Shown here piece by piece: positions 1-64,000 of a DNA stretch of 64,000 nucleotides. The DNA is taken from contig MOEB01000025.1 in the NCBI GenBank assembly GCA_001939945.1, forward strand, positions 1 through 64,000, in the 5' to 3' direction. This DNA is from Aerophototrophica crusticola. Its GTDB lineage: Bacteria > Pseudomonadota > Alphaproteobacteria > Azospirillales > Azospirillaceae. The translations under genes were made by a program, and so were the position numbers. The number at the start of each line of letters is the position of its first letter. The stretch's first letter is position 1. Under the pieces are notes generated by a model. That model saw nothing but the letters and a program-made list of their open reading frames with translations, searched no databases and had not been told where the DNA came from.

Positions 1-57
1 CAGTCATGACGGGCGCCGACGGGTTCGTTTGTCCCTGACGAGAACTCGGGCTGTCCC

Positions 58-1230
58 TCAGCCCGCGCTCGGGGTGAACTCCAGCTCCAGCCGCGCGCCG
101 CCGCCCGTGACCCAGCGGTGGGTGGCCCCGACCTGCCGTGCCAGGCCCTCGATGATCTGCAGCCCGGTGCCTGTCGCCGACGGCCCCGGCGGCAGGCCCT
201 TGCCGTCGTCCCACAGCACGATTCGCGCCAGCCCGCCGGGCAAGGCCCTGAGCATGAGCCCCAAGGTCCCGGGGCCGCCGCCGAAGGCGTGCTTCAGGCT
301 GTTGGTGACGAACTCGTTCACCACCAGCCCCAACGGCACCGCCACGTCCACCGCCGCCCGCATGTCCTCCAGGTCCGCTTCCAGCCGCACCGCGGCCGCG
401 CCGTCGCTACGCAACCCCACCAGCCCCTGCGCCACATCCCGCAGGTAGGGGGCGAGGTCCAGGGCGTCTACGCTTCCACCGACGTAAAGCCGCGCGTGCA
501 GCAGCCGCATCGCCTCGACCCGCTGCCCCACGACTTCCAGCTCACGGCGCGTCTCCGCCGTCCCGGCCTGGGCGGCCTGCACCTGGACGAGGCTGGTGAT
601 GACCTGCAGGTTGTTCTTGACCCGGTGCTGAAGTTCCCGCAGCAGCCGGTCCCGCCCCTCCAGCGCGTCCCGCAGGGCGGGGAGCAGGAGCAGCCGTTCC
701 ACCGCGGAGGCCAGCAGGTTGGCGTAGGCGCGCAGGAAGTCGGTGTCCGCCGGCCCGAATTTCCGCGCCGCCCGGCTGTCCACCTGCAACAGGCCGAAGG
801 GGGCGGCGGTGCCCGCGCCGGGGATCGGCACGTTGACGAGGGAGGACACGCCATGTGCCCGGATGAAGTCCGGCACGGTCAGCCGCGTCTCCGCCGCGAC
901 GTCGTCGATCACGAAGGGCCGGTTGGTGCGCAGGGCCTCGTGCTCGGAGGAGCCGGGCAGGTTGGGCACCACCGTGTGCCCCACCACGCCCGCCGACCAG
1001 CCCACGCCGGCCCGGACCAGCAGCGACCCGTCCGGCCGCATCTCCATGACCTTGGCCAGGTCCGTGCCCAGCCCCCGGCCGACCAGGCGGCAGGCCTCGT
1101 GGAGCACGTCCCCGAGGTCCCCGGCCCTGAGGGAGAACTCGCCGAAGTCGGCGAGCACCGAGGCGTGGCTGGTTCCGCCCGTTTCGTCCAATCCGCCGTC
1201 CCCCGTGCCCCGCCGCGTGGCCTGGGCCAA
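58..1230 (-). CDS. GAF-domain sensor histidine kinase, HisKA_2/HWE-like
   Basis: This is a 390-residue soluble sensor kinase. Residues about 25-180 look like a GAF sensory domain. They are followed by a HisKA_2 dimerisation segment with the motif LQHRVKNNLQ, whose histidine near residue 202 is the likely phospho-acceptor. A HATPase_c domain follows, with an N box (NEFVTNSLKHAF near residue 305) and a G1 box (DDGKGLP near residue 338). No membrane segment is visible, so the ligand is probably cytoplasmic. Kinases of this class often feed single-domain response regulators or the alphaproteobacterial general stress response, but no response regulator or PhyR/NepR/EcfG gene lies beside it. An upstream ATG at 1237 is in another frame, so 1230 is kept as the start. 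Confidence 0.85.
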   Translation of the reverse strand: MAQATRRGTGDGGLDETGGTSHASVLADFGEFSLRAGDLGDVLHEACRLVGRGLGTDLAKVMEMRPDGSLLVRAGVGWSAGVVGHTVVPNLPGSSEHEALRTNRPFVIDDVAAETRLTVPDFIRAHGVSSLVNVPIPGAGTAAPFGLLQVDSRAARKFGPADTDFLRAYANLLASAVERLLLLPALRDALEGRDRLLRELQHRVKNNLQVITSLVQVQAAQAGTAETRRELEVVGQRVEAMRLLHARLYVGGSVDALDLAPYLRDVAQGLVGLRSDGAAAVRLEADLEDMRAAVDVAVPLGLVVNEFVTNSLKHAFGGGPGTLGLMLRALPGGLARIVLWDDGKGLPPGPSATGTGLQIIEGLARQVGATHRWVTGGGARLELEFTPSAG

Positions 1231-1620
1231 CCATCACAGTACGTTAGCGTACAGGGGCCCGGCACGGGAAGCGAGCCGCCAGAAGGGGCAGGTTCGGGCC
1301 GGCCATGGGCCTCCGGGGAACCAGGGGTTTAGGGGGGCAGCCACGCCCGCTGCCAGCCCGGAATAGCCGGGGCTGCGCCGATGTCCCGCGTGACGGGCAG
1401 GTCGCGCCGGCGGTTTGGGATCTGCGGGGTCCGGGCCTGCAGCCGCGCAGCAATGATCGAGGGGAGGCCGCGAGATGGCGCCGTCCAGCACGGCCGTACG
1501 GTGGCTTGGGTTGCCGGGCAGGCCTTCCCTTCGCCGCTGCTGCTGGAGCTGCTGGCCGCCCGCGCCGACCGCCGCCCCTGACCGGGCGGCACCCGCAATC
1601 CGGAACCGTTACAAGGCCTG
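1231..1620. other. Gap between divergent genes, with a small palindrome
   Basis: This 390-base gap separates the divergent kinase and antiporter genes, so it must carry both promoters. A short inverted repeat, GTACG-TTAG-CGTAC at 1239-1252, lies immediately upstream of the kinase start and could be an operator or an mRNA hairpin. An open frame of 42 codons starting at ATG 1453 has no recognisable family and is not called. Nothing else is recognised here. Confidence 0.4.
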
Positions 1621-2946
1621 ATGGACCCCTACATTCTCGTCATGGTCGCCGTGGGCCTGCTGGTGCTGCTGGTTGCCTGGCTGCCGATGCTCTTGCGTGA
1701 GGCACCCCTGTCCCTGCCCATCGTCTGTGTCGGGTTGGGCTGGATCTTCTCCGGGGCCATCCCCGACCCGGGCGCCCCGCTGCCGCTCGCCTATCCCGCG
1801 GCCACCGAACGGGTCACGGAATTCCTGGTGATCATCGCGCTCATGGGCAGCGGCCTGAAGCTGGACCGCCCCCCTGGCTGGCGCCCCTGGCAGGCGACGT
1901 GGCGGCTGCTGGCCGTGGCCATGCCGCTGAGCATCGCCGCGGCCGCCCTGCTCGGCTGGGCGTTGGGCGGGCTGGGTGTCGCCGCCGCCCTGCTGCTGGG
2001 CGCTGCCCTGGCTCCCACGGACCCGGTGCTGGCCGCCGACGTCCAGGTGGGGCCGCCCCGCTCCGGCGAGGAGGACGAGGTGCGTTTCAGCCTCACCTCC
2101 GAGGCCGGCCTCAACGACGGCTTGGCCTTCCCCTTCACGAACCTCGCCCTGGCCGTGGCCGCCTGGCTCGGCACGGCGCTGCCCCCGGGCGGGGTGCCGC
2201 CGGAGGGCCTGTCCTGGCTGTGGGACTGGCTCCTCGTCGACGTGGCCTGGAAGCTCGCGGCCGGCGTGGCGGTGGGCTGGGCCGTGGGGCTGGGCGTGGG
2301 CTGGCTCACCTTCCGGCTGCCGAACCGGGCGCGGCTGTCGCGCACCGGCGATGGCTTCGTCGCCCTGGCCATGACGCTGCTGAGCTATGGGATCACCGAG
2401 ATGGCGCACGGCTACGGCTTCCTGGCCGTGTTCGTGACGGCGCTGGCCTTCCGCCACCTGGAGCGCGGGCATCGCTACCACGACCGGCTGCACGATTTGG
2501 CGGAGCAGGTGGAGCGGCTGCTCATGATGGCGGTGCTCGTGCTGTTCGGGGTGGCGCTCGGCCACGGGCTCCTGGCGCCGCTGACCTGGGGCGCGGCGGC
2601 GGCGGGCCTCGCCTTCCTGTTCGTCGCCCGCCCCCTGGCAGCCCTGGCCGGGTTCGCGGGACTGGGCATGCCGGGGCGGGAGGCCCTGGCGATCGGCTTC
2701 TTCGGCATCCGCGGGGTCGGCAGCTTCTACTATCTCGCCTACGCCTTGAACGAGGCGCCTTGGGCGGAGGCGGCGGATCTCTGGGCCCTGGCCGGCTTTG
2801 TCGTGCTCGTCTCGGTGCTGCTGCACGGCACCACGGTCACGCCGGCCATGCGCTGGCTCGACCGCGCCCGGGCCGATGCCAACGCCCCCAAAAAGCCCCC
2901 ACCGGCTGGGGCGGCGATCGGTTCCGAGCAGCCAGCCCCACCCTGA
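1621..2946 (+). CDS. CPA1-family sodium/proton antiporter
   Basis: A 441-residue integral membrane protein with about 12 hydrophobic helices and no large cytoplasmic C-terminal domain. CPA1 hallmarks are visible: ALAPTDPVLAADVQ near residues 130-143, EAGLNDGLAFP near 161-171 with the Asn-Asp pair typical of electroneutral Na+(K+)/H+ exchangers, and FFGIRGVGSFYY near 360-371. The family exchanges monovalent cations for protons across the inner membrane for pH and salt homeostasis. The ATG at 1621 follows an AAGG ribosome site at suitable spacing. The end of the protein is Pro/Ala rich. The exact cation cannot be read from the sequence. Confidence 0.85.
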   Translation: MDPYILVMVAVGLLVLLVAWLPMLLREAPLSLPIVCVGLGWIFSGAIPDPGAPLPLAYPAATERVTEFLVIIALMGSGLKLDRPPGWRPWQATWRLLAVAMPLSIAAAALLGWALGGLGVAAALLLGAALAPTDPVLAADVQVGPPRSGEEDEVRFSLTSEAGLNDGLAFPFTNLALAVAAWLGTALPPGGVPPEGLSWLWDWLLVDVAWKLAAGVAVGWAVGLGVGWLTFRLPNRARLSRTGDGFVALAMTLLSYGITEMAHGYGFLAVFVTALAFRHLERGHRYHDRLHDLAEQVERLLMMAVLVLFGVALGHGLLAPLTWGAAAAGLAFLFVARPLAALAGFAGLGMPGREALAIGFFGIRGVGSFYYLAYALNEAPWAEAADLWALAGFVVLVSVLLHGTTVTPAMRWLDRARADANAPKKPPPAGAAIGSEQPAPP

Positions 2947-3090
2947 CCGATGTCGGATTACTGGCGCCCTGGAAAGTTCGGGTGAAATGGCAGGGGCGTG
3001 GCTGGTGCCTGTCTGCTGGTACAACAAAGCCCGCATCACCAATGCGCAATATAACGAGAAAATGTGGCGATTCCGGAACAATATACATCC

Positions 3091-3147
3091 TGACTGATAT
3101 AGTCATCGCAATCCATGTTGCACTGCACCACATGAGGTGATGCAACA
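3091..3147 (+). promoter_or_regulatory. Two inverted repeats upstream of the hemerythrin-like/phasin gene
   Basis: Two dyads precede the start codon. TGACT-GATAT-AGTCA lies at 3091-3105. A larger composite dyad, TGTTGCA ... TGCAACA with inner CACC/GGTG pairs, lies at 3116-3147 directly in front of the AAGGA ribosome site. The first looks like an operator. The second could be an operator or a 5' UTR hairpin. PHA regulators of the PhaR type bind TGC-rich dyads, and the TGCACTGCA in the second repeat is compatible with that, but this is only a suggestion. Confidence 0.4.
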
Positions 3148-3160
3148 AAAGGACTGAATG

Positions 3161-4210
3161 ATGAATATCCATCACGCGATGAAGATCGGCCCCGCCAAGA
3201 TCAATGACCTGTTCGGGCGTCTCGCCGACACCTCGGATGGCGCATCGAAGAAGCGCGAGACCATCTTCGCCGAGCTGGCATCCGAACTCCACCTCGTCGC
3301 GGAGCTTGAAGAGAAGCACCTGCTGCCGATGTTGGCCAAGCACGAGGAGACCAAGGCCCTGGCCGCGGCCGCCCGTGAGGACAACAAGGCCATCCTCCGC
3401 CAGCTCAAGGAGCTGGGCCAAGTGCCGAAGGACGGCGATGCATTTACCCAGGGTCTCGCGTCGCTGCGCAAGGCTTTCCAGCAGAGCGTCCGCGACGACC
3501 GCAAGGAATTGCTGCCGGCGGTGCAGAAGGTGCTGAGCCGCGAGGAGGCCACCAGCGTGGCCGGGAAGATGCAGTCCGGCGCTGCCCAGGCGGAGCAGGA
3601 CCGCCGCGACGAGGCCAACCAGGCCAAGGCCGACGCGAAGGCCGCCCGCGAGGAGGTCCAGCGGGAGGCGGAGGCTGCCCAGGCCGTGGAGCGCACCCGT
3701 GAGGCCGCCGAGCAGGCATCCCGCGAGGCGGCGCGCCAAGCGGCCACCACCATCCGACAGGCCAGCGACGCGGTGGGGGACGCCGCCCGCGAGGGGGCCG
3801 GCCGGATGGCCGAGGGTGTCCGGCGCGCCACCGCCTCCCTGGGCGATGCGGCGGGGATCTACCGGGAAGCGGCATCCAGCACGGCCGGCGACCTGCAGGC
3901 CGTGGCCTCGGCCTCAAACGTCGCGGTACGGGGCTTGGCGGAGGTCCGCCGGCACTGGAACGAGCACTTGTCCACCACCCTCCAGGAGGGCGTCGCCCTG
4001 TCCCAGCGGCTGATGCGCTGCAAGACGGGCCGCGAGGTGGCCGAGGCGCAGCGCGACTACGCCCGGTCGGCCACGCGCGCCTGGCTGGCCTCCCAGGTCA
4101 AGATCCTGGAAGCCGCCCAGCGGATCACCGCGGACGCGCTGCCCACCCTGCAGGCCAGGCTGGGCGAGGGTCAAGGGCAGCGTGACGGCGCCACCCCCGC
4201 CGCCCGCTGA
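3161..4210 (+). CDS. Phasin-family protein with N-terminal hemerythrin-like domain lacking iron ligands
   Basis: About 349 residues in three parts. Residues about 5-125 follow the HHE hemerythrin four-helix pattern (for example ELHLVAELEEKHLLPML and RKAFQQSVRDDRKELLP). At the positions where family members carry the iron-binding histidines this protein has Pro, Val, Asn and Ser, so metal or oxygen binding is unlikely. Residues about 130-215 are an Ala/Glu/Arg-rich coiled coil. Residues about 225-335 are a phasin_2 domain (LAEVRRHWNEHLSTTLQEGVA onward). Phasins coat polyhydroxyalkanoate granules. The next gene is also phasin-like, which supports a granule role. An overlapping ATG at 3158 is one codon upstream. 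The fold assignment of the first domain is inference from pattern. Confidence 0.75.
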   Translation: MNIHHAMKIGPAKINDLFGRLADTSDGASKKRETIFAELASELHLVAELEEKHLLPMLAKHEETKALAAAAREDNKAILRQLKELGQVPKDGDAFTQGLASLRKAFQQSVRDDRKELLPAVQKVLSREEATSVAGKMQSGAAQAEQDRRDEANQAKADAKAAREEVQREAEAAQAVERTREAAEQASREAARQAATTIRQASDAVGDAAREGAGRMAEGVRRATASLGDAAGIYREAASSTAGDLQAVASASNVAVRGLAEVRRHWNEHLSTTLQEGVALSQRLMRCKTGREVAEAQRDYARSATRAWLASQVKILEAAQRITADALPTLQARLGEGQGQRDGATPAAR

Positions 4211-4222
4211 CCGCAGGCCGGG

Positions 4223-4246
4223 CCCCCGCGCCATCCGGCGCGGGGG
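4223..4246 (+). terminator. Strong GC hairpin between the two phasin-type genes
   Basis: A perfect ten-base-pair stem CCCCCGCGCC / GGCGCGGGGG closes an ATCC loop twelve bases after the upstream stop codon. There is no T-run, so it is either a Rho-assisted or processing hairpin that sets the ratio between the two genes, or a relic of the multi-hairpin repeat described elsewhere, which uses the same ATCC loop. Confidence 0.45.
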
Positions 4247-4301
4247 TGGCCGGCCCACGGCCTTCCCGGTCCTGCCCGGACCCGCCCCTGAAAGCGACAC
4301 G

Positions 4302-4757
4302 ATGAACGAGACGCAAACTTCCCCGGTCCCGGCCTTGCCGGAGCCCACCATGGCCATCCTGGCGACCACGGCCCTCCAGGTGGCAACCGCCGCGGCCTAT
4401 GTCGTGGGCCGCCGGGGCCCCCTGATCGCCCAGGCGGCGGTCGCGCCCTGGTCCGCCGACCACGCGGAACTGGGCCGCATGGTGCCGGAGAAGGTCGCCG
4501 CCTTCGCTTCCGCGGCAACCGCCCTGGCCCTCGGGGTCGGGCTTGCCCAGCAGGCTGCCGCGGCGCACGCCACCGCCATGGTGCTGGCCTACGCGGCAGG
4601 GCCGACGCCCGTCGGGTTCCTGGCGCTCCTGGGCCGCACCGGGTCATACAATGCGGACAGCGTCGCCCGGGCCGTCCGCACCGCCTCCGAGGTGCTGTCG
4701 CCCATCCACCTCAGCGTGACGTCCAACGCCTCCCGCTTGGCGGCCGCGCGGTCCTGA
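4302..4757 (+). CDS. Small phasin-like protein
   Basis: A 151-residue Ala-rich helical protein. Its centre (PEKVAAFASAATALALGVG) and its C-terminus (VLSPIHLSVTSNASRLAAAR) resemble the second half of phasin-family proteins from Azospirillum-type alphaproteobacteria, where the final segment LxPIHxxVTxNAxRL is common. Two moderately hydrophobic stretches would suit binding to a granule surface rather than spanning a membrane. It follows the larger phasin gene by 91 bases, so the two could be co-transcribed through the hairpin at 4223. A longer in-frame start at 4182 overlaps the upstream gene and is less likely than the ATG at 4302. Confidence 0.55.
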   Translation: MNETQTSPVPALPEPTMAILATTALQVATAAAYVVGRRGPLIAQAAVAPWSADHAELGRMVPEKVAAFASAATALALGVGLAQQAAAAHATAMVLAYAAGPTPVGFLALLGRTGSYNADSVARAVRTASEVLSPIHLSVTSNASRLAAARS

Positions 4758-4799
4758 TCGGCGGGGGACGGTCCGGACGGCCCAGGAGGCCTTGGCCCG

Positions 4800-5540
4800 T
4801 CAGCCCTTCGCGTCCGGTGCCCGCAGGGTCTGTGCGCCCGCGGGGCCGGTCATGGCATAGCGGCGATAGCCGCGGGACTGGCCGTCCGCCACCGCCTCCA
4901 GCACCGTGGCAAAGGCCTTGTGGCCGGTGGGGCGGGCCTGGTCGGCGGCGATGACCACGATCCGGGCCCGCCGCATCATGGACAGGAAAGCCCGCCAGTC
5001 CGGCTGCGGGAAGCGGTAGGAATCGTCCACCAGCAGGTAATGCAGCGGCGCCTCCCGTTCCGGCGGGACGGGCAGGCGGGTGCCGTTGGGGCGGAGGTGG
5101 TCCTGCACCACCCGGGCCAGGGCCGCCACGGGGTCGCCGCCCGGGCCCCATGGCGGGGCCACGAACAGCAGGCGGCGGTGCCGCACCGCGCCGAACAGGC
5201 CGCCTGGGACGTCGTCGCCCATGCACAGGGCCACGTCGTCGCCCCGGCCGAAGGATCGGGCGAGGGCGCTGGCCGGCATGAAAAGGTTTTCCCGCCCGCT
5301 GCAGCAGAAGGTCAGGCCCGAGCCCTGGCGCATGGCCTCCCCCGCGAAGGCCATCAGGGTGGACCGGCGCTGTTCGGGCCGGGGGTCGGCCAGGGCCACA
5401 TGGCCGGAAAGCTGCCCCCGGTCCAGCCAGACCGGCGCGCCGTCCTGGTCCCCCAGCCCGATGCGGAAACGGGTCGAATCGTCACCCGTGTCGCCGCCGC
5501 CACGGCCCAGGAGTTTGCTGAGGAGGGCGGGGAGGGCCAT
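4800..5540 (-). CDS. P-loop-like protein without an intact Walker A, resembling conjugative coupling ATPases
   Basis: A 246-residue protein of unknown function. The order of elements recalls TraD/VirD4-type ATPases. An LSGHVALADPRPEQRRSTLM segment (residues about 44-63) occupies the place of the P-loop but has no GxxxxGK[ST]. HYLLVDDSY near residue 163 looks like a Walker B strand. ARIVVIAADQARPTGHKAF near 186-204 recalls the sensor region. Lacking Walker A it should not hydrolyse ATP. It is divergent from the GGDEF gene and convergent with the phasin-like gene. The family link is an inference from motif order only. A plain conserved hypothetical is the safe alternative. Confidence 0.5.
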   Translation of the reverse strand: MALPALLSKLLGRGGGDTGDDSTRFRIGLGDQDGAPVWLDRGQLSGHVALADPRPEQRRSTLMAFAGEAMRQGSGLTFCCSGRENLFMPASALARSFGRGDDVALCMGDDVPGGLFGAVRHRRLLFVAPPWGPGGDPVAALARVVQDHLRPNGTRLPVPPEREAPLHYLLVDDSYRFPQPDWRAFLSMMRRARIVVIAADQARPTGHKAFATVLEAVADGQSRGYRRYAMTGPAGAQTLRAPDAKG

Positions 5541-5597
5541 GGGGCTTCGCCTGTTGCGCCGCGGAAGAAGGACGTGGCCGCTTGGATGGCGCGGCGC

Positions 5598-5611
5598 TTG
5601 ACCCAGGTCAA
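5598..5611. promoter_or_regulatory. FNR/FixK-type binding site
   Basis: TTGACCCAGGTCAA is a perfect palindrome of the TTGA-N6-TCAA type recognised by CRP/FNR-superfamily regulators such as FNR, FixK and NnrR. It extends to CTTGACC-CA-GGTCAAG at 5597-5612. It sits 57 bases from the start of the leftward gene and 70 from the start of the rightward cyclase gene, so it could control either. Which regulator binds is not known from this window. Confidence 0.6.
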
Positions 5612-5681
5612 GGCCCCGCGGCCGGTTTGGGCGCTATCTGCGACAACCGCTTCCCCTAGCCCCTTCGCGCGACGGCCCGCC

Positions 5682-6911
5682 ATGCCCGACCACCCCAGCC
5701 GCCCCGTCCCGGGAAAGGCCGCGCCGGCCCGGGGCCGGTTGGCGGAAGAGCTGTTCGCCCCGGTGAGGCTGCGGGGGGAGGAGCTGCTGGAGCTGCTGGC
5801 CCCCTTCGGCCATGCCGCCCATGTTCGCCGCCACTCCGCCACGGTCATCATCTCCCGCGTGCGGCTGGTGGCGGCCCTGTTCGCCGTGCTGGTGCCCCTG
5901 TGGTCCGTGCTGGACTGGATGGTCTTCCCCTGGCCGCAATGGGCGGTGCTGACGGCCATGCGCCTCGCCTCCGGCGCCACCTTCCTGCTGCTGGCCTGGC
6001 CCTGGCAGGCCACCACCACGCGCATCCGGGCGGACCTGATGCTGCTGGCCCTGCTGCTGGTGCCGCCGAGCTTCTACCTGGCTTCCGAGCTGGTGCTGTC
6101 CGGGACCGAGCTGACGGAGCAAGGGCGGCTGGTGGCCCGTCTCTATGCCCTGATGCCCAACGTGGTTCTGGCCGGCCTCGCCATCTTCCCGCTGACGGCG
6201 CTGGAGGTGCTAGTCTTTTCCATCCCCGCCTTCCTGTTCACCCTGGCGGGCATCGCCATGGGCGGGGAGACGCCGTCCCTGCTGGAGCACGGGCCCACCC
6301 TGTGGCTGATGGCCCTGGTGATGGGCGCGGCCATGTTCTCCGGCATGAGCCAGTTGCACTACATGGCGGCGCTGGTGGCCAGGGCCACGACGGACCCGCT
6401 GACGGGGGCCCATACCCGCCGGTCCGGCTGCGAGACGCTGGACCTGCTGTTCCGCCTGTCCGCCCGCCAGGGCACGCCGCTGACCCTGGCCTTCTTCGAC
6501 ATCGACCACTTCAAGGCCATCAACGACCGCTTCGGCCATGAGGAGGGGGACAAGGCCCTGCGCCAGGTGGCCGACAGCCTGCGCCGCGGCCTGCGGACCA
6601 GCGACGTGCTGGTGCGCTGGGGCGGGGAGGAGTTCCTGGCCATCCTGAACAACACGAGCGTGGAAGGGGCCGACATCGTGATCCGCCGCCTGCGCGCCCA
6701 GGGCCTTGGCCAGCGTCCCGACGGCGCGCCCATCACCGCCTCCATCGGCGTGGCGGAGCGGGGCCATGACCGGATCCAGGACTGGCCCCATCTGGTGGAG
6801 CTGGCTGACCGCCGCATGTACGTGGCCAAGCACCAGGGCCGCGACCGGGCGGTGATGCCCGACCCGGCCCCCGCCGACGAGCCGGTCGAGAAGGCCCGCA
6901 CGGTGGCGTAA
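5682..6911 (+). CDS. Membrane-bound diguanylate cyclase (GGDEF domain)
   Basis: A 409-residue inner-membrane signalling protein. Residues about 58-235 hold about six hydrophobic helices arranged as a membrane sensor without an obvious named domain. Residues about 240-390 are a GGDEF domain with DIDHFKAINDRFGHEEGD and an intact active site RWGGEEF, so it should make cyclic di-GMP from two GTP. An RxxD inhibitory site (RTSD) lies five residues before GGEEF, so product feedback is expected. The ATG at 5682 is preferred over upstream in-frame starts because those run through the divergent gene. A candidate FNR/FixK box lies 70 bases upstream, which would link cyclic di-GMP to oxygen or nitrogen oxides. 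Confidence 0.88.
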   Translation: MPDHPSRPVPGKAAPARGRLAEELFAPVRLRGEELLELLAPFGHAAHVRRHSATVIISRVRLVAALFAVLVPLWSVLDWMVFPWPQWAVLTAMRLASGATFLLLAWPWQATTTRIRADLMLLALLLVPPSFYLASELVLSGTELTEQGRLVARLYALMPNVVLAGLAIFPLTALEVLVFSIPAFLFTLAGIAMGGETPSLLEHGPTLWLMALVMGAAMFSGMSQLHYMAALVARATTDPLTGAHTRRSGCETLDLLFRLSARQGTPLTLAFFDIDHFKAINDRFGHEEGDKALRQVADSLRRGLRTSDVLVRWGGEEFLAILNNTSVEGADIVIRRLRAQGLGQRPDGAPITASIGVAERGHDRIQDWPHLVELADRRMYVAKHQGRDRAVMPDPAPADEPVEKARTVA

Positions 6912-6914
6912 CGG

Positions 6915-7063
6915 TGGGCGACCAAAGGTGACCTTAAGGTGACCGAAGGTGACGCTTAAGGTGACACGTGTCTCATTCCGGGGCGTTGAAATCACGAGGA
7001 TTTCAGGCTTAAGGAGACTAACGCGACCAGGTTCGGACCATGTCACCTTTGTCTCATTAAGGA
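6915..7063. repeat. Fold-back repeat with GGTGAC arms, copy 1
   Basis: The left part repeats AAGGTGACCTTAAGGTGAC-type units several times. The centre has GGATTTCAGGCTTAAGG, and the right end carries the inverted unit (TGTCACCTTTGTCTCATT). A second copy with the same centre and arms lies at 32725-32873. Both fill gaps downstream of rightward genes. No coding function is apparent. Confidence 0.7.
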
Positions 7064-7136
7064 GGATGGGATGACGCCCGGGGCGGCCCAGGCGGGATTA
7101 TTCCCTGATACAGGGGGCGGTTTACACTGTCCAAGA

Positions 7137-7164
7137 CCCGGCGGCCCCCGGGAGGGCCGCCGGG
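7137..7164. terminator. Eleven-base-pair GC hairpin in the gap 6912-7233
   Basis: CCCGGCGGCCC / GGGCCGCCGGG closes a six-base loop. It lies downstream of the leftward SnoaL-like gene and about 225 bases past the cyclase gene, so it may end transcription from either side. There is no clear T-run. Apart from this hairpin and the GGTGAC repeat, the 322-base gap holds nothing I recognise. Confidence 0.4.
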
Positions 7165-7233
7165 CGGCAGTATGGCACATAATAGGACAAAAGTCATCAG
7201 CGCAGGCCGCCCCCCGGCCGGCCCACGGGTTCT

Positions 7234-7704
7234 TCAGCCCTTCACCAGTTGCGCCCGCACGGCGTGCAGCTTCCAGCCCTTGCCGGCGCGGACCAGGACG
7301 GACTGGTTGGTGAAGCGGGCCACGGTGGTCCAGCCGCCCTGGCCGTCGGGCTTTTCCACCAGCACGTCATTCTCGCCCATGGCCATGTCGGGTGTGAGCA
7401 TCTCCAGGTGCCGGATCTGGGTGACATGGCGCATCGGCCCCGGGCGGCGGGCAAAGCTCTGGGTGAAATAGGCCTGGATGCCGTCGCGGCCACGGACGGC
7501 CTCCGCGGTCTGGCCCACCCGCAGGCTGGCATCGTCGGTATAGAGCCGGGCCATGGCGGCGGCGTCGGCGACGTTCCAGGCGGTATCGCCGGCTTCCGCC
7601 AGGGCGCGCAGGGAGGCGGCGTCGGGCTCACTGGGCGGGGCGGCGAAGGCCGCGGGGACGGCCAGGGCGAGGAGGCAGAGCAGGGCGGCGGCGGTCTTGC
7701 GCAT
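7234..7704 (-). CDS. Secreted SnoaL-like/NTF2-fold protein
   Basis: A 156-residue protein. Residues 1-22 are a signal peptide (MRKTAAALLCLLALAVPAAFA). The rest fits the SnoaL_3/NTF2-like cone: ALAEAGDTAWNVADAAAMARLYTDDAS early, GRDGIQAYFTQSF in the middle, and GGWTTVARFTNQSVLVR ... GWKLHAVRAQ at the end. Members of this SgcJ/EcaC group have no shared reaction, so substrate and role are unknown. Here it should act in the periplasm. It is divergent from the LytTR regulator 146 bases away, which may regulate it. Longer in-frame starts are possible but would bury the signal peptide. Confidence 0.7.
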   Translation of the reverse strand: MRKTAAALLCLLALAVPAAFAAPPSEPDAASLRALAEAGDTAWNVADAAAMARLYTDDASLRVGQTAEAVRGRDGIQAYFTQSFARRPGPMRHVTQIRHLEMLTPDMAMGENDVLVEKPDGQGGWTTVARFTNQSVLVRAGKGWKLHAVRAQLVKG

Positions 7705-7850
7705 GGTGGGTCCTTCCATGGTCGGGGATGGGGCGCCGCCGGCATGATCGCCGGTGCGGACCGGCGGCCGCCCCGCTAGGATGGGTGGCAGCACTAGGGC
7801 CGGCGGGGCGGGCGGGGAAAGGCGTGTTGCGCGGATTTCCAGGGATTTTC

Positions 7851-8678
7851 GTGAACGGCAGTGGCGCATCGGCGCTTCGCGGGCCGCAGGGCTGGGCCTT
7901 GCCGGCCCGGAACCTGGCCATGGTGCTGGCCGTGGGGGCGTTGCTGGGCCGGATCGGGCCCTTCGGCACCTTCGCCGACCTGACCACGGCGGAGCGCTTC
8001 GCCTATTGGCTGGGGCTGACCACGGCCCTGTGGGTGCAGGTGGCGGTGGTGTTGTATGCCCTGCGGCCACGGGTCAGGCACCAGCCCCTATGGATGCAGG
8101 CGGGGCTGGCAGCCCTGCTGGGCGCCGTCCCGACCACCTTCGAGGTGGCATGGGCCGAGGCGCTGCTGCGGCTGGGCGGCGTGCTGACGCCCCTGTCCAT
8201 GCTGAAGACCTATGGCGACGTCTGCCTGATCGCCCTGGCCCTGGCCATCCCGCTGGAGTACCTGCGCGGACACGTTTTGTGGCCGGAACGAACCGGGGCG
8301 GGGCCGGCGGATGTGGTTCCGGAACCGGAACAAGCGCCTGTGGCCGGGGCCATGGCGGGGCCCTGCCGGTTCCTGGAGCGGGTGCCGGCCAAGCTGCGCG
8401 GCACGTTGCTGGCGGTTCAGGCGGAGGACCATTACCTGCGGGTCCACACCGATCTGGGCTCCGACCTGATCCTCTGCCGCTTCGGCGATGCGCTGGCGGA
8501 GCTGGAGGGCACGCCGGGCCTGCGGGTGCACCGGTCCTGGTGGGTGGCGGGCCCGGCCGTGGTTCGGGCGGAGCGGGAAGGGGACCGGACGGTGCTGGTC
8601 CTCTCCAACGGCCTACGCGTCCCGGTCAGCCGCAGCTACGGGCTGGCGGTGCGGGACGCCGGGTGGGTGGGGGAGTAG
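7851..8678 (+). CDS. Membrane-anchored LytTR-family transcriptional regulator
   Basis: About 275 residues. Residues about 20-150 contain four hydrophobic helices (NLAMVLAVGALLG; WLGLTTALWVQVAVVLYAL; a segment around AALLGAVPTTFEV; YGDVCLIALALAIPL). The C-terminal 95 residues are a LytTR DNA-binding domain (GTLLAVQAEDHYLRVHTDLG; GLRVHRSWWVA; LSNGLRVPVSRSY). Membrane LytTR proteins regulate nearby genes without a phospho-receiver. The divergent SnoaL-like gene is the obvious local candidate. GTG 7851 with AGGGA five bases ahead is chosen. GTG 7824 and a longer start at 7728 are alternatives, so the true N-terminus is uncertain. Confidence 0.75.
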   Translation: MNGSGASALRGPQGWALPARNLAMVLAVGALLGRIGPFGTFADLTTAERFAYWLGLTTALWVQVAVVLYALRPRVRHQPLWMQAGLAALLGAVPTTFEVAWAEALLRLGGVLTPLSMLKTYGDVCLIALALAIPLEYLRGHVLWPERTGAGPADVVPEPEQAPVAGAMAGPCRFLERVPAKLRGTLLAVQAEDHYLRVHTDLGSDLILCRFGDALAELEGTPGLRVHRSWWVAGPAVVRAEREGDRTVLVLSNGLRVPVSRSYGLAVRDAGWVGE

Positions 8679-8832
8679 GCGCCCCCGCAGCGACAGCGCA
8701 AGGCGCCGCACGGTGGTCAGGGCCAGGATGCGCATGGCTGTCTTCCCGACTGGTCGTCAGGGAAGATGGGCACGCGCATCATCAAGCGGCATTCACGCGA
8801 GTCCAGGGGCGGCGGGGAAGCTTCCCGCTCCT

Positions 8833-8900
8833 CGCACGCCGACACAGGCTCCGCGGCTTGGCTGAAAGGCGCATAGGGTTCCGCGGCGGCGGTCGCCGCC
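8833..8900. repeat. Multi-hairpin repeat, degenerate copy
   Basis: This fragment keeps the GCGGCTTGGCT linker (8854-8863) and the fourth hairpin GGCGGC-GGTC-GCCGCC (8885-8900) of the family described at 24365-24500. The hairpins in between are eroded and the outer ones are absent. It lies between convergent genes. Confidence 0.55.
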
Positions 8901-8924
8901 GGGGCACCTGAAGCCGGGCGCGTC

Positions 8925-9116
8925 CTAACCCTCGCCCTCCGTCTTGGTGGCCTCGGCCGGTTTCTGGTCCTTCGCCCGGGCGGGGCGGCCACGGCCATAC
9001 TTGTAGACGATGGTCTCCGACCCGCCAGGCGGGTGCTTCGTGACGGACCCGCCCTTGGCCAGGAACGCGGCCGTCATCTCCTCCAGCTTGCGCCGGTCGT
9101 CGGTCTTGTCGCTCAC
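8925..9116 (-). CDS. Small basic conserved-type protein of unknown function
   Basis: A 63-residue hydrophilic protein starting at GTG 9116, which is preceded by a good AAAGGAG ribosome site. It has a short charged helix (SDKTDDRRKLEEMTAAFLAKGG), then SVTKHPPGGSETIVYKYGRG with the look of a small beta hairpin, then a Lys/Glu-rich tail. No family is recognised. It is divergent from the creatininase-family gene. Codon use and the ribosome site support a real gene. Confidence 0.6.
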   Translation of the reverse strand: MSDKTDDRRKLEEMTAAFLAKGGSVTKHPPGGSETIVYKYGRGRPARAKDQKPAEATKTEGEG

Positions 9117-9251
9117 GGGCGCTCCTTTGCTGTGCGAGGGGCAAGAGCCTAGACCATGCGGCAGGGCCGTGCCAACCCTCACCATCCGCCAAGGTTCGAC
9201 TCCGCGGCCAGACCGGCTATATGGGGTGGAAACCCTGGGAAAGCGACAGAG

Positions 9252-10001
9252 ATGCAACTGCAGTTGATGACCTGGCCCGATGTGCAGGCCTATCTCGGAC
9301 GGCGGACCGACATCATCATCCCCATCGGCTCCACCGAGCAGCACGGCCCCACCGGCCTGGTGGGCACCGACGCGCTGACGGCGGAGGCCGTGGCCCGCGG
9401 GTTGGGGGAGGCGGTGGGCGCCATCGTGGGCCCGACCCTGTCGGTGGGCATGGCGCACCACCACCTGGCCTTCACCGGCACCATCACCCTGCGGCCCACC
9501 ACCCTGATCGCCCTAGTGAAGGATGTGGTGGCGTCGCTGCGGCGGCACGGCTTCCGCCAGGTGCTGTTCGTCAACGGCCATGGCGGCAACATCGCCACGG
9601 TGAACGTGGCCTTCCAGGAGCTCTATGCGGAGGCATCCCTGGCGGGGGAGGGGGCGGGGGTGCGCTGCGCCCTGGTGAACTGGTGGGACGGCAGCCGCGT
9701 GCCCGCCCTCTGCCGGGAGTTCTATGCCGGCCAGGATGGCAGCCACGCCACCGCCAGCGAGATCGCCGTCACCTGGGCCCTGTTCCCGGAGACGGCGCGG
9801 GAGGGCACGGCGCATGAGCCGCCGGTGGCCCCCAGCGGCAAGGGCTGGACCGACGCCGGCGAGTACCGCCGCAACTACCCGGACGGCCGCATCGGCAGCA
9901 ACCCGGGCCTGGCCACCATCGAGCAGGGCGGGCGCCTGCTGGCCGCGGCGGTGGAGGACATGGCGGAGAAGCACGCGGCGTTCCTGAAGGCGGGGGAGTA
10001 G
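9252..10001 (+). CDS. Creatininase-family amidohydrolase
   Basis: A 249-residue protein of the creatininase superfamily. Metal-binding motifs are visible in order: PIGSTEQHGPTG (residues about 23-34), GTDAL, SVGMAHHHLAFTGTITL, VNGHGGN near 115, and HATASEIAVTW near 165. The fold uses two divalent metals to open cyclic amides. Relatives act on creatinine, on a riboflavin/F420 precursor, or on mycofactocin peptide, so the substrate is open. There is no pathway neighbour to decide. The ATG at 9252 follows GCGACAGAG. A longer frame starting at 9156 has no ribosome site. Confidence 0.8.
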   Translation: MQLQLMTWPDVQAYLGRRTDIIIPIGSTEQHGPTGLVGTDALTAEAVARGLGEAVGAIVGPTLSVGMAHHHLAFTGTITLRPTTLIALVKDVVASLRRHGFRQVLFVNGHGGNIATVNVAFQELYAEASLAGEGAGVRCALVNWWDGSRVPALCREFYAGQDGSHATASEIAVTWALFPETAREGTAHEPPVAPSGKGWTDAGEYRRNYPDGRIGSNPGLATIEQGGRLLAAAVEDMAEKHAAFLKAGE

Positions 10002-10201
10002 GCCGGGTCCGTTCCCCGGGCCGCGCACGCATAATTCTATTCGCGCGCGGCACGGCGGCGGGATTGCCATGCCGGCGGTTGCAGCATAGGATAACCCCAT
10101 CGCGCCAGTGCAAAAGCGCCGGCTTGGGATGGGGTTCAAAATGAACGCGACGCCCAGGCGGGAGACCGCCCCCCTGGCCGCTCCCGTGCGGGGAGGCGGC
10201 C

Positions 10202-11401
10202 ATGCGTCTTGAGCTGCTTAGCAAGTCGGCCATCGGCAAGCTGTTTGCCGTGACCGAGCGGGTGAGCGCGCAGCGCCCCGACTGGTGGCGTGCGACGCCG
10301 CTGGACACCGGCAAAGACGATTACCAGACCTCTGCCGTCATCGTGGAGCTGTCCAAGGCGGCGAAGGTGCGTGTCGGTTCCGGGGGCGCGGCGGATGGGG
10401 TCCTGTCGCTCCCGGGAGGCCAATCCAACCGGTCCCTGTCCTCGTCGGCCATGCAGTTGGATGGGGCGACGGGCGACTTGCTGTCGGTCAGTTCCAGTGG
10501 GACGCTGTTTGGGCATCGCTCCAACTATGCCGTCAGCAAGTTCAGGGGCCAGGCCACGGGAGAGGTCACCTTGTCCGCCGCCGGCGTGGGCGGGGGTGCC
10601 ACGGCGTTCGCCAGGGCCACCGTGACCTCCGGGTCCGAGATGACGGTTCAGTCCGACGGGGGCGTCAGCAATGGCGGCTACCCCGACCGCCAAGCCACCT
10701 GGGCGTCGGTGGGCATCCAGACCGGTGCATCGGCCGACGTGGTCGGCGTGACCCTGGGCAACAACCTCGCCACGGCGGGGTCGGGTGTCGTGAGCAAGTC
10801 CGTCGCCAGCATAGACACGGGCAATGGCGGCGACACGGTCAACGTCGACATGCGCATGGCCCAGGATGGGGAAGCCCGCATCTGGACGGGCGACGGCGTC
10901 GATACCGTCACGATCAACCGCTCGGCCTACGGGGGCTTGGTCGGGGTCTCCACCGGGGCCGGCGACGACGTGATCCGCTTCACCGGCGGGCGGGAGGTGA
11001 CGCGGCCCTTGCCCGCGGACGCGAACAAGGCCGATCCTGCCGACTGGGATACCTGGATCGACGCAGGCGACGGCGATGACCGGATCGAGCTGGCGGCCGG
11101 CAACTACGGCGTCCGCCTGGGCTTCAACGGCGGCCATGACACCATCGACCTGGGCAAGGCGGGGGAGGCGGGGACCGTCCTGACCATCAGCACCAACTTC
11201 TACAACGACCCCCACCTGCGGGTGGAGCGGGACGGCAACAGCCTGAGGATCATCACCCAGGCCACCAGCAGCGTCACCATCACCAACATCGGGGCGGAGG
11301 ACCGGATCATGCTGGACAACGGCCCCCATGGCGGCCGCACCTGGCTGTATGGCGCCCCGCCGGCCGACCCGCGCGGGGCGACGACGGACGTCCAGGCCTG
11401 A
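10202..11401 (+). CDS. Asp/Gly-rich RTX-like protein of unknown function
   Basis: A 399-residue protein without a signal peptide. The N-terminal half is Ser/Gly/Ala-rich and beta-like. Residues about 205-320 carry five loose nonapeptide-like units, GNGGDTVNV, TGDGVDTVTI, TGAGDDVIRF, AGDGDDRIEL and NGGHDTIDL, spaced 20-35 residues apart. This is reminiscent of RTX calcium-binding repeats but not arranged in a tight beta roll. RTX proteins are usually exported by type I systems, and none lies here. The start has GGGAGG five bases upstream. A 23-codon frame from ATG 10141 overlaps it and might be a leader. Confidence 0.55.
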   Translation: MRLELLSKSAIGKLFAVTERVSAQRPDWWRATPLDTGKDDYQTSAVIVELSKAAKVRVGSGGAADGVLSLPGGQSNRSLSSSAMQLDGATGDLLSVSSSGTLFGHRSNYAVSKFRGQATGEVTLSAAGVGGGATAFARATVTSGSEMTVQSDGGVSNGGYPDRQATWASVGIQTGASADVVGVTLGNNLATAGSGVVSKSVASIDTGNGGDTVNVDMRMAQDGEARIWTGDGVDTVTINRSAYGGLVGVSTGAGDDVIRFTGGREVTRPLPADANKADPADWDTWIDAGDGDDRIELAAGNYGVRLGFNGGHDTIDLGKAGEAGTVLTISTNFYNDPHLRVERDGNSLRIITQATSSVTITNIGAEDRIMLDNGPHGGRTWLYGAPPADPRGATTDVQA

Positions 11402-11481
11402 TCGCGTCCCCGGGGGCCTCGCCCGCGCCGTTTCCCGCGCCAGCTTGTTGGGGCAGCAGAGTTCCAGCCAGGAGCGCCCCC

Positions 11482-11748
11482 ATGGACAGTTTCGCCGCCA
11501 TCGTCCTCGTCTGCCTGTCCTCGGTGGAGGTGCCGGCCTGCAACCAGGAGAACGCGCTGGACGTGCGCTCCGTGGAGGTGGCGAACGAGATGTCCTGCCT
11601 CTATGGCTGGCAAGAGGTGATCGCCCGCACGCCGCGGGCGGAGGACGTGGGCAAGGACACCTACGTCAAGACCTTGTGCGAGCGCATCAAGGGCCGGGAC
11701 AAGGCCGCCAAGCCGCCCCCGGCGGATGCGGCCCGCGACAAGGGGTAG
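11482..11748 (+). CDS. Small cysteine-containing hypothetical protein
   Basis: An 88-residue protein. The first 20 residues are mildly hydrophobic (MDSFAAIVLVCLSSVEVPAC). The middle has four cysteines in all (C10, C20, C39, C65), and the tail is Lys/Pro-rich. The cysteine spacing would suit disulfides in the periplasm if the N-terminus acts as a weak export signal, but this is not certain. No family is recognised. It is convergent with the GST gene, and a multi-hairpin repeat fills the space between their stops. Confidence 0.5.
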   Translation: MDSFAAIVLVCLSSVEVPACNQENALDVRSVEVANEMSCLYGWQEVIARTPRAEDVGKDTYVKTLCERIKGRDKAAKPPPADAARDKG

Positions 11749-11763
11749 GGCCTATACCCGCCG

Positions 11764-11923
11764 CCGTTGATCGTGACCGATCAACGGCCCCTCAGGCGCC
11801 CCCGGGCTCGGGGGCCGGGGCAGGCTCGCGCCGCCATCCGGCGGCTTGGCTCACGCGGGCATGGGCCCGCGGGCCGGCAGTCGGCAGCCTCCAAGCGCAT
11901 GAGTGAACAACCCATGCGCTTGG
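11764..11923. repeat. Multi-hairpin repeat, copy A (complete, with insert)
   Basis: Hairpin 1 is CCGTTGATCG-TGAC-CGATCAACGG (11764-11787). An insert hairpin CCCCGGGCTCGGGG follows. Then comes hairpin 2 GCCGCC-ATCC-GGCGGC, the TTGGCT linker, hairpin 3 CGCGGGC-ATGG-GCCCGCG, a decayed hairpin 4, and hairpin 5 CCAAGCGCATG ... CATGCGCTTGG (11891-11923). It fills the gap between the stop codons of two convergent genes almost exactly, so it may serve both as terminator. Confidence 0.8.
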
Positions 11924-11925
11924 TA

Positions 11926-12561
11926 TTACTCACCCGCCTGGTCGAACTGGTAGGGGCCGCCCCGCTCGATGGCCCGACGATAGCCGGGGCGGGCCTGGAT
12001 GGTCTTCAGGAACCGTTCCAGGTTGGGGAACCGGGCCAGCCCCACCATGCGGGCCGCCGCCTCCACCGGGAAGCTCATCTGGATGTCGGCGGCGGTCAGA
12101 TCCTCACCCGCGAACCAGGGGTAGCGGGCCAGGGCGCCTTCCATGTAGGACAGGACGGCCGCGATTTCCCCGTCGATGCGGGGCTTCAGCGGTGCGGCGG
12201 CGTCACCCAGGCGGCCGGTATAGAGCTTCAGCAGGATCGGCAGCATGGCCGACCCCTCCGCGAAATGCATCCAGTGCAGGTAGCGCACCGCCTCCGCCGA
12301 GCCCTCCGGCGGGACCAGCCGGCCATGGCCGTGGCGCTGCACCAGGTACTCAACGATGGCGCCGGATTCGGCCAGCACCAGCTCCCCCTCCCGGATCACG
12401 GGGGACTTGCCCAGGGGATGGATGGCCTTCAGCTCCGCCGGGGCGAAGTTGGTCTTGGGGTCGCGCTCATAGCGGATGACCTTGTAGTCCATGCCCAATT
12501 CCTCCAGCAGCCACAGCACGCGCTGCGAGCGGGAATTGTTCAGGTGATGGACTTCGATCAT
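11926..12561 (-). CDS. Glutathione S-transferase family protein
   Basis: A 211-residue protein. The N-terminal thioredoxin-like domain begins MIEVHHLNNSRSQRVLWLLEELG, with a serine at the usual catalytic position. It continues with HPLGKSPVI, carrying the cis-proline, and LAESGAIVEYL, which binds the glutamyl part of glutathione. The helical C-terminal domain contains FAGEDLTAADIQMSFPVE, the N-capping motif. The family conjugates or reduces using glutathione in the cytoplasm. The start at 12561 is preferred because the fold begins there. Substrate is unknown. Confidence 0.85.
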   Translation of the reverse strand: MIEVHHLNNSRSQRVLWLLEELGMDYKVIRYERDPKTNFAPAELKAIHPLGKSPVIREGELVLAESGAIVEYLVQRHGHGRLVPPEGSAEAVRYLHWMHFAEGSAMLPILLKLYTGRLGDAAAPLKPRIDGEIAAVLSYMEGALARYPWFAGEDLTAADIQMSFPVEAAARMVGLARFPNLERFLKTIQARPGYRRAIERGGPYQFDQAGE

Positions 12562-12671
12562 CGTCGCCTCCCCGGCGTCTACCCCTTCGTTCTGGTGGGA
12601 GTATAAGGCCAACAGCCGAGGGCGGAACCCCATCCGCCAAGCATGGCCGTCATGCCAGGACCCTTTGTGGA

Positions 12672-12708
12672 CACTCAAGCGCCCGCATCCGCGGGCCGGC
12701 GGTCAATC
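12672..12708. repeat. Multi-hairpin repeat, truncated copy
   Basis: CTCAAGCGCCCGCATCCGCG and the following GGCCGGCGGTC match the lead-in, hairpin 2 (CCCGC-ATCC-GCGGG) and the first arm of hairpin 4 of the family. The linker and hairpin 3 are deleted. It lies between two leftward genes, just after the MFS gene's stop. Confidence 0.5.
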
Positions 12709-14148
12709 GGCCTCCGCCGCCGCCCGGGTCTTGTCCGTGACCTCGGCGCGGGTCCCGGCATGGCCGCTCACCTCCGCGCCCGCGTCACGGGGGAGGGAAA
12801 GGAAGGTGGGCACGGACAGCAGCGAGACCACGCCCACCGCCAGGAAGGCCGGCCAGAAGTCCGTGGCCGCCAGCTCCTCCCGCCCCGCGTTCACCCGCGC
12901 CAGATGCAGCACCATGGCGCCCACGCCGACGCCCATCGTCAGCGACATCTGTTGGGCCACGGCGGAGAAGCTGGTGGCCCGGCTCATCAGCTCCTTCGGC
13001 ATGTCGGCGAAGGCCAGGGTGTTCAGCGCGGTGAACTGGAGGGAGCGGAAAAAGCCGCTGGCCAGCAGCACCGACAGCATCAGCGCTGCCGGCGTGGTGG
13101 GGCCGAACAGGCCGAAGCTGGCCAGGAAACAGGCGCTGATCGCCCCGTTCAGCAGCAGCACCGGCTTGAAGCCGAATCGCCGCAGCACCCGGCTGGCCGC
13201 CAGCTTCATGCCGATGGCACCCAGGGCACCCGCGAAGGTGATCAGGCCGGACGACAGGGCCGACAGGCCGAACCCCGCCTGGAGCATGAGGGGCAGCAGG
13301 AAGGGCTGGGCCCCGATGCCGATGCGGAACAGGCTGCCGCCCAGGACGGAGGTGCTAAACGTGCGCACCCGCATGGGTGCCCATTGCAGGATCGGGTGCG
13401 CCGCGCGGCGGGCATGGAAGACATAGGCGGCCAGGGCCAAGGCCCCGCCGCCCAGCAGGGCCGGCACCGTCCAGGCGGGCAGGCCGCCGCGGCCCAGGCT
13501 CTCGAACCCGAACATCAGGCCGGACAGGGCGGCCCCCAGCATGATGAAGCCCACCAGGTCCAATGGCGGGGTCGCCGGCTCCCGCACGTCGGGGATGTAG
13601 CGGCTGGCCAGGAAGAAGCCCAGGAGGCCGATGGGCAGGTTGATGTAGAAGATCCAGCGCCAACTGGCGTAGGTGACGATGAAGCCGCCCAGCGGCGGCC
13701 CCAGCACCGGCCCCACCAGGGCCGGCACGGTCAGCCAGGCCATGGCGCCCACCAGCTCCGCCTTGGGGATGGAGCGCAGCAGGACCAGGCGGCCCACCGG
13801 CGTCATCATCGCCCCGCCCATGCCCTGCACGATGCGGGCGCCCACCAGCTCCGGCAGGCTCTGCGCCAGGCCGCACAGGGCGGAGCCCAGGGTGAAGACC
13901 AGGATGGCGCTGCGGAACACGGCCCTCGCCCCGAACCGGTCCGCCATCCAGCCGGACAGGGGGATGAAGACCGCCAGGCTCAGCAGGTAGGCGGTGATGG
14001 CCGTGGACAGGTGCAGCGGGTCGGTGCCCAGGCTGCGCGCCATGGTCGGCAGCGCGGTGGCGATCACCGTGCTGTCCAGATTCTCCATGAACAGGGCGCA
14101 GGCCACGATCAGCGGTACGATCCGGCTGCGCCCCGGGGCGGCGGCCAT
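12703..14148 (-). CDS. MFS drug efflux transporter, DHA2 (14-TMS) type
   Basis: A 481-residue inner-membrane transporter with about 14 hydrophobic segments. DHA2 features include MENLDSTVIATALPTMARSLG at the start (motif D1), SGWMADRFGARAVF (motif A) and ARIVQGMGGAMMTPVGRL (motif B-like), followed by GPVLGPPLGGFIVTYASWRWIFYINLP (motif C). Such pumps export drugs or dyes using the proton gradient. No regulator or membrane-fusion partner is adjacent, so it probably acts alone. The C-terminal tail is hydrophilic. Confidence 0.88.
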   Translation of the reverse strand: MAAAPGRSRIVPLIVACALFMENLDSTVIATALPTMARSLGTDPLHLSTAITAYLLSLAVFIPLSGWMADRFGARAVFRSAILVFTLGSALCGLAQSLPELVGARIVQGMGGAMMTPVGRLVLLRSIPKAELVGAMAWLTVPALVGPVLGPPLGGFIVTYASWRWIFYINLPIGLLGFFLASRYIPDVREPATPPLDLVGFIMLGAALSGLMFGFESLGRGGLPAWTVPALLGGGALALAAYVFHARRAAHPILQWAPMRVRTFSTSVLGGSLFRIGIGAQPFLLPLMLQAGFGLSALSSGLITFAGALGAIGMKLAASRVLRRFGFKPVLLLNGAISACFLASFGLFGPTTPAALMLSVLLASGFFRSLQFTALNTLAFADMPKELMSRATSFSAVAQQMSLTMGVGVGAMVLHLARVNAGREELAATDFWPAFLAVGVVSLLSVPTFLSLPRDAGAEVSGHAGTRAEVTDKTRAAAEAD

Positions 14149-14310
14149 GGGCAGGCTCCGGTTCGGGGGACGTGCCCTGATCTACAGTCGGCGGACGCGG
14201 ACCGTCAGCCCCCCACGCACAGGGCGCCCCCGCGCGGGATGCAGGACTGCCGGCCAGCCAGGGTGCCGCAGCCCCTTGGGCCTTGCCTGCCTGTCAGCCA
14301 TATAGGCCCC

Positions 14311-14655
14311 ATGCGCCGCCTGGACCCCTTGCCCCCGGACCTGCCCCGCCGCCGAGAGGAGCCGCGGGAGAGCCTGGGCCCCTGTCCCCTCTGCGGCCGG
14401 CCCATGCTGGCGGGGCCCAGCGTGGACCTGCACCATCTGGTGCCGAAGAGCGAGGGCGGGAAGCACACGGTGCCCATGCACCGGGTCTGCCACCGCAAGA
14501 TCCACGCCGAGCTGACCGAGAAGGAACTCCGCGACCGCTACAACACGGCCGAGGCCCTGCGCGAACACCCGGCCATCGCCGACTTCATCCGCTGGGTGGC
14601 CCGCAAGCCGCCGGAATTCACCAAGGCGACGTTCCGGCGGAAAAGCCGGGAATAG
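14311..14655 (+). CDS. HNH endonuclease domain protein
   Basis: A 114-residue single-domain protein. A zinc-knuckle pair CPLCGRPM (residues about 24-31) is followed by the catalytic VDLHHLVPKSEGGKHTVPM with its HH, then CHRKIHA, completing the HNH fold. Stand-alone HNH proteins of this size occur widely and may nick DNA or act in repair. No mobile element surrounds it. ATG 14311 is used. Upstream in-frame codons extend into the MFS promoter region without coding character. It is convergent with the SGNH hydrolase, five bases apart. Confidence 0.75.
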   Translation: MRRLDPLPPDLPRRREEPRESLGPCPLCGRPMLAGPSVDLHHLVPKSEGGKHTVPMHRVCHRKIHAELTEKELRDRYNTAEALREHPAIADFIRWVARKPPEFTKATFRRKSRE

Positions 14656-14660
14656 GCTGG

Positions 14661-16142
14661 TCAGACGCCGGCGAACCGCTCCACCAGCCATTCCGCCAGG
14701 CGTGTGTTGTCGTACAGCTCCGGCATCAGCTTGATGGGGTGGCTGAACAGGGTGTCGCTGGCGTTGATGGCGGTCCAGTCAAGCTTGTCCGGGTCGGCAT
14801 GGGGGACCTTTGCTGCCTGCATCACCTTCAGGAACTCCAGGGCGAGCAGCCCGTGGCCGATGGCGGAGGGGTGGACCCCGTCCAGGCTGAACAGCCCGCC
14901 GTTCAACCGCGTGCCCTTCCGGTCCACATGGTAATAGACGGTGTTGACCAGCGGCACGCCGCCATCTTCGTTGCCGGCCCGCAGCTCCGCCGGGAACGGG
15001 TAGCTGGGGTTGCCCCCGTTCCGCTTGAAGGCCGCCCGCAGCAGGGCGTCGTTGATGTCCACGATGTGCAGCCGCGGCCGGTCCAGCCTGCCGTTGGCCG
15101 CTTCCACCAGGCTGCGGATGTCCCTGTTGTAGGCGGCGATGGTCTTGTCGATGCGGTAGACTTCGTCCCGGATCAGCCGCCGGCCCGTGCGCCGGGCGAA
15201 GGACTCGTCGAACAGCACGTAGGTGTATAGCTCCGCATACTGGGCCGAGGTGCCGGGCAGCACGCCGAACGGGTCCTCCCGCCCCTCCCAGGTGCCCACG
15301 CCCTTGGCCAGGGGGGCGATGGAGACGGCGGGGACGGTGGCGACGAAAATCCGCCAGTCCTTGGCCTTGTTGTGCCGCAGGGCGGCCAGCACCTTGTCCA
15401 GCAGCAGTTCGTACTCCGCCGCGAAATGCTCGTGAGTCCACAGGTTGTAATCGTCCCGGTCCTCCACGCTGAGGTCCAGGGGCGGGACGGGGGATTGGTC
15501 GGTGCACTTGATCTTCAGGTCCAGCACGGTGCCCAGGGCGTTGTTGGAGCCCAGCCAGAGGGCCACGTTCTCCACCCCCTCATGCCTTGCATGGTGCTCC
15601 AGCCAGCCGACCTGCGACTTCCCGCCATGCACCTTGGCGCGGGACGGGTTCAGCACCGCGTGGGCGGTGCGGGCGAAACTCTTGTTCGGCAGGCCCAAGG
15701 AATTGTCGTCGATGTCCCGGTCGGAGACGATCTGGTCGACGCACCAGTCCGGCGTGACCATCCATGCGTCGCCCACGGTGAAGCCGCGGGCGGAGACGTT
15801 GGGAAAAAACTCGGTGGGCCCGGCCTGGGGCATGGCGATGTTGCCGCTGCCCCGCTCGTAATGGTCCTCCACGTCGTCCAGCATGTCCTCGATGGTCAGC
15901 AGCGCCAGGGGCCACTCGATGGGGCCGCGGATGTTGGCGCCATAGCGCCGTTCCAGCTTGCGCAGCAGCTTCTCGATGTTCAGGGGCAGGCCGCCCTTGT
16001 GCCAGGTGGGGATGGGGTAGTCCACCTCCGGGCGGAGACCCAGGACCTTGGCGACCAGGGTGGAATAGCTCAGCTCCGTCCTGGCCGCCGCCAGGGACAT
16101 GAAGCCTTGCGAGATGCTGTCGCCGATGGTGAAGAGCTTCAT
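14661..16142 (-). CDS. SGNH/GDSL-type hydrolase family protein
   Basis: A 493-residue protein that begins with the catalytic block itself, TIGDSISQGF (Ser near residue 9). WLGSNNALG near residue 198 supplies the oxyanion Asn block, and SLDGVHPSAIGH near 421-432 carries the Asp-His of the triad. The family hydrolyses esters. It has no signal peptide, so it should be cytoplasmic unless a longer start is used. It is far longer than typical 200-residue esterases, and the extra central segment (about 80-190 and 230-400) is unassigned. The substrate is unknown. Confidence 0.75.
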   Translation of the reverse strand: MKLFTIGDSISQGFMSLAAARTELSYSTLVAKVLGLRPEVDYPIPTWHKGGLPLNIEKLLRKLERRYGANIRGPIEWPLALLTIEDMLDDVEDHYERGSGNIAMPQAGPTEFFPNVSARGFTVGDAWMVTPDWCVDQIVSDRDIDDNSLGLPNKSFARTAHAVLNPSRAKVHGGKSQVGWLEHHARHEGVENVALWLGSNNALGTVLDLKIKCTDQSPVPPLDLSVEDRDDYNLWTHEHFAAEYELLLDKVLAALRHNKAKDWRIFVATVPAVSIAPLAKGVGTWEGREDPFGVLPGTSAQYAELYTYVLFDESFARRTGRRLIRDEVYRIDKTIAAYNRDIRSLVEAANGRLDRPRLHIVDINDALLRAAFKRNGGNPSYPFPAELRAGNEDGGVPLVNTVYYHVDRKGTRLNGGLFSLDGVHPSAIGHGLLALEFLKVMQAAKVPHADPDKLDWTAINASDTLFSHPIKLMPELYDNTRLAEWLVERFAGV

Positions 16143-16327
16143 GGGCGTCCCTCCCCCTGCCGGGCCGGACCATGCCGGCGGTGCCTTGCCGGGTACTGTG
16201 GACCCGGGCCGGGAAGGTCCCGGTGGCATCTTCGGGAGGTGACCCGCTTTTCCCCGGGGCACCGTGCCGGCAGCGGAACGGTCGGCGGGACGGGCGGTTG
16301 GGGCCCTTACCAGAATGGAGGAGCCCC

Positions 16328-16519
16328 ATGCCGAAGAACCCGCGCAACATCGACACCGATGACGGCATCCCCGCCAAGGCCAGCCAGGGGAATGCCCCCC
16401 ATGTGGGCGGCGACAAGGATGTCCGCCGGATCGAGTCGGAGCAGGCGGCGGAGGATCCCAAGGCCAAGGGCCGCGAGGGCCAGGCCAAGGGCAGCCATAC
16501 CCACGGCCGGGGTGGCTGA
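16328..16519 (+). CDS. Small hydrophilic, probably disordered protein
   Basis: A 63-residue protein rich in Lys, Asp, Gly and His (MPKNPRNIDTDDGIPAKAS at the start; SHTHGRGG at the end), with no hydrophobic core. A strong GGAGG ribosome site lies six bases before ATG 16328. Composition recalls small stress-related hydrophilic proteins, but no named family is recognised. It runs toward the rpsU terminator, which lies beyond its stop in the opposite orientation. Confidence 0.55.
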   Translation: MPKNPRNIDTDDGIPAKASQGNAPHVGGDKDVRRIESEQAAEDPKAKGREGQAKGSHTHGRGG

Positions 16520-16552
16520 TCGCCAAGGCCCCAAAACCGACTTTCGAATTCG

Positions 16553-16589
16553 AAAACACCAAAAGCCGCCCTGCGAAAGCGGGGCGGCT
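16553..16589 (-). terminator. Rho-independent terminator of rpsU
   Basis: Read leftward, AGCCGCCC ... GGGCGGCT forms an eight-base-pair stem followed by TTTTGGTGTTTTC. It lies about 95 bases past the rpsU stop. Confidence 0.75.
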
Positions 16590-16682
16590 CTGGCTCGTGA
16601 CGAGCGGGCCTGTCGGCGACCGTCAGGTCCTGGAATCCCGACGGGCCGGGGTAGAACCCGGCCTTTGTCGGTCGAGGGCTGG

Positions 16683-16886
16683 TTAGTAGCCCTCGCGCTC
16701 CAGACGCTTGCGCAGCAGCTTGCGGGCGCGGCGGATGGCTTCCGCCTTCTCGCGGGCGCGCTTCTCAGACGGCTTCTCGTAGTTCCGGCGCAGCTTCATC
16801 TCGCGGAAGATGCCTTCGCGCTGCATCTTCTTCTTCAGCGCGCGCAGGGCCTGATCGACGTTGTTGTCACGAACCAGTACTTGCAC
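16683..16886 (-). CDS. rpsU: 30S ribosomal protein S21
   Basis: A 67-residue, very basic protein of the S21 family ([20 protein letters not shown]; then [20 protein letters not shown]). It joins the 30S subunit platform and helps early initiation. The start is GTG 16886, as the family begins at this residue. The mRNA has a leader of about 120 bases with a strong hairpin at 16963-16997. COQ9 and def lie close by, a neighbourhood often seen in alphaproteobacteria. Confidence 0.95.
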
Positions 16887-16962
16887 GGGTCGTCACCACT
16901 CCAATCATGCGCGGCTCCGGCGAGGCCGGGGACACGCGGGTTTCATGTCACGAATGAACAAA

Positions 16963-16997
16963 GGGCAGACGCGGCCGGTAAGGACGCGCATCTGCCC
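16963..16997 (-). promoter_or_regulatory. Hairpin with U-tract in the rpsU leader
   Basis: Read leftward, GGGCAGATGCGCG ... CGCGTCTGCCC pairs and is followed by TTTGTTCATT. It lies between the predicted rpsU promoter and the gene, so it may be an attenuator or a feedback site for S21. It could instead be a leftover terminator. Confidence 0.5.
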
Positions 16998-17014
16998 GAT
17001 CCAGTCGTGTGGTG

Positions 17015-17043
17015 CTATAACACGGTGCCGAGCGCTTTGTGAA
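17015..17043 (-). promoter_or_regulatory. Predicted housekeeping promoter of rpsU
   Basis: On the minus strand TTCACA and TTATAG are separated by 17 bases, a near-consensus sigma-70 type spacing. It would give a leader of about 120 bases. The same gap must also hold the def promoter in the other direction, where GCTATAGGG near 17146 could be a -10 element. The rest of 16887-17188 shows nothing else. Confidence 0.45.
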
Positions 17044-17188
17044 GCCCTGGTGACGGCGGGAGAGTCGGATTCCGTGCACAGGGCGGTCATGCGCCGCCGT
17101 ATCGTGACTCACGACCAGATAGGGGAACCAACGGCGGAATGCTGCTATAGGGCATCCATCTGGAAAAGGTGAAGGGGCAGGGAACAGC

Positions 17189-17734
17189 ATGGCCATCCTG
17201 AAGATCGCCCGCATGGGTCACCCGGTGCTGCGCCGGCGGGCGGAGCCGGTGGAGCTGCCCATCCCCGCCGTGGTGCGGCAGCTTGCCATGGACATGATCG
17301 AGACTATGGTGGACGCGCCGGGCATCGGGCTGGCGGCGCCCCAGGTGCATGTAGGTTGGCGCATCATCGTCTTCCGCGTGCCGGGGGAGCGGGCCACCGG
17401 CCAGCCGGGCGACACGGCCCTGGAGCCGCAGGTGCTGATCAATCCGGAGCTTGAGCCCCTGTCGGATGAGACGGTGCTGGGCTGGGAGGGCTGCCTGTCC
17501 ATCCCCGGCCTGCGCGGGGTGGTGCCGCGCTGGAACCGTATCCGCTACCGCGGCGTGGGGCTGGACGGGAACCTGGTGGAGCGGGAGGCGACGGGCACCC
17601 ACGCCCGCGTGATCCAGCATGAGATGGACCATCTGGACGGCGTGCTGTACCTGGACCGCATGCCGGACATGGCCAAGCTGAGCTTCACCGAGGAGATGAA
17701 GTACTTCGGGCCGGACGTGCTCACCCCACGGTGA
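17189..17734 (+). CDS. def: Peptide deformylase
   Basis: A 181-residue metal enzyme that removes the formyl group from nascent N-termini. All three family motifs are intact: GIGLAAPQ (about 46-53), EGCLSIPG (about 99-106, with the metal-binding Cys) and HEMDHLDG (about 144-151, with two metal His and the catalytic Glu). The insert GERATGQPGDTALEPQ is somewhat longer than in the E. coli enzyme. It is monocistronic or heads a short unit with COQ9 93 bases downstream. Confidence 0.93.
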   Translation: MAILKIARMGHPVLRRRAEPVELPIPAVVRQLAMDMIETMVDAPGIGLAAPQVHVGWRIIVFRVPGERATGQPGDTALEPQVLINPELEPLSDETVLGWEGCLSIPGLRGVVPRWNRIRYRGVGLDGNLVEREATGTHARVIQHEMDHLDGVLYLDRMPDMAKLSFTEEMKYFGPDVLTPR

Positions 17735-17827
17735 GGGGGCCCCTGCGGCGCGATGAAGCCTAGCCGCGGCGGCCCGGCCGTCCCATCTTCCCGGCAACCC
17801 TTTGCAACACCAGCGGAGCCTTCCGCC

Positions 17828-18547
17828 ATGACCACCGACGCGACCCCGGATTTCGGCGACTGGCCGGAGGGTTCCTATTCCGAGGGCAGCTTCATGGACG
17901 AGCTGACCGCCCGCCGCGACGCCATCCTGGAAGCCATGCTGCCGGAGGTGGCCTTCGACGGCTGGACCCGGGCCGCCCTGCTGCGCGCCGCCGAGTCGGC
18001 CGGCTACCCCAAGGAGGAGGCGCTGGCCGCCTTCCCCGACGGCATGGCCCAGGTGGTGGAGCATTTCAGCGGTTGGGCTGACCGGAAGATGCTGGACCGG
18101 TTGGCGGAGCAGGACCTGATGGCCCTGAAGGTGCGGGAGCGGGTGACCCTGGCCGTCCGCACGCGGCTGGAGGTGCTGGGCCCGCACAAGGAGGCGGTGC
18201 GCCGCTCCGCCTCGTTCCTGGCCCTGCCGCAGGTGGCGGGGCTGGGGCCGCGCATCCTGTACCGCACGGTGGACGCCATGTGGCTGGCCGCCGGCGACAC
18301 CTCCACCGACTATAATTTCTACACCAAGCGCCTGCTGCTGGGCGGGGTGGTGGCCAGCACCACGCTTGTCTGGCTGGACGACCGCAGCGAGGGCAACGAG
18401 AAGACCTGGTCCTTCCTGGATCGCCGGATCAACGACGTGATGGCGGTGGGCAAGGGCATCGGCCAGTTGAAGAACGCCGGCAGCCTCCTCTCCAAGCTTC
18501 CGACGCCGGGGCGCCTGGCCAAACATTTCCGCGCCGGGATGCGCTGA
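17828..18547 (+). CDS. COQ9 family ubiquinone biosynthesis protein
   Basis: A 239-residue protein. After an acidic N-terminus, residues about 25-75 match the COQ9 start (RRDAILEAMLPEVAFDGWTRAALLRAAESAGYP, a TetR-like helix set). The C-terminal lipid-binding part follows (AGDTSTDYNFYTKRLLLGGVVASTTLVWLDDRSEG near 155-190). COQ9 binds quinone intermediates and delivers them to COQ7-type hydroxylases. It is restricted to mitochondria and alphaproteobacteria, which is the best taxonomic marker here. ATG 17828 has a weak ribosome site. Its transcript ends in the hairpin plus T-run at 18548. Confidence 0.9.
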   Translation: MTTDATPDFGDWPEGSYSEGSFMDELTARRDAILEAMLPEVAFDGWTRAALLRAAESAGYPKEEALAAFPDGMAQVVEHFSGWADRKMLDRLAEQDLMALKVRERVTLAVRTRLEVLGPHKEAVRRSASFLALPQVAGLGPRILYRTVDAMWLAAGDTSTDYNFYTKRLLLGGVVASTTLVWLDDRSEGNEKTWSFLDRRINDVMAVGKGIGQLKNAGSLLSKLPTPGRLAKHFRAGMR

Positions 18548-18686
18548 CCGCCCCAGGCAAGCTGGGGCGGCCAGCTTTTTCGTTCGCCTCAAGCGCCGGC
18601 GCCGCATCCGCGGCTTGGCTTGCGCGACCACGGGGTCGCGCGGCGGCAGTCGCCGCCGAAGCGTTCCCAGCGACGCTGGGAACGCT
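18548..18686. repeat. Multi-hairpin repeat, copy B, whose first hairpin is a terminator
   Basis: Hairpin 1 is CCGCCCCAG-GCAAG-CTGGGGCGG starting directly after the COQ9 stop and followed by CCAGCTTTTT, a classic Rho-independent terminator. Hairpin 2 is GCCGC-ATCC-GCGGC, then TTGGCT, hairpin 3 CGCGACC-ACGG-GGTCGCG, hairpin 4 CGGCGGC-AGTC-GCCGCCG, and hairpin 5 AGCGTTCCCAGC-GAC-GCTGGGAACGCT (18660-18686). Confidence 0.8.
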
Positions 18687-18788
18687 CTTCCTCCTAGGTG
18701 ACGGCGCGTTTGGCGGGACGCCCCTCTCCCCCTTGTGCGCCGGGCGAGCTAGGTCTATGCCGGAGATGTCGCCGCCGCCGGAGCCGCC

Positions 18789-19193
18789 ATGCGCCTGACC
18801 CTCGCCGCCTGTTTGTCCGTCGCCATCCTTGCCCCCCTCGCCGCCCCCGCCGGGGCGCAGGTACAGCCCCCGCAGCGCAAGGGGGAGTATGGCTGCCAGG
18901 TCAGCCCCGCCACGCCCTGCCGCGGCCGCGTGGACTTTGAGCAGGGCAACAGCTTCGAGTTCAAGATCGCCGGACCCGGCCAGGCCGTGTTCACCAATGA
19001 GGGCAACAAGCGCTGCACGCTGGAATACAGCGTCACCGAGTCCTCCCAGGCCTCCACCGGCAAGCAGTTGAACCTGGGCCCGGGCCAGACCCTGGCCCTG
19101 CCGGTGCGGGACAAGGCCGGGATGATCGTGCGATTCTTCAGCCGCGGCCTGGGCTCCACGGCCTGCGACCTGTCCGTCACCCTCCAGGGCTGA
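18789..19193 (+). CDS. Secreted hypothetical protein
   Basis: A 134-residue protein with a clear signal peptide (about 1-23, cleaving after AGA). The mature part begins QVQPPQRKGEYGCQVSP and contains four cysteines, which would form disulfides in the periplasm, and a predicted all-beta body. No family is recognised. The next gene, a thioredoxin-fold protein, starts 26 bases downstream and is probably co-transcribed, which hints that it may act on this or similar Cys-containing periplasmic proteins. Confidence 0.6.
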   Translation: MRLTLAACLSVAILAPLAAPAGAQVQPPQRKGEYGCQVSPATPCRGRVDFEQGNSFEFKIAGPGQAVFTNEGNKRCTLEYSVTESSQASTGKQLNLGPGQTLALPVRDKAGMIVRFFSRGLGSTACDLSVTLQG

Positions 19194-19219
19194 CGCCCGT
19201 CCGTCCAGGGAACACCGCC

Positions 19220-19735
19220 ATGCGCCGCACCCGTTTCGCCTTCCTGGCTGCCACCGCCCTGCTGCTGTCGGCCCCCACCCTGCCGGCAATGGCGGCGGGG
19301 GAGGGGCTGCCCGCTTATTCCCAGGCCTTCGACCCCGCCCGCGACCCGGCTGCTGACCTGAACGCCGCCCTGGCGGACGCCAAGGCGACCGGTCGCCACG
19401 TGCTGATCGATGTGGGCGGCGACTGGTGCATCTGGTGCAAGCTGCTGGACGGGCTGTTCGAGCAGAACGCCGAGCTGCGGACCCTGCGGGACAAGAATTT
19501 CGTCCTGCTGAAGGTGCACTACGACAAGAAGGTCAACCAGAACAAGGCCTTCCTCAGCCAGTACCCCAAGGTCGCCGGCTACCCGCATCTGTTCGTGCTG
19601 GATGCCGACGGCAAGCTGCTGCACAGCCAGGACACGGGCCAGCTGGAACTGCCGAAGGAACAGGGCAAGGGCCACGACGTAACCAAGGTGAAGGCCTTCC
19701 TGGAGGCCTGGGCCCCCAAGGGCCGCGGGGTGTGA
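19220..19735 (+). CDS. Periplasmic thioredoxin-fold protein
   Basis: A 171-residue protein with a signal peptide (about 1-25). The fold is of the thioredoxin_7 type: HVLIDVGGDWCIWCKLLDGLF puts a WCxWC active site near residues 69-73, and the cis-proline motif is AGYPHLFVLDADGK near 115-128. Proteins of this group reduce or shuffle disulfides outside the cytoplasm and receive electrons from DsbD-like membrane proteins. The downstream C-terminus is Lys-rich. It is likely to be in one operon with the preceding secreted protein. Confidence 0.8.
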   Translation: MRRTRFAFLAATALLLSAPTLPAMAAGEGLPAYSQAFDPARDPAADLNAALADAKATGRHVLIDVGGDWCIWCKLLDGLFEQNAELRTLRDKNFVLLKVHYDKKVNQNKAFLSQYPKVAGYPHLFVLDADGKLLHSQDTGQLELPKEQGKGHDVTKVKAFLEAWAPKGRGV

Positions 19736-19807
19736 GGGCTGGCAGAGGCGGGCGATCGGGCGTATCCTGCCGTTAATGGGTGGGATGCCCTGGTGCGAAG
19801 GTCGCCG

Positions 19808-20032
19808 ATGAACGCGCTTAAGGCCACGGTCGTGGATGGACGGGTCCTGTTGGAACTGCCTTTGGAGATGGCCGGCCGGCTCAACATCTCCGAGGGCGGC
19901 ATCGTCATGGCCAATGACCATGATGGGGATGTCCGCCTGACGGCAGCCCCCGACGACTTCGCCGACCTCCTCTCTGCGGCGGAGGAGGTCATGGAGGAGA
20001 ACCGTTGGGTCCTCCAGCAGCTGGCGAAATAG
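19808..20032 (+). CDS. AbrB/SpoVT-type antitoxin, partner of Doc
   Basis: A 74-residue protein with the swapped-hairpin AbrB pattern in its first 45 residues (LKATVVDGRVLLELPLEMAGRL, then GGIVMANDHDGDVRLTA). An acidic helical tail (DDFADLLSAAEEVMEEN) probably neutralises the toxin. Its TAG stop is followed directly by the toxin's ATG, the usual arrangement for translational coupling. The antitoxin likely autorepresses the operon. GTG 19793 is an alternative start five codons upstream. Confidence 0.75.
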   Translation: MNALKATVVDGRVLLELPLEMAGRLNISEGGIVMANDHDGDVRLTAAPDDFADLLSAAEEVMEENRWVLQQLAK

Positions 20033-20419
20033 ATGGCCGGGTGGAAATGGATCGGGGTGGAGTTTGCCCTGCTGATCCATGAGCGACAGATTGCCGAGCA
20101 TGGGGGTGGGTTGGGTATCCGCGACGTCGGGTTGCTTGAGGGCGCTCTGGGACGGCCCCAGATGCTACACGCCTATGGGCAGCCCGACCTGTTCGACCTC
20201 GCGGCCTGCTATGGCTGGGGATTGGCAAAGAACCATCCCTTTGTTGATGGGAACAAGCGCACGGCCTTCGTTCTCTGCCTGGCTTTTCTCCGGGCGCACG
20301 GCTTCAAGCTGACCGCGTCGCAGGATGTGCGGTACGCCATGTTCTATGGCGTGGCAGCAGGAACAGTGAGCGAGTCCGAATTGGCGAATTGGCTTCGCGA
20401 TAACTCCGTGCGGGCCTGA
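20033..20419 (+). CDS. Death-on-curing (Doc/Fic fold) toxin
   Basis: A 128-residue protein of the Doc branch of the Fido superfamily. Its active motif is HPFVDGNKRTA near residues 68-78. The lysine in place of the second glycine of AMP-transferring Fic proteins is typical for Doc, which phosphorylates elongation factor Tu and stops translation. The N-terminal ALLIHERQIAEHGGGLGIRDVGLLEGAL matches the family start. It is immediately downstream of an AbrB-like antitoxin with no gap. All catalytic residues appear present, so the toxin should be active. Confidence 0.88.
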   Translation: MAGWKWIGVEFALLIHERQIAEHGGGLGIRDVGLLEGALGRPQMLHAYGQPDLFDLAACYGWGLAKNHPFVDGNKRTAFVLCLAFLRAHGFKLTASQDVRYAMFYGVAAGTVSESELANWLRDNSVRA

Positions 20420-20515
20420 AAACGTCCTTACACCCCCGTTACATCCTGAAACTGTCACGTCACACCCCGCCTGCTACGGTCCGCGCCGAAATCCGGTTGG
20501 TCGGGAGAGCGCGTG

Positions 20516-20980
20516 ATGCGGAAGGTGATGGTGGCCGCCATGGTGCTGGCGGTGATGCTGCCGGGGGCGGCGCTGGCGGGGGCGCGGCAGGACGGGACGG
20601 TCCTGATGCCTGAGAACCCGCAGATGGGGAAGGTGTTCGAGGAATGGGGTTTCGCCGAGGCGGTGGTGTCCGGCGACACGGTTTACCTGTCGGGCGTCGT
20701 GGCGGGGCTGCGGCCGGGGGAGACGGACCTGGAGGCCGCCTTCACCCGCGCCTTCGACTACATCGGCAAGACCCTGGCCCGGGCCGGCGTGGGCTGGGGC
20801 GACGTGGTGGACATCACCACCTACCACACCGACCTGAAGGCCCAACTGGACCCCATCGTGGCGGTGAAGCACCGCTACGTGAAGGCCCCGTTCCCCGCCT
20901 GGACCGCCATCCAGGTCGTGCGCCTGGTCCCGGATGGCGGGCTGGTGGAGATCAAGGTGACGGCGAGGAAAGCGAAGTAG
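20516..20980 (+). CDS. Exported RidA-family protein
   Basis: A 154-residue protein of the RidA/YjgF fold (VVSGDTVYLSGVVAGL; FDYIGKTLARAGVGWGDVVDITTYHTD; FPAWTAIQVVRLVPDGGLVEIKVTA). Residues 1-22 are a signal peptide (VMVAAMVLAVMLPGAALAGA), so it should work in the periplasm, while classic RidA detoxifies enamine intermediates in the cytoplasm. The arginine that binds the substrate carboxylate in RidA is present only approximately (VVRL), so activity is open. GTG 20513 is one codon upstream. Confidence 0.75.
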   Translation: MRKVMVAAMVLAVMLPGAALAGARQDGTVLMPENPQMGKVFEEWGFAEAVVSGDTVYLSGVVAGLRPGETDLEAAFTRAFDYIGKTLARAGVGWGDVVDITTYHTDLKAQLDPIVAVKHRYVKAPFPAWTAIQVVRLVPDGGLVEIKVTARKAK

Positions 20981-20997
20981 CCCTGTTTCATGCCACT

Positions 20998-21133
20998 GGC
21001 TGTTGATCGTAACAGATCAACAGCCCCCTCAGTCGCCGGGCGGGCGCATCCGCGCCCTTGGCTCACGCGCACTCGAGTGCGCGGGCCGGCAGTTGCCGGC
21101 CGTCAGCGGCATGGGTCGATGACTCATGCCGCT
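20998..21133. repeat. Multi-hairpin repeat, copy C (complete)
   Basis: Hairpin 1 GGCTGTTGATC ... GATCAACAGCC (20998-21025), hairpin 2 GGGCGC-ATCC-GCGCCC, TTGGCT, hairpin 3 CGCGCAC-TCGA-GTGCGCG, hairpin 4 GGCCGGC-AGTT-GCCGGCC, hairpin 5 AGCGGCATG ... CATGCCGCT (21105-21133). It occupies the whole gap between the convergent ridA-like and asd genes. Confidence 0.85.
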
Positions 21134-21137
21134 TCCA

Positions 21138-22166
21138 TCACTCCGCCGGGCCGATATGGCCGTCGCGGATCATGGCCTCGGCGATCTGGACGGCGTTGAG
21201 GGCGGCGCCCTTGCGGAGGTTGTCGCCCACCACCCACAGGCTCAGCCCGTTCTCCACGGTGCTGTCGTCGCGGACGCGGCTGACGAAGACCTTGTCCTCC
21301 CCCGCCACCTCCACCGGGGTGACGTAGCCCTCATCCACCCGGTGGTCGACTAGGCCGATGCCGGGTGCCTGGCGCAGGGCGGCGCGGGCCTCCTCCACGC
21401 TGATGGGGCGCTCGAACTCCACGTTGATGGCTTCCGAATGCCCGATGAAGACGGGCACGCGCACGCAGGTCGCGGTCAACTTGATGGCGGGGTCCAGGAT
21501 CTTCTTGGTCTCCACCACCATCTTCCACTCCTCCTTCGTCGCCCCGTCGTCCATGAAGGTGTCGATGTGGGGGATGACGTTGAAGGCGATCTGCTTGGTG
21601 AACTTCTCCCGCTTCACGGGGTCGTTCACATAGATGGCGCGGGTCTGGGTGAACAGCTCATCCATCGCCTCTTTGCCGGCGCCGGAGACGGACTGGTAGG
21701 TGGCCACCACCACCCGCTTGATCCGGGCGATGTCGTGCAGCGGCTTTAGGGCCAGCACCATCTGGATGGTGGAGCAGTTGGGGTTGGCGATGATGCCCTT
21801 CTTGCGCCAACCGGAAATGGCCTCCGGGTTCACCTCCGGCACCACCAGGGGCACGTCCGGGTCCATGCGGAAATGGCTGGTGTTGTCGATCACCGCCGCC
21901 CCGGCCGCGGCGGCCTTGGGCGCGAACTGGGCCGACACCTTGGCGCCGGGGGAGGACAGCACGATGTCCGTGCCGCTGAAGTCGAAGCTGGACAGGTCCT
22001 GCACGCGCAGCACGTCGTCCTCGCCGAAGCTGACCTCCGCCCCCGCGGACCGTTCTGACGCCAGGGCCACCACCTGGGACACGGGGAACTGCCGCTCCGT
22101 CAGGATCTGCAGGATCTCCCGCCCGACGTTGCCGGTGGCGCCCACCACGGCGACCTTGTAGCCCAT
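21138..22166 (-). CDS. asd: Aspartate-semialdehyde dehydrogenase
   Basis: A 342-residue NADPH enzyme that makes aspartate semialdehyde from aspartyl phosphate, the branch point to lysine/diaminopimelate, methionine and threonine. GATGNVGRE (residues about 8-16) is the nucleotide site, and NPNCSTIQM near 129-137 holds the catalytic Cys. The substrate-binding end includes SGAGKEAMDEL and RVPVFIGHSEAINVEFE. Length is normal for the family. The start at MGYKVAVVG fits the fold, and longer in-frame codons upstream are not used. Confidence 0.95.
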   Translation of the reverse strand: MGYKVAVVGATGNVGREILQILTERQFPVSQVVALASERSAGAEVSFGEDDVLRVQDLSSFDFSGTDIVLSSPGAKVSAQFAPKAAAAGAAVIDNTSHFRMDPDVPLVVPEVNPEAISGWRKKGIIANPNCSTIQMVLALKPLHDIARIKRVVVATYQSVSGAGKEAMDELFTQTRAIYVNDPVKREKFTKQIAFNVIPHIDTFMDDGATKEEWKMVVETKKILDPAIKLTATCVRVPVFIGHSEAINVEFERPISVEEARAALRQAPGIGLVDHRVDEGYVTPVEVAGEDKVFVSRVRDDSTVENGLSLWVVGDNLRKGAALNAVQIAEAMIRDGHIGPAE

Positions 22167-22309
22167 AGCCAAATCCCCACATCCGATGGCCCGCGCCTTT
22201 GCGGGCGGACACGGCTTGACAAGCCGATGACAAGCCTTTGACTTATGGATGCGGGCAGGGCTTGGCAAGGAAATGCCACCCGCGCCGCACAGGCGGGAGG
22301 GATGCAGCC

Positions 22310-22666
22310 ATGGCGGAACGCGCCTACAGGACCTTCGCGGAATTCTGGCCCTTCTACTTGCGGGAACACAGCCTGGCGAAGACGCGGGCCTTCCATTACG
22401 TGGGCAGCACCCTGGCGCTGGCCTGCCTGGTCCTGGCCATCGTGCAGGCGAACCCCTGGTGGCTGCTGGGCATGCCGCTCAGCGGGTATTTCTTCGCCTG
22501 GGTCAGCCATTTCGGCATTGAGCGGAACCGCCCGGCCACCTTCACCTACCCGCTCTGGTCCCTGGCCGCGGACTACAAGATGTACTTCCTGTTCCTGGCC
22601 GGGAAGCTGGGGCCGGAGCTGCGGCGGGCCGGGGTGACCGGTGCGGCCAAGGCGCTGGAGGCCTGA
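22310..22666 (+). CDS. DUF962/Mpo1-like membrane protein
   Basis: A 118-residue protein of the Mpo1/YGL010w family. It begins FAEFWPFYLREHSLAKTRAFHYVGS with the conserved HxxxxxxxxHYxG pattern, has two membrane helices (TLALACLVLAIVQ; WWLLGMPLSGYFFAWVSHF), and ends FTYPLWSLAADYKMYFLF. The yeast member is an iron-dependent dioxygenase that shortens 2-hydroxy fatty acids. The bacterial role is unknown. A start at 22310 has GGGAGG seven to ten bases upstream. It is co-directional with the next small gene. Confidence 0.8.
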   Translation: MAERAYRTFAEFWPFYLREHSLAKTRAFHYVGSTLALACLVLAIVQANPWWLLGMPLSGYFFAWVSHFGIERNRPATFTYPLWSLAADYKMYFLFLAGKLGPELRRAGVTGAAKALEA

Positions 22667-22669
22667 GCG

Positions 22670-22933
22670 GTGCCGCAGCCGATCCAGGACACCATCGCGC
22701 TGGCCATCAAGAACGCCGACAAGAGCTGGTTCAACGAGGATTACAGCAAGCAGGCCAAGGCCGTGGTCGAGGCCCTGCGCAAGGCCGGGTTCGAGGTGGT
22801 GCCGGTGAAGCCGCCGGACGAGCTGGTGACCTACGCGTCGGAGAACATCCCCATGGGCCGGCTGCGGCCCACGGACTTCATCCGCACCATGTATTCCACC
22901 ATGGTGGCCAACGCGCGGAAGTTCGTGACCTGA
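22670..22933 (+). CDS. Small conserved-type hypothetical protein
   Basis: An 87-residue soluble protein beginning at GTG 22670, three bases after the stop of the DUF962 gene, so the two are almost certainly translated from one mRNA. It contains a helical first half (TIALAIKNADKSWFNEDYSKQAKAV), a strand GFEVVPVKPPDELV, and a helical end (RPTDFIRTMYSTMVANARKFV). I do not recognise the family. Composition and coupling support a real gene. Confidence 0.6.
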   Translation: MPQPIQDTIALAIKNADKSWFNEDYSKQAKAVVEALRKAGFEVVPVKPPDELVTYASENIPMGRLRPTDFIRTMYSTMVANARKFVT

Positions 22934-23031
22934 GCGGCTGCGGAATCTTTGCGGAAATTCCAGATTGGGTTAGGCGAGGGCCCTGACCTGCCCTACCATC
23001 GCGTGGTCTCTTTCGGGTTGGGCTGGCCGAC

Positions 23032-24321
23032 ATGCAGACCGAACAGGGCGAGCTGGGGGAACAGACCTGGCGCCGCCCGTCCACGGACGAGGTGATCGAG
23101 GCGGTGAGGCGCCATGCCAGGCTGCTGGACGGCCGCATGGGTGGGGCCCGCCTGAACTTCGTGCTGTGCGACCTGCGCGGGCTCAACCTCTCCAACGTGA
23201 ACCTGTCGGACGCGGAACTGACCGGCACCCGGCTGGACCGGGCGCAACTGGTGGGTGCCAAGCTGAAGGGCGCCATCCTGTTCGCCGCGGACCTGCGGCT
23301 GGCCAACCTGCAGCAGGCCGACCTCAGCAAGTCCGACATGCGGGGGATCACCCTGCGCGGTGCCGACCTGACCCGGGCCAAGCTGCGCGACACGGACGTG
23401 CGGGAAGCGGTGCTGGCCGTCTACCGGGGCGGCCAGCCTCTGCCCCAGGCCTTCGACGGGCGGGTGCCGAACCTGGCGGCCGTGGTGGCGGCCTCCGCCG
23501 ACTTCACCGGGGCCAAGCTGAACGGGGCCGTGACCCTGAAGGCGGACTTCAGCGATGCCAAGATGGCCCAGGTGGATCTGCGTGGCGCCGACCTGCGGGG
23601 CGCGAACTTCCGGGGGGCCAACCTGGAAGGGGCCAACCTCCAGGGCGCCCGGTTGCAGGAGGCGGATTTCGCCGGCGCCCTGCTGACCGATGCCCTCCTG
23701 CGCGACGCCATGGCGGAAGGGGCCAATTTCCGTGGCGCGATCCTGGATTCCCGGGCCTTGGGGGACCTGCGCCATGCCGGGGCGATGCTGCCCGGCAGCG
23801 CCGTGGGGGATGAACCCACGGAGGACCTCCTCCGCCAGCATGCGGATTGGGTGCAGTCCACCGGCCGGTCCGGCCGGCGTGCCGACTTGGCGGGCCGGGA
23901 CCTGTCGCGCCAGGACCTGCGGGGGCTGAACCTGACCGCCGCCCGGCTGGGTTATGTGATGGCCCGCAAGGTGGTGGCCCAGGGCGCCTGCCTGGTGATG
24001 GCCGACCTGGAATGCGCCGACCTGCGGGAGGGCTGGCTGGAACGGGTGGACCTTCGCGGCGCCAACCTGGAACGGGCCCACCTGTCGGGCGCCAGCCTGG
24101 CCGGGGCGGTGCTCTCGCCCCTGGTCAGTACCGAGACCCCGGGCCGCCGATGGCCCACCCGCCTGAACCATGCGCGGCTGCAACGCTGCAACCTGCAAGG
24201 GGCCGACCTGCGGGGCGTCATCGCCAGGGATGCGGACTTCAGCGGCGCCGACCTGCGCGGGGCGCGGCTGGACGGCGCCGACCTGGATGGGGCGGTGCTG
24301 GCGCAGGCCCTGCGGGACTGA
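23032..24321 (+). CDS. Pentapeptide-repeat protein, two arrays
   Basis: A 429-residue protein. After a short helical N-terminus (DEVIEAVRRHARLLDG), A(D/N)LxxA pentapeptides run from about residue 38 to 240 with a break near 130-160. A linker then contains LLRQHADWVQSTGRSGRRADLAG, and a second array runs to the C-terminus. Such arrays form a right-handed square beta helix. Some mimic DNA and protect gyrase, but most have no known role. A paralogue with the same two-array plan and linker lies at 57376-58743 on the other strand. No membrane segment or export signal is visible. Confidence 0.88.
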   Translation: MQTEQGELGEQTWRRPSTDEVIEAVRRHARLLDGRMGGARLNFVLCDLRGLNLSNVNLSDAELTGTRLDRAQLVGAKLKGAILFAADLRLANLQQADLSKSDMRGITLRGADLTRAKLRDTDVREAVLAVYRGGQPLPQAFDGRVPNLAAVVAASADFTGAKLNGAVTLKADFSDAKMAQVDLRGADLRGANFRGANLEGANLQGARLQEADFAGALLTDALLRDAMAEGANFRGAILDSRALGDLRHAGAMLPGSAVGDEPTEDLLRQHADWVQSTGRSGRRADLAGRDLSRQDLRGLNLTAARLGYVMARKVVAQGACLVMADLECADLREGWLERVDLRGANLERAHLSGASLAGAVLSPLVSTETPGRRWPTRLNHARLQRCNLQGADLRGVIARDADFSGADLRGARLDGADLDGAVLAQALRD

Positions 24322-24364
24322 TGGCCCTGTGCCCGGGGGCAGCCTCAGGCGTCTGATACTGGCC

Positions 24365-24500
24365 GCCGTCGATCGTGACCGATCAACGGCTCCCTCAAGC
24401 GCCGGGCGGGCGCATCCGCGCCCTTGGCTTACGCGGGCACGTGCCCGCGGGCCGGCGGTCGCCGGCCTCCAAGCGCATGGGTCAAATCCCATGCGCTTGG
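24365..24500. repeat. Multi-hairpin repeat, copy D (best-preserved reference copy)
   Basis: Hairpin 1 GCCGTCGATCG-TGAC-CGATCAACGGC (24365-24390, one mismatch). Hairpin 2 GGGCGC-ATCC-GCGCCC (24408-24423). TTGGCT (24424-24429). Hairpin 3 CGCGGGC-ACGT-GCCCGCG (24432-24449). Hairpin 4 GGCCGGC-GGTC-GCCGGCC (24450-24467). Hairpin 5 is a 13-base-pair stem CCAAGCGCATGGG / CCCATGCGCTTGG around TCAAAT (24469-24500). It lies between convergent genes. Confidence 0.88.
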
Positions 24501-24526
24501 TATGAGCCCACCCCGGGGAACCAGGA

Positions 24527-24781
24527 TCAGTGGATGTAGCCGCGCGGCTGGTCCTGGTGCGTCAGCATGGACTTGACGGCGCAATGGCCGCTCATCCCGC
24601 GTGCCACCATCACGGCACCCGCCAGCCCCATGATGGCGCCCGGCCCGTCCGCCCGGCGAAGGCCGCCGGCCGCCATGATCAGGCCCAGGCCGATGGACAG
24701 GGCCTTCTCCCCGAAGGACAGGTTCTGCTCCCCGCCGAACAGCTGGCCATAGGCGTCCTGGATCGCGTGCTCGATCTGCAT
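24527..24781 (-). CDS. DUF2892-type small membrane protein
   Basis: An 84-residue protein. NLSFGEKALSIGLGLIMAAGGL and GPGAIMGLAGAVMVARGMSGHC form two helices with the pattern of DUF2892 (a YgaP-tail like inner-membrane hairpin, usually ending in RGxTGHCxxY). A His/Arg-rich end follows. The function of the family is unknown. The start at 24781 (MQIEHAIQDAYG) lies about 139 bases from the Zur box of the divergent receptor gene, so shared control is possible. Confidence 0.7.
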   Translation of the reverse strand: MQIEHAIQDAYGQLFGGEQNLSFGEKALSIGLGLIMAAGGLRRADGPGAIMGLAGAVMVARGMSGHCAVKSMLTHQDQPRGYIH

Positions 24782-24919
24782 GCCGTGCTCCCGATGTCTG
24801 GAAATGCCGCGGGTCCGCCCGCGGTCTCCCAAGGGAAACCCGGCACGACCCTTGACGGTTCCGTCCCTTCTGCCGACAGGGTGGGTTGACGGCGGCACAT
24901 CCCCGGCCTAGAAGGCGCC

Positions 24920-24936
24920 ATGTTATAACATAACAT
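24920..24936. promoter_or_regulatory. Zur box
   Basis: ATGTTATAACATAACAT is a seven-base perfect inverted repeat around AAC and matches the proteobacterial Zur operator (ATGTTATxxxATAACAT). It lies 43 bases ahead of the start of a TonB receptor whose loop is packed with His and Glu, so zinc-dependent repression of that receptor is strongly suggested. Confidence 0.88.
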
Positions 24937-24978
24937 TCAAGGCGCCGGTCGGGTGCCGCCGGAAGGAGCTGGTTAGGG

Positions 24979-27072
24979 ATGTCGACGGTGAAGCTGGCCG
25001 CGGTGGCGGCGGTGATGGGTGGCCTGTTCACGGCGGGCGCGGCTCTGGCCCAGGCGCCGGCCGAGCTGGAAGCCCCGGAGGGCGGCCATGGCCGCACCAC
25101 GCTGGAGGAGGTGGTGGTCACCGCCTCCCCCCTCCGCTCGACGCGCCTCGACGTGCTCCAGGGGACGTCGGTCCTGGCGGGGGAGGCGCTGGACCGCGCC
25201 CTGTCCGCCAACATCGGCGAGACACTGTCCCGCCTGCCCGGCATCAGCCAGACCGGCTTCGGCCAGGGGGCATCACGGCCGGTGATCCGCGGCCTGGGCG
25301 GCGACCGCATCCGCGTGCTGGTGGGCGGGATCGGCAGCATCGACGCCAGCACCACCAGCCCGGACCACGCCCCCGCCATCGACCTCGCCACCGCAAAGCG
25401 GGTGGAGGTGGTGCGGGGGCCCGCGACCCTGCTCTATGGCTCCAACGCCGTGGGCGGCGTGGTCAACGTGCTGGACGGGCGCATCCCGGTCGAGGCGCCG
25501 GCCAACGGGGCGGCGGGCTTCGTGCGGCTGGGATATGGCAGCAACGCGGATGAGCGCTTCGCCGCCGGCAGCGTGGATGTGGCGGCAGCGCCCAACCTGG
25601 TCCTGCATGTGGACGCCTTCAACCGCCAGACCGACGACTACGAGGCGCCGGGCTTCGTCCGTTCCCGCGCCCTGCGCTTGGCCGAGCCGCCGGAGCCCGG
25701 GGAGGAGGAGCCGCGCGGCCGGGTGGAGAACAGCGACCTGGAGCAGTTCGGCGCCACGGGCGGCCTGTCCGTGGTGGGCGACTGGGGCTTCTTCGGGTTC
25801 AGCGCCAGCCGCTACCTGACCGACTATGGCATCCCCGGCGGTGGCCATGGGCATGAGGAAGAGGAAGGCCACGACCACGAGGAGGGGGAGGAGCACGGCC
25901 ATGAGGGCGTGCGCATCGACCTGGAGCAGACCCGCGTCGACCTGATGGGCGAGGTGAACCGGGAGTTCCTGGCCTTCCAGCAGGCCAAGATCCGCCTGGG
26001 CTGGGCCGATTATGAGCACAAGGAACTGGAGGGGGAGGAGGTGGGCACCCGCTTCCTGAACGATGGCTGGGAGGGGCGGCTGGAGCTGGTGCAGAAGCCG
26101 GTCGGGGCGCTGACCGGTGCCGTGGGCGTGCAGGTGCTGCAACGGGATTTCGAGGCCAGCGGGGAGGAAGCCTTCGTGCCGCCTGCCAAGACCTGGCAGT
26201 ACGGCGCCTTCACCGTGCAGCGGCTGGATTTCGGCCCCTGGTCGGCGGAGGCGGGCCTGCGGGTGGAGCGGCAGACGGTAAAGGCGGGCGATCTGGGCTT
26301 CGACCGGGACTTCACGCCGGTCAGCGTCTCGGCAGGCTTGGCCTATAGCTTCGGGCAGGGCTGGCTGGCGGGGTTGAGCCTGGCCCGCACGGAACGGGCA
26401 CCCAACGCGGAAGAGCTGCTGTCCGACGGCCCCCACGCCGCCACCGGCACCTATGAGGTGGGCGACCCCACCCTGGGCAAGGAAAGGGGGCTGGGCGGTG
26501 AGCTGACCCTGAAGAAGGCCGGCGGCCCGGTCACCGGGGCGGCCAACCTGTTCTACACGGACTACAAGGGCTTCATCTTCGAGGACTTCACCGGGGAGGA
26601 AGAGGACGGCCTGCCCGTCGCCGCCTTCCGCGGGGCCGACGCCCGCTTCTGGGGCTTCGAGCTGGAGGCCAGCGTGGAGGCGTGGCGCCGTGACGACCTT
26701 GGCCTGCGGCTGGACGGGGCGGTGGATTACGTGAAGGCCACCAACAAGGACACGGACCAGCCCCTGCCGCGCATCCCGCCCTTGTCCTTCCGCGTCGGCG
26801 CCGAGCTGGAGAGCGCCGCCTGGGCCGTGCGGGCGGAGGTGGAATGGGCCGACCGCCAAGACCGGGCCGCCGCCTTCGAGACGGAGACCAAGGGCTATAC
26901 CGTGCTGAACGCCGGCATCGACTGGCACCCCTTCCCGGAGCGGGACATCACCCTGTTCCTGGAGGGCCGCAACCTGACGGACGAGGAGGTGCGGCTGAGC
27001 ACCAGCTTCCTGAAGGACCGCCTGCCCCAGCCGGGCCGCGACATCCGCCTGTCCGTCAAGGCGGGGTTCTGA
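24979..27072 (+). CDS. ZnuD-like TonB-dependent zinc receptor
   Basis: A 697-residue outer-membrane receptor. A signal peptide (about 1-25) and a TonB box (LEEVVVTA) precede the plug (about 45-165; RPVIRGLGGDRIRVLVGGIGS, then VEVVRGPATLLYGSNAVGGVVN). The rest is a beta barrel ending in aromatic Phe (SVKAGF). A loop near residues 288-311 alternates His and Glu/Asp (GGHGHEEEEGHDHEEGEEHG), as in ZnuD where it binds zinc. With the Zur box upstream, zinc import under starvation is the best reading. No inner-membrane Znu transporter is in the window. Confidence 0.9.
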   Translation: MSTVKLAAVAAVMGGLFTAGAALAQAPAELEAPEGGHGRTTLEEVVVTASPLRSTRLDVLQGTSVLAGEALDRALSANIGETLSRLPGISQTGFGQGASRPVIRGLGGDRIRVLVGGIGSIDASTTSPDHAPAIDLATAKRVEVVRGPATLLYGSNAVGGVVNVLDGRIPVEAPANGAAGFVRLGYGSNADERFAAGSVDVAAAPNLVLHVDAFNRQTDDYEAPGFVRSRALRLAEPPEPGEEEPRGRVENSDLEQFGATGGLSVVGDWGFFGFSASRYLTDYGIPGGGHGHEEEEGHDHEEGEEHGHEGVRIDLEQTRVDLMGEVNREFLAFQQAKIRLGWADYEHKELEGEEVGTRFLNDGWEGRLELVQKPVGALTGAVGVQVLQRDFEASGEEAFVPPAKTWQYGAFTVQRLDFGPWSAEAGLRVERQTVKAGDLGFDRDFTPVSVSAGLAYSFGQGWLAGLSLARTERAPNAEELLSDGPHAATGTYEVGDPTLGKERGLGGELTLKKAGGPVTGAANLFYTDYKGFIFEDFTGEEEDGLPVAAFRGADARFWGFELEASVEAWRRDDLGLRLDGAVDYVKATNKDTDQPLPRIPPLSFRVGAELESAAWAVRAEVEWADRQDRAAAFETETKGYTVLNAGIDWHPFPERDITLFLEGRNLTDEEVRLSTSFLKDRLPQPGRDIRLSVKAGF

Positions 27073-27119
27073 GCGAGGCCCCGGCGCGCCCGCGGGTCGA
27101 GCGGGCGCGCCGGGTGCGC

Positions 27120-27347
27120 TCACTTCTTCGTGGCGTCCTCGACCTTCTTGTCCACGCCCTCATCCAGGGCGGAACCGGTGCCGCCGCCGGCGGCGGCACC
27201 CACCACCGCGCCGATGGGGCCGGCCACCAAGGCGCCTGCCGCGGCACCGCCCAGCCCGCCGGAAGCGGCGCGCTCCTCCCCCGTCGTCCCGCAGGCGGTG
27301 AGGGCCAGAAGCGACAGGCCGGCCAGCGCGGCTAATCCATTGGACAT
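27120..27347 (-). CDS. Glycine-zipper lipoprotein
   Basis: A 75-residue protein with a lipoprotein signal whose lipobox is LTAC near residue 19. The mature part has a glycine-zipper stretch (GGLGGAAAGALVAGPIGAVVGAAAGGG) of the type found in small outer-membrane lipoproteins such as SlyB/OsmB relatives, and a Lys-rich end. Glycine zippers oligomerise in membranes, and many such lipoproteins respond to envelope stress. It is convergent with the zinc receptor gene. Confidence 0.78.
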   Translation of the reverse strand: MSNGLAALAGLSLLALTACGTTGEERAASGGLGGAAAGALVAGPIGAVVGAAAGGGTGSALDEGVDKKVEDATKK

Positions 27348-27421
27348 GCTTGATCTCCGTGCTCCGTGGTAGATTTTCCTGTGAACAGGGCCGGCGGCCC
27401 AGGGTTGCAACGGAGGCGCGC

Positions 27422-28126
27422 ATGGCACTGTCGGGAGGGGCCTTCCCCGGCTTGGCGGCCTTGGTGTTCCTTGCCATCGGCATCCTGGCCGGCCCCGCCT
27501 GGGCGGGCCTGGAGCGGGACGCGGCGGCCACGCATCCTGCCCTGGCGGAGGCGGGGTGGGAGGTGCTGCGCCGGCCCGGCAAGCCCCTGGCCGGCTTCGC
27601 CCCGGGCCCCGACGGGGCGGTGGCGGTCAGCGCCGACAGTGCCGTGGGCTTCCTGGTGCGCAAGGCCGACAAGCCCACCCGCTTCCTGGCGTGGCGCTGG
27701 CGGGTGGACCAGGCGCCGCCGGCGACCGACCTGCGCAGGAAGGGCACGGATGACCGGCCCCTGGCCGTGACGGTGTTCTTCCCCCGTGACCCCGGCATGT
27801 TCGGCTTCGTCCGCCGGGCCATGGCCGGCGACCTGCCGGATGGCCGTGTCCTCTCCTATGTCTGGGGTGGGCTGGACCCGGCGGGCGCCCGCTTCCCCAG
27901 CCCCTATATGGGGGATGCCGGGGGGCTGGTGGTGCTGCAAGGGCCGGGGGCGCCGACAGGCCAGTGGGTCGGCGCCTGCGTCGATTTGGGCGCGGACTAC
28001 CGCACGGCCTTCGACGGGGAGGACCCGCCGGCCAGCTACCTGGCCCTGTCCAGCGACAGCGAGGATTCCGGCGGCACGGTCCGCGCCGCCATCACCCCGC
28101 CGGCCTTCGTGGACCGGTGTCCCTGA
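27422..28126 (+). CDS. DUF3047 secreted protein
   Basis: A 234-residue protein with a signal peptide (about 1-30). The mature body follows DUF3047: FLVRKADKPTRFLAWRWRVDQ, AVTVFF, VLSYVWGG, and near the end GACVDLGADYRTAFDGEDPPASYLALSSDSEDSGG. This looks like a beta-sandwich with conserved aromatic residues. The function is unknown. An in-frame start at 27350 is less likely because it precedes the signal peptide by 24 residues and overlaps the divergent lipoprotein promoter. Its stop lies 13 bases from the end of the convergent AI-2E-type gene. Confidence 0.72.
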   Translation: MALSGGAFPGLAALVFLAIGILAGPAWAGLERDAAATHPALAEAGWEVLRRPGKPLAGFAPGPDGAVAVSADSAVGFLVRKADKPTRFLAWRWRVDQAPPATDLRRKGTDDRPLAVTVFFPRDPGMFGFVRRAMAGDLPDGRVLSYVWGGLDPAGARFPSPYMGDAGGLVVLQGPGAPTGQWVGACVDLGADYRTAFDGEDPPASYLALSSDSEDSGGTVRAAITPPAFVDRCP

Positions 28127-28139
28127 CCGCCATCGCCCC

Positions 28140-30035
28140 TTATTCCGCCGCCGCGGGCTTCACGCCGATGGCGTCGTCGCAGGCGCGGGGGCCCAGCTCG
28201 TCCACCAGGTTGCGGGCCTGGGACAGGGTGTTGGCCACCGCGTCGGGGGCGGTGGGGGCGGGGTTGACCGTGCCGCCGTCCCACATGCCCAGCAGGATGG
28301 GCACGCCCGGCCCGAAATAGCGCCGCAGCCGGTAGGCGAGGCGCTGGGCGTGGCGACCGGTGCCGGTGGTCAGGTAGGACAGCAGCACCGCGCGGATATC
28401 CCCCCGGGGCAGATCCCGGATCCGCCGCGGGCTGGCGCTGTCGCAGGGCAGGGTGTCGGCCTGCCAGCCGTCCCGCGCCAGCAGGTCGGCCAGAAGCAGG
28501 CCGGCGGCCTCGTCCAGGTGGCTGCGGCCGGCGATGCACAGGACCCGGCCGCGGGGCGGCGGGGGCGGCGGGGTGTCCGGCCCCTCGTCGGGGGCGTCGG
28601 CGAAGTAGGTGGCCACGGCTTCCATGCCGTCGCGCAGGGCCACCAGCGTGTCCTCGTCCAGGTTGCCGCGGCTGCGGTCAGCCTCCGCCAGCATCAGGGC
28701 GGGCAGCAGCGACTGCTCATAGGTCACGGTCACGTCCGGCCGTTGATCCTCGTCGGCGATCTCCGCCGCCTCGTCCGGGTCGCGGGCCAGCAGGCGCTGG
28801 TATATGCGGGCCGCCGGCGGCAGGGGCGGGGCGTTGCCCAGCAGCACGGCCAGGAACTCCAACTGCCTGACATGCCGCCCCAGCACCACCATCACCACGG
28901 TCAGCGGCGTTGCCAGCAGCAGCCCCAGCGGGCCCCAGAGGGAGGTCCAGAAGATGGCCGCCACGATGATGGCAAAGGAGGACAGGCCCGTGCTGGTGCC
29001 GTAGAGCCAGGGCTCCAGCACGTTGTTGCTGAACAGCTCGATGCCCAAGAACAGGGCCAGGGTCAGCAGCGGCAGGGTCCAGCCCGGGTCCACGGCGAAG
29101 GACAGGGTGATGGGCAGGATCGCGGCCAGCACGGGACCCAGATAGGGGATGAAGCGCAGGGTGGTGGCCAGCAGGCCCCACAGGGCGGCGTTGGGGATGC
29201 CGATCAGCCAGAGGCCGACGCCGATGGGGATGCCGTAGAGCAGGTTGAGGATGAGCTGGGTGACCAAGTACCTGGTCACCCGCTCCCCCGCCTCATCCAT
29301 CGCCTCCGTCGTGCGGCGGAGGTCATTGGCGCCGGCCAGGCGGATCAGCCGGTCGCGGAGGTCTTCCTGCTGCAACAGGATGAAGACCACGAACAGCAGG
29401 ACCATGCCCGCCGTACCGAGGGGGGAGACCAGGGGCCCGCCGAACTCCGTCAGCATGGCGAAGGGGTTGGGCGGCGGGGCCTCGATCCGGACGGGGATTG
29501 GCTCCGTCTGGCCGGGGACCAGGCCGGGATTGGGGCCGGTCTGGTTCGGCGGGGTCTGGGGCGGGGTGTTCTCCGCCCCGCCGGACGCCACGTCCTTCAG
29601 CTCCTGGCCCAGGTGCTTCAGCGTCTCCGTCGTCCGCTCGATGAAGCCGCCCTCCGCCGGGGCGGGGCGGAGGGCGCGGATCTTGGCGCTGAGGTTGTCC
29701 TCATACTTCGGCAGGTTCTCCGCCAGGTCCACCGCCTGGTAGCCCAGGATGGTGAAGATGCCGGCGAAGACCGAGATGGCCGCCAGCACCGCCAGCAGCA
29801 CCGACGGGATGCGTCCCAGGTGCCAGCGCCTGAGCCGGGACACCAGCGGGGCCAGCACGAAGGCCAGCAGGATGCTCAGCGCCAACGGGACCAGGATGCC
29901 GCGCCCGAAGTACAGGGCGAGCACCACCACCACCCCGACGATGACCATGGTCTGGGCACTGCCGGACGGCGCCACGGAGCGGACGGGCACCGCCCCGCCG
30001 GGGGGGCGGAGGGGTGGGGTGGCGGTGTCGGTCAT
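28140..30035 (-). CDS. AI-2E family (PerM-like) permease with extra C-terminal domain
   Basis: A 631-residue protein. Residues about 28-410 follow the AI-2E transporter family, with about eight helices, a soluble domain between helices 3 and 4 enlarged by a Pro-rich insert (TPPQTPPNQTGPNP), and the motif GTSTGLSSFAIIVAAIFWTSLWGPLGLLLATPL. Family members export various small molecules or Na+, so the name is not a substrate. From about 495 to 600 there is an added soluble alpha/beta domain (GRVLCIAGRSHLDEAAGLLLADLL ... FGPGVPILLGMWDGG) resembling a cobalamin-binding or flavodoxin-like Rossmann fold without the DxHxxG cobalamin motif. The added domain suggests ligand-controlled transport. Confidence 0.8.
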   Translation of the reverse strand: MTDTATPPLRPPGGAVPVRSVAPSGSAQTMVIVGVVVVLALYFGRGILVPLALSILLAFVLAPLVSRLRRWHLGRIPSVLLAVLAAISVFAGIFTILGYQAVDLAENLPKYEDNLSAKIRALRPAPAEGGFIERTTETLKHLGQELKDVASGGAENTPPQTPPNQTGPNPGLVPGQTEPIPVRIEAPPPNPFAMLTEFGGPLVSPLGTAGMVLLFVVFILLQQEDLRDRLIRLAGANDLRRTTEAMDEAGERVTRYLVTQLILNLLYGIPIGVGLWLIGIPNAALWGLLATTLRFIPYLGPVLAAILPITLSFAVDPGWTLPLLTLALFLGIELFSNNVLEPWLYGTSTGLSSFAIIVAAIFWTSLWGPLGLLLATPLTVVMVVLGRHVRQLEFLAVLLGNAPPLPPAARIYQRLLARDPDEAAEIADEDQRPDVTVTYEQSLLPALMLAEADRSRGNLDEDTLVALRDGMEAVATYFADAPDEGPDTPPPPPPRGRVLCIAGRSHLDEAAGLLLADLLARDGWQADTLPCDSASPRRIRDLPRGDIRAVLLSYLTTGTGRHAQRLAYRLRRYFGPGVPILLGMWDGGTVNPAPTAPDAVANTLSQARNLVDELGPRACDDAIGVKPAAAE

Positions 30036-30045
30036 GGGGCGGTTC

Positions 30046-31113
30046 TCATTGAAAGCCCGCCACCCGCTCCCGCCGCCGGTCGCGGACATGGGCATAGCGC
30101 TGCCGGGCGACGGGCACGCCCTTGGCACCCGCCACCAGGGCGGCACCCACGCCCACGGCCAGGGCGAGGGTGGTCCAGGGGTGGGTGCGGGCATCGGTGT
30201 AGTAGCTGCGTTCCCGCACCGCGCTGTGCCGCCCGCTGCGCTCCTGGCCGTCGCCGAAGGGGGCGGGGCCGAACAGGCTGTCGCCCTCACGGGTCGGGTC
30301 GCCGGAGCGCTGAACCTTGCTGACGAACCGCTCCATGATGAAGTCGGTCAGGCGGGGGGCCAGGATTTCCGACGCGGACATCAGCCGGCCCGAGAAGCCC
30401 ACGATCAGGTCGCGGATCGGGTACTCCGCGGCATAGAGGATGGCCCGGGCCACCGTCTCCGGCGCATAGACCGGGGGCGGGTTGTTGGGCTCCGCGTCCA
30501 TGCGGCGGCGCCCATGCTCCTCGAACATGGTGTCGATGGGGCCGGGCTTGATCAGGCTGACCGAGATGGGGCAGCCGTCCCGCTCCAGCTCCATGCGCAG
30601 GGTATTGGTGAAGCCCTTCACCGCATGCTTGGTGGCGTTGTAGGGGCCCTGGTCCACGATGGCCCGGTCGGAGAGCACGCTGCCGATGTTGATCAGGGCG
30701 CCGCCGCGGGTGCGCAGGTACTCCGCCGCGATCAGGCTGCCCTGCACCGTGCCCCAATAGTTGGTCTCGAACAGGCGGCGCTGCTCCTCCAGCGGGATCT
30801 CGGTCAGCTTGCCGAAGATTGTGACGCCCGCGTTGTTCACCCAGGTGTCGAAGCCGCCGAACTCCCGCTTCGCCAGGTCGGCCGCCTCCCGCAGGGCGCC
30901 CTCGTCCGCCACGTCGGCCACGTGCCAGGCGGCGCGGCCGCCATTGGCCCGGATCCGCTCCGCCGCCTCGCGCATGGCCGCCTCCTCCCGCGCCACAAGG
31001 ACCACCGCGGCCCCCTTTTCCGCCGCCATCCGGGCGGTGGTCAGGCCGATGCCGCTGCTGGCACCGGTGATGACGATCGTCTGCTCTTCCAACTTCCTCA
31101 GGCGCACGGCCAT
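30046..31113 (-). CDS. Short-chain dehydrogenase/reductase with C-terminal membrane tail
   Basis: A 355-residue protein. Residues about 8-250 are a classical SDR: TGASSGIG near 14-21, NNAG, Ser in INIGSVLS, and the catalytic pair YNATK near 156-160. The substrate is unknown. Relatives annotated only as SDR with this length carry the same 100-residue extension, here containing a hydrophobic helix (TLALAVGVGAALVAGA near 318-333) followed by a basic end, so it is probably tethered to the inner membrane. It lies 10 bases behind the AI-2E gene and is likely transcribed first in the same leftward unit. Confidence 0.83.
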   Translation of the reverse strand: MAVRLRKLEEQTIVITGASSGIGLTTARMAAEKGAAVVLVAREEAAMREAAERIRANGGRAAWHVADVADEGALREAADLAKREFGGFDTWVNNAGVTIFGKLTEIPLEEQRRLFETNYWGTVQGSLIAAEYLRTRGGALINIGSVLSDRAIVDQGPYNATKHAVKGFTNTLRMELERDGCPISVSLIKPGPIDTMFEEHGRRRMDAEPNNPPPVYAPETVARAILYAAEYPIRDLIVGFSGRLMSASEILAPRLTDFIMERFVSKVQRSGDPTREGDSLFGPAPFGDGQERSGRHSAVRERSYYTDARTHPWTTLALAVGVGAALVAGAKGVPVARQRYAHVRDRRRERVAGFQ

Positions 31114-31473
31114 GCGGGTCCCTCCGCTTGGTTCCGGGATGCGGTCGGGGAGGGCAACAGCGGCGGGGCGGAAAACTCCCGGTTGGCTTGGTGGAGCGGT
31201 TGGGGAAAGTGGACACGGACGGCACGGACATTCCACGGACGACACGGACAAAGGAAAAATGCCTGCGGCGCAGCCAGGATGGGCCGGTCAGCACCATGGG
31301 CAGTGGTGGGCGCCCTGTCCGTGTCCGTCCGTGGCGTGTCCGTGTCGTCCGTGACCAACCCAACCACCGCACCCCTTCCGCACTGCGGCGGCGGGGGGGC
31401 TTGGGTTCCCGTTTGGGCTGTGCTAGGAGCGATGCCCAAGGTTTTAGGCACGACTTGAGGGGGAACGCGCGCG
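31114..31473. repeat. Fold-back repeat with ACGGAC arms, copy 1, in a 360-base gap
   Basis: The left arm at 31211-31250 is made of ACACGGACGGCACGGAC-like units. The right arm at 31316-31353 is its imperfect inverse. The centre contains ATGCCTGCGGCGCAGCCAG, a sequence found again inside a repeat with different arms at 57147-57295. Promoters of the divergent SDR and gpmA genes must flank it. Confidence 0.7.
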
Positions 31474-32163
31474 ATGACGAAGCTTGTCCTGATCCGCCAC
31501 GGCCAGAGCGTCTGGAACCAGGAGGATCTGTTCACCGGCTGGACCGACGTGGACCTGTCCCCCCTGGGCGTGGAAGAGGCGCGCAAGGCGGGTGAGAAGC
31601 TGGCCGCCGCCGGCTTCGACTTCGATGCCTGCCATACCTCCGTGCTGAAGCGGGCCATCAAGACCTGCAACCTGGCGCTTGAGGCCATGGACCGGCTGTG
31701 GCTGCCGGTGCAGAAGAGCTGGCGCCTGAACGAGCGGCACTATGGCGGCCTGCAAGGCCTGAACAAGACCCAGACCGCCGAGAAGCACGGCAAGGAGCAG
31801 GTGCACATCTGGCGCCGCAGCTACGACATCGCCCCGCCCGTCCTGGAGGAGGGCGACGAGCGCCTGCCGGACGCCGATCGCCGCTATGCCGGCCTGACGC
31901 CGGACCAGCTGCCGCGGACGGAGAGCCTGAAGGACTGCGTGGCCCGCGTGGTGCCCTATTGGACCGACGTGATCGCGCCGCAGGTGGCGGCCGGCCAGCG
32001 GGTGCTGGTGGCGGCCCACGGCAACTCCCTGCGCGGGCTGGTCAAGTACCTGTCCGGCATGGGGGACGAGGAGATCGTGAAGTTCGAGATCCCCACCGGC
32101 AAGCCCATCGTCTATGAGCTTGACGGCGAGCTGAAGCCGTTGGATCGCTACTTCCTGGATTGA
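31474..32163 (+). CDS. gpmA: 2,3-bisphosphoglycerate-dependent phosphoglycerate mutase
   Basis: A 229-residue glycolytic enzyme that interconverts 3- and 2-phosphoglycerate through a phosphohistidine. [10 protein letters not shown] gives the phospho-acceptor His near residue 9. NLFTGW appears as [18 protein letters not shown] near 86-91 supplies Glu, and AHGNSLR near 181 supplies the second His. Length and motifs fit the bacterial cofactor-dependent form. ATG 31474 has GAGGGGGAACGCGCGCG upstream, a moderate ribosome site. The GNAT gene follows 29 bases later. Confidence 0.95.
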
Positions 32164-32192
32164 TCGTCATAAGCTCCGGGGGGCGCACCACC

Positions 32193-32711
32193 ATGCAGGA
32201 CAATGTCGTCGAGACCCCGCGCCTGGTGATGCGGCCCCCCACCCGCGACGACCTGGCGGACAGCCTGACCCTGTGGACGGACATGCGGGTGCTGAAGCAC
32301 CTGTCCGGCAAGCCGAACACGCGGGAAGAGGTCTGGCAGCGGCTGCTGCGCTATGCCGGCATGTGGCACCTTCTGGGCTTCGGCTTCTGGATCGTCCGCG
32401 ACCGCGCCACCGGCCGGTTCCTGGGTGAGATCGGCTTCCTGGACGGCTGCCGCGACCTGGAACCCGCCATCACCGACACCGAGATGGGCTGGTCCCTGGT
32501 GCCGGAGGCGCAAGGCCAGGGGCTGGCGGGGGAGGCCGTGCGCGCCGGCCTGTCCTGGTACGCCGCCCGGTTCGGGCATCAGCGGATCGTCTGCCTGATC
32601 CACCCCGACAACGCCGCCAGCCTGCGCCTGGCCGACCGCTGCGGCTTCCGGGAATACGCCCGCACCACTTACAAGGAGCAGCCGGGCGTGCTGCTGGCCC
32701 GGGTGGCTTGA
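32193..32711 (+). CDS. GNAT-family N-acetyltransferase
   Basis: A 172-residue protein of the RimJ/RimL-like GNAT group. It starts VVETPRLVMRPPTRDDL, has ATGRFLGEIGFLDGCRDLEP in the middle, and the acetyl-CoA site VPEAQGQGLAGEAVRAGLSWYA, with HPDNAASLRLADRCGF near the end. It should transfer an acetyl group to an amine of unknown identity. A longer start overlapping the gpmA stop is possible. ATG 32193 fits the family better. It ends just before a repeat-filled gap. Confidence 0.82.
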   Translation: MQDNVVETPRLVMRPPTRDDLADSLTLWTDMRVLKHLSGKPNTREEVWQRLLRYAGMWHLLGFGFWIVRDRATGRFLGEIGFLDGCRDLEPAITDTEMGWSLVPEAQGQGLAGEAVRAGLSWYAARFGHQRIVCLIHPDNAASLRLADRCGFREYARTTYKEQPGVLLARVA

Positions 32712-32724
32712 CGCGCGGGGTTTG

Positions 32725-32873
32725 GGTGACCAAAGGCGACCTTAACGAGACTAAAGTGACCTTAAGGTGACGCTTAAGGTGACGGGTGTCACCTTCCAAG
32801 GGACTGATGTCGCTGGGATTTCAGGCTTAAGGTGACAAAGGTGACGGGTTGGGATTTGTGTCACCTTAAGCGC
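32725..32873. repeat. Fold-back repeat with GGTGAC arms, copy 2
   Basis: Same plan as the copy at 6915-7063: left arm units such as CTTAAGGTGACGCTTAAGG, centre GGGATTTCAGGCTTAAGG, right arm GTGTCACCTTAAG. This and the following palindrome occupy most of the 598-base gap 32712-33309. The rest of the gap shows no gene. Confidence 0.7.
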
Positions 32874-33039
32874 CGAGGTTTGGCGGATGGACCGGGACAC
32901 GGATGAACGGGATGGATGCCGGATTGTCCCGGATTTGCTGACGGATGGACGGTTTCCAAGACCCGGCGCCGGGTGGGCGCTTGGGGTGGAGTTTGGCACG
33001 GCTTAGGAAGAAAAGCCAGATGGTGTGGGCCGGGCTACC

Positions 33040-33199
33040 TTACCCCTCTCCCTGGGGAGAGGGTGGCGGCGAAGCCGCCGGGTGAGGGAGGTGGGCGTAG
33101 AGCACCACGCAAACCCCGGCGTTTCGAGGAACCCGTCCCCCTCACCCGTCCCGGCCCGGCGGCCGGGCCACCCTCTCCCCAGGGAGAGGGGAAGGGGGT
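33040..33199. repeat. CCCTCTCCC-type inverted repeat upstream of ettA
   Basis: Left half CCCTCTCCCTGGGGAGAGGG with GGCGGCGAAGCCGCC beside it. The right half carries CCCTCACCC, a GGCCCGGCGGCCGGGCC dyad and CCCTCTCCCCAGGGAGAGGG. This kind of GGGAGAGGG palindrome is scattered in many proteobacterial genomes. Further copies lie near 35.1, 38.4, 55.4 and 63.8 kb. Confidence 0.75.
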
Positions 33200-33309
33200 G
33201 CGTTGCGCCCCGGCGGGGCTTGCGCTACAACGCCCCCGACTCGGTCCCGCCGTCGCCGGCGCGGGCCGGAAGACCCATGCTCTGACGCCCGCCCAGGAAG
33301 GACCCGCCC

Positions 33310-34989
<1,680 letters not shown>

Positions 34990-35334
34990 CGGCGGCGGGC
35001 CTACAGGTTTTCCGTTTGGAATAAGGTTGAACCTTACCTTCCGCGTTCCCTCCCCCAGTGGGGGAGGGACAGGGAGAGGGGTTGTCCTGTCTCCGGAAAG
35101 GGGAACCTGCGGCGCGGGTCCTGCTGTCCTGGTCGCACCACCCCTCACCCTGTCCCTCTCCCCCTGGGAGAGGGGACGGAACGGGACCGTTCGGCATTTC
35201 CCGGTGCCGGGGCGGGATGGGAATGCCTTTCCCCACTCCGTCACAAATCCTTCCCCATTCCTGCCACGTTCGGGGTATCGGATAAGGAACGGGCGGTTTC
35301 GGCCGCCGGTAGTCCCTGTCCCGAGGTTGCCCCC
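34990..35334. repeat. CCCTCTCCC-type repeat, inverted partner of the copy at 38382
   Basis: The element spans about 35048-35179 in this 345-base gap. A 58-base block at 35120-35177 is identical, in opposite orientation, to 38382-38439. The two copies flank the lipoprotein and binding-protein genes. The last 150 bases before the lipoprotein start show no further recognisable element. Confidence 0.75.
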
Positions 35335-36627
35335 ATGCCTGCCCCCGGCCGGTCGATCCCGGTCCTGATCCTGCCGCTGCTGCTTGGCCTCGCGGCCTGC
35401 GCGCCCTTGCCCCAGGACAATTCCGACGTGGTCTGGGGCCCGCCGGGCGGGGGGTATCCGCCACCGAAGCCGCCGCCCGTCTATCGGCCGCCGCCGGTAT
35501 ACCATCCGCCACCGGACTATCGGGACCGGCCCAAGGACTATCGCTACAACGGGCGGTGCGACGACCCGCGCTATGAGTCGAGCGCCGGCGGCCGGGCCGA
35601 GGAAGGCGAGGACGAGTATGACTGCCTGTTCTATGGCAACGGGCTGAAGGGTCGCTATGTGGGCAAGGAGGGGGCCTTCGCCCGCAACGGTGTCTGCGAC
35701 GACCCGCGCTATGCCTACACCACGGGCCGCGCCAAGCCGGGCACCGACCAGTTCGACTGCACCCGCAACGGCCAGGGCCTGCGCGTCTTCTACCGCCCCG
35801 GCACCCTGCCGCCCCCACCCGTCGTCGGCAAGCCGCCGCCGGACCGGCCCAACTTCCCGGGCAAGCCCGACCGCCCCGGTAAGCCCGACCGCCCGGACTG
35901 GCAGGACCGCCCGGATCGACCTGACCGCCCGGACCGGCCCCGGCCCGACCGCCCCCGCCAGGACCGCCCGGACGAGGTGACCATACAGCCTTACCCGCCG
36001 CCCCCCGCCGACCGGCCGCAGCCTGGTCGGCCCCACCCGGACCGGGTGCGCCCCGACCGCCCGCAGGACCCGCCGCTCATGGCCCAGCAACCCACCATCC
36101 CCCCGGCGGGGGAGGGGACCCGGCCGGAGCTGCCGCAGCGCCGCCCGGACCAGCCCCGTGTCCCCCGCCCGGACCTTGTCCCCGACCAGGCCGGGCCGGA
36201 GCGGCTGTGGCGTGACGAGGACGCCCGCCGCGAGGGCGAGGCCCTGGAACGGCAGCGGGAGCAGGAACGGGCGCAGCAGATGCAGGAGCGGCGCCAGCGG
36301 GTGCTGGAGGAGCACCAGCGCCGTGCCCAGGAAGACGCCCAGCGGCAAGCCCAGGAGGAGGCCCGGCGGCAAGCCCAGCGCGATGCCGAGGAGCAGGCCC
36401 GGCGGGAGGTGGAGCGCCAGGCCCGGGAGGATGCCCAGGGGCAGGCGCAGGAGGACGCCCGACGCCAAGCCGAAGAGGAGGCTCGCCGCCAGGCCAATGA
36501 GCAGGCCCGGCGCGCGGCGGCGGAGCAGGCCGCCGCGGAGGCCGAGTTGAGGCGGCAGGTGGAGGAGGAAGCCCGGCAGCGCGACCTGCGCCAGCGGGAC
36601 GCCCAGCCGGAGGCCCAGCAGCGCTGA
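35335..36627 (+). CDS. Large low-complexity lipoprotein with Cys-repeat, Pro-rich and coiled-coil parts
   Basis: A 430-residue protein. The lipobox LAAC puts the lipidated Cys at residue 22. Residues about 35-70 are Pro/Tyr-rich. Two tandem units (NGRCDDPRY ... YDCLFYGNG near 70-101, and NGVCDDPRY ... FDCTRNGQG near 118-147) each hold a Cys pair, probably disulfides. Residues about 155-225 are dense in Pro-Asp-Arg triplets (DRPDRPDRP). From about 275 to the end is a highly charged Gln/Glu/Arg/Ala coiled coil. Such a build would span from a membrane anchor through peptidoglycan. The function is unknown. Confidence 0.65.
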   Translation: MPAPGRSIPVLILPLLLGLAACAPLPQDNSDVVWGPPGGGYPPPKPPPVYRPPPVYHPPPDYRDRPKDYRYNGRCDDPRYESSAGGRAEEGEDEYDCLFYGNGLKGRYVGKEGAFARNGVCDDPRYAYTTGRAKPGTDQFDCTRNGQGLRVFYRPGTLPPPPVVGKPPPDRPNFPGKPDRPGKPDRPDWQDRPDRPDRPDRPRPDRPRQDRPDEVTIQPYPPPPADRPQPGRPHPDRVRPDRPQDPPLMAQQPTIPPAGEGTRPELPQRRPDQPRVPRPDLVPDQAGPERLWRDEDARREGEALERQREQERAQQMQERRQRVLEEHQRRAQEDAQRQAQEEARRQAQRDAEEQARREVERQAREDAQGQAQEDARRQAEEEARRQANEQARRAAAEQAAAEAELRRQVEEEARQRDLRQRDAQPEAQQR

Positions 36628-36705
36628 CCCGTTTCAGGTCTGGACGCGGCGGCCCCGGGCGGCCACTGTGTCCGGCCTGGAATGCATGACGGGGGTCTGC
36701 GGGTG

Positions 36706-38295
36706 ATGCGATTGCGATCCTGGTTCCTGCCGCTGGCGCTTTGCCTGATGCTGGTCCTGCCCGCCGCCCGGCCCGCGGCGGCCGAGCAGGCCCTGACCAT
36801 CGGGCTGGGGCCGGAGATCGACACACTCGACCCCCACCGCTCCACCACCGTCATCGCCGGCACCCTGTTCGTGGAGCTGTGGGAAGGGCTGACCACCTTC
36901 GACGCCGCGGCCAACATCGTGCCCGGCGTGGCGGAGCGGTGGGAGACGTCCCCCGACGGGCTGACCTGGACCTTCCACCTGCGGACCGACGCCCGCTGGT
37001 CCGACGGGACGCCGGTGACGGCGGAGGACTTCGTCTTCGCCTGGCGCCGCGCCGTCACCCCCGCCACCCGCATGGCCCTGCCGGAATGGGTGGCGCCGCT
37101 GAAGAACGCCCAAGCCATCCTGGAGGGCAAGCTGCCGCCGGAGCAGTTGGGCGTGCGGGCGCTGGACGCGCGGACGCTGGAGGTGGGGCTGGACCACCCC
37201 AAGCCGGACTTCACCACCTATACCGCCTATTGGGTGCTGTCGCCGCTGCACCGGAAATCGCTGGAGCAGCATGGCGACGCCTTCGTCCAGCCAGGCAAGC
37301 TGGTGGGCAACGGCCCCTTCATGCTGGCGGAGGCCGTGCCGCAGAGCCACACCACCCTGGTCAAGAACCCGCAGTTCCGCGATGCCGCCAAGGTGAAGCT
37401 GGACAAGGTGGTCTTCGCCGTGACGGAGGATCTGCAGACGGAGCTGAAGCGGTTCCGCGCCGGGGAGCTGGACGCCACCAAGTCCATCCCGCCGTCACAA
37501 CTGGACTGGGTGAGGCAGAACCTGCCGGACGCGGCCCACCTGGCCTATCAGGCGTCCACCTATTACCTTGTGCCCAACATGACGCGGGAGCCGTGGAAGT
37601 CCAACCGCGACCTGCGGCTGGCCCTGACCCTGGCCATCGACCGCGAGATCATCACGGGCAAGGTCACCCGCGGCGGGGAGGTGCCCGCCTGGACCATGAC
37701 CCCGCCGGGCCTGCTGGGCTATGAGCCGCCGCGGCCGGACTGGGCGGGCTGGACCCAAGCCCAACGGGACGCGGAGGCCAAGCGGCTGGTGGAGAAGGCG
37801 GGCTATGGCAAGGGCGGCAAGCCGCTGACCGTCAACATCCTCTACAACACCAACGAGCTGAACCGGCAGGTGATGGTGGCCGTCGCCGCCATGTGGCAGC
37901 AGAAGCTGGGCGTGAAGGCGGAGGTGGAGAACCAGGAGTTCAAGGTCACCGTCAGCCGCTACCGCGAGCGGTCCTGGCAGGACCTGATCCGCACCACCTG
38001 GACCGTGGGGCTGGTGTCGGAATACCTGAACCTGCTGCGCGGCCGCAGCGCCCGGCTGGGGCCCGGCTACCAGAACCCGGCCTTCGACGCGGCCATGGAC
38101 GCCGCGGACCGGTCGGTCACCCTGCCGGAGTTCTTCGGCAACCTGGCGGCGGCGGAGAGGATGGCCATCGCTGACGCGGCCAGCATCCCCGTGATGCACA
38201 TCGCCTCACGCCGGCTGGTGGGGCCGAGGGTGCGGGGGTGGGTGGACAACCCGTTGGACATCCACCCGCTGCGCTACCTGTCGGCGGCGCCTTGA
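36706..38295 (+). CDS. Oligopeptide ABC transporter substrate-binding protein (OppA-like), copy 1
   Basis: A 529-residue periplasmic binding protein of the SBP_bac_5 family. A signal peptide (about 1-25) precedes IGLGPEIDTLDPHRSTTVIAG, the family's N-terminal motif. WSDGTPVTAEDFVFAWRR near 102-119 and NGPFMLAEAVPQSHTTLVKNP near 205-225 are characteristic. It binds peptides or similar solutes for an Opp/Dpp importer. No permease or ATPase is adjacent. Four related genes stand in tandem at 50310-57074. ATG 36706 is chosen over 36682 because the signal peptide begins there. Confidence 0.88.
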   Translation: MRLRSWFLPLALCLMLVLPAARPAAAEQALTIGLGPEIDTLDPHRSTTVIAGTLFVELWEGLTTFDAAANIVPGVAERWETSPDGLTWTFHLRTDARWSDGTPVTAEDFVFAWRRAVTPATRMALPEWVAPLKNAQAILEGKLPPEQLGVRALDARTLEVGLDHPKPDFTTYTAYWVLSPLHRKSLEQHGDAFVQPGKLVGNGPFMLAEAVPQSHTTLVKNPQFRDAAKVKLDKVVFAVTEDLQTELKRFRAGELDATKSIPPSQLDWVRQNLPDAAHLAYQASTYYLVPNMTREPWKSNRDLRLALTLAIDREIITGKVTRGGEVPAWTMTPPGLLGYEPPRPDWAGWTQAQRDAEAKRLVEKAGYGKGGKPLTVNILYNTNELNRQVMVAVAAMWQQKLGVKAEVENQEFKVTVSRYRERSWQDLIRTTWTVGLVSEYLNLLRGRSARLGPGYQNPAFDAAMDAADRSVTLPEFFGNLAAAERMAIADAASIPVMHIASRRLVGPRVRGWVDNPLDIHPLRYLSAAP

Positions 38296-38381
38296 CGCTG
38301 GCGACATCACCGGAGGGCTCAGTGCGCCAGCCAAAATCGGGCAGGGCCTCAGTCTCCGGGCAAGCCGAACGGTGCCAACCG

Positions 38382-38499
38382 GTCCCCTCTCCCAGGGGGA
38401 GAGGGACAGGGTGAGGGGTGGTGCGACCAGGACAGCAGGCGCCTGTCCGCAGGGATGCGATTTGGAGAGAGGACAACCCCTCTCCCTGTCCCTCCCCCT
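38382..38499. repeat. CCCTCTCCC-type repeat, inverted copy of 35048-35179
   Basis: Contains the 58-base identical block in reverse orientation and, at its far end, the TTGTCC ... CCCTCCCCC part also seen at 35048-35090. It lies 87 bases past the binding-protein stop. Confidence 0.75.
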
Positions 38500-38501
38500 C
38501 T

Positions 38502-38650
38502 GGGCAGGGCTATCGCATATGGCGCTCGACCCGCTTCCGCCCGGCAAACATCGAACTCTGCTAAGCGCGTTCCGGGCAGAATCGCTATCCGAAGAGCGGT
38601 TCCAAATGCACGGAACGTACTTGGGATTTTCATATGCGATAGCCCTGCCC
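38502..38650. repeat. Unit bounded by a 20-base perfect inverted repeat
   Basis: GGGCAGGGCTATCGCATATG at 38502-38521 and its exact inverse at 38631-38650 enclose 109 bases that lack coding character. The flanks continue the symmetry imperfectly (CCCTCCCCCTCT to the left, CTCTGGGGGAGGGG to the right). The build is like a small non-autonomous insertion. It fills most of the gap between the binding-protein and rpoH stops. Confidence 0.6.
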
Positions 38651-38715
38651 CTCTGGGGGAGGGGACGCTGGGGCCGCGTTCGACCCTAGGATTCCAGAGT
38701 CGAAGGCCTGCCTTC

Positions 38716-39603
38716 TCACGCCTCCAGCAGCAGGTCGTCGGCGACGCTGACGCGCTTCAGCATGCTGGCCTTCAGCTTCATCATGGCGCGGTGCTCAAGC
38801 TGGCGGACGCGCTCCTTGCTGACGCCCAGGCTGCGGCCCAGCTCCTCCAGGGTGGCGCCCTCGTCCCGCAGGCGGCGGGCGGCGATGATGGTGCGCTCGC
38901 GGGGGGACAGCTCGCCCAGGGCCTCCGCCAGCCATTTGGAGCGCATGCGGCTGTCGCGCATGCCGATCACCACCTCCTCCGGCGAGGGGCGCTGGTCGGC
39001 CAGGAAGTCCTGCCACTCGTCGTCGCCGCTCTCCGACAGGGGGCTGTTCAGGGACTGGTCGGCGGCGGCGAGGCGCATCTCCATCGTCTCCACCTCGGAG
39101 ACGTCCACGCGCAGCTCCTCCGCGATCTTCTGGCGGCCGGCATGGGATAGGCTGCTGCGGCTGGGGCTGTCCTCGATCTTGGCGCGCAGGCGGCGCAGGT
39201 TGAAGAACAGGGACTTCTGGGCGGCGGTGGTGCCGGTGCGGACGATGGACCAGTTGCGCAGGATGTAGTCCTGCATGGCCGAGCGGATCCACCAGGCGGC
39301 GTAGGTGCTGAAGCGCACCTCGCGGTGCGGCTCGAAGCGGGCCGCGGCCTGCATCAGGCCCACATTGCCCTCTTGAACCAAATCGCCCATGGGCAGGCCG
39401 TAATTGCGGAAGCGGGTGGCGGTGGCCACCACCAGGCGGGTGTAGCTGCGCACCAGCTCATGCAGGGCACGCTCATCGTTGTGTTCGCGCCAGCGTTTGG
39501 CCAGCTCGAACTCATGGTCCCGAGTCAGCAGGGGTTCCTTCATGGACGACTTGATGAAGGTCAGGTTGGCGCGCTGGGTCTCGGGATCGTCGATGTGTGC
39601 CAT
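38716..39603 (-). CDS. rpoH: RNA polymerase sigma-32-type factor (heat shock)
   Basis: A 295-residue group 3/4 boundary sigma factor. Region 2 has GDLVQEGNVGLMQAAARFEP and VRFSTYAAWWIRSAMQDYILRNWSIVR. The RpoH box appears as QKSLFFNLRRL near residue 127, the best sign that this is sigma-32. Region 4 ends in LSPRERTIIAARRLRDEGATLEELGRSLGVSKERVRQLE with the helix-turn-helix. It should direct heat-shock promoters. Alphaproteobacteria often have two rpoH genes, and which one this is cannot be told. MAHIDDPET is the likely start. Confidence 0.93.
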   Translation of the reverse strand: MAHIDDPETQRANLTFIKSSMKEPLLTRDHEFELAKRWREHNDERALHELVRSYTRLVVATATRFRNYGLPMGDLVQEGNVGLMQAAARFEPHREVRFSTYAAWWIRSAMQDYILRNWSIVRTGTTAAQKSLFFNLRRLRAKIEDSPSRSSLSHAGRQKIAEELRVDVSEVETMEMRLAAADQSLNSPLSESGDDEWQDFLADQRPSPEEVVIGMRDSRMRSKWLAEALGELSPRERTIIAARRLRDEGATLEELGRSLGVSKERVRQLEHRAMMKLKASMLKRVSVADDLLLEA

Positions 39604-39942
39604 GTGCCTCGCCCTCTTGGTCCTCGCGGGATGCTGGGCCATCCCCGCCGTCTCATTGCCAAGGGATACGAGGGCACTTCCGGGCTGGATCACCCGGACA
39701 TAATATTTTTCTCTAATGGCCGAGTGGCGGACAGGATGTCGGGTGCCCGATCCGTCCCCGGCGGAGGCGCGACACCAGTAAAAACCCGTGTCGCGGTGGG
39801 GTGATGGTCGTGAGGAAAACCCAGTATCCGGCTGGGACAGGCGGGATTGACCCTGCGATGACTGGGGTCGGGGCTGGGGAGTGCCCTGCCTGAAGGGCTA
39901 TTGCTTATGGGGAGGCGGCGCCTGCCCGGACCCCGCCGAATT
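39604..39942. other. rpoH upstream gap (339 bases)
   Basis: The AT-rich ATAATATTTTT at 39701-39711 is the most promoter-like spot for the leftward rpoH. A hairpin CGCGACAC ... GTGTCGCG at 39768-39795 lies farther upstream. GGGCTATTGCTTATGGGG near 39897 faintly resembles the end of the inverted repeat at 38502. No gene is visible. Confidence 0.35.
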
Positions 39943-40764
39943 TCAGACCTCGACCAGCTCCAGGATCGTGCCGTCCGGGGCGAAGCAGCCGCAGGCGAGG
40001 CGCCCGCCGAAGCCGGTGCCGCCGTCCAGGCTGACCGTGTGCGGGCCCACCACCGGGCCGGTGCCGGCATGGGTGGGGTCATAGCCGCGCACGACGCGGA
40101 CCACCTCGCCATAGGGCTCGGCGATGCGGGGGAAGCTGGCCCCGCCCCACCAGAAGCTGTCCCCCTGTAGGGCCAGGGGCTTGGACACGTCCAGCCCGGC
40201 ATTGACGAACAGCAGGGCGGTGGGGTGGCCGTCCGGGTCGCTGGTGTAGGCGGCGCGGCGGAGGGCGGTGAAAAGGTTGTCGTGGCCGGGGGCGGCCCGC
40301 TGGGCGGCGCGGAGCTGGTTGGTCCAGCGGGTCAGGCTGACGGCCCCGTCCCGGGCGGCGGCCAGGCCCTGCTGCGGGTCCCCGCCATAGGCGGCCAGGG
40401 TGGCGTCGATGCCCTGGCCCAGCATCCATTGCAGCACGGCCACCGGGTTCGGCGCGAACTGGAGCTGCAGCAGCTTCTGCCACATCTCCTCCTGCCCGCC
40501 GCGCAGGTAGACGATGTCGGTGGGGATGACGCTGCGGATGGACAGCAGGTGGCGGCGGAAGGCCAGCAGCTCATCCACCGTGGCCCGCACACCGCCACCG
40601 CGCCCGACCATGTTGCCCAGGTAGACCAGCCGGTCGCCGGGCAGGAAGCGGGTGCCGATGTCGTCATGCAGGGCGGCCAGCCGGTCGGCCTCGCCATGGA
40701 TGGCGGCCACGGCCCAGATGCGACGGGGCCGGCCCAGCAGGGCGAATTTCTGGTCTTCCGACAT
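39943..40764 (-). CDS. Metallophosphatase-fold protein with lost metal ligands
   Basis: A 273-residue protein with the layout of serine/threonine phosphatase-like metallophosphoesterases: a segment RIWAVAAIHGEADRLAAL in place of GDxHG, DRLVYLGNMVGRGGG in place of GDxxDRG, and YLRGGQEEMW in place of GNHE. The C-terminal GPHTVSLDGGTGFGGRLACG matches the family end. Key metal ligands are therefore changed (Asp to Ala, Asp to Asn and Gly, Asn-His to Gly-Gln), so catalysis is unlikely and a binding or regulatory role is more plausible. It is downstream of rpoH on the same strand, 339 bases apart. Confidence 0.7.
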   Translation of the reverse strand: MSEDQKFALLGRPRRIWAVAAIHGEADRLAALHDDIGTRFLPGDRLVYLGNMVGRGGGVRATVDELLAFRRHLLSIRSVIPTDIVYLRGGQEEMWQKLLQLQFAPNPVAVLQWMLGQGIDATLAAYGGDPQQGLAAARDGAVSLTRWTNQLRAAQRAAPGHDNLFTALRRAAYTSDPDGHPTALLFVNAGLDVSKPLALQGDSFWWGGASFPRIAEPYGEVVRVVRGYDPTHAGTGPVVGPHTVSLDGGTGFGGRLACGCFAPDGTILELVEV

Positions 40765-40838
40765 TCAGTCCAGGGCGCGGTGCGGGGCGGGGACGACCCG
40801 CCGGAATGGTTGACGGAGTGTAAAGGTCCGCCGCGCGC

Positions 40839-40868
40839 AAAAAAAGGGGCGACCGCACGGGCCGCCCC
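40839..40868 (-). terminator. Rho-independent terminator of carD
   Basis: Read leftward, GGGGCGG ... CCGCCCC-type pairing (GGGGCG / CGCCCC outer stem) is followed by seven T. It lies about 87 bases past the carD stop and 75 bases before the next leftward gene. Confidence 0.75.
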
Positions 40869-40954
40869 ACATTCTCCGTCTGCGCCGCATGATGGACGCA
40901 AAATCTTGTGGGTGCACCGCGTTTGCGCAGTGCACCATCAGGGAACACCCTCCT

Positions 40955-41455
40955 TCAGGCGGCCTTGGAGAGGACCGCCTCGAGGCGCTCGGTGGCCTTG
41001 CGCTCGTCGATCTTCTCGACGACGGCCAGCTCCCGGGCCAGGCGCTCCAGGGCGGCGTGGTAGATCTGCCGCTCGCTGTAGGACTGGTCGGACTGGTCCT
41101 CACCCCGGTACAGGTCGCGCACCACCTCGGCGATGGAGACCGGGTCGCCGGAGTTGATCTTGGCCTCATACTCCTGGGCGCGGCGGGACCACATGATCTT
41201 CTTGATCTTGCTGGGGCCGGTCAGGGTTTCCAGCGCCGCCTTGATCCGGTCCTTGCTGGACAGCCGGCGCAGGCCGGCGGCCTTGGCCTTCGCCACGGGG
41301 ACCTTCAGCGTCATCCGTTCCTTCTCGAACTGGATGGCATAGAGCGTCACGCTCATGCCGGCGATGCTGTGGTTCTCGATGCCGATGATCTTGCCCACGC
41401 CATGGGCAGGATAAACGACGTGGTCCCCGGTGGTGAAATCAAGGGTCTCGGACAT
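40955..41455 (-). CDS. carD: CarD-family transcription regulator
   Basis: A 166-residue protein. The N-terminal Tudor-like RNA polymerase interaction domain (FTTGDHVVYPAHGVGKIIGIENH) contacts the beta subunit. The helical C-terminal DNA-binding domain contains SGDPVSIAEVVRDLYRGEDQSDQSYSERQIY. CarD stabilises the open complex at rRNA and other promoters and is essential in several bacteria. Full family length. It is preceded leftward by fdxA, a pairing frequent in alphaproteobacteria. Confidence 0.93.
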   Translation of the reverse strand: MSETLDFTTGDHVVYPAHGVGKIIGIENHSIAGMSVTLYAIQFEKERMTLKVPVAKAKAAGLRRLSSKDRIKAALETLTGPSKIKKIMWSRRAQEYEAKINSGDPVSIAEVVRDLYRGEDQSDQSYSERQIYHAALERLARELAVVEKIDERKATERLEAVLSKAA

Positions 41456-41781
41456 ATCGGTCGGCTCTCACTTTCCGCGCAAGCCCGCGCGCCAGGCGTA
41501 CGGACGGGAACGACGATGGGGGACCCGGCTGGCGGCGCAGCCGTGATCACGAACACCCATGCTCGGCGAATCTACAGGACCGGGCGCACACTGACCCAAG
41601 GTTCGGCGCAACCGATCCTTGCCGGTGAATATAATGGATGTGACGCCTCGGTTACAGAGGTGGAGTGTTCCCGTTCGCGCAAAGTTCACCCATGGCGCCC
41701 CATGCCGGTCATGCGAATCCCGCATGGCCGGGAGAGGAACCTTTCACCCGCACGGCTCTACCGAGGTGTGGGGACAGGGGA
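41456..41781. other. Gap upstream of carD (326 bases)
   Basis: Leftward, the sequence near 41629 reads CATTATATTCACC, which would serve as a -10 region for carD. Nothing repetitive and no open frame of interest was found. Confidence 0.35.
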
Positions 41782-42111
41782 TCAGCCGGGATTCTTGCTG
41801 AAATACTTCTGGAACTTGTCCGGCACGCCCTTCCACTCATCCGCGTCGGCGGGGGCGGGCTTCTTGCGGGTCAGGTTCGGCCAGTTCTGGGAGTAGTCGC
41901 GGTTCATCTCCAGCCACTGCTCCGCCTTCGGGTCCGTGTCCGGCAGGATCGCCTCGGCGGGGCACTCCGGCTCACACACGCCGCAATCGATGCATTCGTC
42001 CGGGTGGATCACGAGCATGTTCTCACCCTCGTAGAAACAATCCACGGGGCAGACCTCGACGCAGTCGGTGTACTTGCACTTGATGCACGATTCGGTGACC
42101 ACGTACGGCAT
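41782..42111 (-). CDS. fdxA: Seven-iron ferredoxin
   Basis: A 109-residue electron carrier. Cys 9, 17 and 50 should bind a 3Fe-4S cluster, and Cys 21, 40, 43 and 46 a 4Fe-4S cluster ([14 protein letters not shown] and [12 protein letters not shown]). The Azotobacter FdI-like C-terminal extension (residues about 60-109, [19 protein letters not shown]) is present. The partners are unknown. The gene is probably co-transcribed with TerB-like gene upstream, whose stop is 43 bases away, and precedes carD. Confidence 0.95.
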
Positions 42112-42154
42112 GCTCGTCCTCTCTCTCCTCGCCCGTCCCCGTGCCTGTTCCGGA

Positions 42155-42643
42155 TCAGTCCGGGATGGCGGGCCCCTGCGGCAAACCCAGCCGCGCCTTC
42201 ACCCGGCGCTGCGCCTCGCCCCTGTCGCGGTCGGAGACGTAGAGCAAACCGCCCATCCTGCGCAACAGGCTTGATTCGAGGTCGTTCAGCCGCCCATCGG
42301 CATAGGCGACCTCCCACAACATCTCGACAAGGCCGACCTTCTCCTCATAGGCCATGGAGTCGTTCAGGCGGCTGGTGAAGGCGTGCCACTGGGCCGGCCC
42401 GTCCGTCACCGTGTGGGCGGCGGCCACCAGCTCGTCCGCCTCCTCCTTGGTCAGGCGGAAATGCCGCTGCACCAGGGCATGGATCAGGGACAGCTCCTCG
42501 CCGCTGACATGGCCGTCCAGGCGCGCCGCCTCCATCAGCAGGCAGGCGGCGGACAAGGGGATGCGGTCCGTGCGGTCCAGGCTGTCCAGGGCACGGTCGG
42601 GCTGGTCGAACAGGCGGCGGATACGGTTCAGCATGGCAACCAT
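42155..42643 (-). CDS. TerB-family tellurite resistance-like protein
   Basis: A 162-residue helical protein. [25 protein letters not shown] near residues 45-70 and [26 protein letters not shown] near 115-140 form the two acidic metal-site helices typical of the TerB/DjlA N-terminal fold. The family is linked to metal or stress sensing, but the true function is unknown. TerC lies 7 kb away rather than adjacent, so no ter operon is present. An alternative start is three codons downstream at 42634. Confidence 0.8.
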
Positions 42644-42730
42644 GTCGTGTTGGCAAGGGGCGGGGGCAAGCCCGGGCAGGGCCGCCCCATCGCAACGCGG
42701 CACCTTGCCCCGGCGTTCCTTATGCTTGTT

Positions 42731-42829
42731 CCCTCAGGCGCCCCCGGCTCGGGGGCCGGGGCAGGCTCGCGCCCGCATCCGCGGCTTGGCTTACGCGACC
42801 ATGGGGTCGCGGGCCGGCAGTCGCCGGCC
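42731..42829. repeat. Multi-hairpin repeat, copy E (core only, between divergent genes)
   Basis: The core is intact with the insert hairpin CCCCCGGCTCGGGGG, hairpin 2 (CCGC-ATCC-GCGG), TTGGCT, hairpin 3 CGCGACC-ATGG-GGTCGCG and hairpin 4 GGCCGGC-AGTC-GCCGGCC. The outer hairpins 1 and 5 are missing. Unlike the other copies it lies in a divergent promoter region. Confidence 0.75.
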
Positions 42830-42905
42830 TGTTTCCTGCCCTCAGGCGTTGGGTGCCGCCGTAGGCTGTTTACGGTCCCGGCAATCATGATCTAGCTTCG
42901 GCCCC

Positions 42906-43520
42906 ATGACCCAGACCGACGACGCCCGCCGCTTCGCCCCCGCCACCCTGCGCAACCGCCAGCCCATCCTGGCCGTGCTGCGGGAGGTGCTGCCCGACAC
43001 CGGCACCGTGCTGGAGATCGCCAGCGGCAGCGGGGAGCATGCCGTCTATTTCGCGGAGGCACTGCCGGGCCTGCACTGGCAGCCCAGCGACGCCGACGCG
43101 GGAGCCAGGGCCAGTATCGTCGCCTGGACCGAAAGCCTGGGCCTGCAGAATGTCTGCTGCCCCCTGGACCTGGACGCCTCCGCCCCCGACTGGCCGGTGG
43201 CGGAGGCGGACGCGGTGGTCTGCATCAACATGATCCACATCTCCCCCTGGGCGTCGGCGGAGGGGCTGTTCGCCGGGGCCGCCCGGCTGCTGTCGCCGGG
43301 CGCGCCGCTGGTGCTCTATGGCCCGTTCAAGCGCGGTGGCGCCCACACCGCCCCGTCGAACGAGGAGTTCGATGCCGCCTTGCGCGCCCAGGACCCGCGC
43401 TGGGGCGTGCGCGACCTGGAGGTGGTGGGCGACCTTGCCGCCGCCAGCGGCTTCGTGCTGGACCGGGTGGTGGAGATGCCCGCGAACAACCTGACCGTGG
43501 TGTTCCGGAAGGCTGCGTAG
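42906..43520 (+). CDS. DUF938 SAM-dependent methyltransferase-like protein
   Basis: A 204-residue protein of the DUF938 family. It starts RRFAPATLRNRQPILAVLREVLP, has motif I as VLEIASGSGEHAVYFAEALP near residues 36-55, and WQPSDADAGARASI after it. The central VCINMIHISPWASAEGLFAGAARLL and LVLYGPFKRGGAHTAPSNEEFDA are family signatures. It should bind S-adenosylmethionine. The methylated product is unknown. It is divergent from the TerB-like gene. Confidence 0.85.
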   Translation: MTQTDDARRFAPATLRNRQPILAVLREVLPDTGTVLEIASGSGEHAVYFAEALPGLHWQPSDADAGARASIVAWTESLGLQNVCCPLDLDASAPDWPVAEADAVVCINMIHISPWASAEGLFAGAARLLSPGAPLVLYGPFKRGGAHTAPSNEEFDAALRAQDPRWGVRDLEVVGDLAAASGFVLDRVVEMPANNLTVVFRKAA

Positions 43521-43553
43521 CTGCCCTGGCCTTGGGATTACGCGGCTGGCGGT

Positions 43554-43704
43554 GCTAGACCCGTTTCCCGCAGACTGGAAACGGGTCTAGCCCTTCGTGT
43601 TCCTCACACGCCGGCGCCGCATCCGCGGCTTGGCTTACGCGGGCATGGGCCCGCGCGGCGGCAGTCGCCGCCGGAGCGTGTTTACGGGCAGCGTAAACAC
43701 GCTC
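43554..43704. repeat. Multi-hairpin repeat, copy F (complete)
   Basis: Hairpin 1 is a 15-base-pair stem GCTAGACCCGTTTCC / GGAAACGGGTCTAGC (43554-43591). Hairpin 2 GCCGC-ATCC-GCGGC, TTGGCT, hairpin 3 CGCGGGC-ATGG-GCCCGCG, hairpin 4 CGGCGGC-AGTC-GCCGCCG. Hairpin 5 is a 13-base-pair stem GAGCGTGTTTACG / CGTAAACACGCTC (43674-43704). It lies between convergent genes and touches the stop of the VOC gene. Confidence 0.88.
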
Positions 43705-44087
43705 TAATCCGACCGACGGGGTTGGTGGACCGCTTCCAGCTTGTGGCCGTCCGGGTCCAGGACGAAGGCGGCGTAGTAGTGGGCATGGTACTGGGGTCGC
43801 AGGCCGGGCGGGCCCTGGTCCCGGCCGCCCTTGGACAGGGCTGCCGCGTGGAACCGGTCCACCGCTGTCCGGTCGGGGGCGTCGAAGGCCAGGTGGAAGC
43901 CGGGGCCGGGCGGGTGGGCGCCGGGTTCCTGGAACAGGGCCAGGATGTCCTCCCCGCCCGGCGGGCCATAGCCGGCGCCCCGGCCGCTGCGCCATACAAG
44001 CACCAGGCCCAGCGGGGCCAGGGCCGCGTCATAGAAGCTGACGGACGCGTCCAGGTCGCGGACGCCGAAGGACAGGTGGCCCAGCAT
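43704..44087 (-). CDS. VOC/glyoxalase-fold protein
   Basis: A 127-residue single-domain protein of the vicinal oxygen chelate family, near the start LGHLSFGVRDLDASVSFYDAALAPLGL with the first metal His, then FHLAFDAPDRTAVDRFHAAAL with another, and ending YAAFVLDPDGHKLEAVH with Glu. It resembles glyoxalase/bleomycin-resistance or dioxygenase relatives. The reaction is not deducible. Its final codon overlaps the last stem of the multi-hairpin repeat. Confidence 0.82.
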   Translation of the reverse strand: MLGHLSFGVRDLDASVSFYDAALAPLGLVLVWRSGRGAGYGPPGGEDILALFQEPGAHPPGPGFHLAFDAPDRTAVDRFHAAALSKGGRDQGPPGLRPQYHAHYYAAFVLDPDGHKLEAVHQPRRSD

Positions 44088-44235
44088 GGGTCGGTTCCGC
44101 TCGTGGCATGGCCCGGGCCATCCTTGCGCGCCGTGGCGCCGCTGTCACGCATCCTCGGCCCGGCATGTCTTGTGGGAATTCCTGCAAGCCATTACTTCTG
44201 CCAAGCCATGTCCCCGACGGCAGGAGCGACCCGCG

Positions 44236-45045
44236 ATGAGCCCAGCCTTCCTCCGCCCCGTCCGCCGCCTGCTCGGCGCCGCCTTGCTGGCCTTGGGGCT
44301 TGCGGGCGGCCCGCCCGCCCTGGCCCAGGCGCCCCCGGCAGACCAGACGGTGGTCTTCGCCGCCGCCAGCCTGAGGAACGCGCTGGACGGCATCGCCAGG
44401 CAATACCAGGGGGAGACGGGGAAGGCCGTCGCTATTTCCTATGCCGCCAGTTCGGCCCTGGCGAGGCAAATCGAGGCCGCGGCCCCGGCGCACATCTTCA
44501 TCGCCGCGGACCTGGACTGGATGGATTACCTGGAGGGGAAGGGCCTGCTGGCCCCCGGCAGCCGCAGGACGCTGCTGGGCAACCGGCTGGTGCTGGTGGC
44601 GCCCAAGGACAGCACCGCCGCCGTGGCGCTGGGGCCGGGGCTCGACCTCACCCCCGTGCTGGGCAGGGACGGGCGGCTGGCGCTGGGGGACCCGGCCTCC
44701 GTCCCCGCCGGCAAGTACGCCAGGGCGGCGCTGGAGAAGCTTGGCGCCTGGGACACGGTGAAGGGCCGGCTGGCCCCGGCGGAGAATGTCCGCGCCGCCC
44801 TGCTGCTGGTGTCCCGGGGGGAGGCGCCGGCGGGCATCGTCTATGCCACCGACGCCAGGGCCGACCCGTCGCTGAAGGTGCTGGGCACCTTCCCGGCGGA
44901 CAGCCACCCCGCCATCCTGTACCCCGCCGCCCTGACCGCCGCCGGGGGAAAGTCCGCCGACGCCGCGGCGTTCCTGGCCTATCTCGCCGGCCCGAAGGCC
45001 AAGCCCTTGTTCGAGAAGGAAGGCTTCGTCATCCTGGGGAACTGA
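44236..45045 (+). CDS. modA: Molybdate ABC transporter substrate-binding protein
   Basis: A 269-residue periplasmic protein with a signal peptide (about 1-31). The mature protein begins TVVFAAASLRNALDGIARQY, the ModA start with the Ser that contacts the oxyanion, followed by ISYAASSALARQIEAAAPAHIFIAADLDWMDYL. GDPASVPAGKYARAALEKLG and IVYATDA are also typical. It captures molybdate or tungstate for ModBC, which follow 42 bases on. No ModE gene or clear Mo riboswitch was found upstream. Confidence 0.93.
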   Translation: MSPAFLRPVRRLLGAALLALGLAGGPPALAQAPPADQTVVFAAASLRNALDGIARQYQGETGKAVAISYAASSALARQIEAAAPAHIFIAADLDWMDYLEGKGLLAPGSRRTLLGNRLVLVAPKDSTAAVALGPGLDLTPVLGRDGRLALGDPASVPAGKYARAALEKLGAWDTVKGRLAPAENVRAALLLVSRGEAPAGIVYATDARADPSLKVLGTFPADSHPAILYPAALTAAGGKSADAAAFLAYLAGPKAKPLFEKEGFVILGN

Positions 45046-45087
45046 CCCAACGTCCTGACCTTCCCCGGTGAAGGCGCCCTTGTCCTG

Positions 45088-45789
45088 ATGCTCGACGCCT
45101 TCACACCAGACGAGCTGGCGGCCATCCGCCTGTCCCTCCGGGTGGCCTTCTGGGCCACGCTGGGCAGCTTGCCCCTGGGCATCGGCGTGGCTTGGCTGCT
45201 GGCCCGCGGGCGGTTCCCGGGCAAGGTGCTGCTGGACGGGCTGGTGCACATGCCGCTGGTGCTGCCGCCCGTGGTGACGGGGTATGTGCTGCTGCTGCTG
45301 TTCGGCCGCAACGGGCCGCTGGGCAAGCTGCTGGGGGAGGTAGGCATCGTCCTGGCCTTCGACTGGAAGGGGGCGGCGCTGGCCTGCGCCGTCATGGGCT
45401 TCCCCCTGCTGGTGCGGGCCGTGCGGCTGGGGCTGGAGGCGGTGGACCAGGGGCTGGAGGAGGCGGCGGCCACCCTGGGCGCCGCCCCGCCGCTGGTGTT
45501 CCTGACCGTGACCCTGCCGCTGATGCTGCCCGGCATCGTGGCAGGGGCCATCCTGTGCTTCGCCAAGGCGCTGGGGGAGTTCGGGGCGACCATCACCTTC
45601 GTGTCGAACATCCCGGGCCGGACCCAGACCCTGCCCAGCGCCCTTTACAGCTATACCCAGGTCCCCGGCGGCGACGCGGGTGCCTTGCGGCTGACCATCG
45701 TGGCGGCGGTGCTGGCCGTGGCCGCCCTGGTGGCGAGCGAGATGCTGGCCCGCCGGGTGCGGCGCCGGGTGGAGGGGCGGGATGGCTGA
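45088..45789 (+). CDS. modB: Molybdate ABC transporter permease
   Basis: A 233-residue inner-membrane protein with about five to six helices. LHMPLVLPPVVTGYVLLLLFGRNGPLGKLL is diagnostic for ModB, and the EAA loop that contacts ModC reads DQGLEEAAATLGAAPPLVFLTVTLPLMLPGI. It forms the molybdate channel as a dimer. Its stop overlaps the modC start by eight bases, so translation is coupled. Confidence 0.93.
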   Translation: MLDAFTPDELAAIRLSLRVAFWATLGSLPLGIGVAWLLARGRFPGKVLLDGLVHMPLVLPPVVTGYVLLLLFGRNGPLGKLLGEVGIVLAFDWKGAALACAVMGFPLLVRAVRLGLEAVDQGLEEAAATLGAAPPLVFLTVTLPLMLPGIVAGAILCFAKALGEFGATITFVSNIPGRTQTLPSALYSYTQVPGGDAGALRLTIVAAVLAVAALVASEMLARRVRRRVEGRDG

Positions 45790-46882
45790 GGGCCTGTCCG
45801 TCAGCCTGCGCCACCGGCAGGGCGACTTCACGGTGGAGGCGGATTTCCGGGCGGGGCCGGGCGTCACCGCCCTGTTCGGCCGCTCGGGCGCCGGCAAGAC
45901 CACCCTGCTGCGGGCGGTGGCGGGGCTGCTGCGGCCGCAGCAGGGGCGCATCACCTTGGGCGGCCGGGTGTTCGTGGACACGGGCACCGGCGCGTGGCTG
46001 CCGCCGCACCGGCGCCGGGTGGGCTATGTCTTCCAGGATGCGCGGCTGTTTCCCCACCTGACGGTGCGCCAGAACCTTGCCTATGGCCGCTGGTTCGCCG
46101 GGCGGGGCGGGGCGACGACGGTTCCGTTCGACGACATCGTGGGCATGCTGGGCATCGTGCCGCTGCTGGGACGGCGGCCCGGCGGCCTGTCGGGGGGTGA
46201 GCGGCAGCGGGTGGCCATCGGCCGGGCCCTGCTGGCGGGGGCGGAGGTGCTGCTGTTGGACGAGCCGCTGGCCAGCCTGGACGCCGCCCGCCGGGCGGAG
46301 ATCCTGCCCTATCTGGAGCGGCTGCGGGACGGGTTGGACCTGCCCATCCTCCATGTCAGCCACAGCCTGGCGGAGGTGGTCCGCTTGGCCACCGCCCTGG
46401 TGCTGGTGGAGCAGGGCAGGGTGGTGGCGTCCGGGCCCCTGGCGGCCATGCTGGCGCGGCCGGACCTGGCGGCCCTGTTCGGCCGGTTCGGCACCGCCAC
46501 CCTGCTGGAAGGCACGGTGGAAGGGCATGACCCGGCCTGGGAGCTGACCCGGGTGGCGACGCCCGCCGGGCCGCTGCTGCTGCCCCGGCTGGACCGGCCG
46601 GTGGGGGCGGCGGTGCGGCTGCGGGTGCTGGCGCGGGACGTGCTGCTGTCCACCCGCCCGCCGCGGGACCTTTCCGCCCGCAACGTCCTGCCCGGCATGG
46701 TCACCGCCCTGCTGCCTGGGACGGGGGCGGAGATGGAAGCCAGCCTGGACATGGCCGGCCAGCCCTTGACCGCCAGCCTGACCCGGTTGGCGGCGGCGGA
46801 GCTGGGGCTGGCCCCCGGACAGCCGGTCTGGGCGGTGGTGAAGGCGGTGGCCGTGGTGGATGGGGGGACGGGGCTGGATTGA
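45782..46882 (+). CDS. modC: Molybdate ABC transporter ATP-binding protein
   Basis: A 366-residue ATPase. Walker A is LFGRSGAGKTTLLRAVAGL near residues 32-50, the signature is LSGGERQRVAIGRALL near 138-153, and Walker B is VLLLDEPLASLD. Residues about 295-366 form a TOBE/Mop domain (RNVLPGMVTALLPGTGAEMEASLDM) that binds molybdate and gives feedback control. It completes modABC in one operon. Confidence 0.93.
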   Translation: MAEGLSVSLRHRQGDFTVEADFRAGPGVTALFGRSGAGKTTLLRAVAGLLRPQQGRITLGGRVFVDTGTGAWLPPHRRRVGYVFQDARLFPHLTVRQNLAYGRWFAGRGGATTVPFDDIVGMLGIVPLLGRRPGGLSGGERQRVAIGRALLAGAEVLLLDEPLASLDAARRAEILPYLERLRDGLDLPILHVSHSLAEVVRLATALVLVEQGRVVASGPLAAMLARPDLAALFGRFGTATLLEGTVEGHDPAWELTRVATPAGPLLLPRLDRPVGAAVRLRVLARDVLLSTRPPRDLSARNVLPGMVTALLPGTGAEMEASLDMAGQPLTASLTRLAAAELGLAPGQPVWAVVKAVAVVDGGTGLD

Positions 46883-47016
46883 GGTCGGTTGTGAAACCGT
46901 GCGTTGTCCGTCCTGGCCGGACGCCCACCGCCCCAGGTTGACTCCTGCATCATAGAAGCGGTACCCAGGAAGACAATCCCGGCGGCGAAGGCCGGGCAGC
47001 CCCGGGGGAGGGCCGT

Positions 47017-48789
47017 TTGGACGGGGAGAACGGGAAACAGGGCCAAGGCCGGGCCGCGCGCCTGCTGCTGGACAGCCTGGACGGCTATGCCGACCCCTTC
47101 GTCCTGTGCGACCCGGATGACCGGGTGCTCTACACCAACGCCCGGTACCATGAGCTTTTCCCCGCCGCCCCGCCCCAGGGGGAAATCCGCGGCTGGGGCT
47201 TCGAGGCGCTGCTGCGCCGGGTGCTGGCGGGCGGGGAGACGCCCGACCCCGGCATCCCCGACCCGGAGGAATTCATCCGGCTGCGCCTGGCCCAGCGGGC
47301 GGCCCTGGCCGGGCGGTCCCTGAGCGAGGCCACCATCGGCGGCCGGCTGTTCCGTCGGGTGGAGGAGCGGACACCCAATGGCTGCGTCATCACCAGCTAC
47401 AGCGACATCACGGACCTGAAGCAGGCGCAAGAGGCGGCGGAGCGCAACGCGGCGCGGCTGGCCGCGGCGGTGGAGGCCATCCCCGGCGGCTTCATGATGA
47501 TGGACGAGGGGCTGAACTACCTGGTCTGGAACAGCCGCTACCCCGGCATCGGCGGCACGACGGACGCCGTGATCCGCAGCCATGGCAATGTGCGGGAGAC
47601 GCTGTGGCTGCAGGCGCGGCGGGGCGACTATGACGACCTCCGCCTCGACCCCGGCGCCTTCACGGCGGGGCAGGTGGCCGATACCCCCTGCCTGGCCACC
47701 CTGCTGCGCTGCCAGGCCGCCCGCCCGCCAGGGCAGCGCCCGACGGAGGAGGAGATGGAAGCCCAGGTGGAGTGGCACCTGCTGCGCTTCCGGCCCGGCG
47801 GCCGGGTGGACGGGGACAATGCGGAACGGGAAGGCACCTTCCGCGTCGCCGGCTCCGGCGCGGTGATCGAGTTCAGGCGCACCTACACGCCGGGGCTGGG
47901 CTGGGTGTCCCTCTATACCGACGTGACCGAGCGCATGCGCGAGGCGGAGGAGACGGCCGCCGCCCGCGCCGCGGCGGAAAGGGCCCTGGCGGACCTGCGC
48001 GCCGCCCAGGCCAGCCTGGTCCAGGCGGAGAAGCTGGCCTCCCTCGGCGGGCTGGTGGCGGGCATCGCCCATGAGCTGAACACCCCCATCGGCATCACCT
48101 ACACCGCCGCCACCCACCTGAAGGACCAGGCCGCCCGGTTCCGCGCCCGGCTGGAAGGCGGCCAGCTGCGCCGCGCCGAGCTGGACGAGTTCCTGGACCT
48201 GGTGGCGGAGGGGGCGGCCCTGCTGGAGGCCAATGCCGGCCGGGCCAGCCAACTGGTGCAGAGCTTCAAGAACGTCTCCGCCGACCGCACCCATGACGAG
48301 CGCCGCCGCTTCGAGCTGGGCCCGGCGCTGGAGGAGCTGGTGGTGAGCCTGGGCCCCCGCTGGCGCAAGGCCGGGCACGTGCTCAGCCTGGATTGCCCGC
48401 CGGGGCTAGAGATGGACGGCTATCCCGGCGCCCTGGGGCAGGTGGTGACGAACCTGGTGGTCAACTCCACTGTCCATGCCTATGCGCCCGGCCGGTCGGG
48501 CAAGCTGTCGCTGGTGGTCCGCCGCGGCGAGCCGGGGGACGTGGAGATCACCTATGCCGACGACGGCCGCGGCATGTCCGCCACCCACCTGCCCCGGGTG
48601 TTCGAGCCCTTCTTCACCACCCGCCGCGGCACCGGCGGCACGGGGCTGGGCCTGCACATCGTCTACAACATCGTCACCAAGACCCTGGGCGGCCGCATCG
48701 AGGTGGCCAGCCGCCTGGGCCACGGCACCCGCTTCACCCTGACCCTGCCCTTGGTCGCCCCGGTGCCGACGGCGTCGGGGGAGGGGTGA
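47017..48789 (+). CDS. Soluble PAS-domain sensor histidine kinase
   Basis: A 590-residue cytoplasmic kinase. Two PAS-type domains (about 20-130, with LFRRVEERTPNGCVITSYSDITDLK at the end of the first; and about 150-310, ending RRTYTPGLGWVSLYTDVTERM) lead by coiled coil into the HisKA segment SLGGLVAGIAHELNTPIG, whose His near residue 352 is the phosphorylation site. The HATPase domain has NLVVNSTVHAY, DDGRGM and GTGGTGLGLHIVYNIV. The start is TTG 47017 with a GGGGGAGG ribosome site at proper distance. No response regulator is adjacent, so the partner is elsewhere. Confidence 0.85.
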   Translation: MDGENGKQGQGRAARLLLDSLDGYADPFVLCDPDDRVLYTNARYHELFPAAPPQGEIRGWGFEALLRRVLAGGETPDPGIPDPEEFIRLRLAQRAALAGRSLSEATIGGRLFRRVEERTPNGCVITSYSDITDLKQAQEAAERNAARLAAAVEAIPGGFMMMDEGLNYLVWNSRYPGIGGTTDAVIRSHGNVRETLWLQARRGDYDDLRLDPGAFTAGQVADTPCLATLLRCQAARPPGQRPTEEEMEAQVEWHLLRFRPGGRVDGDNAEREGTFRVAGSGAVIEFRRTYTPGLGWVSLYTDVTERMREAEETAAARAAAERALADLRAAQASLVQAEKLASLGGLVAGIAHELNTPIGITYTAATHLKDQAARFRARLEGGQLRRAELDEFLDLVAEGAALLEANAGRASQLVQSFKNVSADRTHDERRRFELGPALEELVVSLGPRWRKAGHVLSLDCPPGLEMDGYPGALGQVVTNLVVNSTVHAYAPGRSGKLSLVVRRGEPGDVEITYADDGRGMSATHLPRVFEPFFTTRRGTGGTGLGLHIVYNIVTKTLGGRIEVASRLGHGTRFTLTLPLVAPVPTASGEG

Positions 48790-48792
48790 GGG

Positions 48793-49074
48793 TCATGGGG
48801 GTGGCCACAGGCGCTTGCCGTGGCGCACCCGGTAGATGACGATCCCCCCGGGCTTGGCCGCGTAGACGATGATATAGGGCAGGCCGGGGACTACCAACTC
48901 ACGCGTCCCCTCCACCAGCCCGACCCGGCCCAGTCCGGGGAACTGCCGCAGGTTCGCCGCCGCGTCCACGATGCGATCCTCGACCCCGTCGGCGGCCTGG
49001 GGATTGTCCTTGACGATGTGGCGCCAGATGGCTTCCAGGTCGGCCAAAGCCAACTTCGTCCAGCGCAGCCTCAT
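48793..49074 (-). CDS. ParE/RelE-family toxin
   Basis: A 93-residue protein with the ParE toxin fold: LRWTKLALADLEAIWRHIVKDNPQAADGVEDRI, LRQFPGLGRVGLVEGTRELVVPGLPYIIVYAAKPGGIVIYRVRHGKRLWP. ParE members poison gyrase and RelE members cut mRNA. The R-V-R-H-G-x-R end fits the ParE side. It overlaps the antitoxin gene by four bases (ATGA), which ensures coupled translation. Confidence 0.88.
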   Translation of the reverse strand: MRLRWTKLALADLEAIWRHIVKDNPQAADGVEDRIVDAAANLRQFPGLGRVGLVEGTRELVVPGLPYIIVYAAKPGGIVIYRVRHGKRLWPPP

Positions 49075-49313
49075 GCCGCGGCGGCGCGCCGCCGACGGAT
49101 GGCCGCGACCACGTCCTCATGGTCGATCAGGTTGCCGGCCTCGGCGTCCGCCATGCCGTCCGCCACCGCGCGGATGAACTCCTCCTGGTCGGCGACGAAG
49201 CTGGAGACGATGTCCGTGGCCAGCGCGGCCGTGGAGAGCCCGCGGCGGGCGGCAAGGTCGCCCAAGGTCGCCTCAACCTCAGGCGGCAGGGTCAGGGTCA
49301 GCGGCTTGCCCAT
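49071..49313 (-). CDS. Ribbon-helix-helix antitoxin, partner of ParE
   Basis: An 80-residue protein. The first 45 residues form a ribbon-helix-helix DNA-binding domain (LTLTLPPEVEATLGDLAARRGLSTAALATDIVSSFV). The tail DAEAGNLIDHEDVVAAIRRRR is the toxin-binding arm typical of this antitoxin group. It should repress its own operon with the toxin. GTG 49319 or TTG 49322 are alternative upstream starts. Confidence 0.85.
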   Translation of the reverse strand: MGKPLTLTLPPEVEATLGDLAARRGLSTAALATDIVSSFVADQEEFIRAVADGMADAEAGNLIDHEDVVAAIRRRRAAAA

Positions 49314-49382
49314 GGTCACCAAGGCGTCCGGTCAGGGGGCAGGGACCGGAAGCATGGCACCCCGCCCCCTGCCCGTCCAGTC

Positions 49383-50147
49383 CTATGCCCCCGGCACGTA
49401 GCTGCTGTCCTGCGGCCGGCCCTCTTCCTGTGTCCGGCGCTTGCGGCGCTTGGCGGCCATCAGGTTCAGGGCCTCCACGCCGACCGAGAAGGCGATGGCG
49501 AAGTACAGGTAGCCCTTGGGGATGTGGAAGTGCAGGCCATCGGCCACCAGGGCCACGCCCACCAGGATCAGGAAGCTGAGCGCCAGCATCTTCACCGTGG
49601 GGTGGGTCTGCACGAAGCGGCTGGTGGGGCCGCTGGCGAACAGCATCACGGCCACGGCGATGATCACCGCCAGCATCATGACGGGCAGGTGGTTGGACAT
49701 GCCCACGGCGGTGATCACGCTGTCCAGGCTGAAGACGATGTCCAGCACCATGATCTGCGCCACCACCGAGCCGAAGGTGGCGACACCGCGGCTGGTGCCT
49801 TCCTCCTCCTCGCCCTCCATGGTGTGGTGCACCTCGTTGGTGCCCTTGTAGATCAGGAACAGCCCGCCCAGCAGCAGGATCAGGTCGCGGGGGGAGATGT
49901 CCATCCCGCCGACCGTGAACAGCGGGTTGGTGAGCTGGGTGATCCAGGCGATGGACGCCAGCAGCATCAGCCGGGTGATGAGCGCCAGGGCGAGGCCGAT
50001 CTTGCGCGCTCGGTCCTGCTGCTCCTTCGGCAGGCGCCCCGCCATGATGGAGATGAAGATGATGTTGTCGATGCCCAGCACGATCTCCAGCGCCGTCAGT
50101 GTGGCGAGGCTGGCCCAGGCTGCGGGGTCGGACATCCAGTCGAACAT
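49383..50147 (-). CDS. TerC-family membrane protein
   Basis: A 254-residue inner-membrane protein with about seven helices. LEIVLGIDNIIFISIMAGRLP near the start and VLDIVFSLDSVITAVGM near residue 140 carry the two conserved acidic motifs (GIDN and SLDS) of the TerC/Alx family. Members export manganese or help metallate secreted proteins. No yybP-ykoY manganese riboswitch was recognised in the 162 bases upstream. Confidence 0.88.
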   Translation of the reverse strand: MFDWMSDPAAWASLATLTALEIVLGIDNIIFISIMAGRLPKEQQDRARKIGLALALITRLMLLASIAWITQLTNPLFTVGGMDISPRDLILLLGGLFLIYKGTNEVHHTMEGEEEEGTSRGVATFGSVVAQIMVLDIVFSLDSVITAVGMSNHLPVMMLAVIIAVAVMLFASGPTSRFVQTHPTVKMLALSFLILVGVALVADGLHFHIPKGYLYFAIAFSVGVEALNLMAAKRRKRRTQEEGRPQDSSYVPGA

Positions 50148-50309
50148 GGTCTTGGCTTCACGGCGTGGTTGTCGGGTGCTCCGCTGCTTGAATGGCCCTA
50201 CGGCGTGGGAGTTCCCTTGGCCCCCTCACGGGAGTGATGCGGCTTGCCCGGGCGGGCGGGAGCGCCTACCGTTCCGACCGCAACGAATGCCAGCGAAGGA
50301 CCCCGCCCG

Positions 50310-51914
50310 ATGCGCCTGTCGCCCCGCCTTGCCTTGATCCCCGTGCTCGCCGTCATGGCGGCGGCCCTGGCCCCGCCGGCCCTGGCCGAGAAGGTGCTGC
50401 GCCGGGGCATCGGCTCCAGCCCCGGCACGGTGGACCCCAACAAGGCGGAGCTGCACCAGGAATCCATCCTGATCTATGACCTGTTCGAGGGCATCACCGC
50501 CCCCGACGCCAACGGCCAGCCCCGCCCGGCCATGGCCAGCCGGTGGGAGATCAGCCCGGACGGCCTGACCTATACCTTCCACCTGCGCGACGGGGCCAAA
50601 TGGTCCGACGGCACGCCGGTGACGGCGGCGGACTTCGCCTATTCCTGGCGGCGGCTGGCCGACCCGAAGACCGCCAGCCCCTATGCCTATTATGTCTGGC
50701 CCATCCTGAACGGCCCGGAGGCGACCGCCGGCAAGAAGCCCACATCCGAGCTGGGGGTGGAGGCGGTGGACGCCAAGACGCTGAAGGTGACCCTGGGGAA
50801 GCCCACCAGCTATTTCCTGGCGTCGCTGGTGCACCAGTCCATGTTCCCGGTGCAGCAGAAGAACGTGGAAGGCGCCCAGGGCAACTTCACCGCCGCCGGC
50901 GTGCTGGTCAGCAACGGTGCCTACAAGCTGGCGGAGGCGGTGCCCCAGTCCCACTACAAGCTGGTGCGCAACGACCAGTACTATGACGCCAAGGCCGTGA
51001 AGATCGACACCGTCATGCACTACGTGACGGAGAACCTGGAGACGGAGCTGAAGCGCTACCGGGCGGGGGAGCTGGACATCACCTACCAGATCCCCATCAC
51101 CCAGGTGAAATGGGCGCGGGAGAACGAGCCCAAGGCCTATACGCCCACGCCCACCTTCTCCACCCAGTACATGGGCGCCAACCTGAACAACGAGCCCTGG
51201 AGGTCCAACCCCAAGCTCCGCGCCGCCCTGTCCATGGCCATCGACCGGGAGGTGATTGCCGGCAAGGTGCTGGAAGGGGACATGCTGCCGGCCTGGACCT
51301 TCACCCCGCCGATCAAGGGCGGGGCCTACCAGCCGCCCAAGCCGGACTGGGCCAACCTGACCCAGGCCCAGCGGGACGAGATGGCGAAGAAGCTGCTGGC
51401 GGAGGCGGGCTATGGCCCCGGCGGCAAGCCCCTGCCGCCCGTCGAAGTGATCCACAGCACGTCGGAGAACAGCCGCCGCGTGATGATCGCCGTGGCGGCC
51501 ATGTGGAAGCAGAAGCTGGGCCTGAACGTCACCCTGAACAACCAGGAATTCCGCGTGGTGGCGCAGATCGCCAACCAGAAGAGCTACAAGGACCTGCTGC
51601 TCTATGGCTGGATCGGGGACTTCCCGGACGCCGTCAACTTCCTGAAGCTGCTGCGGAGCGACGTGGACCAGCAGAACCTGTCCGCCTACAAGAACCCCGC
51701 CTACGACAAGCTGCTGGACGAGGCCAACGCCGCCACCGACCCGGAGAAGCGCCTGGACCTGATGCGGCAGGCGGAGGCGCTGGCCCAGGCCGACTTCCCG
51801 GTCATCCCCGTCTACCACAACAACCGCCGCCGCCTGGTGAACCCGGTCGTGCAGGGGTGGGTGTCCAACACCATGGACCAGAACCCGGCCCGCTGGCTGG
51901 ACGTGGTGCGGTAA
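50310..51914 (+). CDS. Oligopeptide-binding protein, copy 2
   Basis: A 534-residue SBP_bac_5 protein with a signal peptide (about 1-28). The family start KVLRRGIGSSPGTVDPNKAELHQES is followed by WSDGTPVTAADFAYSWRRLADPKTASPYAYYVWP and NGAYKLAEAVPQSHYKLVRN. It is most like E. coli OppA/MppA, so peptides or murein peptides are likely ligands. First of four tandem paralogues with no transporter subunits. It is divergent from TerC. Confidence 0.9.
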   Translation: MRLSPRLALIPVLAVMAAALAPPALAEKVLRRGIGSSPGTVDPNKAELHQESILIYDLFEGITAPDANGQPRPAMASRWEISPDGLTYTFHLRDGAKWSDGTPVTAADFAYSWRRLADPKTASPYAYYVWPILNGPEATAGKKPTSELGVEAVDAKTLKVTLGKPTSYFLASLVHQSMFPVQQKNVEGAQGNFTAAGVLVSNGAYKLAEAVPQSHYKLVRNDQYYDAKAVKIDTVMHYVTENLETELKRYRAGELDITYQIPITQVKWARENEPKAYTPTPTFSTQYMGANLNNEPWRSNPKLRAALSMAIDREVIAGKVLEGDMLPAWTFTPPIKGGAYQPPKPDWANLTQAQRDEMAKKLLAEAGYGPGGKPLPPVEVIHSTSENSRRVMIAVAAMWKQKLGLNVTLNNQEFRVVAQIANQKSYKDLLLYGWIGDFPDAVNFLKLLRSDVDQQNLSAYKNPAYDKLLDEANAATDPEKRLDLMRQAEALAQADFPVIPVYHNNRRRLVNPVVQGWVSNTMDQNPARWLDVVR

Positions 51915-51925
51915 GCCGCAGCTTT

Positions 51926-52007
51926 GTAGGTCGGATTAGCGGAGCGTAATCCGACATCATTGGGATCACCGTCGGATTACGGCGCGTCCGCGCCTAATCC
52001 GACCTAC
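51926..52007. repeat. TCGGATTA palindromic repeat between binding-protein genes, copy 1
   Basis: TAGGTCGGATTA-GCGGAGCG-TAATCCGAC is followed 17 bases later by GTCGGATTA ... TAATCCGACCTA. Both halves are hairpins, and the whole is itself an inverted repeat. This GTAGGTCGGATTA type occurs in many bacteria as a dispersed repeat. It lies between the second and third binding-protein genes. Confidence 0.85.
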
Positions 52008-52032
52008 GAAGACACGTCTTGGAGCCCCGCCC

Positions 52033-53652
52033 ATGGGTCTTGCCCTTCGCCGCCTCGCCCTTGCCACCCTGCTCAGCTTCGGGACGGCCACCCTTGCCGC
52101 GGCGGTGCCGCAACCGGCCGCGGCGGAGAAGGTGTTCCGGCGGGGCATCGGGTCGGGGCCGGGGACCATCGACCCGCACAAGGCCGACGTGGTCAGCGAG
52201 GCCATGGTGATCTACGAGTTGTTCGAGGGGCTGATGAGCCTCGACGCCAAGGGGGAGCCGCGCTACGCCCTGGCGGAGCGGCATGAGATGACGGCCGACG
52301 GCCTGACCTACACCTTCACCCTGCGGGCGAACGCCAAATTCTCCGACGGGACGCCGATCACGGCGGAGGACGTGGTCTATTCTTACCGTCGGCTGGCGGA
52401 CCCCAAGACCGCGTCGCCCTACGGCTATTTCACCTGGCCCATCGCCAACGGGCCGGAGGTGAACACGGGCAAGAAGCCGCTGGAGCAGTTGGGCATCGAG
52501 GCGGTGGACCCCCGCACGGTGCGGATCACCCTGTCCCAGCCCGCCGGCTATTTCCTGGGCCAAGTCAGCCACCAAGCAATGTCCGTGGTGCAGAAGGCCA
52601 GCGTGGAGAAGCACGGCCAGGACTGGACCCGTCCGGGCAACCTGGTGGGCACCGGCGCCTATGTGCTGAAGGAGACGGTGCCGCAGAGCTCCTTCACCAT
52701 GACCCGCAACCCGCATTATTACGACGCGGATCAGGTGAAGATCGACAAGGTCATCCTGTACGTGACGGAGAGCACGGACACGGAGTTCAAGCAGTTCCGC
52801 GCCGGAGAGCTGGAGGCCACCTACACCACCCCGCTGCCGCAACTGGGCTGGGTGCGCCAGAACATGCCCGACGCCCTGAAGCCCACCCCCCTGTTCGCCA
52901 CCTTCTACATCGCCTTCAACCTGCAGAACGAGCCCTGGAAGTCCAACCCGAAGCTGCGCCAAGCCATGTCGCTGGTCATCGACCGGGACGTGGTGGCCAA
53001 GAAGGTGATGGACCCGGAGGTGCGGCCGGCGGTGACCTTCGTGCCGCCCAACTCCGTCCCCGGCTATGCCTCCCCCATCCCGGCCTGGGCCAAGCAGACG
53101 CAAGCCGAGCGGGACGCCCAGGCCAGGAAGCTGCTGGCGGAGGCGGGCTACGGCCCCGGCGGCAAGCCCTTGCCGCCGGTGGAGGTGCTGTACACGACGA
53201 ACGAGAACAACCGCCGCATTCTGATCGCCGTGGCGGCCATGTGGAAGCAGAAGCTGGGGATCGAGGCAAACCTAGCCAACCAGGAAGGCCGCGTGGTGGC
53301 CGAAATCGCCCAGAACCGGCAGTTCAAGGACCTGCTTCTGTTCGGCTGGGTCGGGGACTACACCGACCCGAACACCTTCCTGAAGATCATGCGCTCCGAC
53401 GTGGTCTTGCAGAACTACCCGTCCTTCGTCAGCGCCGACTATGACCGGCTGCTGGAGGAAGGCAACGCAAGCCTCGACCCGGCGGCACGCTTCGCCAAGC
53501 TGGCCCAGGCGGAGGCCATCTTCCTGGACTCACATGCCATCATGACCGCCATCCACACGACCCGCTTCAAGCTGGTGTCGTCCAAGGTGAAGGGCTGGGT
53601 CCCCAACCCCCGCGACCACTACCCGACGCGGTACCTGGACATCGCGCCGTAG
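52033..53652 (+). CDS. Oligopeptide-binding protein, copy 3
   Basis: A 539-residue SBP_bac_5 protein, signal peptide about 1-30, mature start KVFRRGIGSGPGTIDPHKADVVSEA. FSDGTPITAEDVVYSYRRLADPKTASPYGYFTWP and GTGAYVLKETVPQSSFTMTRNPHYYDAD are family motifs. It is about as similar to copies 2 and 4 by eye as they are to each other. Its stop codon TAG is formed by the first bases of the next palindromic repeat. Confidence 0.9.
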   Translation: MGLALRRLALATLLSFGTATLAAAVPQPAAAEKVFRRGIGSGPGTIDPHKADVVSEAMVIYELFEGLMSLDAKGEPRYALAERHEMTADGLTYTFTLRANAKFSDGTPITAEDVVYSYRRLADPKTASPYGYFTWPIANGPEVNTGKKPLEQLGIEAVDPRTVRITLSQPAGYFLGQVSHQAMSVVQKASVEKHGQDWTRPGNLVGTGAYVLKETVPQSSFTMTRNPHYYDADQVKIDKVILYVTESTDTEFKQFRAGELEATYTTPLPQLGWVRQNMPDALKPTPLFATFYIAFNLQNEPWKSNPKLRQAMSLVIDRDVVAKKVMDPEVRPAVTFVPPNSVPGYASPIPAWAKQTQAERDAQARKLLAEAGYGPGGKPLPPVEVLYTTNENNRRILIAVAAMWKQKLGIEANLANQEGRVVAEIAQNRQFKDLLLFGWVGDYTDPNTFLKIMRSDVVLQNYPSFVSADYDRLLEEGNASLDPAARFAKLAQAEAIFLDSHAIMTAIHTTRFKLVSSKVKGWVPNPRDHYPTRYLDIAP

Positions 53653-53732
53653 GTCGGATTAGCGAAGCGTAATCCGACGGCTTCGCCGCCGGCGTCGGAT
53701 TACGGAGCCTGGTGGCTCCTAATCCGACCTAC
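53649..53732. repeat. TCGGATTA palindromic repeat between binding-protein genes, copy 2
   Basis: The same two-hairpin plan as 51926-52007, with TAGGTCGGATTA-GCGAAGCG-TAATCCGAC and GTCGGATTACGGAG ... TAATCCGACCTA. It starts inside the stop codon of the upstream gene and ends 14 bases before the next start codon, just ahead of its GGAAG ribosome site. Confidence 0.85.
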
Positions 53733-53746
53733 GAAAGGAAGAAAAG

Positions 53747-55327
53747 ATGCGCATTGCCCTCGCCGCCCTGGTGGCCCTGTCGCTCGCGCTGCCCGCCGGG
53801 GCGGAGGTGGTGTTCCGGCGGGGGATCGGGCCGTCGCCGGACACGCTCGACCCCACCAAGGGGGAGCTGCAACCCTCGGCCCGCATGACCTACGACCTGT
53901 TCGAGGGGCTGTTCAGCCTGGACGGGCAGGGGCAACGCCGCAATGCCATGGCGGAGAGCCATGAGGTCAGCCCCGACGGCCTGACCTATACCTTCAAGCT
54001 GCGGGAGGCCAAGTGGTCGGACGGGACGCCGGTCACGGCGGACGACTTCGTCTTTGGCTGGCGGCGGCTGGCGGACCCCAAGCATGCCAGCCCCTATGGC
54101 TATTACATGTGGCCGGTGCTGAACGGGCAGGCCATCGGCGAGGGCAAGAAGAAGCCGGAGGAGCTGGGCGTGCAGGCGGTGGATGCCCGCACGCTCAAGG
54201 TCACCCTGGCGGAACCCACGGGCTATTTCCTGGCCACCTTGCAGCACCCCTCCACCTTCCCGGTGAACCGCGCCAGCGTGGAGAAGCACGGGGAAGCCTT
54301 TGTGCAGCCGGGCAAGCTGGTGTCCAACGGGCCCTACATGCTGGTGGAGAGCGTGCCCCAGTCGCACCTGAAGGCCGTGAAGAACCCGCATTATTATGAC
54401 GCGGCCAACGTCCAGGTGGACACGGTCATGTCCTATCCCATCGACAACAACGACACGGAGTTCAAGCGCTTCCGCGCCGGGGAACTGGACGCGACGGAGA
54501 CGCTGCCCGTCACCCAGAACGACTTTGCCAAGCAGAACCTGCCGGACGCCTTTACCTCCGGTTCCACCTACTCGACCTATTACCTGTCCTTCAACATGAC
54601 CAACCCGTTCTGGCGGGACAACCCGAAGCTCCGCGCGGCGTTGTACCTGGCCATCGACCGGGACGTGATCGCGACGAAGGTGATGAACGGCAGCGGCCAG
54701 CCCGCCTGGACCTTCACCCCGCCGGGCAAGGTGGGCGGGTACGAGCCGCCCCTGCCGGCCGCCGCCAAGCAGACCCAGGCCGAGCGGGACAAGCTGGCCA
54801 AGCAGTTGCTGGCGGAGGCAGGTTTCGGCCCCGGCGGCAAGCCGCTGCCGCCGGTGGACCTGCTCTATTCCACCAGCGAGAACAACCGCCGGGTCCTGGT
54901 GGCCGTGGCAGCCATGTGGAAGCAGAAGCTGGGGGTGGAGACGCAGCTCAACAACCAGGAATTCCGCGTCGTCGCCAGCATCGGCAACGAGAAGGCCTAC
55001 AAGGACATCATCTTCTACGCCTGGATCGGCGACTATCCGGACCCCTATACCTTCCTGCAACTGCTGCGCGGGGACGTGGGGCAGCAGAACTTCCCCGGCT
55101 ACAAGAGCGCCGAGTACGACCGGCTGACGACGGAGGCCAACCGGCTGACCGACCCGGAGAAGCGCCTGTCCCTGCTGGCCCAGGCGGAGGCGGTGGCCCT
55201 GGCCGACTATCCCGTGGCACCGGTCTTCCACAATGTCCGCCGCCGGCTGGTTAGCCCGGCGGTCAAGGGCTGGACCCCCAACCCGCCCGACTTCAACCTG
55301 CCCCGGTTCCTGACGGTGGGGAAGTAG
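53747..55327 (+). CDS. Oligopeptide-binding protein, copy 4
   Basis: A 526-residue SBP_bac_5 protein with a short signal peptide (MRIALAALVALSLALPAGA) and mature start VVFRRGIGPSPDTLDPTKGELQPSA. WSDGTPVTADDFVFGWRRLADPKHASPYGYYMWP and NGPYMLVESVPQSHLKAVKNPHYYD match the family. It is separated from the next paralogue by a CCCTCTCCC-type palindrome. Confidence 0.9.
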   Translation: MRIALAALVALSLALPAGAEVVFRRGIGPSPDTLDPTKGELQPSARMTYDLFEGLFSLDGQGQRRNAMAESHEVSPDGLTYTFKLREAKWSDGTPVTADDFVFGWRRLADPKHASPYGYYMWPVLNGQAIGEGKKKPEELGVQAVDARTLKVTLAEPTGYFLATLQHPSTFPVNRASVEKHGEAFVQPGKLVSNGPYMLVESVPQSHLKAVKNPHYYDAANVQVDTVMSYPIDNNDTEFKRFRAGELDATETLPVTQNDFAKQNLPDAFTSGSTYSTYYLSFNMTNPFWRDNPKLRAALYLAIDRDVIATKVMNGSGQPAWTFTPPGKVGGYEPPLPAAAKQTQAERDKLAKQLLAEAGFGPGGKPLPPVDLLYSTSENNRRVLVAVAAMWKQKLGVETQLNNQEFRVVASIGNEKAYKDIIFYAWIGDYPDPYTFLQLLRGDVGQQNFPGYKSAEYDRLTTEANRLTDPEKRLSLLAQAEAVALADYPVAPVFHNVRRRLVSPAVKGWTPNPPDFNLPRFLTVGK

Positions 55328-55364
55328 GGGAAGGGCAGGGACAAGGGACTGTGCAATTCCGCCT

Positions 55365-55492
55365 CTCCCCACCGGGGAGAGGGTTGGGGTGAGGGGGACA
55401 AGCATGCCTGCGCGAAGCGCACCGACCCATTCCACGGCCTCCCGGCCGCGCGCGCCCTCACCCGGCCTCTCCCCGGTGGGGAGAGGGGGGAG
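55365..55492. repeat. CCCTCTCCC-type palindrome upstream of copy 5
   Basis: CCTCTCCCCACCGGGGAGAGG followed by TTGGGGTGAGGG, and after about 60 bases CCCTCACCCGGCCTCTCCCC and GGTGGGGAGAGGGGG. The right half ends at the start of copy 5 and seems to provide its ribosome binding site. Confidence 0.75.
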
Positions 55493-55493
55493 G

Positions 55494-57074
55494 TTGCGGC
55501 TCGCCACCCTCTTGCTCGCCGCGACGCTGCTCTCGGCCCTCACCGCCCCCGCCCTGGCGGAGACGGTCCTGAGGCGGGGCAACGGGGCGGAGCCGGAGAC
55601 GTTGGACCCGCATGCGGCCACGGGCCTGCCCGAGGCGATGATCATCTATGATTTGTACGAGGGCCTGGTCAGCCGCGGGCCGGACGGCAAGTACCAGCCG
55701 GCCCTGGCGGAACGGTGGGAGACGGCGGCGGACGGCTTGTCGGTGACCTTCACCCTGCGCGAGGGGGCCAGGTGGTCGGACGGCAGCCCGGTCACGGCGG
55801 ACGACGTGGTGTTCAGCTTCCGCCGGCTGGTGGACCCCGCCAGCGGCAGCCGCAACGGCCATTTCCTCTGGCCCGTGAAGAACGCCAAGCCGGTGACGGA
55901 GGGCAAGGCGGCGCCGGACACGCTGGGCGTGGCGGCCACGGGCCCGCGGACGGTGGTCTTCACGCTGGAGCAGCCGACGCCCTATCTGGTTTCCCTGCTC
56001 AGCTACCCGTTCCTGGTGGTGCTGCCCCAGGGGCCCGTGCAGGCGAAGGGCAAGGAGTTCTTCAGGGCGGGGGCGCTGGTGTCCAGCGGCGGCTACATGC
56101 TGGCGGAGCAGGTGCCGCAGGGGCATGTGAAGCTGGTCCGCAACCCGAACCACCGGGACGCGGCGAAAACCGCCATCGACACGGTCTATTTCTATCCCAC
56201 GGAGAACCAGGACACGGAGCTGAAGCGCTTCCGGGCGGGGGAGCTGGACACCACCAACACCCTGCCGCCCGCCCAGGTCCAGTGGGCGCGGGAGAACCTG
56301 AAGGACAGCTTCCGCCTGGCCCCGCAGCTCGGCAGCTACTACTACGCCCCCAACCTGACCAAGGAACCCTGGAAGTCCAACGCCAAGCTGCGCCAGGCCC
56401 TGTCCATGGCCGTGGACCGGGAGGTGTTGGTGGACAGGATCACCCAAGGCGGGGAGCAGGCGCTGTACTCCTACGTGCCCGCCACGGTCAGCGGCTACAC
56501 CGCGCCCAAGCCCGCCTGGACCGGCTGGCCGCGGGAGAAGCGGCTGGCGGAGGCGAAGCGGTTGCTGGCGGAGGCCGGCTATTCCGGCGGGCAGGGGCTG
56601 ACCCTGGACCTGCTGTACAACACGGCGGAGAACCACCGCCGCATCGCCGTGGCCCTGGCCAGCATGTGGCAGCAGGGCCTGGGCATCCGGGCCACGGTGA
56701 CGAACCAGGAATGGAAGGTCTTCCTGGACAGCCGCCGCACCAAATCCTACCCCGGGCTGGTGCGGGGCGGGCTGATCGGCGCCTATGACGACCCCAACGC
56801 CTTCCTGGAGTTCATGCGGACGGAAGTGGGGCCGGAGAACATCCCCGGCTACACCAACCCGGCCTATGACGAACTGCTGCACCGGGCGACGCTGGAAAAG
56901 GACCCCGCCGCAAGGCTCGCCCTGCTGGCCCAGGCAGAGAAGCTGCTGCTGGACGAGGCGGGGATCATCCCCCTCTACACCTACGCCCGTGCCCGGCTGG
57001 TCAGCCCGCGGGTGAAGGGCTGGGTCCCCAACCCGGTGGACGCCAACGCCAGCCGGTTCCTGTCGGTGGAGTGA
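55494..57074 (+). CDS. Oligopeptide-binding protein, copy 5
   Basis: A 526-residue SBP_bac_5 protein if TTG 55494 is the start. That gives a normal signal peptide (MRLATLLLAATLLSALTAPALA) and the same length as copy 4. The in-frame ATGs at 55389 and 55404 would add a basic stretch encoded by the palindromic repeat. Mature start is TVLRRGNGAEPETLDPHAATGLPEA. WSDGSPVTADDVVFSFRRLVDPASGS and SGGYMLAEQVPQGHVKLVRNPNHRD follow. It is the most diverged of the tandem set. Confidence 0.85.
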   Translation: MRLATLLLAATLLSALTAPALAETVLRRGNGAEPETLDPHAATGLPEAMIIYDLYEGLVSRGPDGKYQPALAERWETAADGLSVTFTLREGARWSDGSPVTADDVVFSFRRLVDPASGSRNGHFLWPVKNAKPVTEGKAAPDTLGVAATGPRTVVFTLEQPTPYLVSLLSYPFLVVLPQGPVQAKGKEFFRAGALVSSGGYMLAEQVPQGHVKLVRNPNHRDAAKTAIDTVYFYPTENQDTELKRFRAGELDTTNTLPPAQVQWARENLKDSFRLAPQLGSYYYAPNLTKEPWKSNAKLRQALSMAVDREVLVDRITQGGEQALYSYVPATVSGYTAPKPAWTGWPREKRLAEAKRLLAEAGYSGGQGLTLDLLYNTAENHRRIAVALASMWQQGLGIRATVTNQEWKVFLDSRRTKSYPGLVRGGLIGAYDDPNAFLEFMRTEVGPENIPGYTNPAYDELLHRATLEKDPAARLALLAQAEKLLLDEAGIIPLYTYARARLVSPRVKGWVPNPVDANASRFLSVE

Positions 57075-57375
57075 AAAGGGAGTTCACCACGAAGACACGA
57101 AGGGCACGAAGAAGGGTGATGCCAGGGCGTGCCGGGCTGAAAAACTTGGACATTCAAGGACACGCACAAACGCACACACGAACATTCACAATAAAAACCG
57201 CAATGGATAAATGCCTGCGGCGCAGCCAGAATTCTAGTTTGGTGTATGTTCGTGAGTGTATTGTGCGTGTTCGTGAATGTTTATTGGAAATCGGCAAGAG
57301 AAGCAGACCCTCAGGCAGAGCGGCACTGGCCTTCGTGCCCTTCGTGTCTTCGTGGTGAAAACCCCACAAACCCCG
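57075..57375. repeat. Nested inverted repeats filling a 301-base gap
   Basis: The outer pair is TTCACCACGAAGACACGAAG plus nine bases at 57083-57111, and its exact 29-base inverse at 57331-57359. Inside, 57147-57295 is a second fold-back with arms of ACACGCAC-like units and the centre ATGCCTGCGGCGCAGCCAG, shared with the element at 31211-31353. It lies between convergent genes. Confidence 0.8.
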
Positions 57376-58743
57376 TTACCGCGCCGGGCTCAGGCCGATG
57401 GCGCCCACCAGCTTGGCCTCGTTCAGGTCGGCGCCGGTCAGGACGGCGCCGGTGCATCGGGCATCGGTCAGGTCGGCGCCCACCAGCTTGGCGTCGTTCA
57501 GGCGGGTCTCATGCAGGTCGGCACCCACGAGGGTGGCCTGGTTCAGGATGGCGCGGCGCAGGTCGGCCCTGGACAGGTCGGCCCCGTCCAGCCGGGCCCG
57601 TTGCAGGTTCGCGCTCCACAGCCGGCCGCTGCCGGACTGGATCTGGACCGGGCCCACCAGGGCGCCGGACAGCTTGGCCCGGGACAGGGTCGCCCGCTCC
57701 ATCGCCGCACCCCGCAGGTCCGCCCCCGTGAGGTCGGCGTCGCGCAGGTCGGCCAGGGACAGGTCGGCCATGGCGAAGAAGGCGCCGGCCAGCTTCGCCC
57801 CCTTCAGCACGGTGCAGTGGAGCAGGGCGGCGGACAGGTTGGCCCCGGTCAGGTCCTGGCCCGACAGGTCCAGCCCCGACAGGTCGGCGCGGATGCCCTT
57901 CTTGCCGTGGCTGTCCACCCAGGTGGCGTGCTCCGCCAGGACGGTGGGCACGTCCAGTCCCGATTCGCCCACGCTGCGGGCCAGGATGGCCCCGGTCAGG
58001 TTGGCGGAGCGTCGGGTCTGCTCATCCATGATGACGCCTACCAGGTCCGCGTTGGCGAACTTGGTGGCGTTCAGCTCCGCCCCCGTCAGGTTGGCGCCGT
58101 TCAGCTTGGCCCCGGACAGGTTGGCGTCCCGCAGGTCGGCGCCTTGCAGGTCGCAGCCGGTCAGGTTGGAGTTGGTCAGGTTGGCGCCGATGAACTTGGC
58201 GCCGCGCAGGATGGCGTCCGTCAGGTCCGTCTGCATGACGAAGGCGTTGGACAGCTTGGCCCGCGACAGGTCGGCGGCGCGGATGGTTGCCACCGACATC
58301 TCCGTATGCACGTCGATGGCCTCGAACTCATGCAAGGCCACCTCACCGTTCTTGCGGACATGCATGATGGTGCCGTCGCGCAGGTCGCTGTCGGACATCA
58401 CGGCTTCCGACAGGATGGCCCCGCGCAGGCAGGCGCCGCGCAGGTCGGCCCGACGCAGGTCCGACCGTTCCAGGTTGGCCAGCCGCAGGTCGGCGGCATA
58501 GAGGTTGGCGCCGGTGAGCTGGGCCCCCGTCAGCCTTGTGCCGAACAGCTTGGCCCCGGACAGGTCCGCGTCCGTCAGGTCATAGCCGGCCAGGTCCATG
58601 TGCGACAGGTCACGCATCTTCAGGCTGGCGCGCACGCCGCCATTCTGCCGCCGCAGGAAGGCCAGGTGCTTGGTGAGGACAAGCTGCAACTCGGCCGCGG
58701 TCACCCGCGTCCGATCCGGATCCCGTCCCAGACTGCCAGCCAT
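57376..58743 (-). CDS. Pentapeptide-repeat protein, two arrays (paralogue of 23032-24321)
   Basis: A 455-residue protein. After LQLVLTKHLAFLRRQ, A(D/N)LxxA repeats run from about residue 45 to 250 with a break near 125-150 (RDGTIMHVRKNGEVALHEFE). The linker LAEHATWVDSHGKKGIRADLSGLDLSGQDL matches the linker of the first paralogue, and a second array completes the protein. Square beta-helix arrays may act as scaffolds or DNA mimics. No function is assigned. The start at 58743 lies in the 355-base gap shared with ffh. Confidence 0.88.
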   Translation of the reverse strand: MAGSLGRDPDRTRVTAAELQLVLTKHLAFLRRQNGGVRASLKMRDLSHMDLAGYDLTDADLSGAKLFGTRLTGAQLTGANLYAADLRLANLERSDLRRADLRGACLRGAILSEAVMSDSDLRDGTIMHVRKNGEVALHEFEAIDVHTEMSVATIRAADLSRAKLSNAFVMQTDLTDAILRGAKFIGANLTNSNLTGCDLQGADLRDANLSGAKLNGANLTGAELNATKFANADLVGVIMDEQTRRSANLTGAILARSVGESGLDVPTVLAEHATWVDSHGKKGIRADLSGLDLSGQDLTGANLSAALLHCTVLKGAKLAGAFFAMADLSLADLRDADLTGADLRGAAMERATLSRAKLSGALVGPVQIQSGSGRLWSANLQRARLDGADLSRADLRRAILNQATLVGADLHETRLNDAKLVGADLTDARCTGAVLTGADLNEAKLVGAIGLSPAR

Positions 58744-59098
58744 CCCTTACGACCCCCCACGGGCGTTCCGTGATGCCCCGCCCTGAATGGGCGCACACGG
58801 AAGTGGTATAACACGTTCCCGGCAAAGTGAGGAAATTTTCATGTGAATGCGTTAATAATGTCTCCCATCGGGCGGGGACAGGCTGTGCGTCCCGGCTTTT
58901 GTTGACTCTTACGCCCGCGGGCATTATTTACGCCCAACCCCAGACCTGGGCACGGGTCACGCGCCACGGCGCGCCGCCAGTCCGCGAGTTTCGCGCACTG
59001 GCGCTTTCGTGCTTGGGCAGCTTTTGCGTCTGGGGTTCCCGGCGGGGGTCGTGGCAGGATGCCGGGACCATTGGCGGGCCTGATCGGGAAGGGTGCGG
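58744..59098. other. Gap between the divergent pentapeptide and ffh genes (355 bases)
   Basis: GTGGTATAACACG at 58803-58815 and the AT-rich GTTAATAATG near 58850 are the only promoter-like spots. A 4.5S/SRP RNA, which would be a natural neighbour of ffh, was looked for and not seen. Confidence 0.35.
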
Positions 59099-60457
59099 AT
59101 GTTCGAGGGACTGACGGGACGGCTTGGCGACATCTTCGACCGCCTGCGCAAGCGCGGGGCGCTGTCGGAGGATGACGTCAACGCGGCACTGCGCGAGGTG
59201 CGCGTGGCCCTGCTGGAGGCCGACGTCGCCCTGCCCGCGGTGAAGGCCTTCGTCAACGGCGTGAAGGAGCGGGCGGTCGGGCAGGAGGTGCTGCGCGGCA
59301 TCAACCCCGGCCAGCAGGTCATCAAGATCGTCCATGACCACTTGGTGGAGCTGCTGGGCAGCGCCAGCGAGGAGATCAACCTTAACGCCAACCCGCCGGT
59401 GCCGGTGCTGATGCTGGGCTTGCAGGGCTCGGGCAAGACCACCACCTCCGCCAAGATCGCCCTTCGCCTGAAGAACCGGGAGAAGAAGAAGGTCCTGATG
59501 GCGTCGCTGGACACGCGGCGCCCGGCGGCCCAGGAGCAGTTGAAGGTGCTGGGGGAGCAGGTGGGCGTGGCCACCCTGCCCATCGTCCCCGGCCAGACGC
59601 CCGTGCAGATCGCCCGCCGTGCCCTGGAGGAGGGGCGCCTGGGCGGCTTTGACGTGGTCATGCTGGACACGGCCGGCCGCCTTGCCATCGACGATGAGCT
59701 GATGCGCGAGGTGGTGGAGATCCGCGACGCCACCAAGCCGGTGGAAAGCCTGCTGGTGGTGGACGCCATGACCGGCCAGGACGCGGTCACCGTCGCCACC
59801 AACTTCAACGAGCGGGTGGGCATCACCGGCATCGTGATGACCCGCATCGACGGCGACGCCCGCGGCGGTGCCGCCCTGTCCATGCGCCATGTCACCGGCA
59901 AGCCGATCAAGCTGCTGGGCGTGGGCGAGAAGGTGGACGCGCTGGAGGCCTTCCACCCCGACCGCATCGCCGGCCGCATCCTGGGCATGGGCGACGTGGT
60001 CAGCCTGGTGGAAAAGGCGGCCGAGACCATCGACCGGGAAGAGGCGGAGAAGCTCGCCAAGAAGCTGGAGAAGGGCGGCTTCGACCTGGACGACATGCTG
60101 TCCCAGCTCCGCCAGATCCGGAAGATGGGCGGCATGGGCGGGATGATGGGCCTGCTGCCCGGCATCGGCAAGATCAAGGACCAGCTGAAGAACGCCAACA
60201 TCGACGAGGGCATCCTGAAGAAGCAGGAAGCCATCATCCTGTCGATGACCAAGAAGGAGCGGCGGAACCCGCAGGTGCTGAACGCCAGCCGCCGGCGCCG
60301 CATCGCTCTGGGCAGCGGCACCACCGTGGCCGACGTGAACCGCCTGGTGAAGCAGCACCAGGACATGGCCGAGATGATGAAGAAGATGAAGAAGCTGGGC
60401 CAGAAGGGCCTGATGCGGCAGGGCCTGGGCGCCCTGCTGCCCAAGGGCTTCCGCTGA
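59099..60457 (+). CDS. ffh: Signal recognition particle protein Ffh
   Basis: A 452-residue GTPase that binds 4.5S RNA and signal sequences and delivers ribosomes to FtsY. The N domain is followed by the G domain: GLQGSGKTT near 108-116, DTAGRLAIDDELM near 190, TRIDGDARGGAAL near 247. The Met-rich M domain (MGGMGGMMGLLPGIGKIKDQL and the end MMKKMKKLGQKGLMRQGLG) is intact. ATG 59099 has GGAAGGG upstream. GTG 59093 is two codons ahead. It opens the cluster that continues to rplS. Confidence 0.96.
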   Translation: MFEGLTGRLGDIFDRLRKRGALSEDDVNAALREVRVALLEADVALPAVKAFVNGVKERAVGQEVLRGINPGQQVIKIVHDHLVELLGSASEEINLNANPPVPVLMLGLQGSGKTTTSAKIALRLKNREKKKVLMASLDTRRPAAQEQLKVLGEQVGVATLPIVPGQTPVQIARRALEEGRLGGFDVVMLDTAGRLAIDDELMREVVEIRDATKPVESLLVVDAMTGQDAVTVATNFNERVGITGIVMTRIDGDARGGAALSMRHVTGKPIKLLGVGEKVDALEAFHPDRIAGRILGMGDVVSLVEKAAETIDREEAEKLAKKLEKGGFDLDDMLSQLRQIRKMGGMGGMMGLLPGIGKIKDQLKNANIDEGILKKQEAIILSMTKKERRNPQVLNASRRRRIALGSGTTVADVNRLVKQHQDMAEMMKKMKKLGQKGLMRQGLGALLPKGFR

Positions 60458-60464
60458 GCTTCCC

Positions 60465-61049
60465 ATGACCGACGCCGCCGCCATCCCCGCCCAGGCCCAG
60501 ACGCCCCCGCCGCCCACCACCCTGGTGACGGCGCGGCTGGTGCTGCGGCCGTTGCAGGTGGAGGACGCGGAGGACCTGTTCCCGGTGTTCAACGACCCGG
60601 AGAGCATGCGCTATTGGTCCCACCTGCCGCACAAGGACGTGGCGGAGACCCGGGCCAAGCTGGAGCGGGTGGTGGAGGAGGACGGCACCAGCCGTACCTG
60701 GGCCGTGACCCGCGACGGCGGCCGCTGCCAGGGCTGGGTCAGCCTGTTCGGCGCCCAGGACCGGCTGGTCTGGCTGGGCTACATCCTGCTGCCGGAGACC
60801 CGCGGCCAGGGGCTGGCGACGGAAGCGGTCCATGCCGCCCTGGACTTCGCCTTCGGCCCCTGGGACATGCACCGGGTGGAGGCCAACCTGGACCCGCGCA
60901 ACGCGCGGTCAGAACGGCTGCTGAAGCGGCTGGGCTTCACCCGCGAGGGCGTCCGGCGGGAGGATTTCCTGCTGGGCGGCCGCTATTACGACACCCTGAT
61001 CTACGGGCTGCTGGCCGCCGAATGGCGGTCCGCCCGGGCGGCGGCGTGA
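60465..61049 (+). CDS. RimJ/RimL-type GNAT acetyltransferase
   Basis: A 194-residue acetyltransferase. A Pro-rich leader is followed by LVTARLVLRPLQVEDAEDLFPVFNDPESMRYW, then the acetyl-CoA site LPETRGQGLATEAVHAALDFAF near 105-126, and DPRNARSERLLKRLGFTREGVRREDFLLGG. This group acetylates protein N-termini or small amines. It starts seven bases after ffh, inside an otherwise ribosomal cluster, so a ribosomal-protein target would be natural but is inference. Confidence 0.85.
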   Translation: MTDAAAIPAQAQTPPPPTTLVTARLVLRPLQVEDAEDLFPVFNDPESMRYWSHLPHKDVAETRAKLERVVEEDGTSRTWAVTRDGGRCQGWVSLFGAQDRLVWLGYILLPETRGQGLATEAVHAALDFAFGPWDMHRVEANLDPRNARSERLLKRLGFTREGVRREDFLLGGRYYDTLIYGLLAAEWRSARAAA

Positions 61050-61174
61050 GGGCCATGATGACCCGACGCCCCGCCACGACCCCACACCGCCTGCGCGCCC
61101 GACCCGGACGGGCGCGTGTTCCCGGCGGCCTGTCCCTGTCCGGTCTTCAGTCAATCCAAGGAAAGTAAGAGACC

Positions 61175-61519
61175 ATGTCCGTCAAGATCCGCCTGACCCG
61201 CGGCGGCGCCAAGAAGCGCCCCTACTACTCCATCGTCGTGGCCGACAGCCGCGCCCCCCGCGACGGCGCCTTCATCGAGAAGGTGGGCACCTACAACCCC
61301 ATGCTGCCGGCCGAGCACCCGGAGCGCGTGACCCTGAAGGACGAGCGCCTGAAGTACTGGCTGTCCAACGGCGCGCAGCCGACCGAGCGCGTCGCAAAGT
61401 TCCTGGGCAAGGCGAACCTGATCGAGATGCCCAAGTTCCGCGACACCCCGAAGAAGTCCGCCCCGAAGGCGAAGGCCCAGGAGCGCGCCAAGCTGGCCGC
61501 CAAGGCCGCCGAGGCCTGA
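61175..61519 (+). CDS. rpsP: 30S ribosomal protein S16
   Basis: A 114-residue protein with the S16 core [42 protein letters not shown] and [16 protein letters not shown] Lys/Ala-rich tail (residues about 88-114) is longer than in E. coli, as usual for alphaproteobacteria. It assembles early in the 30S subunit. A ribosome site AAGGAAAG lies upstream. Confidence 0.96.
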
Positions 61520-61551
61520 GCTTCCCCTTCCTGACGGGCGGGGTCTGACAG

Positions 61552-61710
61552 GGAACACGGACGGCACGGACGGTCCACGGACGACACGGGACATAGGGGA
61601 ATGGCGGCTGCGCCGCCGGGTGCTTGGCAGAACGGGTGTCTCCCGGGGCGCCGCAGGCACCTTGCCCCTGTCCCGTGCTTGTCCGTGGCATGTCCGTGTC
61701 GTCCGTGTCC
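61552..61710. repeat. Fold-back repeat with ACGGAC arms, copy 2, inside the rpsP-rimM gap
   Basis: The left arm (61552-61597) ACACGGACGGCACGGACGG-like and the right arm (61665-61710) form an imperfect inverse of about 46 bases. The centre has GGCGGCTGCGCCGCC. It separates rpsP from rimM, which are normally close. Confidence 0.7.
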
Positions 61711-61748
61711 CAGCCTGCCCCGCCATCCCGCGTGCGAAGAGTCCCCCC

Positions 61749-62390
61749 ATGTCATCCCGCGTCTGCGTTGCCCAGATCATCGGCGCCCATGGCGTCCATG
61801 GCCGCGTGAGGCTGAAGAGCTTCACGGCGGACCCGGAGGCCGTGTTCACCTATGCGCCGCTGACGGACGAGGCGGGCACCCGTGTCTTCAAGGTGAAGAT
61901 GACGGGCATGGGCAAGGACCATTTCCTCGCCACCGTCGAGGGCTTGAAGGACAAGACCCAGGCCGACGCCCTGAAGGGGACCCGGCTGTTCGTGGACCGG
62001 TCCGCCCTGCCCGACCCGGAGGACGAGGAAGAGTTCTACCACGCCGACCTGCTGGGCCTGCCCACCACCACGGTGGCCGGCCAGGACTTCGGCACCATCA
62101 AGGCCATCCACGACTTCGGCGCCGGCGACATGCTGGAGATCCTGCATGTCTCGGGCAAGACGGTGTTCATCCCCTTCACCAAGGCCGTGGTGCCGGTGGT
62201 GGAGGTGAGCGTGCCGCGCATCGTGGTGGACCCGCCGGTCAACCTCTTCACCCCGGCCAAGCCGGACCCGGAGGAGCTGGCGGAGATGGGCGGCAGGCTG
62301 GATGACCTGGATGACCCCGCACCCCCCGCCGACACGGCGGACGGGGAGGGGGAGACCGCGGACGAGGCCGGGGAGCGGGGCGAGGGCTGA
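61749..62390 (+). CDS. rimM: Ribosome maturation factor RimM
   Basis: A 213-residue factor that helps 30S assembly. The N-terminal domain begins [21 protein letters not shown]. The PRC-barrel part has [14 protein letters not shown] and [29 protein letters not shown]. The last 35 residues are an acidic, Pro-containing tail ([19 protein letters not shown]) beyond the normal end. It shares the TGATG overlap with trmD. Confidence 0.92.
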
Positions 62391-63250
62391 TGTCCGACGC
62401 GCCGGACCCAGCGGGGGCGGAGCCGCCGGCCGGGCCCCTGTGGTCCGTGACGGTGCTGACCCTGTTCCCGGAAATGTTCCCGGGGCCGCTGGGCCACAGC
62501 CTGGCCGGCCGCGCCTTGGAACATGGCACCTGGGCGTTGGAAACGCTGGACATCCGTTCGTTCGCGCGCGATAAGCACCGCTCCGTGGACGACACCCCGT
62601 TCGGCGGCGGGCCCGGCATGGTCATGCGGCCCGACGTGCTGGACGCGGCCCTCGAGGCGGCGACGGCGCAAGCCGTGGCGGCGCGGGGGGAACGGGGGCG
62701 GGCGATCTATCTCTCCCCGCGCGGCCGTGTGCTGGACCAGGACCTGGTGAAGGAACTCGCCGGGGAACGGTCCCTCATCCTGCTGTGCGGCCGGTACGAG
62801 GGGGTCGACGAGCGCGTCCTGGAAAAGCATGCCCTGGAGGAGGTTTCCCTCGGGGATTTCGTGCTGTCCGGCGGTGAGCCGGCGGCGCTCTGCCTGATCG
62901 ACGCCGTGGTCCGGCTACTGCCGGGGGTCATGGGGAACGTGGAGACGGCAGGGGAAGAGAGTTTCGAGCGGGGACTGCTTGAGTACCCGCACTACACCCG
63001 TCCGGCTTTTTGGGACGGGCGCCAGGTCCCGGCGGTGCTGCTGTCCGGCGACCATGGCAAGGTCCGGGCCTGGCGGCTCGAACAGGCGGAGGCGATCACG
63101 GAGGCCCGGCGGCCTGACCTGTGGTCCCGCTACCTGGAGAGCCGCCCGGCCCCAAAGGTGAAGAAACGCCGCGCCACCAAGGCAGCGGCACAGCCATCCA
63201 ACCCGGCAGACGACCCCGCGGGGACTGCCGGCAGCAACGAGGACAGTTGA
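62390..63250 (+). CDS. trmD: tRNA (guanine-37-N1)-methyltransferase
   Basis: A 286-residue SPOUT enzyme that methylates G37 of tRNAs. [31 protein letters not shown] near residues 65-77, the knot [13 protein letters not shown] near 132-144 and [11 protein letters not shown] near 156-166 are all intact. The C-terminus (about 245-286) is a Lys/Ala-rich tail not found in E. coli TrmD. It overlaps rimM by one base and precedes rplS by one. Confidence 0.95.
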
Positions 63251-63251
63251 G

Positions 63252-63638
63252 ATGAACATCCTTCAGCAGCTCGAGGCCGAGCAGGTCGCCAAGCTCACCC
63301 AGGGCAAGACGATCCCGGAGTTCTCCCCCGGCGACACCGTGAAGGTGAACGTAAAGGTGGTCGAGGGCACCCGCGAGCGCATCCAGGCCTATGAGGGCGT
63401 CGTCATCGCCCGCAAGAACGCGGGCCTGAACTCCGCCTTCACCGTCCGCAAGATTTCCTATGGCGAGGGCGTGGAGCGCGTGTTCCCGCTGTACAGCCCG
63501 CGCATCGACTCGATCGAGCTGGTCCGCAAGGGCGCCGTCCGCCGCGCCAAGCTGTATTACCTGCGCGGCCGCACCGGCAAGAGCGCCCGCATCGCCGAGC
63601 GCACCACCGGCCGCGGCATGAACGACAAGGGCGAGTAA
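63252..63638 (+). CDS. rplS: 50S ribosomal protein L19
   Basis: A 128-residue protein with the L19 signature [60 protein letters not shown]. It sits at the 30S-50S interface. It is the last gene of the ffh-GNAT-rpsP-rimM-trmD-rplS set, and a Rho-independent terminator follows 30 bases later. Confidence 0.96.
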
Positions 63639-63666
63639 GCCCTTCCCGTTCGCCGCTGAGGCAAGG

Positions 63667-63706
63667 ACGGCCCGCCGGGGAGACCTGGCGGGCCGTTTTG
63701 TTTTTT
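63667..63706 (+). terminator. Rho-independent terminator of the rplS operon
   Basis: CGGCCCGCC ... GGCGGGCCG closes a ten-base loop and is followed by TTTTGTTTTTT. Confidence 0.85.
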
Positions 63707-63717
63707 CCCGGGCGTGG

Positions 63718-63862
63718 TTCCCCCTCACCCCAACCCTCTCCCCGGGGGGGAGAGGGGGTGCTGTTGCGCCTTTGTGCGGCGGTGGGCCAGTTCTGAGCCG
63801 GGGTTGGGCGTAGGGCGCGACCTTCCCCCTCTCCCCACCGGGGAGAGGGTCGGGGTGAGGGG
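63718..63862. repeat. CCCTCTCCC-type palindrome after rplS
   Basis: CCCTCACCCCAACCCTCTCC plus GGGGAGAGGGGG, and about 90 bases later CCCTCTCCCCACCGGGGAGA with GGGTCGGGGTGAGGG. Together these make a long inverted repeat between the rplS terminator and the terminator of the convergent receptor gene. Confidence 0.75.
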
Positions 63863-63885
63863 GTGTCGCAGCAAGGCCCCGCCGG

Positions 63886-63920
63886 AAAAAGCAAAGGGGC
63901 CGCGGTCGCCCGCGGCCCCC
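63886..63920 (-). terminator. Terminator of the leftward receptor gene
   Basis: Read leftward, GGGGCCGCGGG ... CCGCGGGCCCC pairs with one bulge and is followed by TTTGCTTTTT. Confidence 0.7.
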
Positions 63921-63944
63921 TGTCACTGATCGCCGGAAAGCGGT

Positions 63945-64000
63945 CAGAACTTCATCCGGGCCGTCACGCCGTAGGTGCGGGGCTCGATGACGAAGCCGGT
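63945..64000 (-). CDS. End of a probable TonB-dependent or other outer-membrane beta-barrel protein (partial)
   Basis: Only the last 18 codons are in the window (TGFVIEPRTYGVTARMKF, then stop). Alternating hydrophobic residues and a terminal Phe are the beta-signal read by the BAM complex, and the PRTYGVTARMKF form is frequent at the end of TonB receptors. The gene enters from beyond the right edge. Confidence 0.6.

What the first reader, a model, noticed from the sequence alone, without database searches (positions are those of the whole stretch)
8833..43704. A family of five-hairpin intergenic elements with compensatory stem changes and exchangeable outer hairpins
Complete or nearly complete copies lie at 11764-11923, 18548-18686, 20998-21133, 24365-24500, 42731-42829 and 43554-43704, with remnants at 8833-8900 and 12672-12708. 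Each has a lead-in CTCA(A/G)xCGCC, hairpin 2 with invariant loop ATCC, an invariant TTGGCT linker, hairpin 3 built on CGCG...CGCG, and hairpin 4 with loop AGTC or GGTC. Stems differ with both sides changed together: hairpin 2 is GCCGC/GCGGC, GCCGCC/GGCGGC or GGGCGC/GCGCCC; hairpin 3 is CGCGGGC/GCCCGCG, CGCGACC/GGTCGCG or CGCGCAC/GTGCGCG; hairpin 4 is GGCCGGC/GCCGGCC or CGGCGGC/GCCGCCG. This is covariation, so structure is selected or copied as structure. It does not match any named RNA or REP family I can recall. It could be a structured RNA 3' end, a REP-like element moved by a transposase elsewhere, or a protein-binding array.
Basis: seen in the sequence. Interest (0 to 1): 0.85.

Follow-up and report, generated by a model that had tools for sequence, protein, structure and literature searches.

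The report
Mobile hairpin element at gene ends
The five-hairpin repeats are copies of a small piece of mobile DNA that has spread through Niveispirillum and related bacteria, often landing at the end of a gene without breaking it, and whose hairpins stay paired in a way that looks like DNA rather than RNA.

Summary
In detail: six copies, all on the + strand, plus two remnants. They belong to a high-copy family: 142 places at E<=1e-5 in this Niveispirillum genome (lower bound), 91 in N. cyanobacteriorum, hits in 51 of 82 Azospirillales genomes and in 1 of 32 genomes outside the family. Covariation is very strong: 96% of cells paired, 256 two-sided against 8 one-sided changes.

It is a mobile, MITE-like element. 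Of 23 copies picked by their TACCA...TGGTA-like ends, 14 have identical flanking triplets (4.1 expected). Three 146-bp copies are 100% identical at unrelated sites. One copy sits inside another. Two Azospirillum copies have empty sites in close relatives, with TGA duplicated; in one this is the mmsB stop codon.

Pairing is almost purely Watson-Crick: G.U 0.5% against 5.6% in tRNAs, and G.U no commoner than A.C. That speaks against an RNA function of settled copies. Copies crowd between convergent genes.

No Y1 (RAYT) transposase was found in this genome, and no partner transposase. Different end hairpins surround one core, so ends are exchangeable. No Rfam match; no description found in the paper searches made. 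Mobility is shown; the enzyme and the role of the core are inferred.

The parts
11755..11925 (+). copy 1: type A ends (TACCC...TTGGTA), core with extra GC-rich module; flanks CTA / TTA; between convergent genes, the right flank TTA being the stop codon (reverse strand) of the called minus-strand gene
18548..18687 (+). copy 2: core 18588-18658; first hairpin 18548-18570 is terminator-like; right hairpin follows the core; outer limits approximate
20991..21137 (+). copy 3: ends TGCCA...TTCCA, flanked by TCA / TCA; the right TCA is the stop codon of the called minus-strand gene 21138-22166; convergent gap
24357..24502 (+). copy 4: type A, 146 bp, ends TACTG...TTGGTA, flanked by TGA / TGA; convergent gap
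42733..42829 (+). copy 5: core with extra GC-rich module, no clear outer hairpins
43555..43706 (+). copy 6: type B ends (CTAGACCC...ACGCTCTA); the right end supplies the TAG stop of the called minus-strand gene 43704-44087; outer limits approximate
8833..8900 (+). remnant: linker and H4 kept, H3 lost; below the model threshold
12674..12712 (+). remnant: lead-in and H2 fused to a broken H4; below the model threshold

Best explanation
Copies of a non-autonomous, MITE-like mobile DNA element of the Azospirillaceae. A conserved, strand-specific core (CTCA..CGCC lead, H2 with loop ATCC, TTGGCT linker, H3, H4 with loop RGTC) is carried between two outer hairpins with short inverted ends. In type A the ends are TACCA...TGGTA and insertion goes mostly into C-TNA-G sites, duplicating TNA; the site is often a stop codon, so the gene keeps its stop. 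Shown: mobility, duplication, placement, covariation, near absence of G.U. Inferred: a transposase acting in trans (not found), loss of harmful insertions leaving copies mainly at gene 3' ends, and a need for the folded core as DNA while the element is moved or copied.
For: Identical flanking triplets in 14 of 23 type-A copies, 4.1 expected, 0 of 100,000 shuffles as high; three 100% identical 146-bp copies at unrelated flanks; nested copy at C263:64562; empty site at mmsB of A. argentinense Az39, 4 of 4 fetched relatives empty, with the TGA stop duplicated; second empty site in A. brasilense. Convergent gaps 57, divergent 19, of 165 intergenic copies, against 93 and 313 of 904 gaps without a copy. 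G.U 11 of 2016 and 6 of 1122 paired cells against 37 of 659 in tRNAs; G.U 17 and A.C 23. One of 116 own copies has a held G005 copy between related genes, and that one is in opposite orientation.
Against: No partner transposase or longer element with these ends was found. No direct duplication could be shown for type B ends or for copies without clear ends. Nine of 23 type-A copies lack identical triplets. The strand-specific conserved loops and linkers, and strong RNA folds, are also what a structured RNA would show. The covariation alignments were fitted to the model.
Confidence: 0.8

Rival explanations
1. A structured RNA with a host function (3'-end stability, processing, small RNA), spread by duplication and kept by selection on RNA folding.
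For: Strong two-sided covariation; conserved loops and linkers on one strand only, e.g. TTGGCT in 105 of 112 own copies; copies lie mostly at gene 3' ends; strong RNA folds.
Against: G.U 17 against A.C 23 in stems and ten times fewer G.U than tRNAs; positions hardly shared with G005; recent insertion with target duplication; no Rfam family.
Confidence: 0.12
2. The two-sided stem changes are made by mutation, not selection: template switching between the arms copies one arm onto the other, so stems stay perfect without any need for structure.
For: Near absence of one-sided intermediates (8 one-sided against 256 two-sided cells; 6 against 211 by my addition of the table); the mechanism is described in PMC8794818 (abstract and opening read). 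It fits together with a mobile element.
Against: Loops and linkers stay conserved while stems vary, and the core length and order stay fixed across genera, which mutation alone does not explain.
Confidence: 0.3
3. REP-type element moved as single-stranded DNA by a RAYT/Y1 transposase.
For: High-copy intergenic palindromes with conserved unpaired bases; orientation agrees with local GC skew in 109 of 171 copies (P 0.0004) and with the leading strand in 42 of 64 G005 copies (P 0.017).
Against: No PF01797 hit in this genome although the search rings in 5 of 14 control genomes; 1 weak hit among 11 genus genomes, whose 3.4-kb locus shows no TTGGCT and one AGCCAA without an inspected core. A 3-bp target duplication is not expected of this family (recalled).
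Confidence: 0.05
4. A host-useful barrier: the hairpins stop or insulate transcription between convergent genes, and copies are kept for that.
For: Excess between convergent genes; very stable hairpins; a terminator-like first hairpin at 18548.
Against: The excess is also expected if insertions elsewhere are lost and target sites are stop codons. Copies are hardly kept at the same place in G005. The consensus scan of 8000-25000 found a terminator-like site at only one of the four copies there.
Confidence: 0.15

Closest known systems
Bacterial MITEs (PMC10969869, passages seen)
   Same: Short, non-coding, inverted ends, target duplication, many copies, stable hairpins
   Different: GC-rich rather than AT-rich; a conserved three-hairpin core inside; several kinds of ends around one core; no parent IS found
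Pneumococcal BOX elements (PMC3049150, passages seen)
   Same: Modular: outer modules around an inner module that can be repeated; different outer modules around the same inner one are reported in S. suis
   Different: No sequence relation was tested; here the inner part is a fixed three-hairpin core with strict Watson-Crick covariation
GTAG- and CGTC-tagged REPs (PMC3733652, passages and one section read)
   Same: High-copy palindromes with unpaired tags; CGTC REPs predominate in Alphaproteobacteria, are listed for A. lipoferum, and lack a dedicated transposase
   Different: By eye no CGTC/GTAG foot, no AT-starting 8-9 bp stem, no CCA tail; five hairpins in about 146 bp; 3-bp target duplication
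IS1031 group of the IS5 family (recalled, no call)
   Same: 3-bp TNA target duplication
   Different: No related ends or transposase was found here

Membership tests
Bacterial MITE | Target site duplication | tested here: met
   14 of 23 type-A copies, 4.1 expected; empty site with duplicated TGA. Type B not shown
Bacterial MITE | Terminal inverted repeats | tested here: met
   TACCA...TGGTA, short, in type A; TAGACC...GCTCTA in type B; many copies have no clear ends
Bacterial MITE | Parent IS whose transposase moves it | tested here: inconclusive
   none found in the held DNA; only PF01609 and PF01797 were searched in the whole own genome
REP/RAYT | RAYT (Y1) transposase gene in the genome, flanked by the repeat | tested here: not met
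   0 of 1 own genome, 1 weak hit in 11 genus genomes
CGTC-tagged REP | CGTC foot, 8-9 bp stem starting with AT, CCA tail | tested here: not met
   definition compared by eye with the copies
Structured RNA family (Rfam) | Match to a known family | tested here: not met
   0 matches at gathering score in the window; only a tRNA in five loci, four of them with copies; best sub-threshold match for one copy P15, 18.9 of 70 bits, E 0.043
Structured RNA family (Rfam) | Stems that tolerate G.U more than A.C | tested here: not met
   G.U 17, A.C 23 of 3077 cells; tRNA G.U 37 of 659; A.C was not counted in tRNAs
IS1031/IS5-type MITE | Ends matching an IS5-family transposase gene | tested here: inconclusive
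   the one DDE_Tnp_1 IS found has unrelated ends; the draft has 328 contigs, so IS may be missing

The most novel reading that the evidence does not exclude
The core is the working part of an undescribed transposition system: a strand-specific three-hairpin DNA module that an enzyme recognises in folded form, that can be fitted with different terminal hairpins, and that goes into stop codons (C-TNA-G) so that insertion leaves genes intact.
Probability: 0.2. Interest if true: 0.8.

Novelty: new variant of a known kind. Interest (0 to 1): 0.55.

Why it matters
The family holds about 150 places in this genome and is widespread in the Azospirillaceae; no description of it turned up in the paper searches made (open-licence papers only). 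It is a clear case where strong covariation need not mean RNA function: counting G.U against A.C separates the two. It also shows how a mobile element can be tolerated, by duplicating or supplying a stop codon. What moves it is open and can be tested in laboratory Azospirillum strains.

Tried and rejected
RAYT/REP: rejected. Partner IS: no element of 500-3500 bp with such ends and 14 of 22 matching end bases in the held window, G000 and G005 stretches; five weak candidates with 7-8 of 16, none convincing; the three called genes inside one of them were not identified because the family scan failed. The single DDE_Tnp_1 hit lies in an IS with ends GGYCTGTGGACATTC at a CTAR-like site. Rfam: nothing at gathering score (apart from a tRNA). 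Phage records: no match for one copy. Replication-polarity signal (KOPS-like): runs of one strand exist (40 of 63 adjacent G005 pairs concordant, P 0.018; own 62 of 100, P 0.012; neighbouring genes 35 of 63) but too weak for that. Exact empty sites for own-genome copies: six joined sites were searched in 11 genus genomes; flank matches in other genomes are 69-88% identical and none spans a junction as a clean empty site. In one search some loci run in the other direction than I had assumed, so it shows only that four of them have no element behind the stop. Target duplication in other genomes: 9 of 14 (P 0.003), but three of the 14 are own-genome loci and at least three left ends look miscalled, so I rest on the 23.

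Limits: gene calls come from my own simple script, not from curated annotation; 15 of 180 copies overlap a called gene and were dropped from the placement count. Of 149 own places, 116 lay in fetched stretches; of 91 G005 matches, the 64 on C1 were used. The first H2 pair was dropped from the G.U/A.C count because six-bp stems are misaligned there. Of seven relatives with a two-piece match at the Az39 site I fetched four. In one search the one two-sided match has an extra called gene on one side in G005, and 57% identity on the other.

Full report
What was checked. A covariance model of the core (H2-H4, model R1) finds 148 matches at E<=1 in the window's own genome, 142 of them at E<=1e-5; only 150 candidates were scored, so this is a lower bound. 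A simple pattern finds 50 and 92 matches on the two strands against 0 and 1 for the reversed pattern (some places are counted twice). The two remnants fall below the model's threshold but can be read in the sequence.

Which organism and how wide. The genome is a draft of 6.06 Mb in 328 contigs. Relatives in its genus have contigs whose lengths equal records of Niveispirillum irakense DSM 11586 and N. cyanobacteriorum TH16. The element is found in 11 of 11 genus genomes, 35 of 47 genomes of the family and 1 of 32 outside it. A second search hit 51 of 82 genomes of the order, all 82 being of the same family. Eighteen plasmid records, 17 of Azospirillum and one of Niveispirillum, match an Azospirillum copy.

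Anatomy. The shared core is CTCA-NN-CGCCGG, H2 (mostly loop ATCC), TTGGCT, H3 (tetraloop mostly AYGN) and H4 (mostly loop RGTC; 7 of 64 G005 copies have GGGCGCTCA(A/G)CG instead). Around it lie outer hairpins of several kinds. Type A has ends TACCA...TGGTA and is 144-148 bp in 21 of 23 copies. Type B has ends TAGACC...GCTCTA. Many other copies have a core soon after a stop codon and an outer hairpin of their own sequence. Some, such as the window copies at 11791 and 42733, carry an extra GC-rich module before H2. Tandem cores occur 80 to 109 nt apart. So 'exchangeable outer hairpins' is right for the whole family.

Covariation. On 112 distinct own copies, 96.3% of cells are paired, 16 of 19 pairs change on both sides in some copy, 256 cells change on both sides and 8 on one side. 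Sliding the partners gives 31-50% paired and covariation scores of 0.012-0.058 against 0.338. G005 gives the same picture (65 copies, 96.6% paired). By mutual information with average-product correction, structure pairs hold ranks 1-5, 7, 9 and 13 of 2485 column pairs in own copies and ranks 1-7 and 10 of 2346 in G005; some structure pairs hardly vary and rank low, down to 938 and 926. The alignments were fitted to the model, which leans towards the structure. R-scape itself could not be run.

DNA-like, not RNA-like. Only 11 of 2016 paired cells (own) and 6 of 1122 (G005) are G.U, against 37 of 659 in 30 distinct tRNAs found in the loci held at that time; Fisher P 7e-17. If settled copies were held by selection on RNA, G.U should outnumber A.C, since only G.U pairs on the + strand. 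The counts are 17 G.U and 23 A.C, P 0.43 for a difference (the first H2 pair was left out). Settled copies thus decay evenly with respect to strand. The stems were near perfect when copied. Whether that reflects selection on folded DNA during movement, or template switching between arms (PMC8794818, abstract and opening seen), is open. Conserved loops and linkers, e.g. TTGGCT in 105 of 112 own copies and 52 of 65 in G005, fit recognition of one strand in folded form; this is inference, and a structured RNA would show the same.

Mobility. Twenty-three own copies were picked by their two ends, without regard to flanks. Fourteen have identical flanking triplets; 4.1 are expected by shuffling, and 0 of 100,000 shuffles reached 14. 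The flanks are TNA in 19 of 23 on each side, preceded by C in 17 and followed by G in 14. One pair of flanks is reverse-complementary, so this is a direct repeat and not part of the inverted ends. Three copies are 100% identical over 146 bp at sites with unrelated flanks. At C263:64562 a copy sits inside another copy's CCCTCA, with TCA on the left and TCG on the right. In the window, the copies at 20991-21137 (TCA/TCA) and 24357-24502 (TGA/TGA) show the duplication and the one at 11755-11925 (CTA/TTA) does not.

Empty sites. In A. argentinense Az39 the element follows mmsB as GGCG-TGA-[156 nt]-TGA-AAGGG. A. argentinense MTCC4035 (98.8% identical over the matched part), A. brasilense 2020WEIHUA_K and MTCC4038 read GGCG-TGA-AAGGG; Azospirillum sp. 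TSH58 is empty too, with a small local repeat. The duplicated TGA is the stop codon of mmsB. Seven relatives have a two-piece match there; four were fetched. A second copy, in A. brasilense MTCC4038 p1 and shortened on one side, is flanked by TGA and TGA and has an empty site in TSH58.

Where it sits. Of 180 copies in held loci, 15 overlap a called gene. Of the other 165, 57 lie between convergent genes, 89 between genes in tandem and 19 between divergent genes. Gaps of 100 nt or more without a copy in the same loci are 93 convergent, 498 tandem and 313 divergent; convergent against divergent, odds ratio 10, P 6e-18. Of the 23 type-A copies, 13 have an end flush with a stop codon. In type B the element's own end reads TAG and is the called stop on the left in 7 and on the right in 7 own copies by distance. 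In the window, four copies are between convergent and two between divergent called genes. Positions are hardly shared with G005: one of 116 own copies has related genes on both sides of a held G005 copy, in opposite orientation; other pairs share genes on one side only.

What moves it. No Y1 (RAYT) protein was found in the own genome and one weak hit in 11 genus genomes. The only DDE_Tnp_1 hit is in an IS with unrelated ends. No longer element with these ends was found in the held DNA. The features listed under end-hairpin matches in plasmid records include no transposase, though flanks were not examined for all. A 3-bp TNA duplication recalls the IS1031 group of the IS5 family; that is recalled, not tested. 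The enzyme remains unknown.

Comparison. It works like a MITE and meets the two testable features, duplication and inverted ends (type A); a parent IS is unresolved. Its modular make-up resembles streptococcal BOX elements (PMC3049150, passages seen). It is not a GTAG or CGTC REP as defined in PMC3733652 (passages and one section), and RAYTs as described in PMC2817692 (passages) are missing. Seven paper searches gave no description of it; they cover open-licence papers only.

Verdict. A real, widespread and recently mobile DNA element with unusually strict Watson-Crick hairpins: new as a family, a variant of a known kind. Interest is moderate. Mobility is shown by sequence, the covariation has an instructive DNA-level reading, and the mobilising system is open.

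Noticed in passing
window (6 of 6 copies on +); G000:C1 (12 of 13 listed places on -); G005:C1: Runs of same-strand copies: adjacent copies agree in strand in 40 of 63 (G005 C1, P 0.018) and 62 of 100 (own, P 0.012) cases, and orientation agrees with local GC skew in 109 of 171. Modest, cause unknown.
   Followed up: partly
L206 near 10347 and L223 near 17377: Type B outer hairpins (GACCCGTTTCC...GGAAACGGGTC) occur without a core in the bases shown, so end hairpins may exist on their own.
   Followed up: no
G002:C20:12166, 12274, 12382 and 19087, 19196; G000:C57:51242, 51322; G000:C285:28511, 28593: Tandem cores at 80-109 nt spacing, reminiscent of repeated inner modules.
   Followed up: no
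window 18588-18614 and other copies: The invariant lead CGCCGG and linker TTGGCT could pair as GCC/GGC with two G.U wobbles below H2 in RNA folds; they hardly vary, so covariation cannot test it.
   Followed up: no
L276 (G000:C272:145-540): The only DDE_Tnp_1 transposase hit of the own genome, in an IS with ends GGCCTGTGGACATTC / GAATGTCCACAGACC.
   Followed up: partly
G057 (a genome outside the family): One model match at E 4.6e-5, the only one among 32 genomes outside the family; chance or transfer not decided.
   Followed up: no
L201 near 15454 (G000:C35:26086): A type-A copy with an enlarged H3 loop, 186 bp in all, showing inserts inside the core.
   Followed up: no
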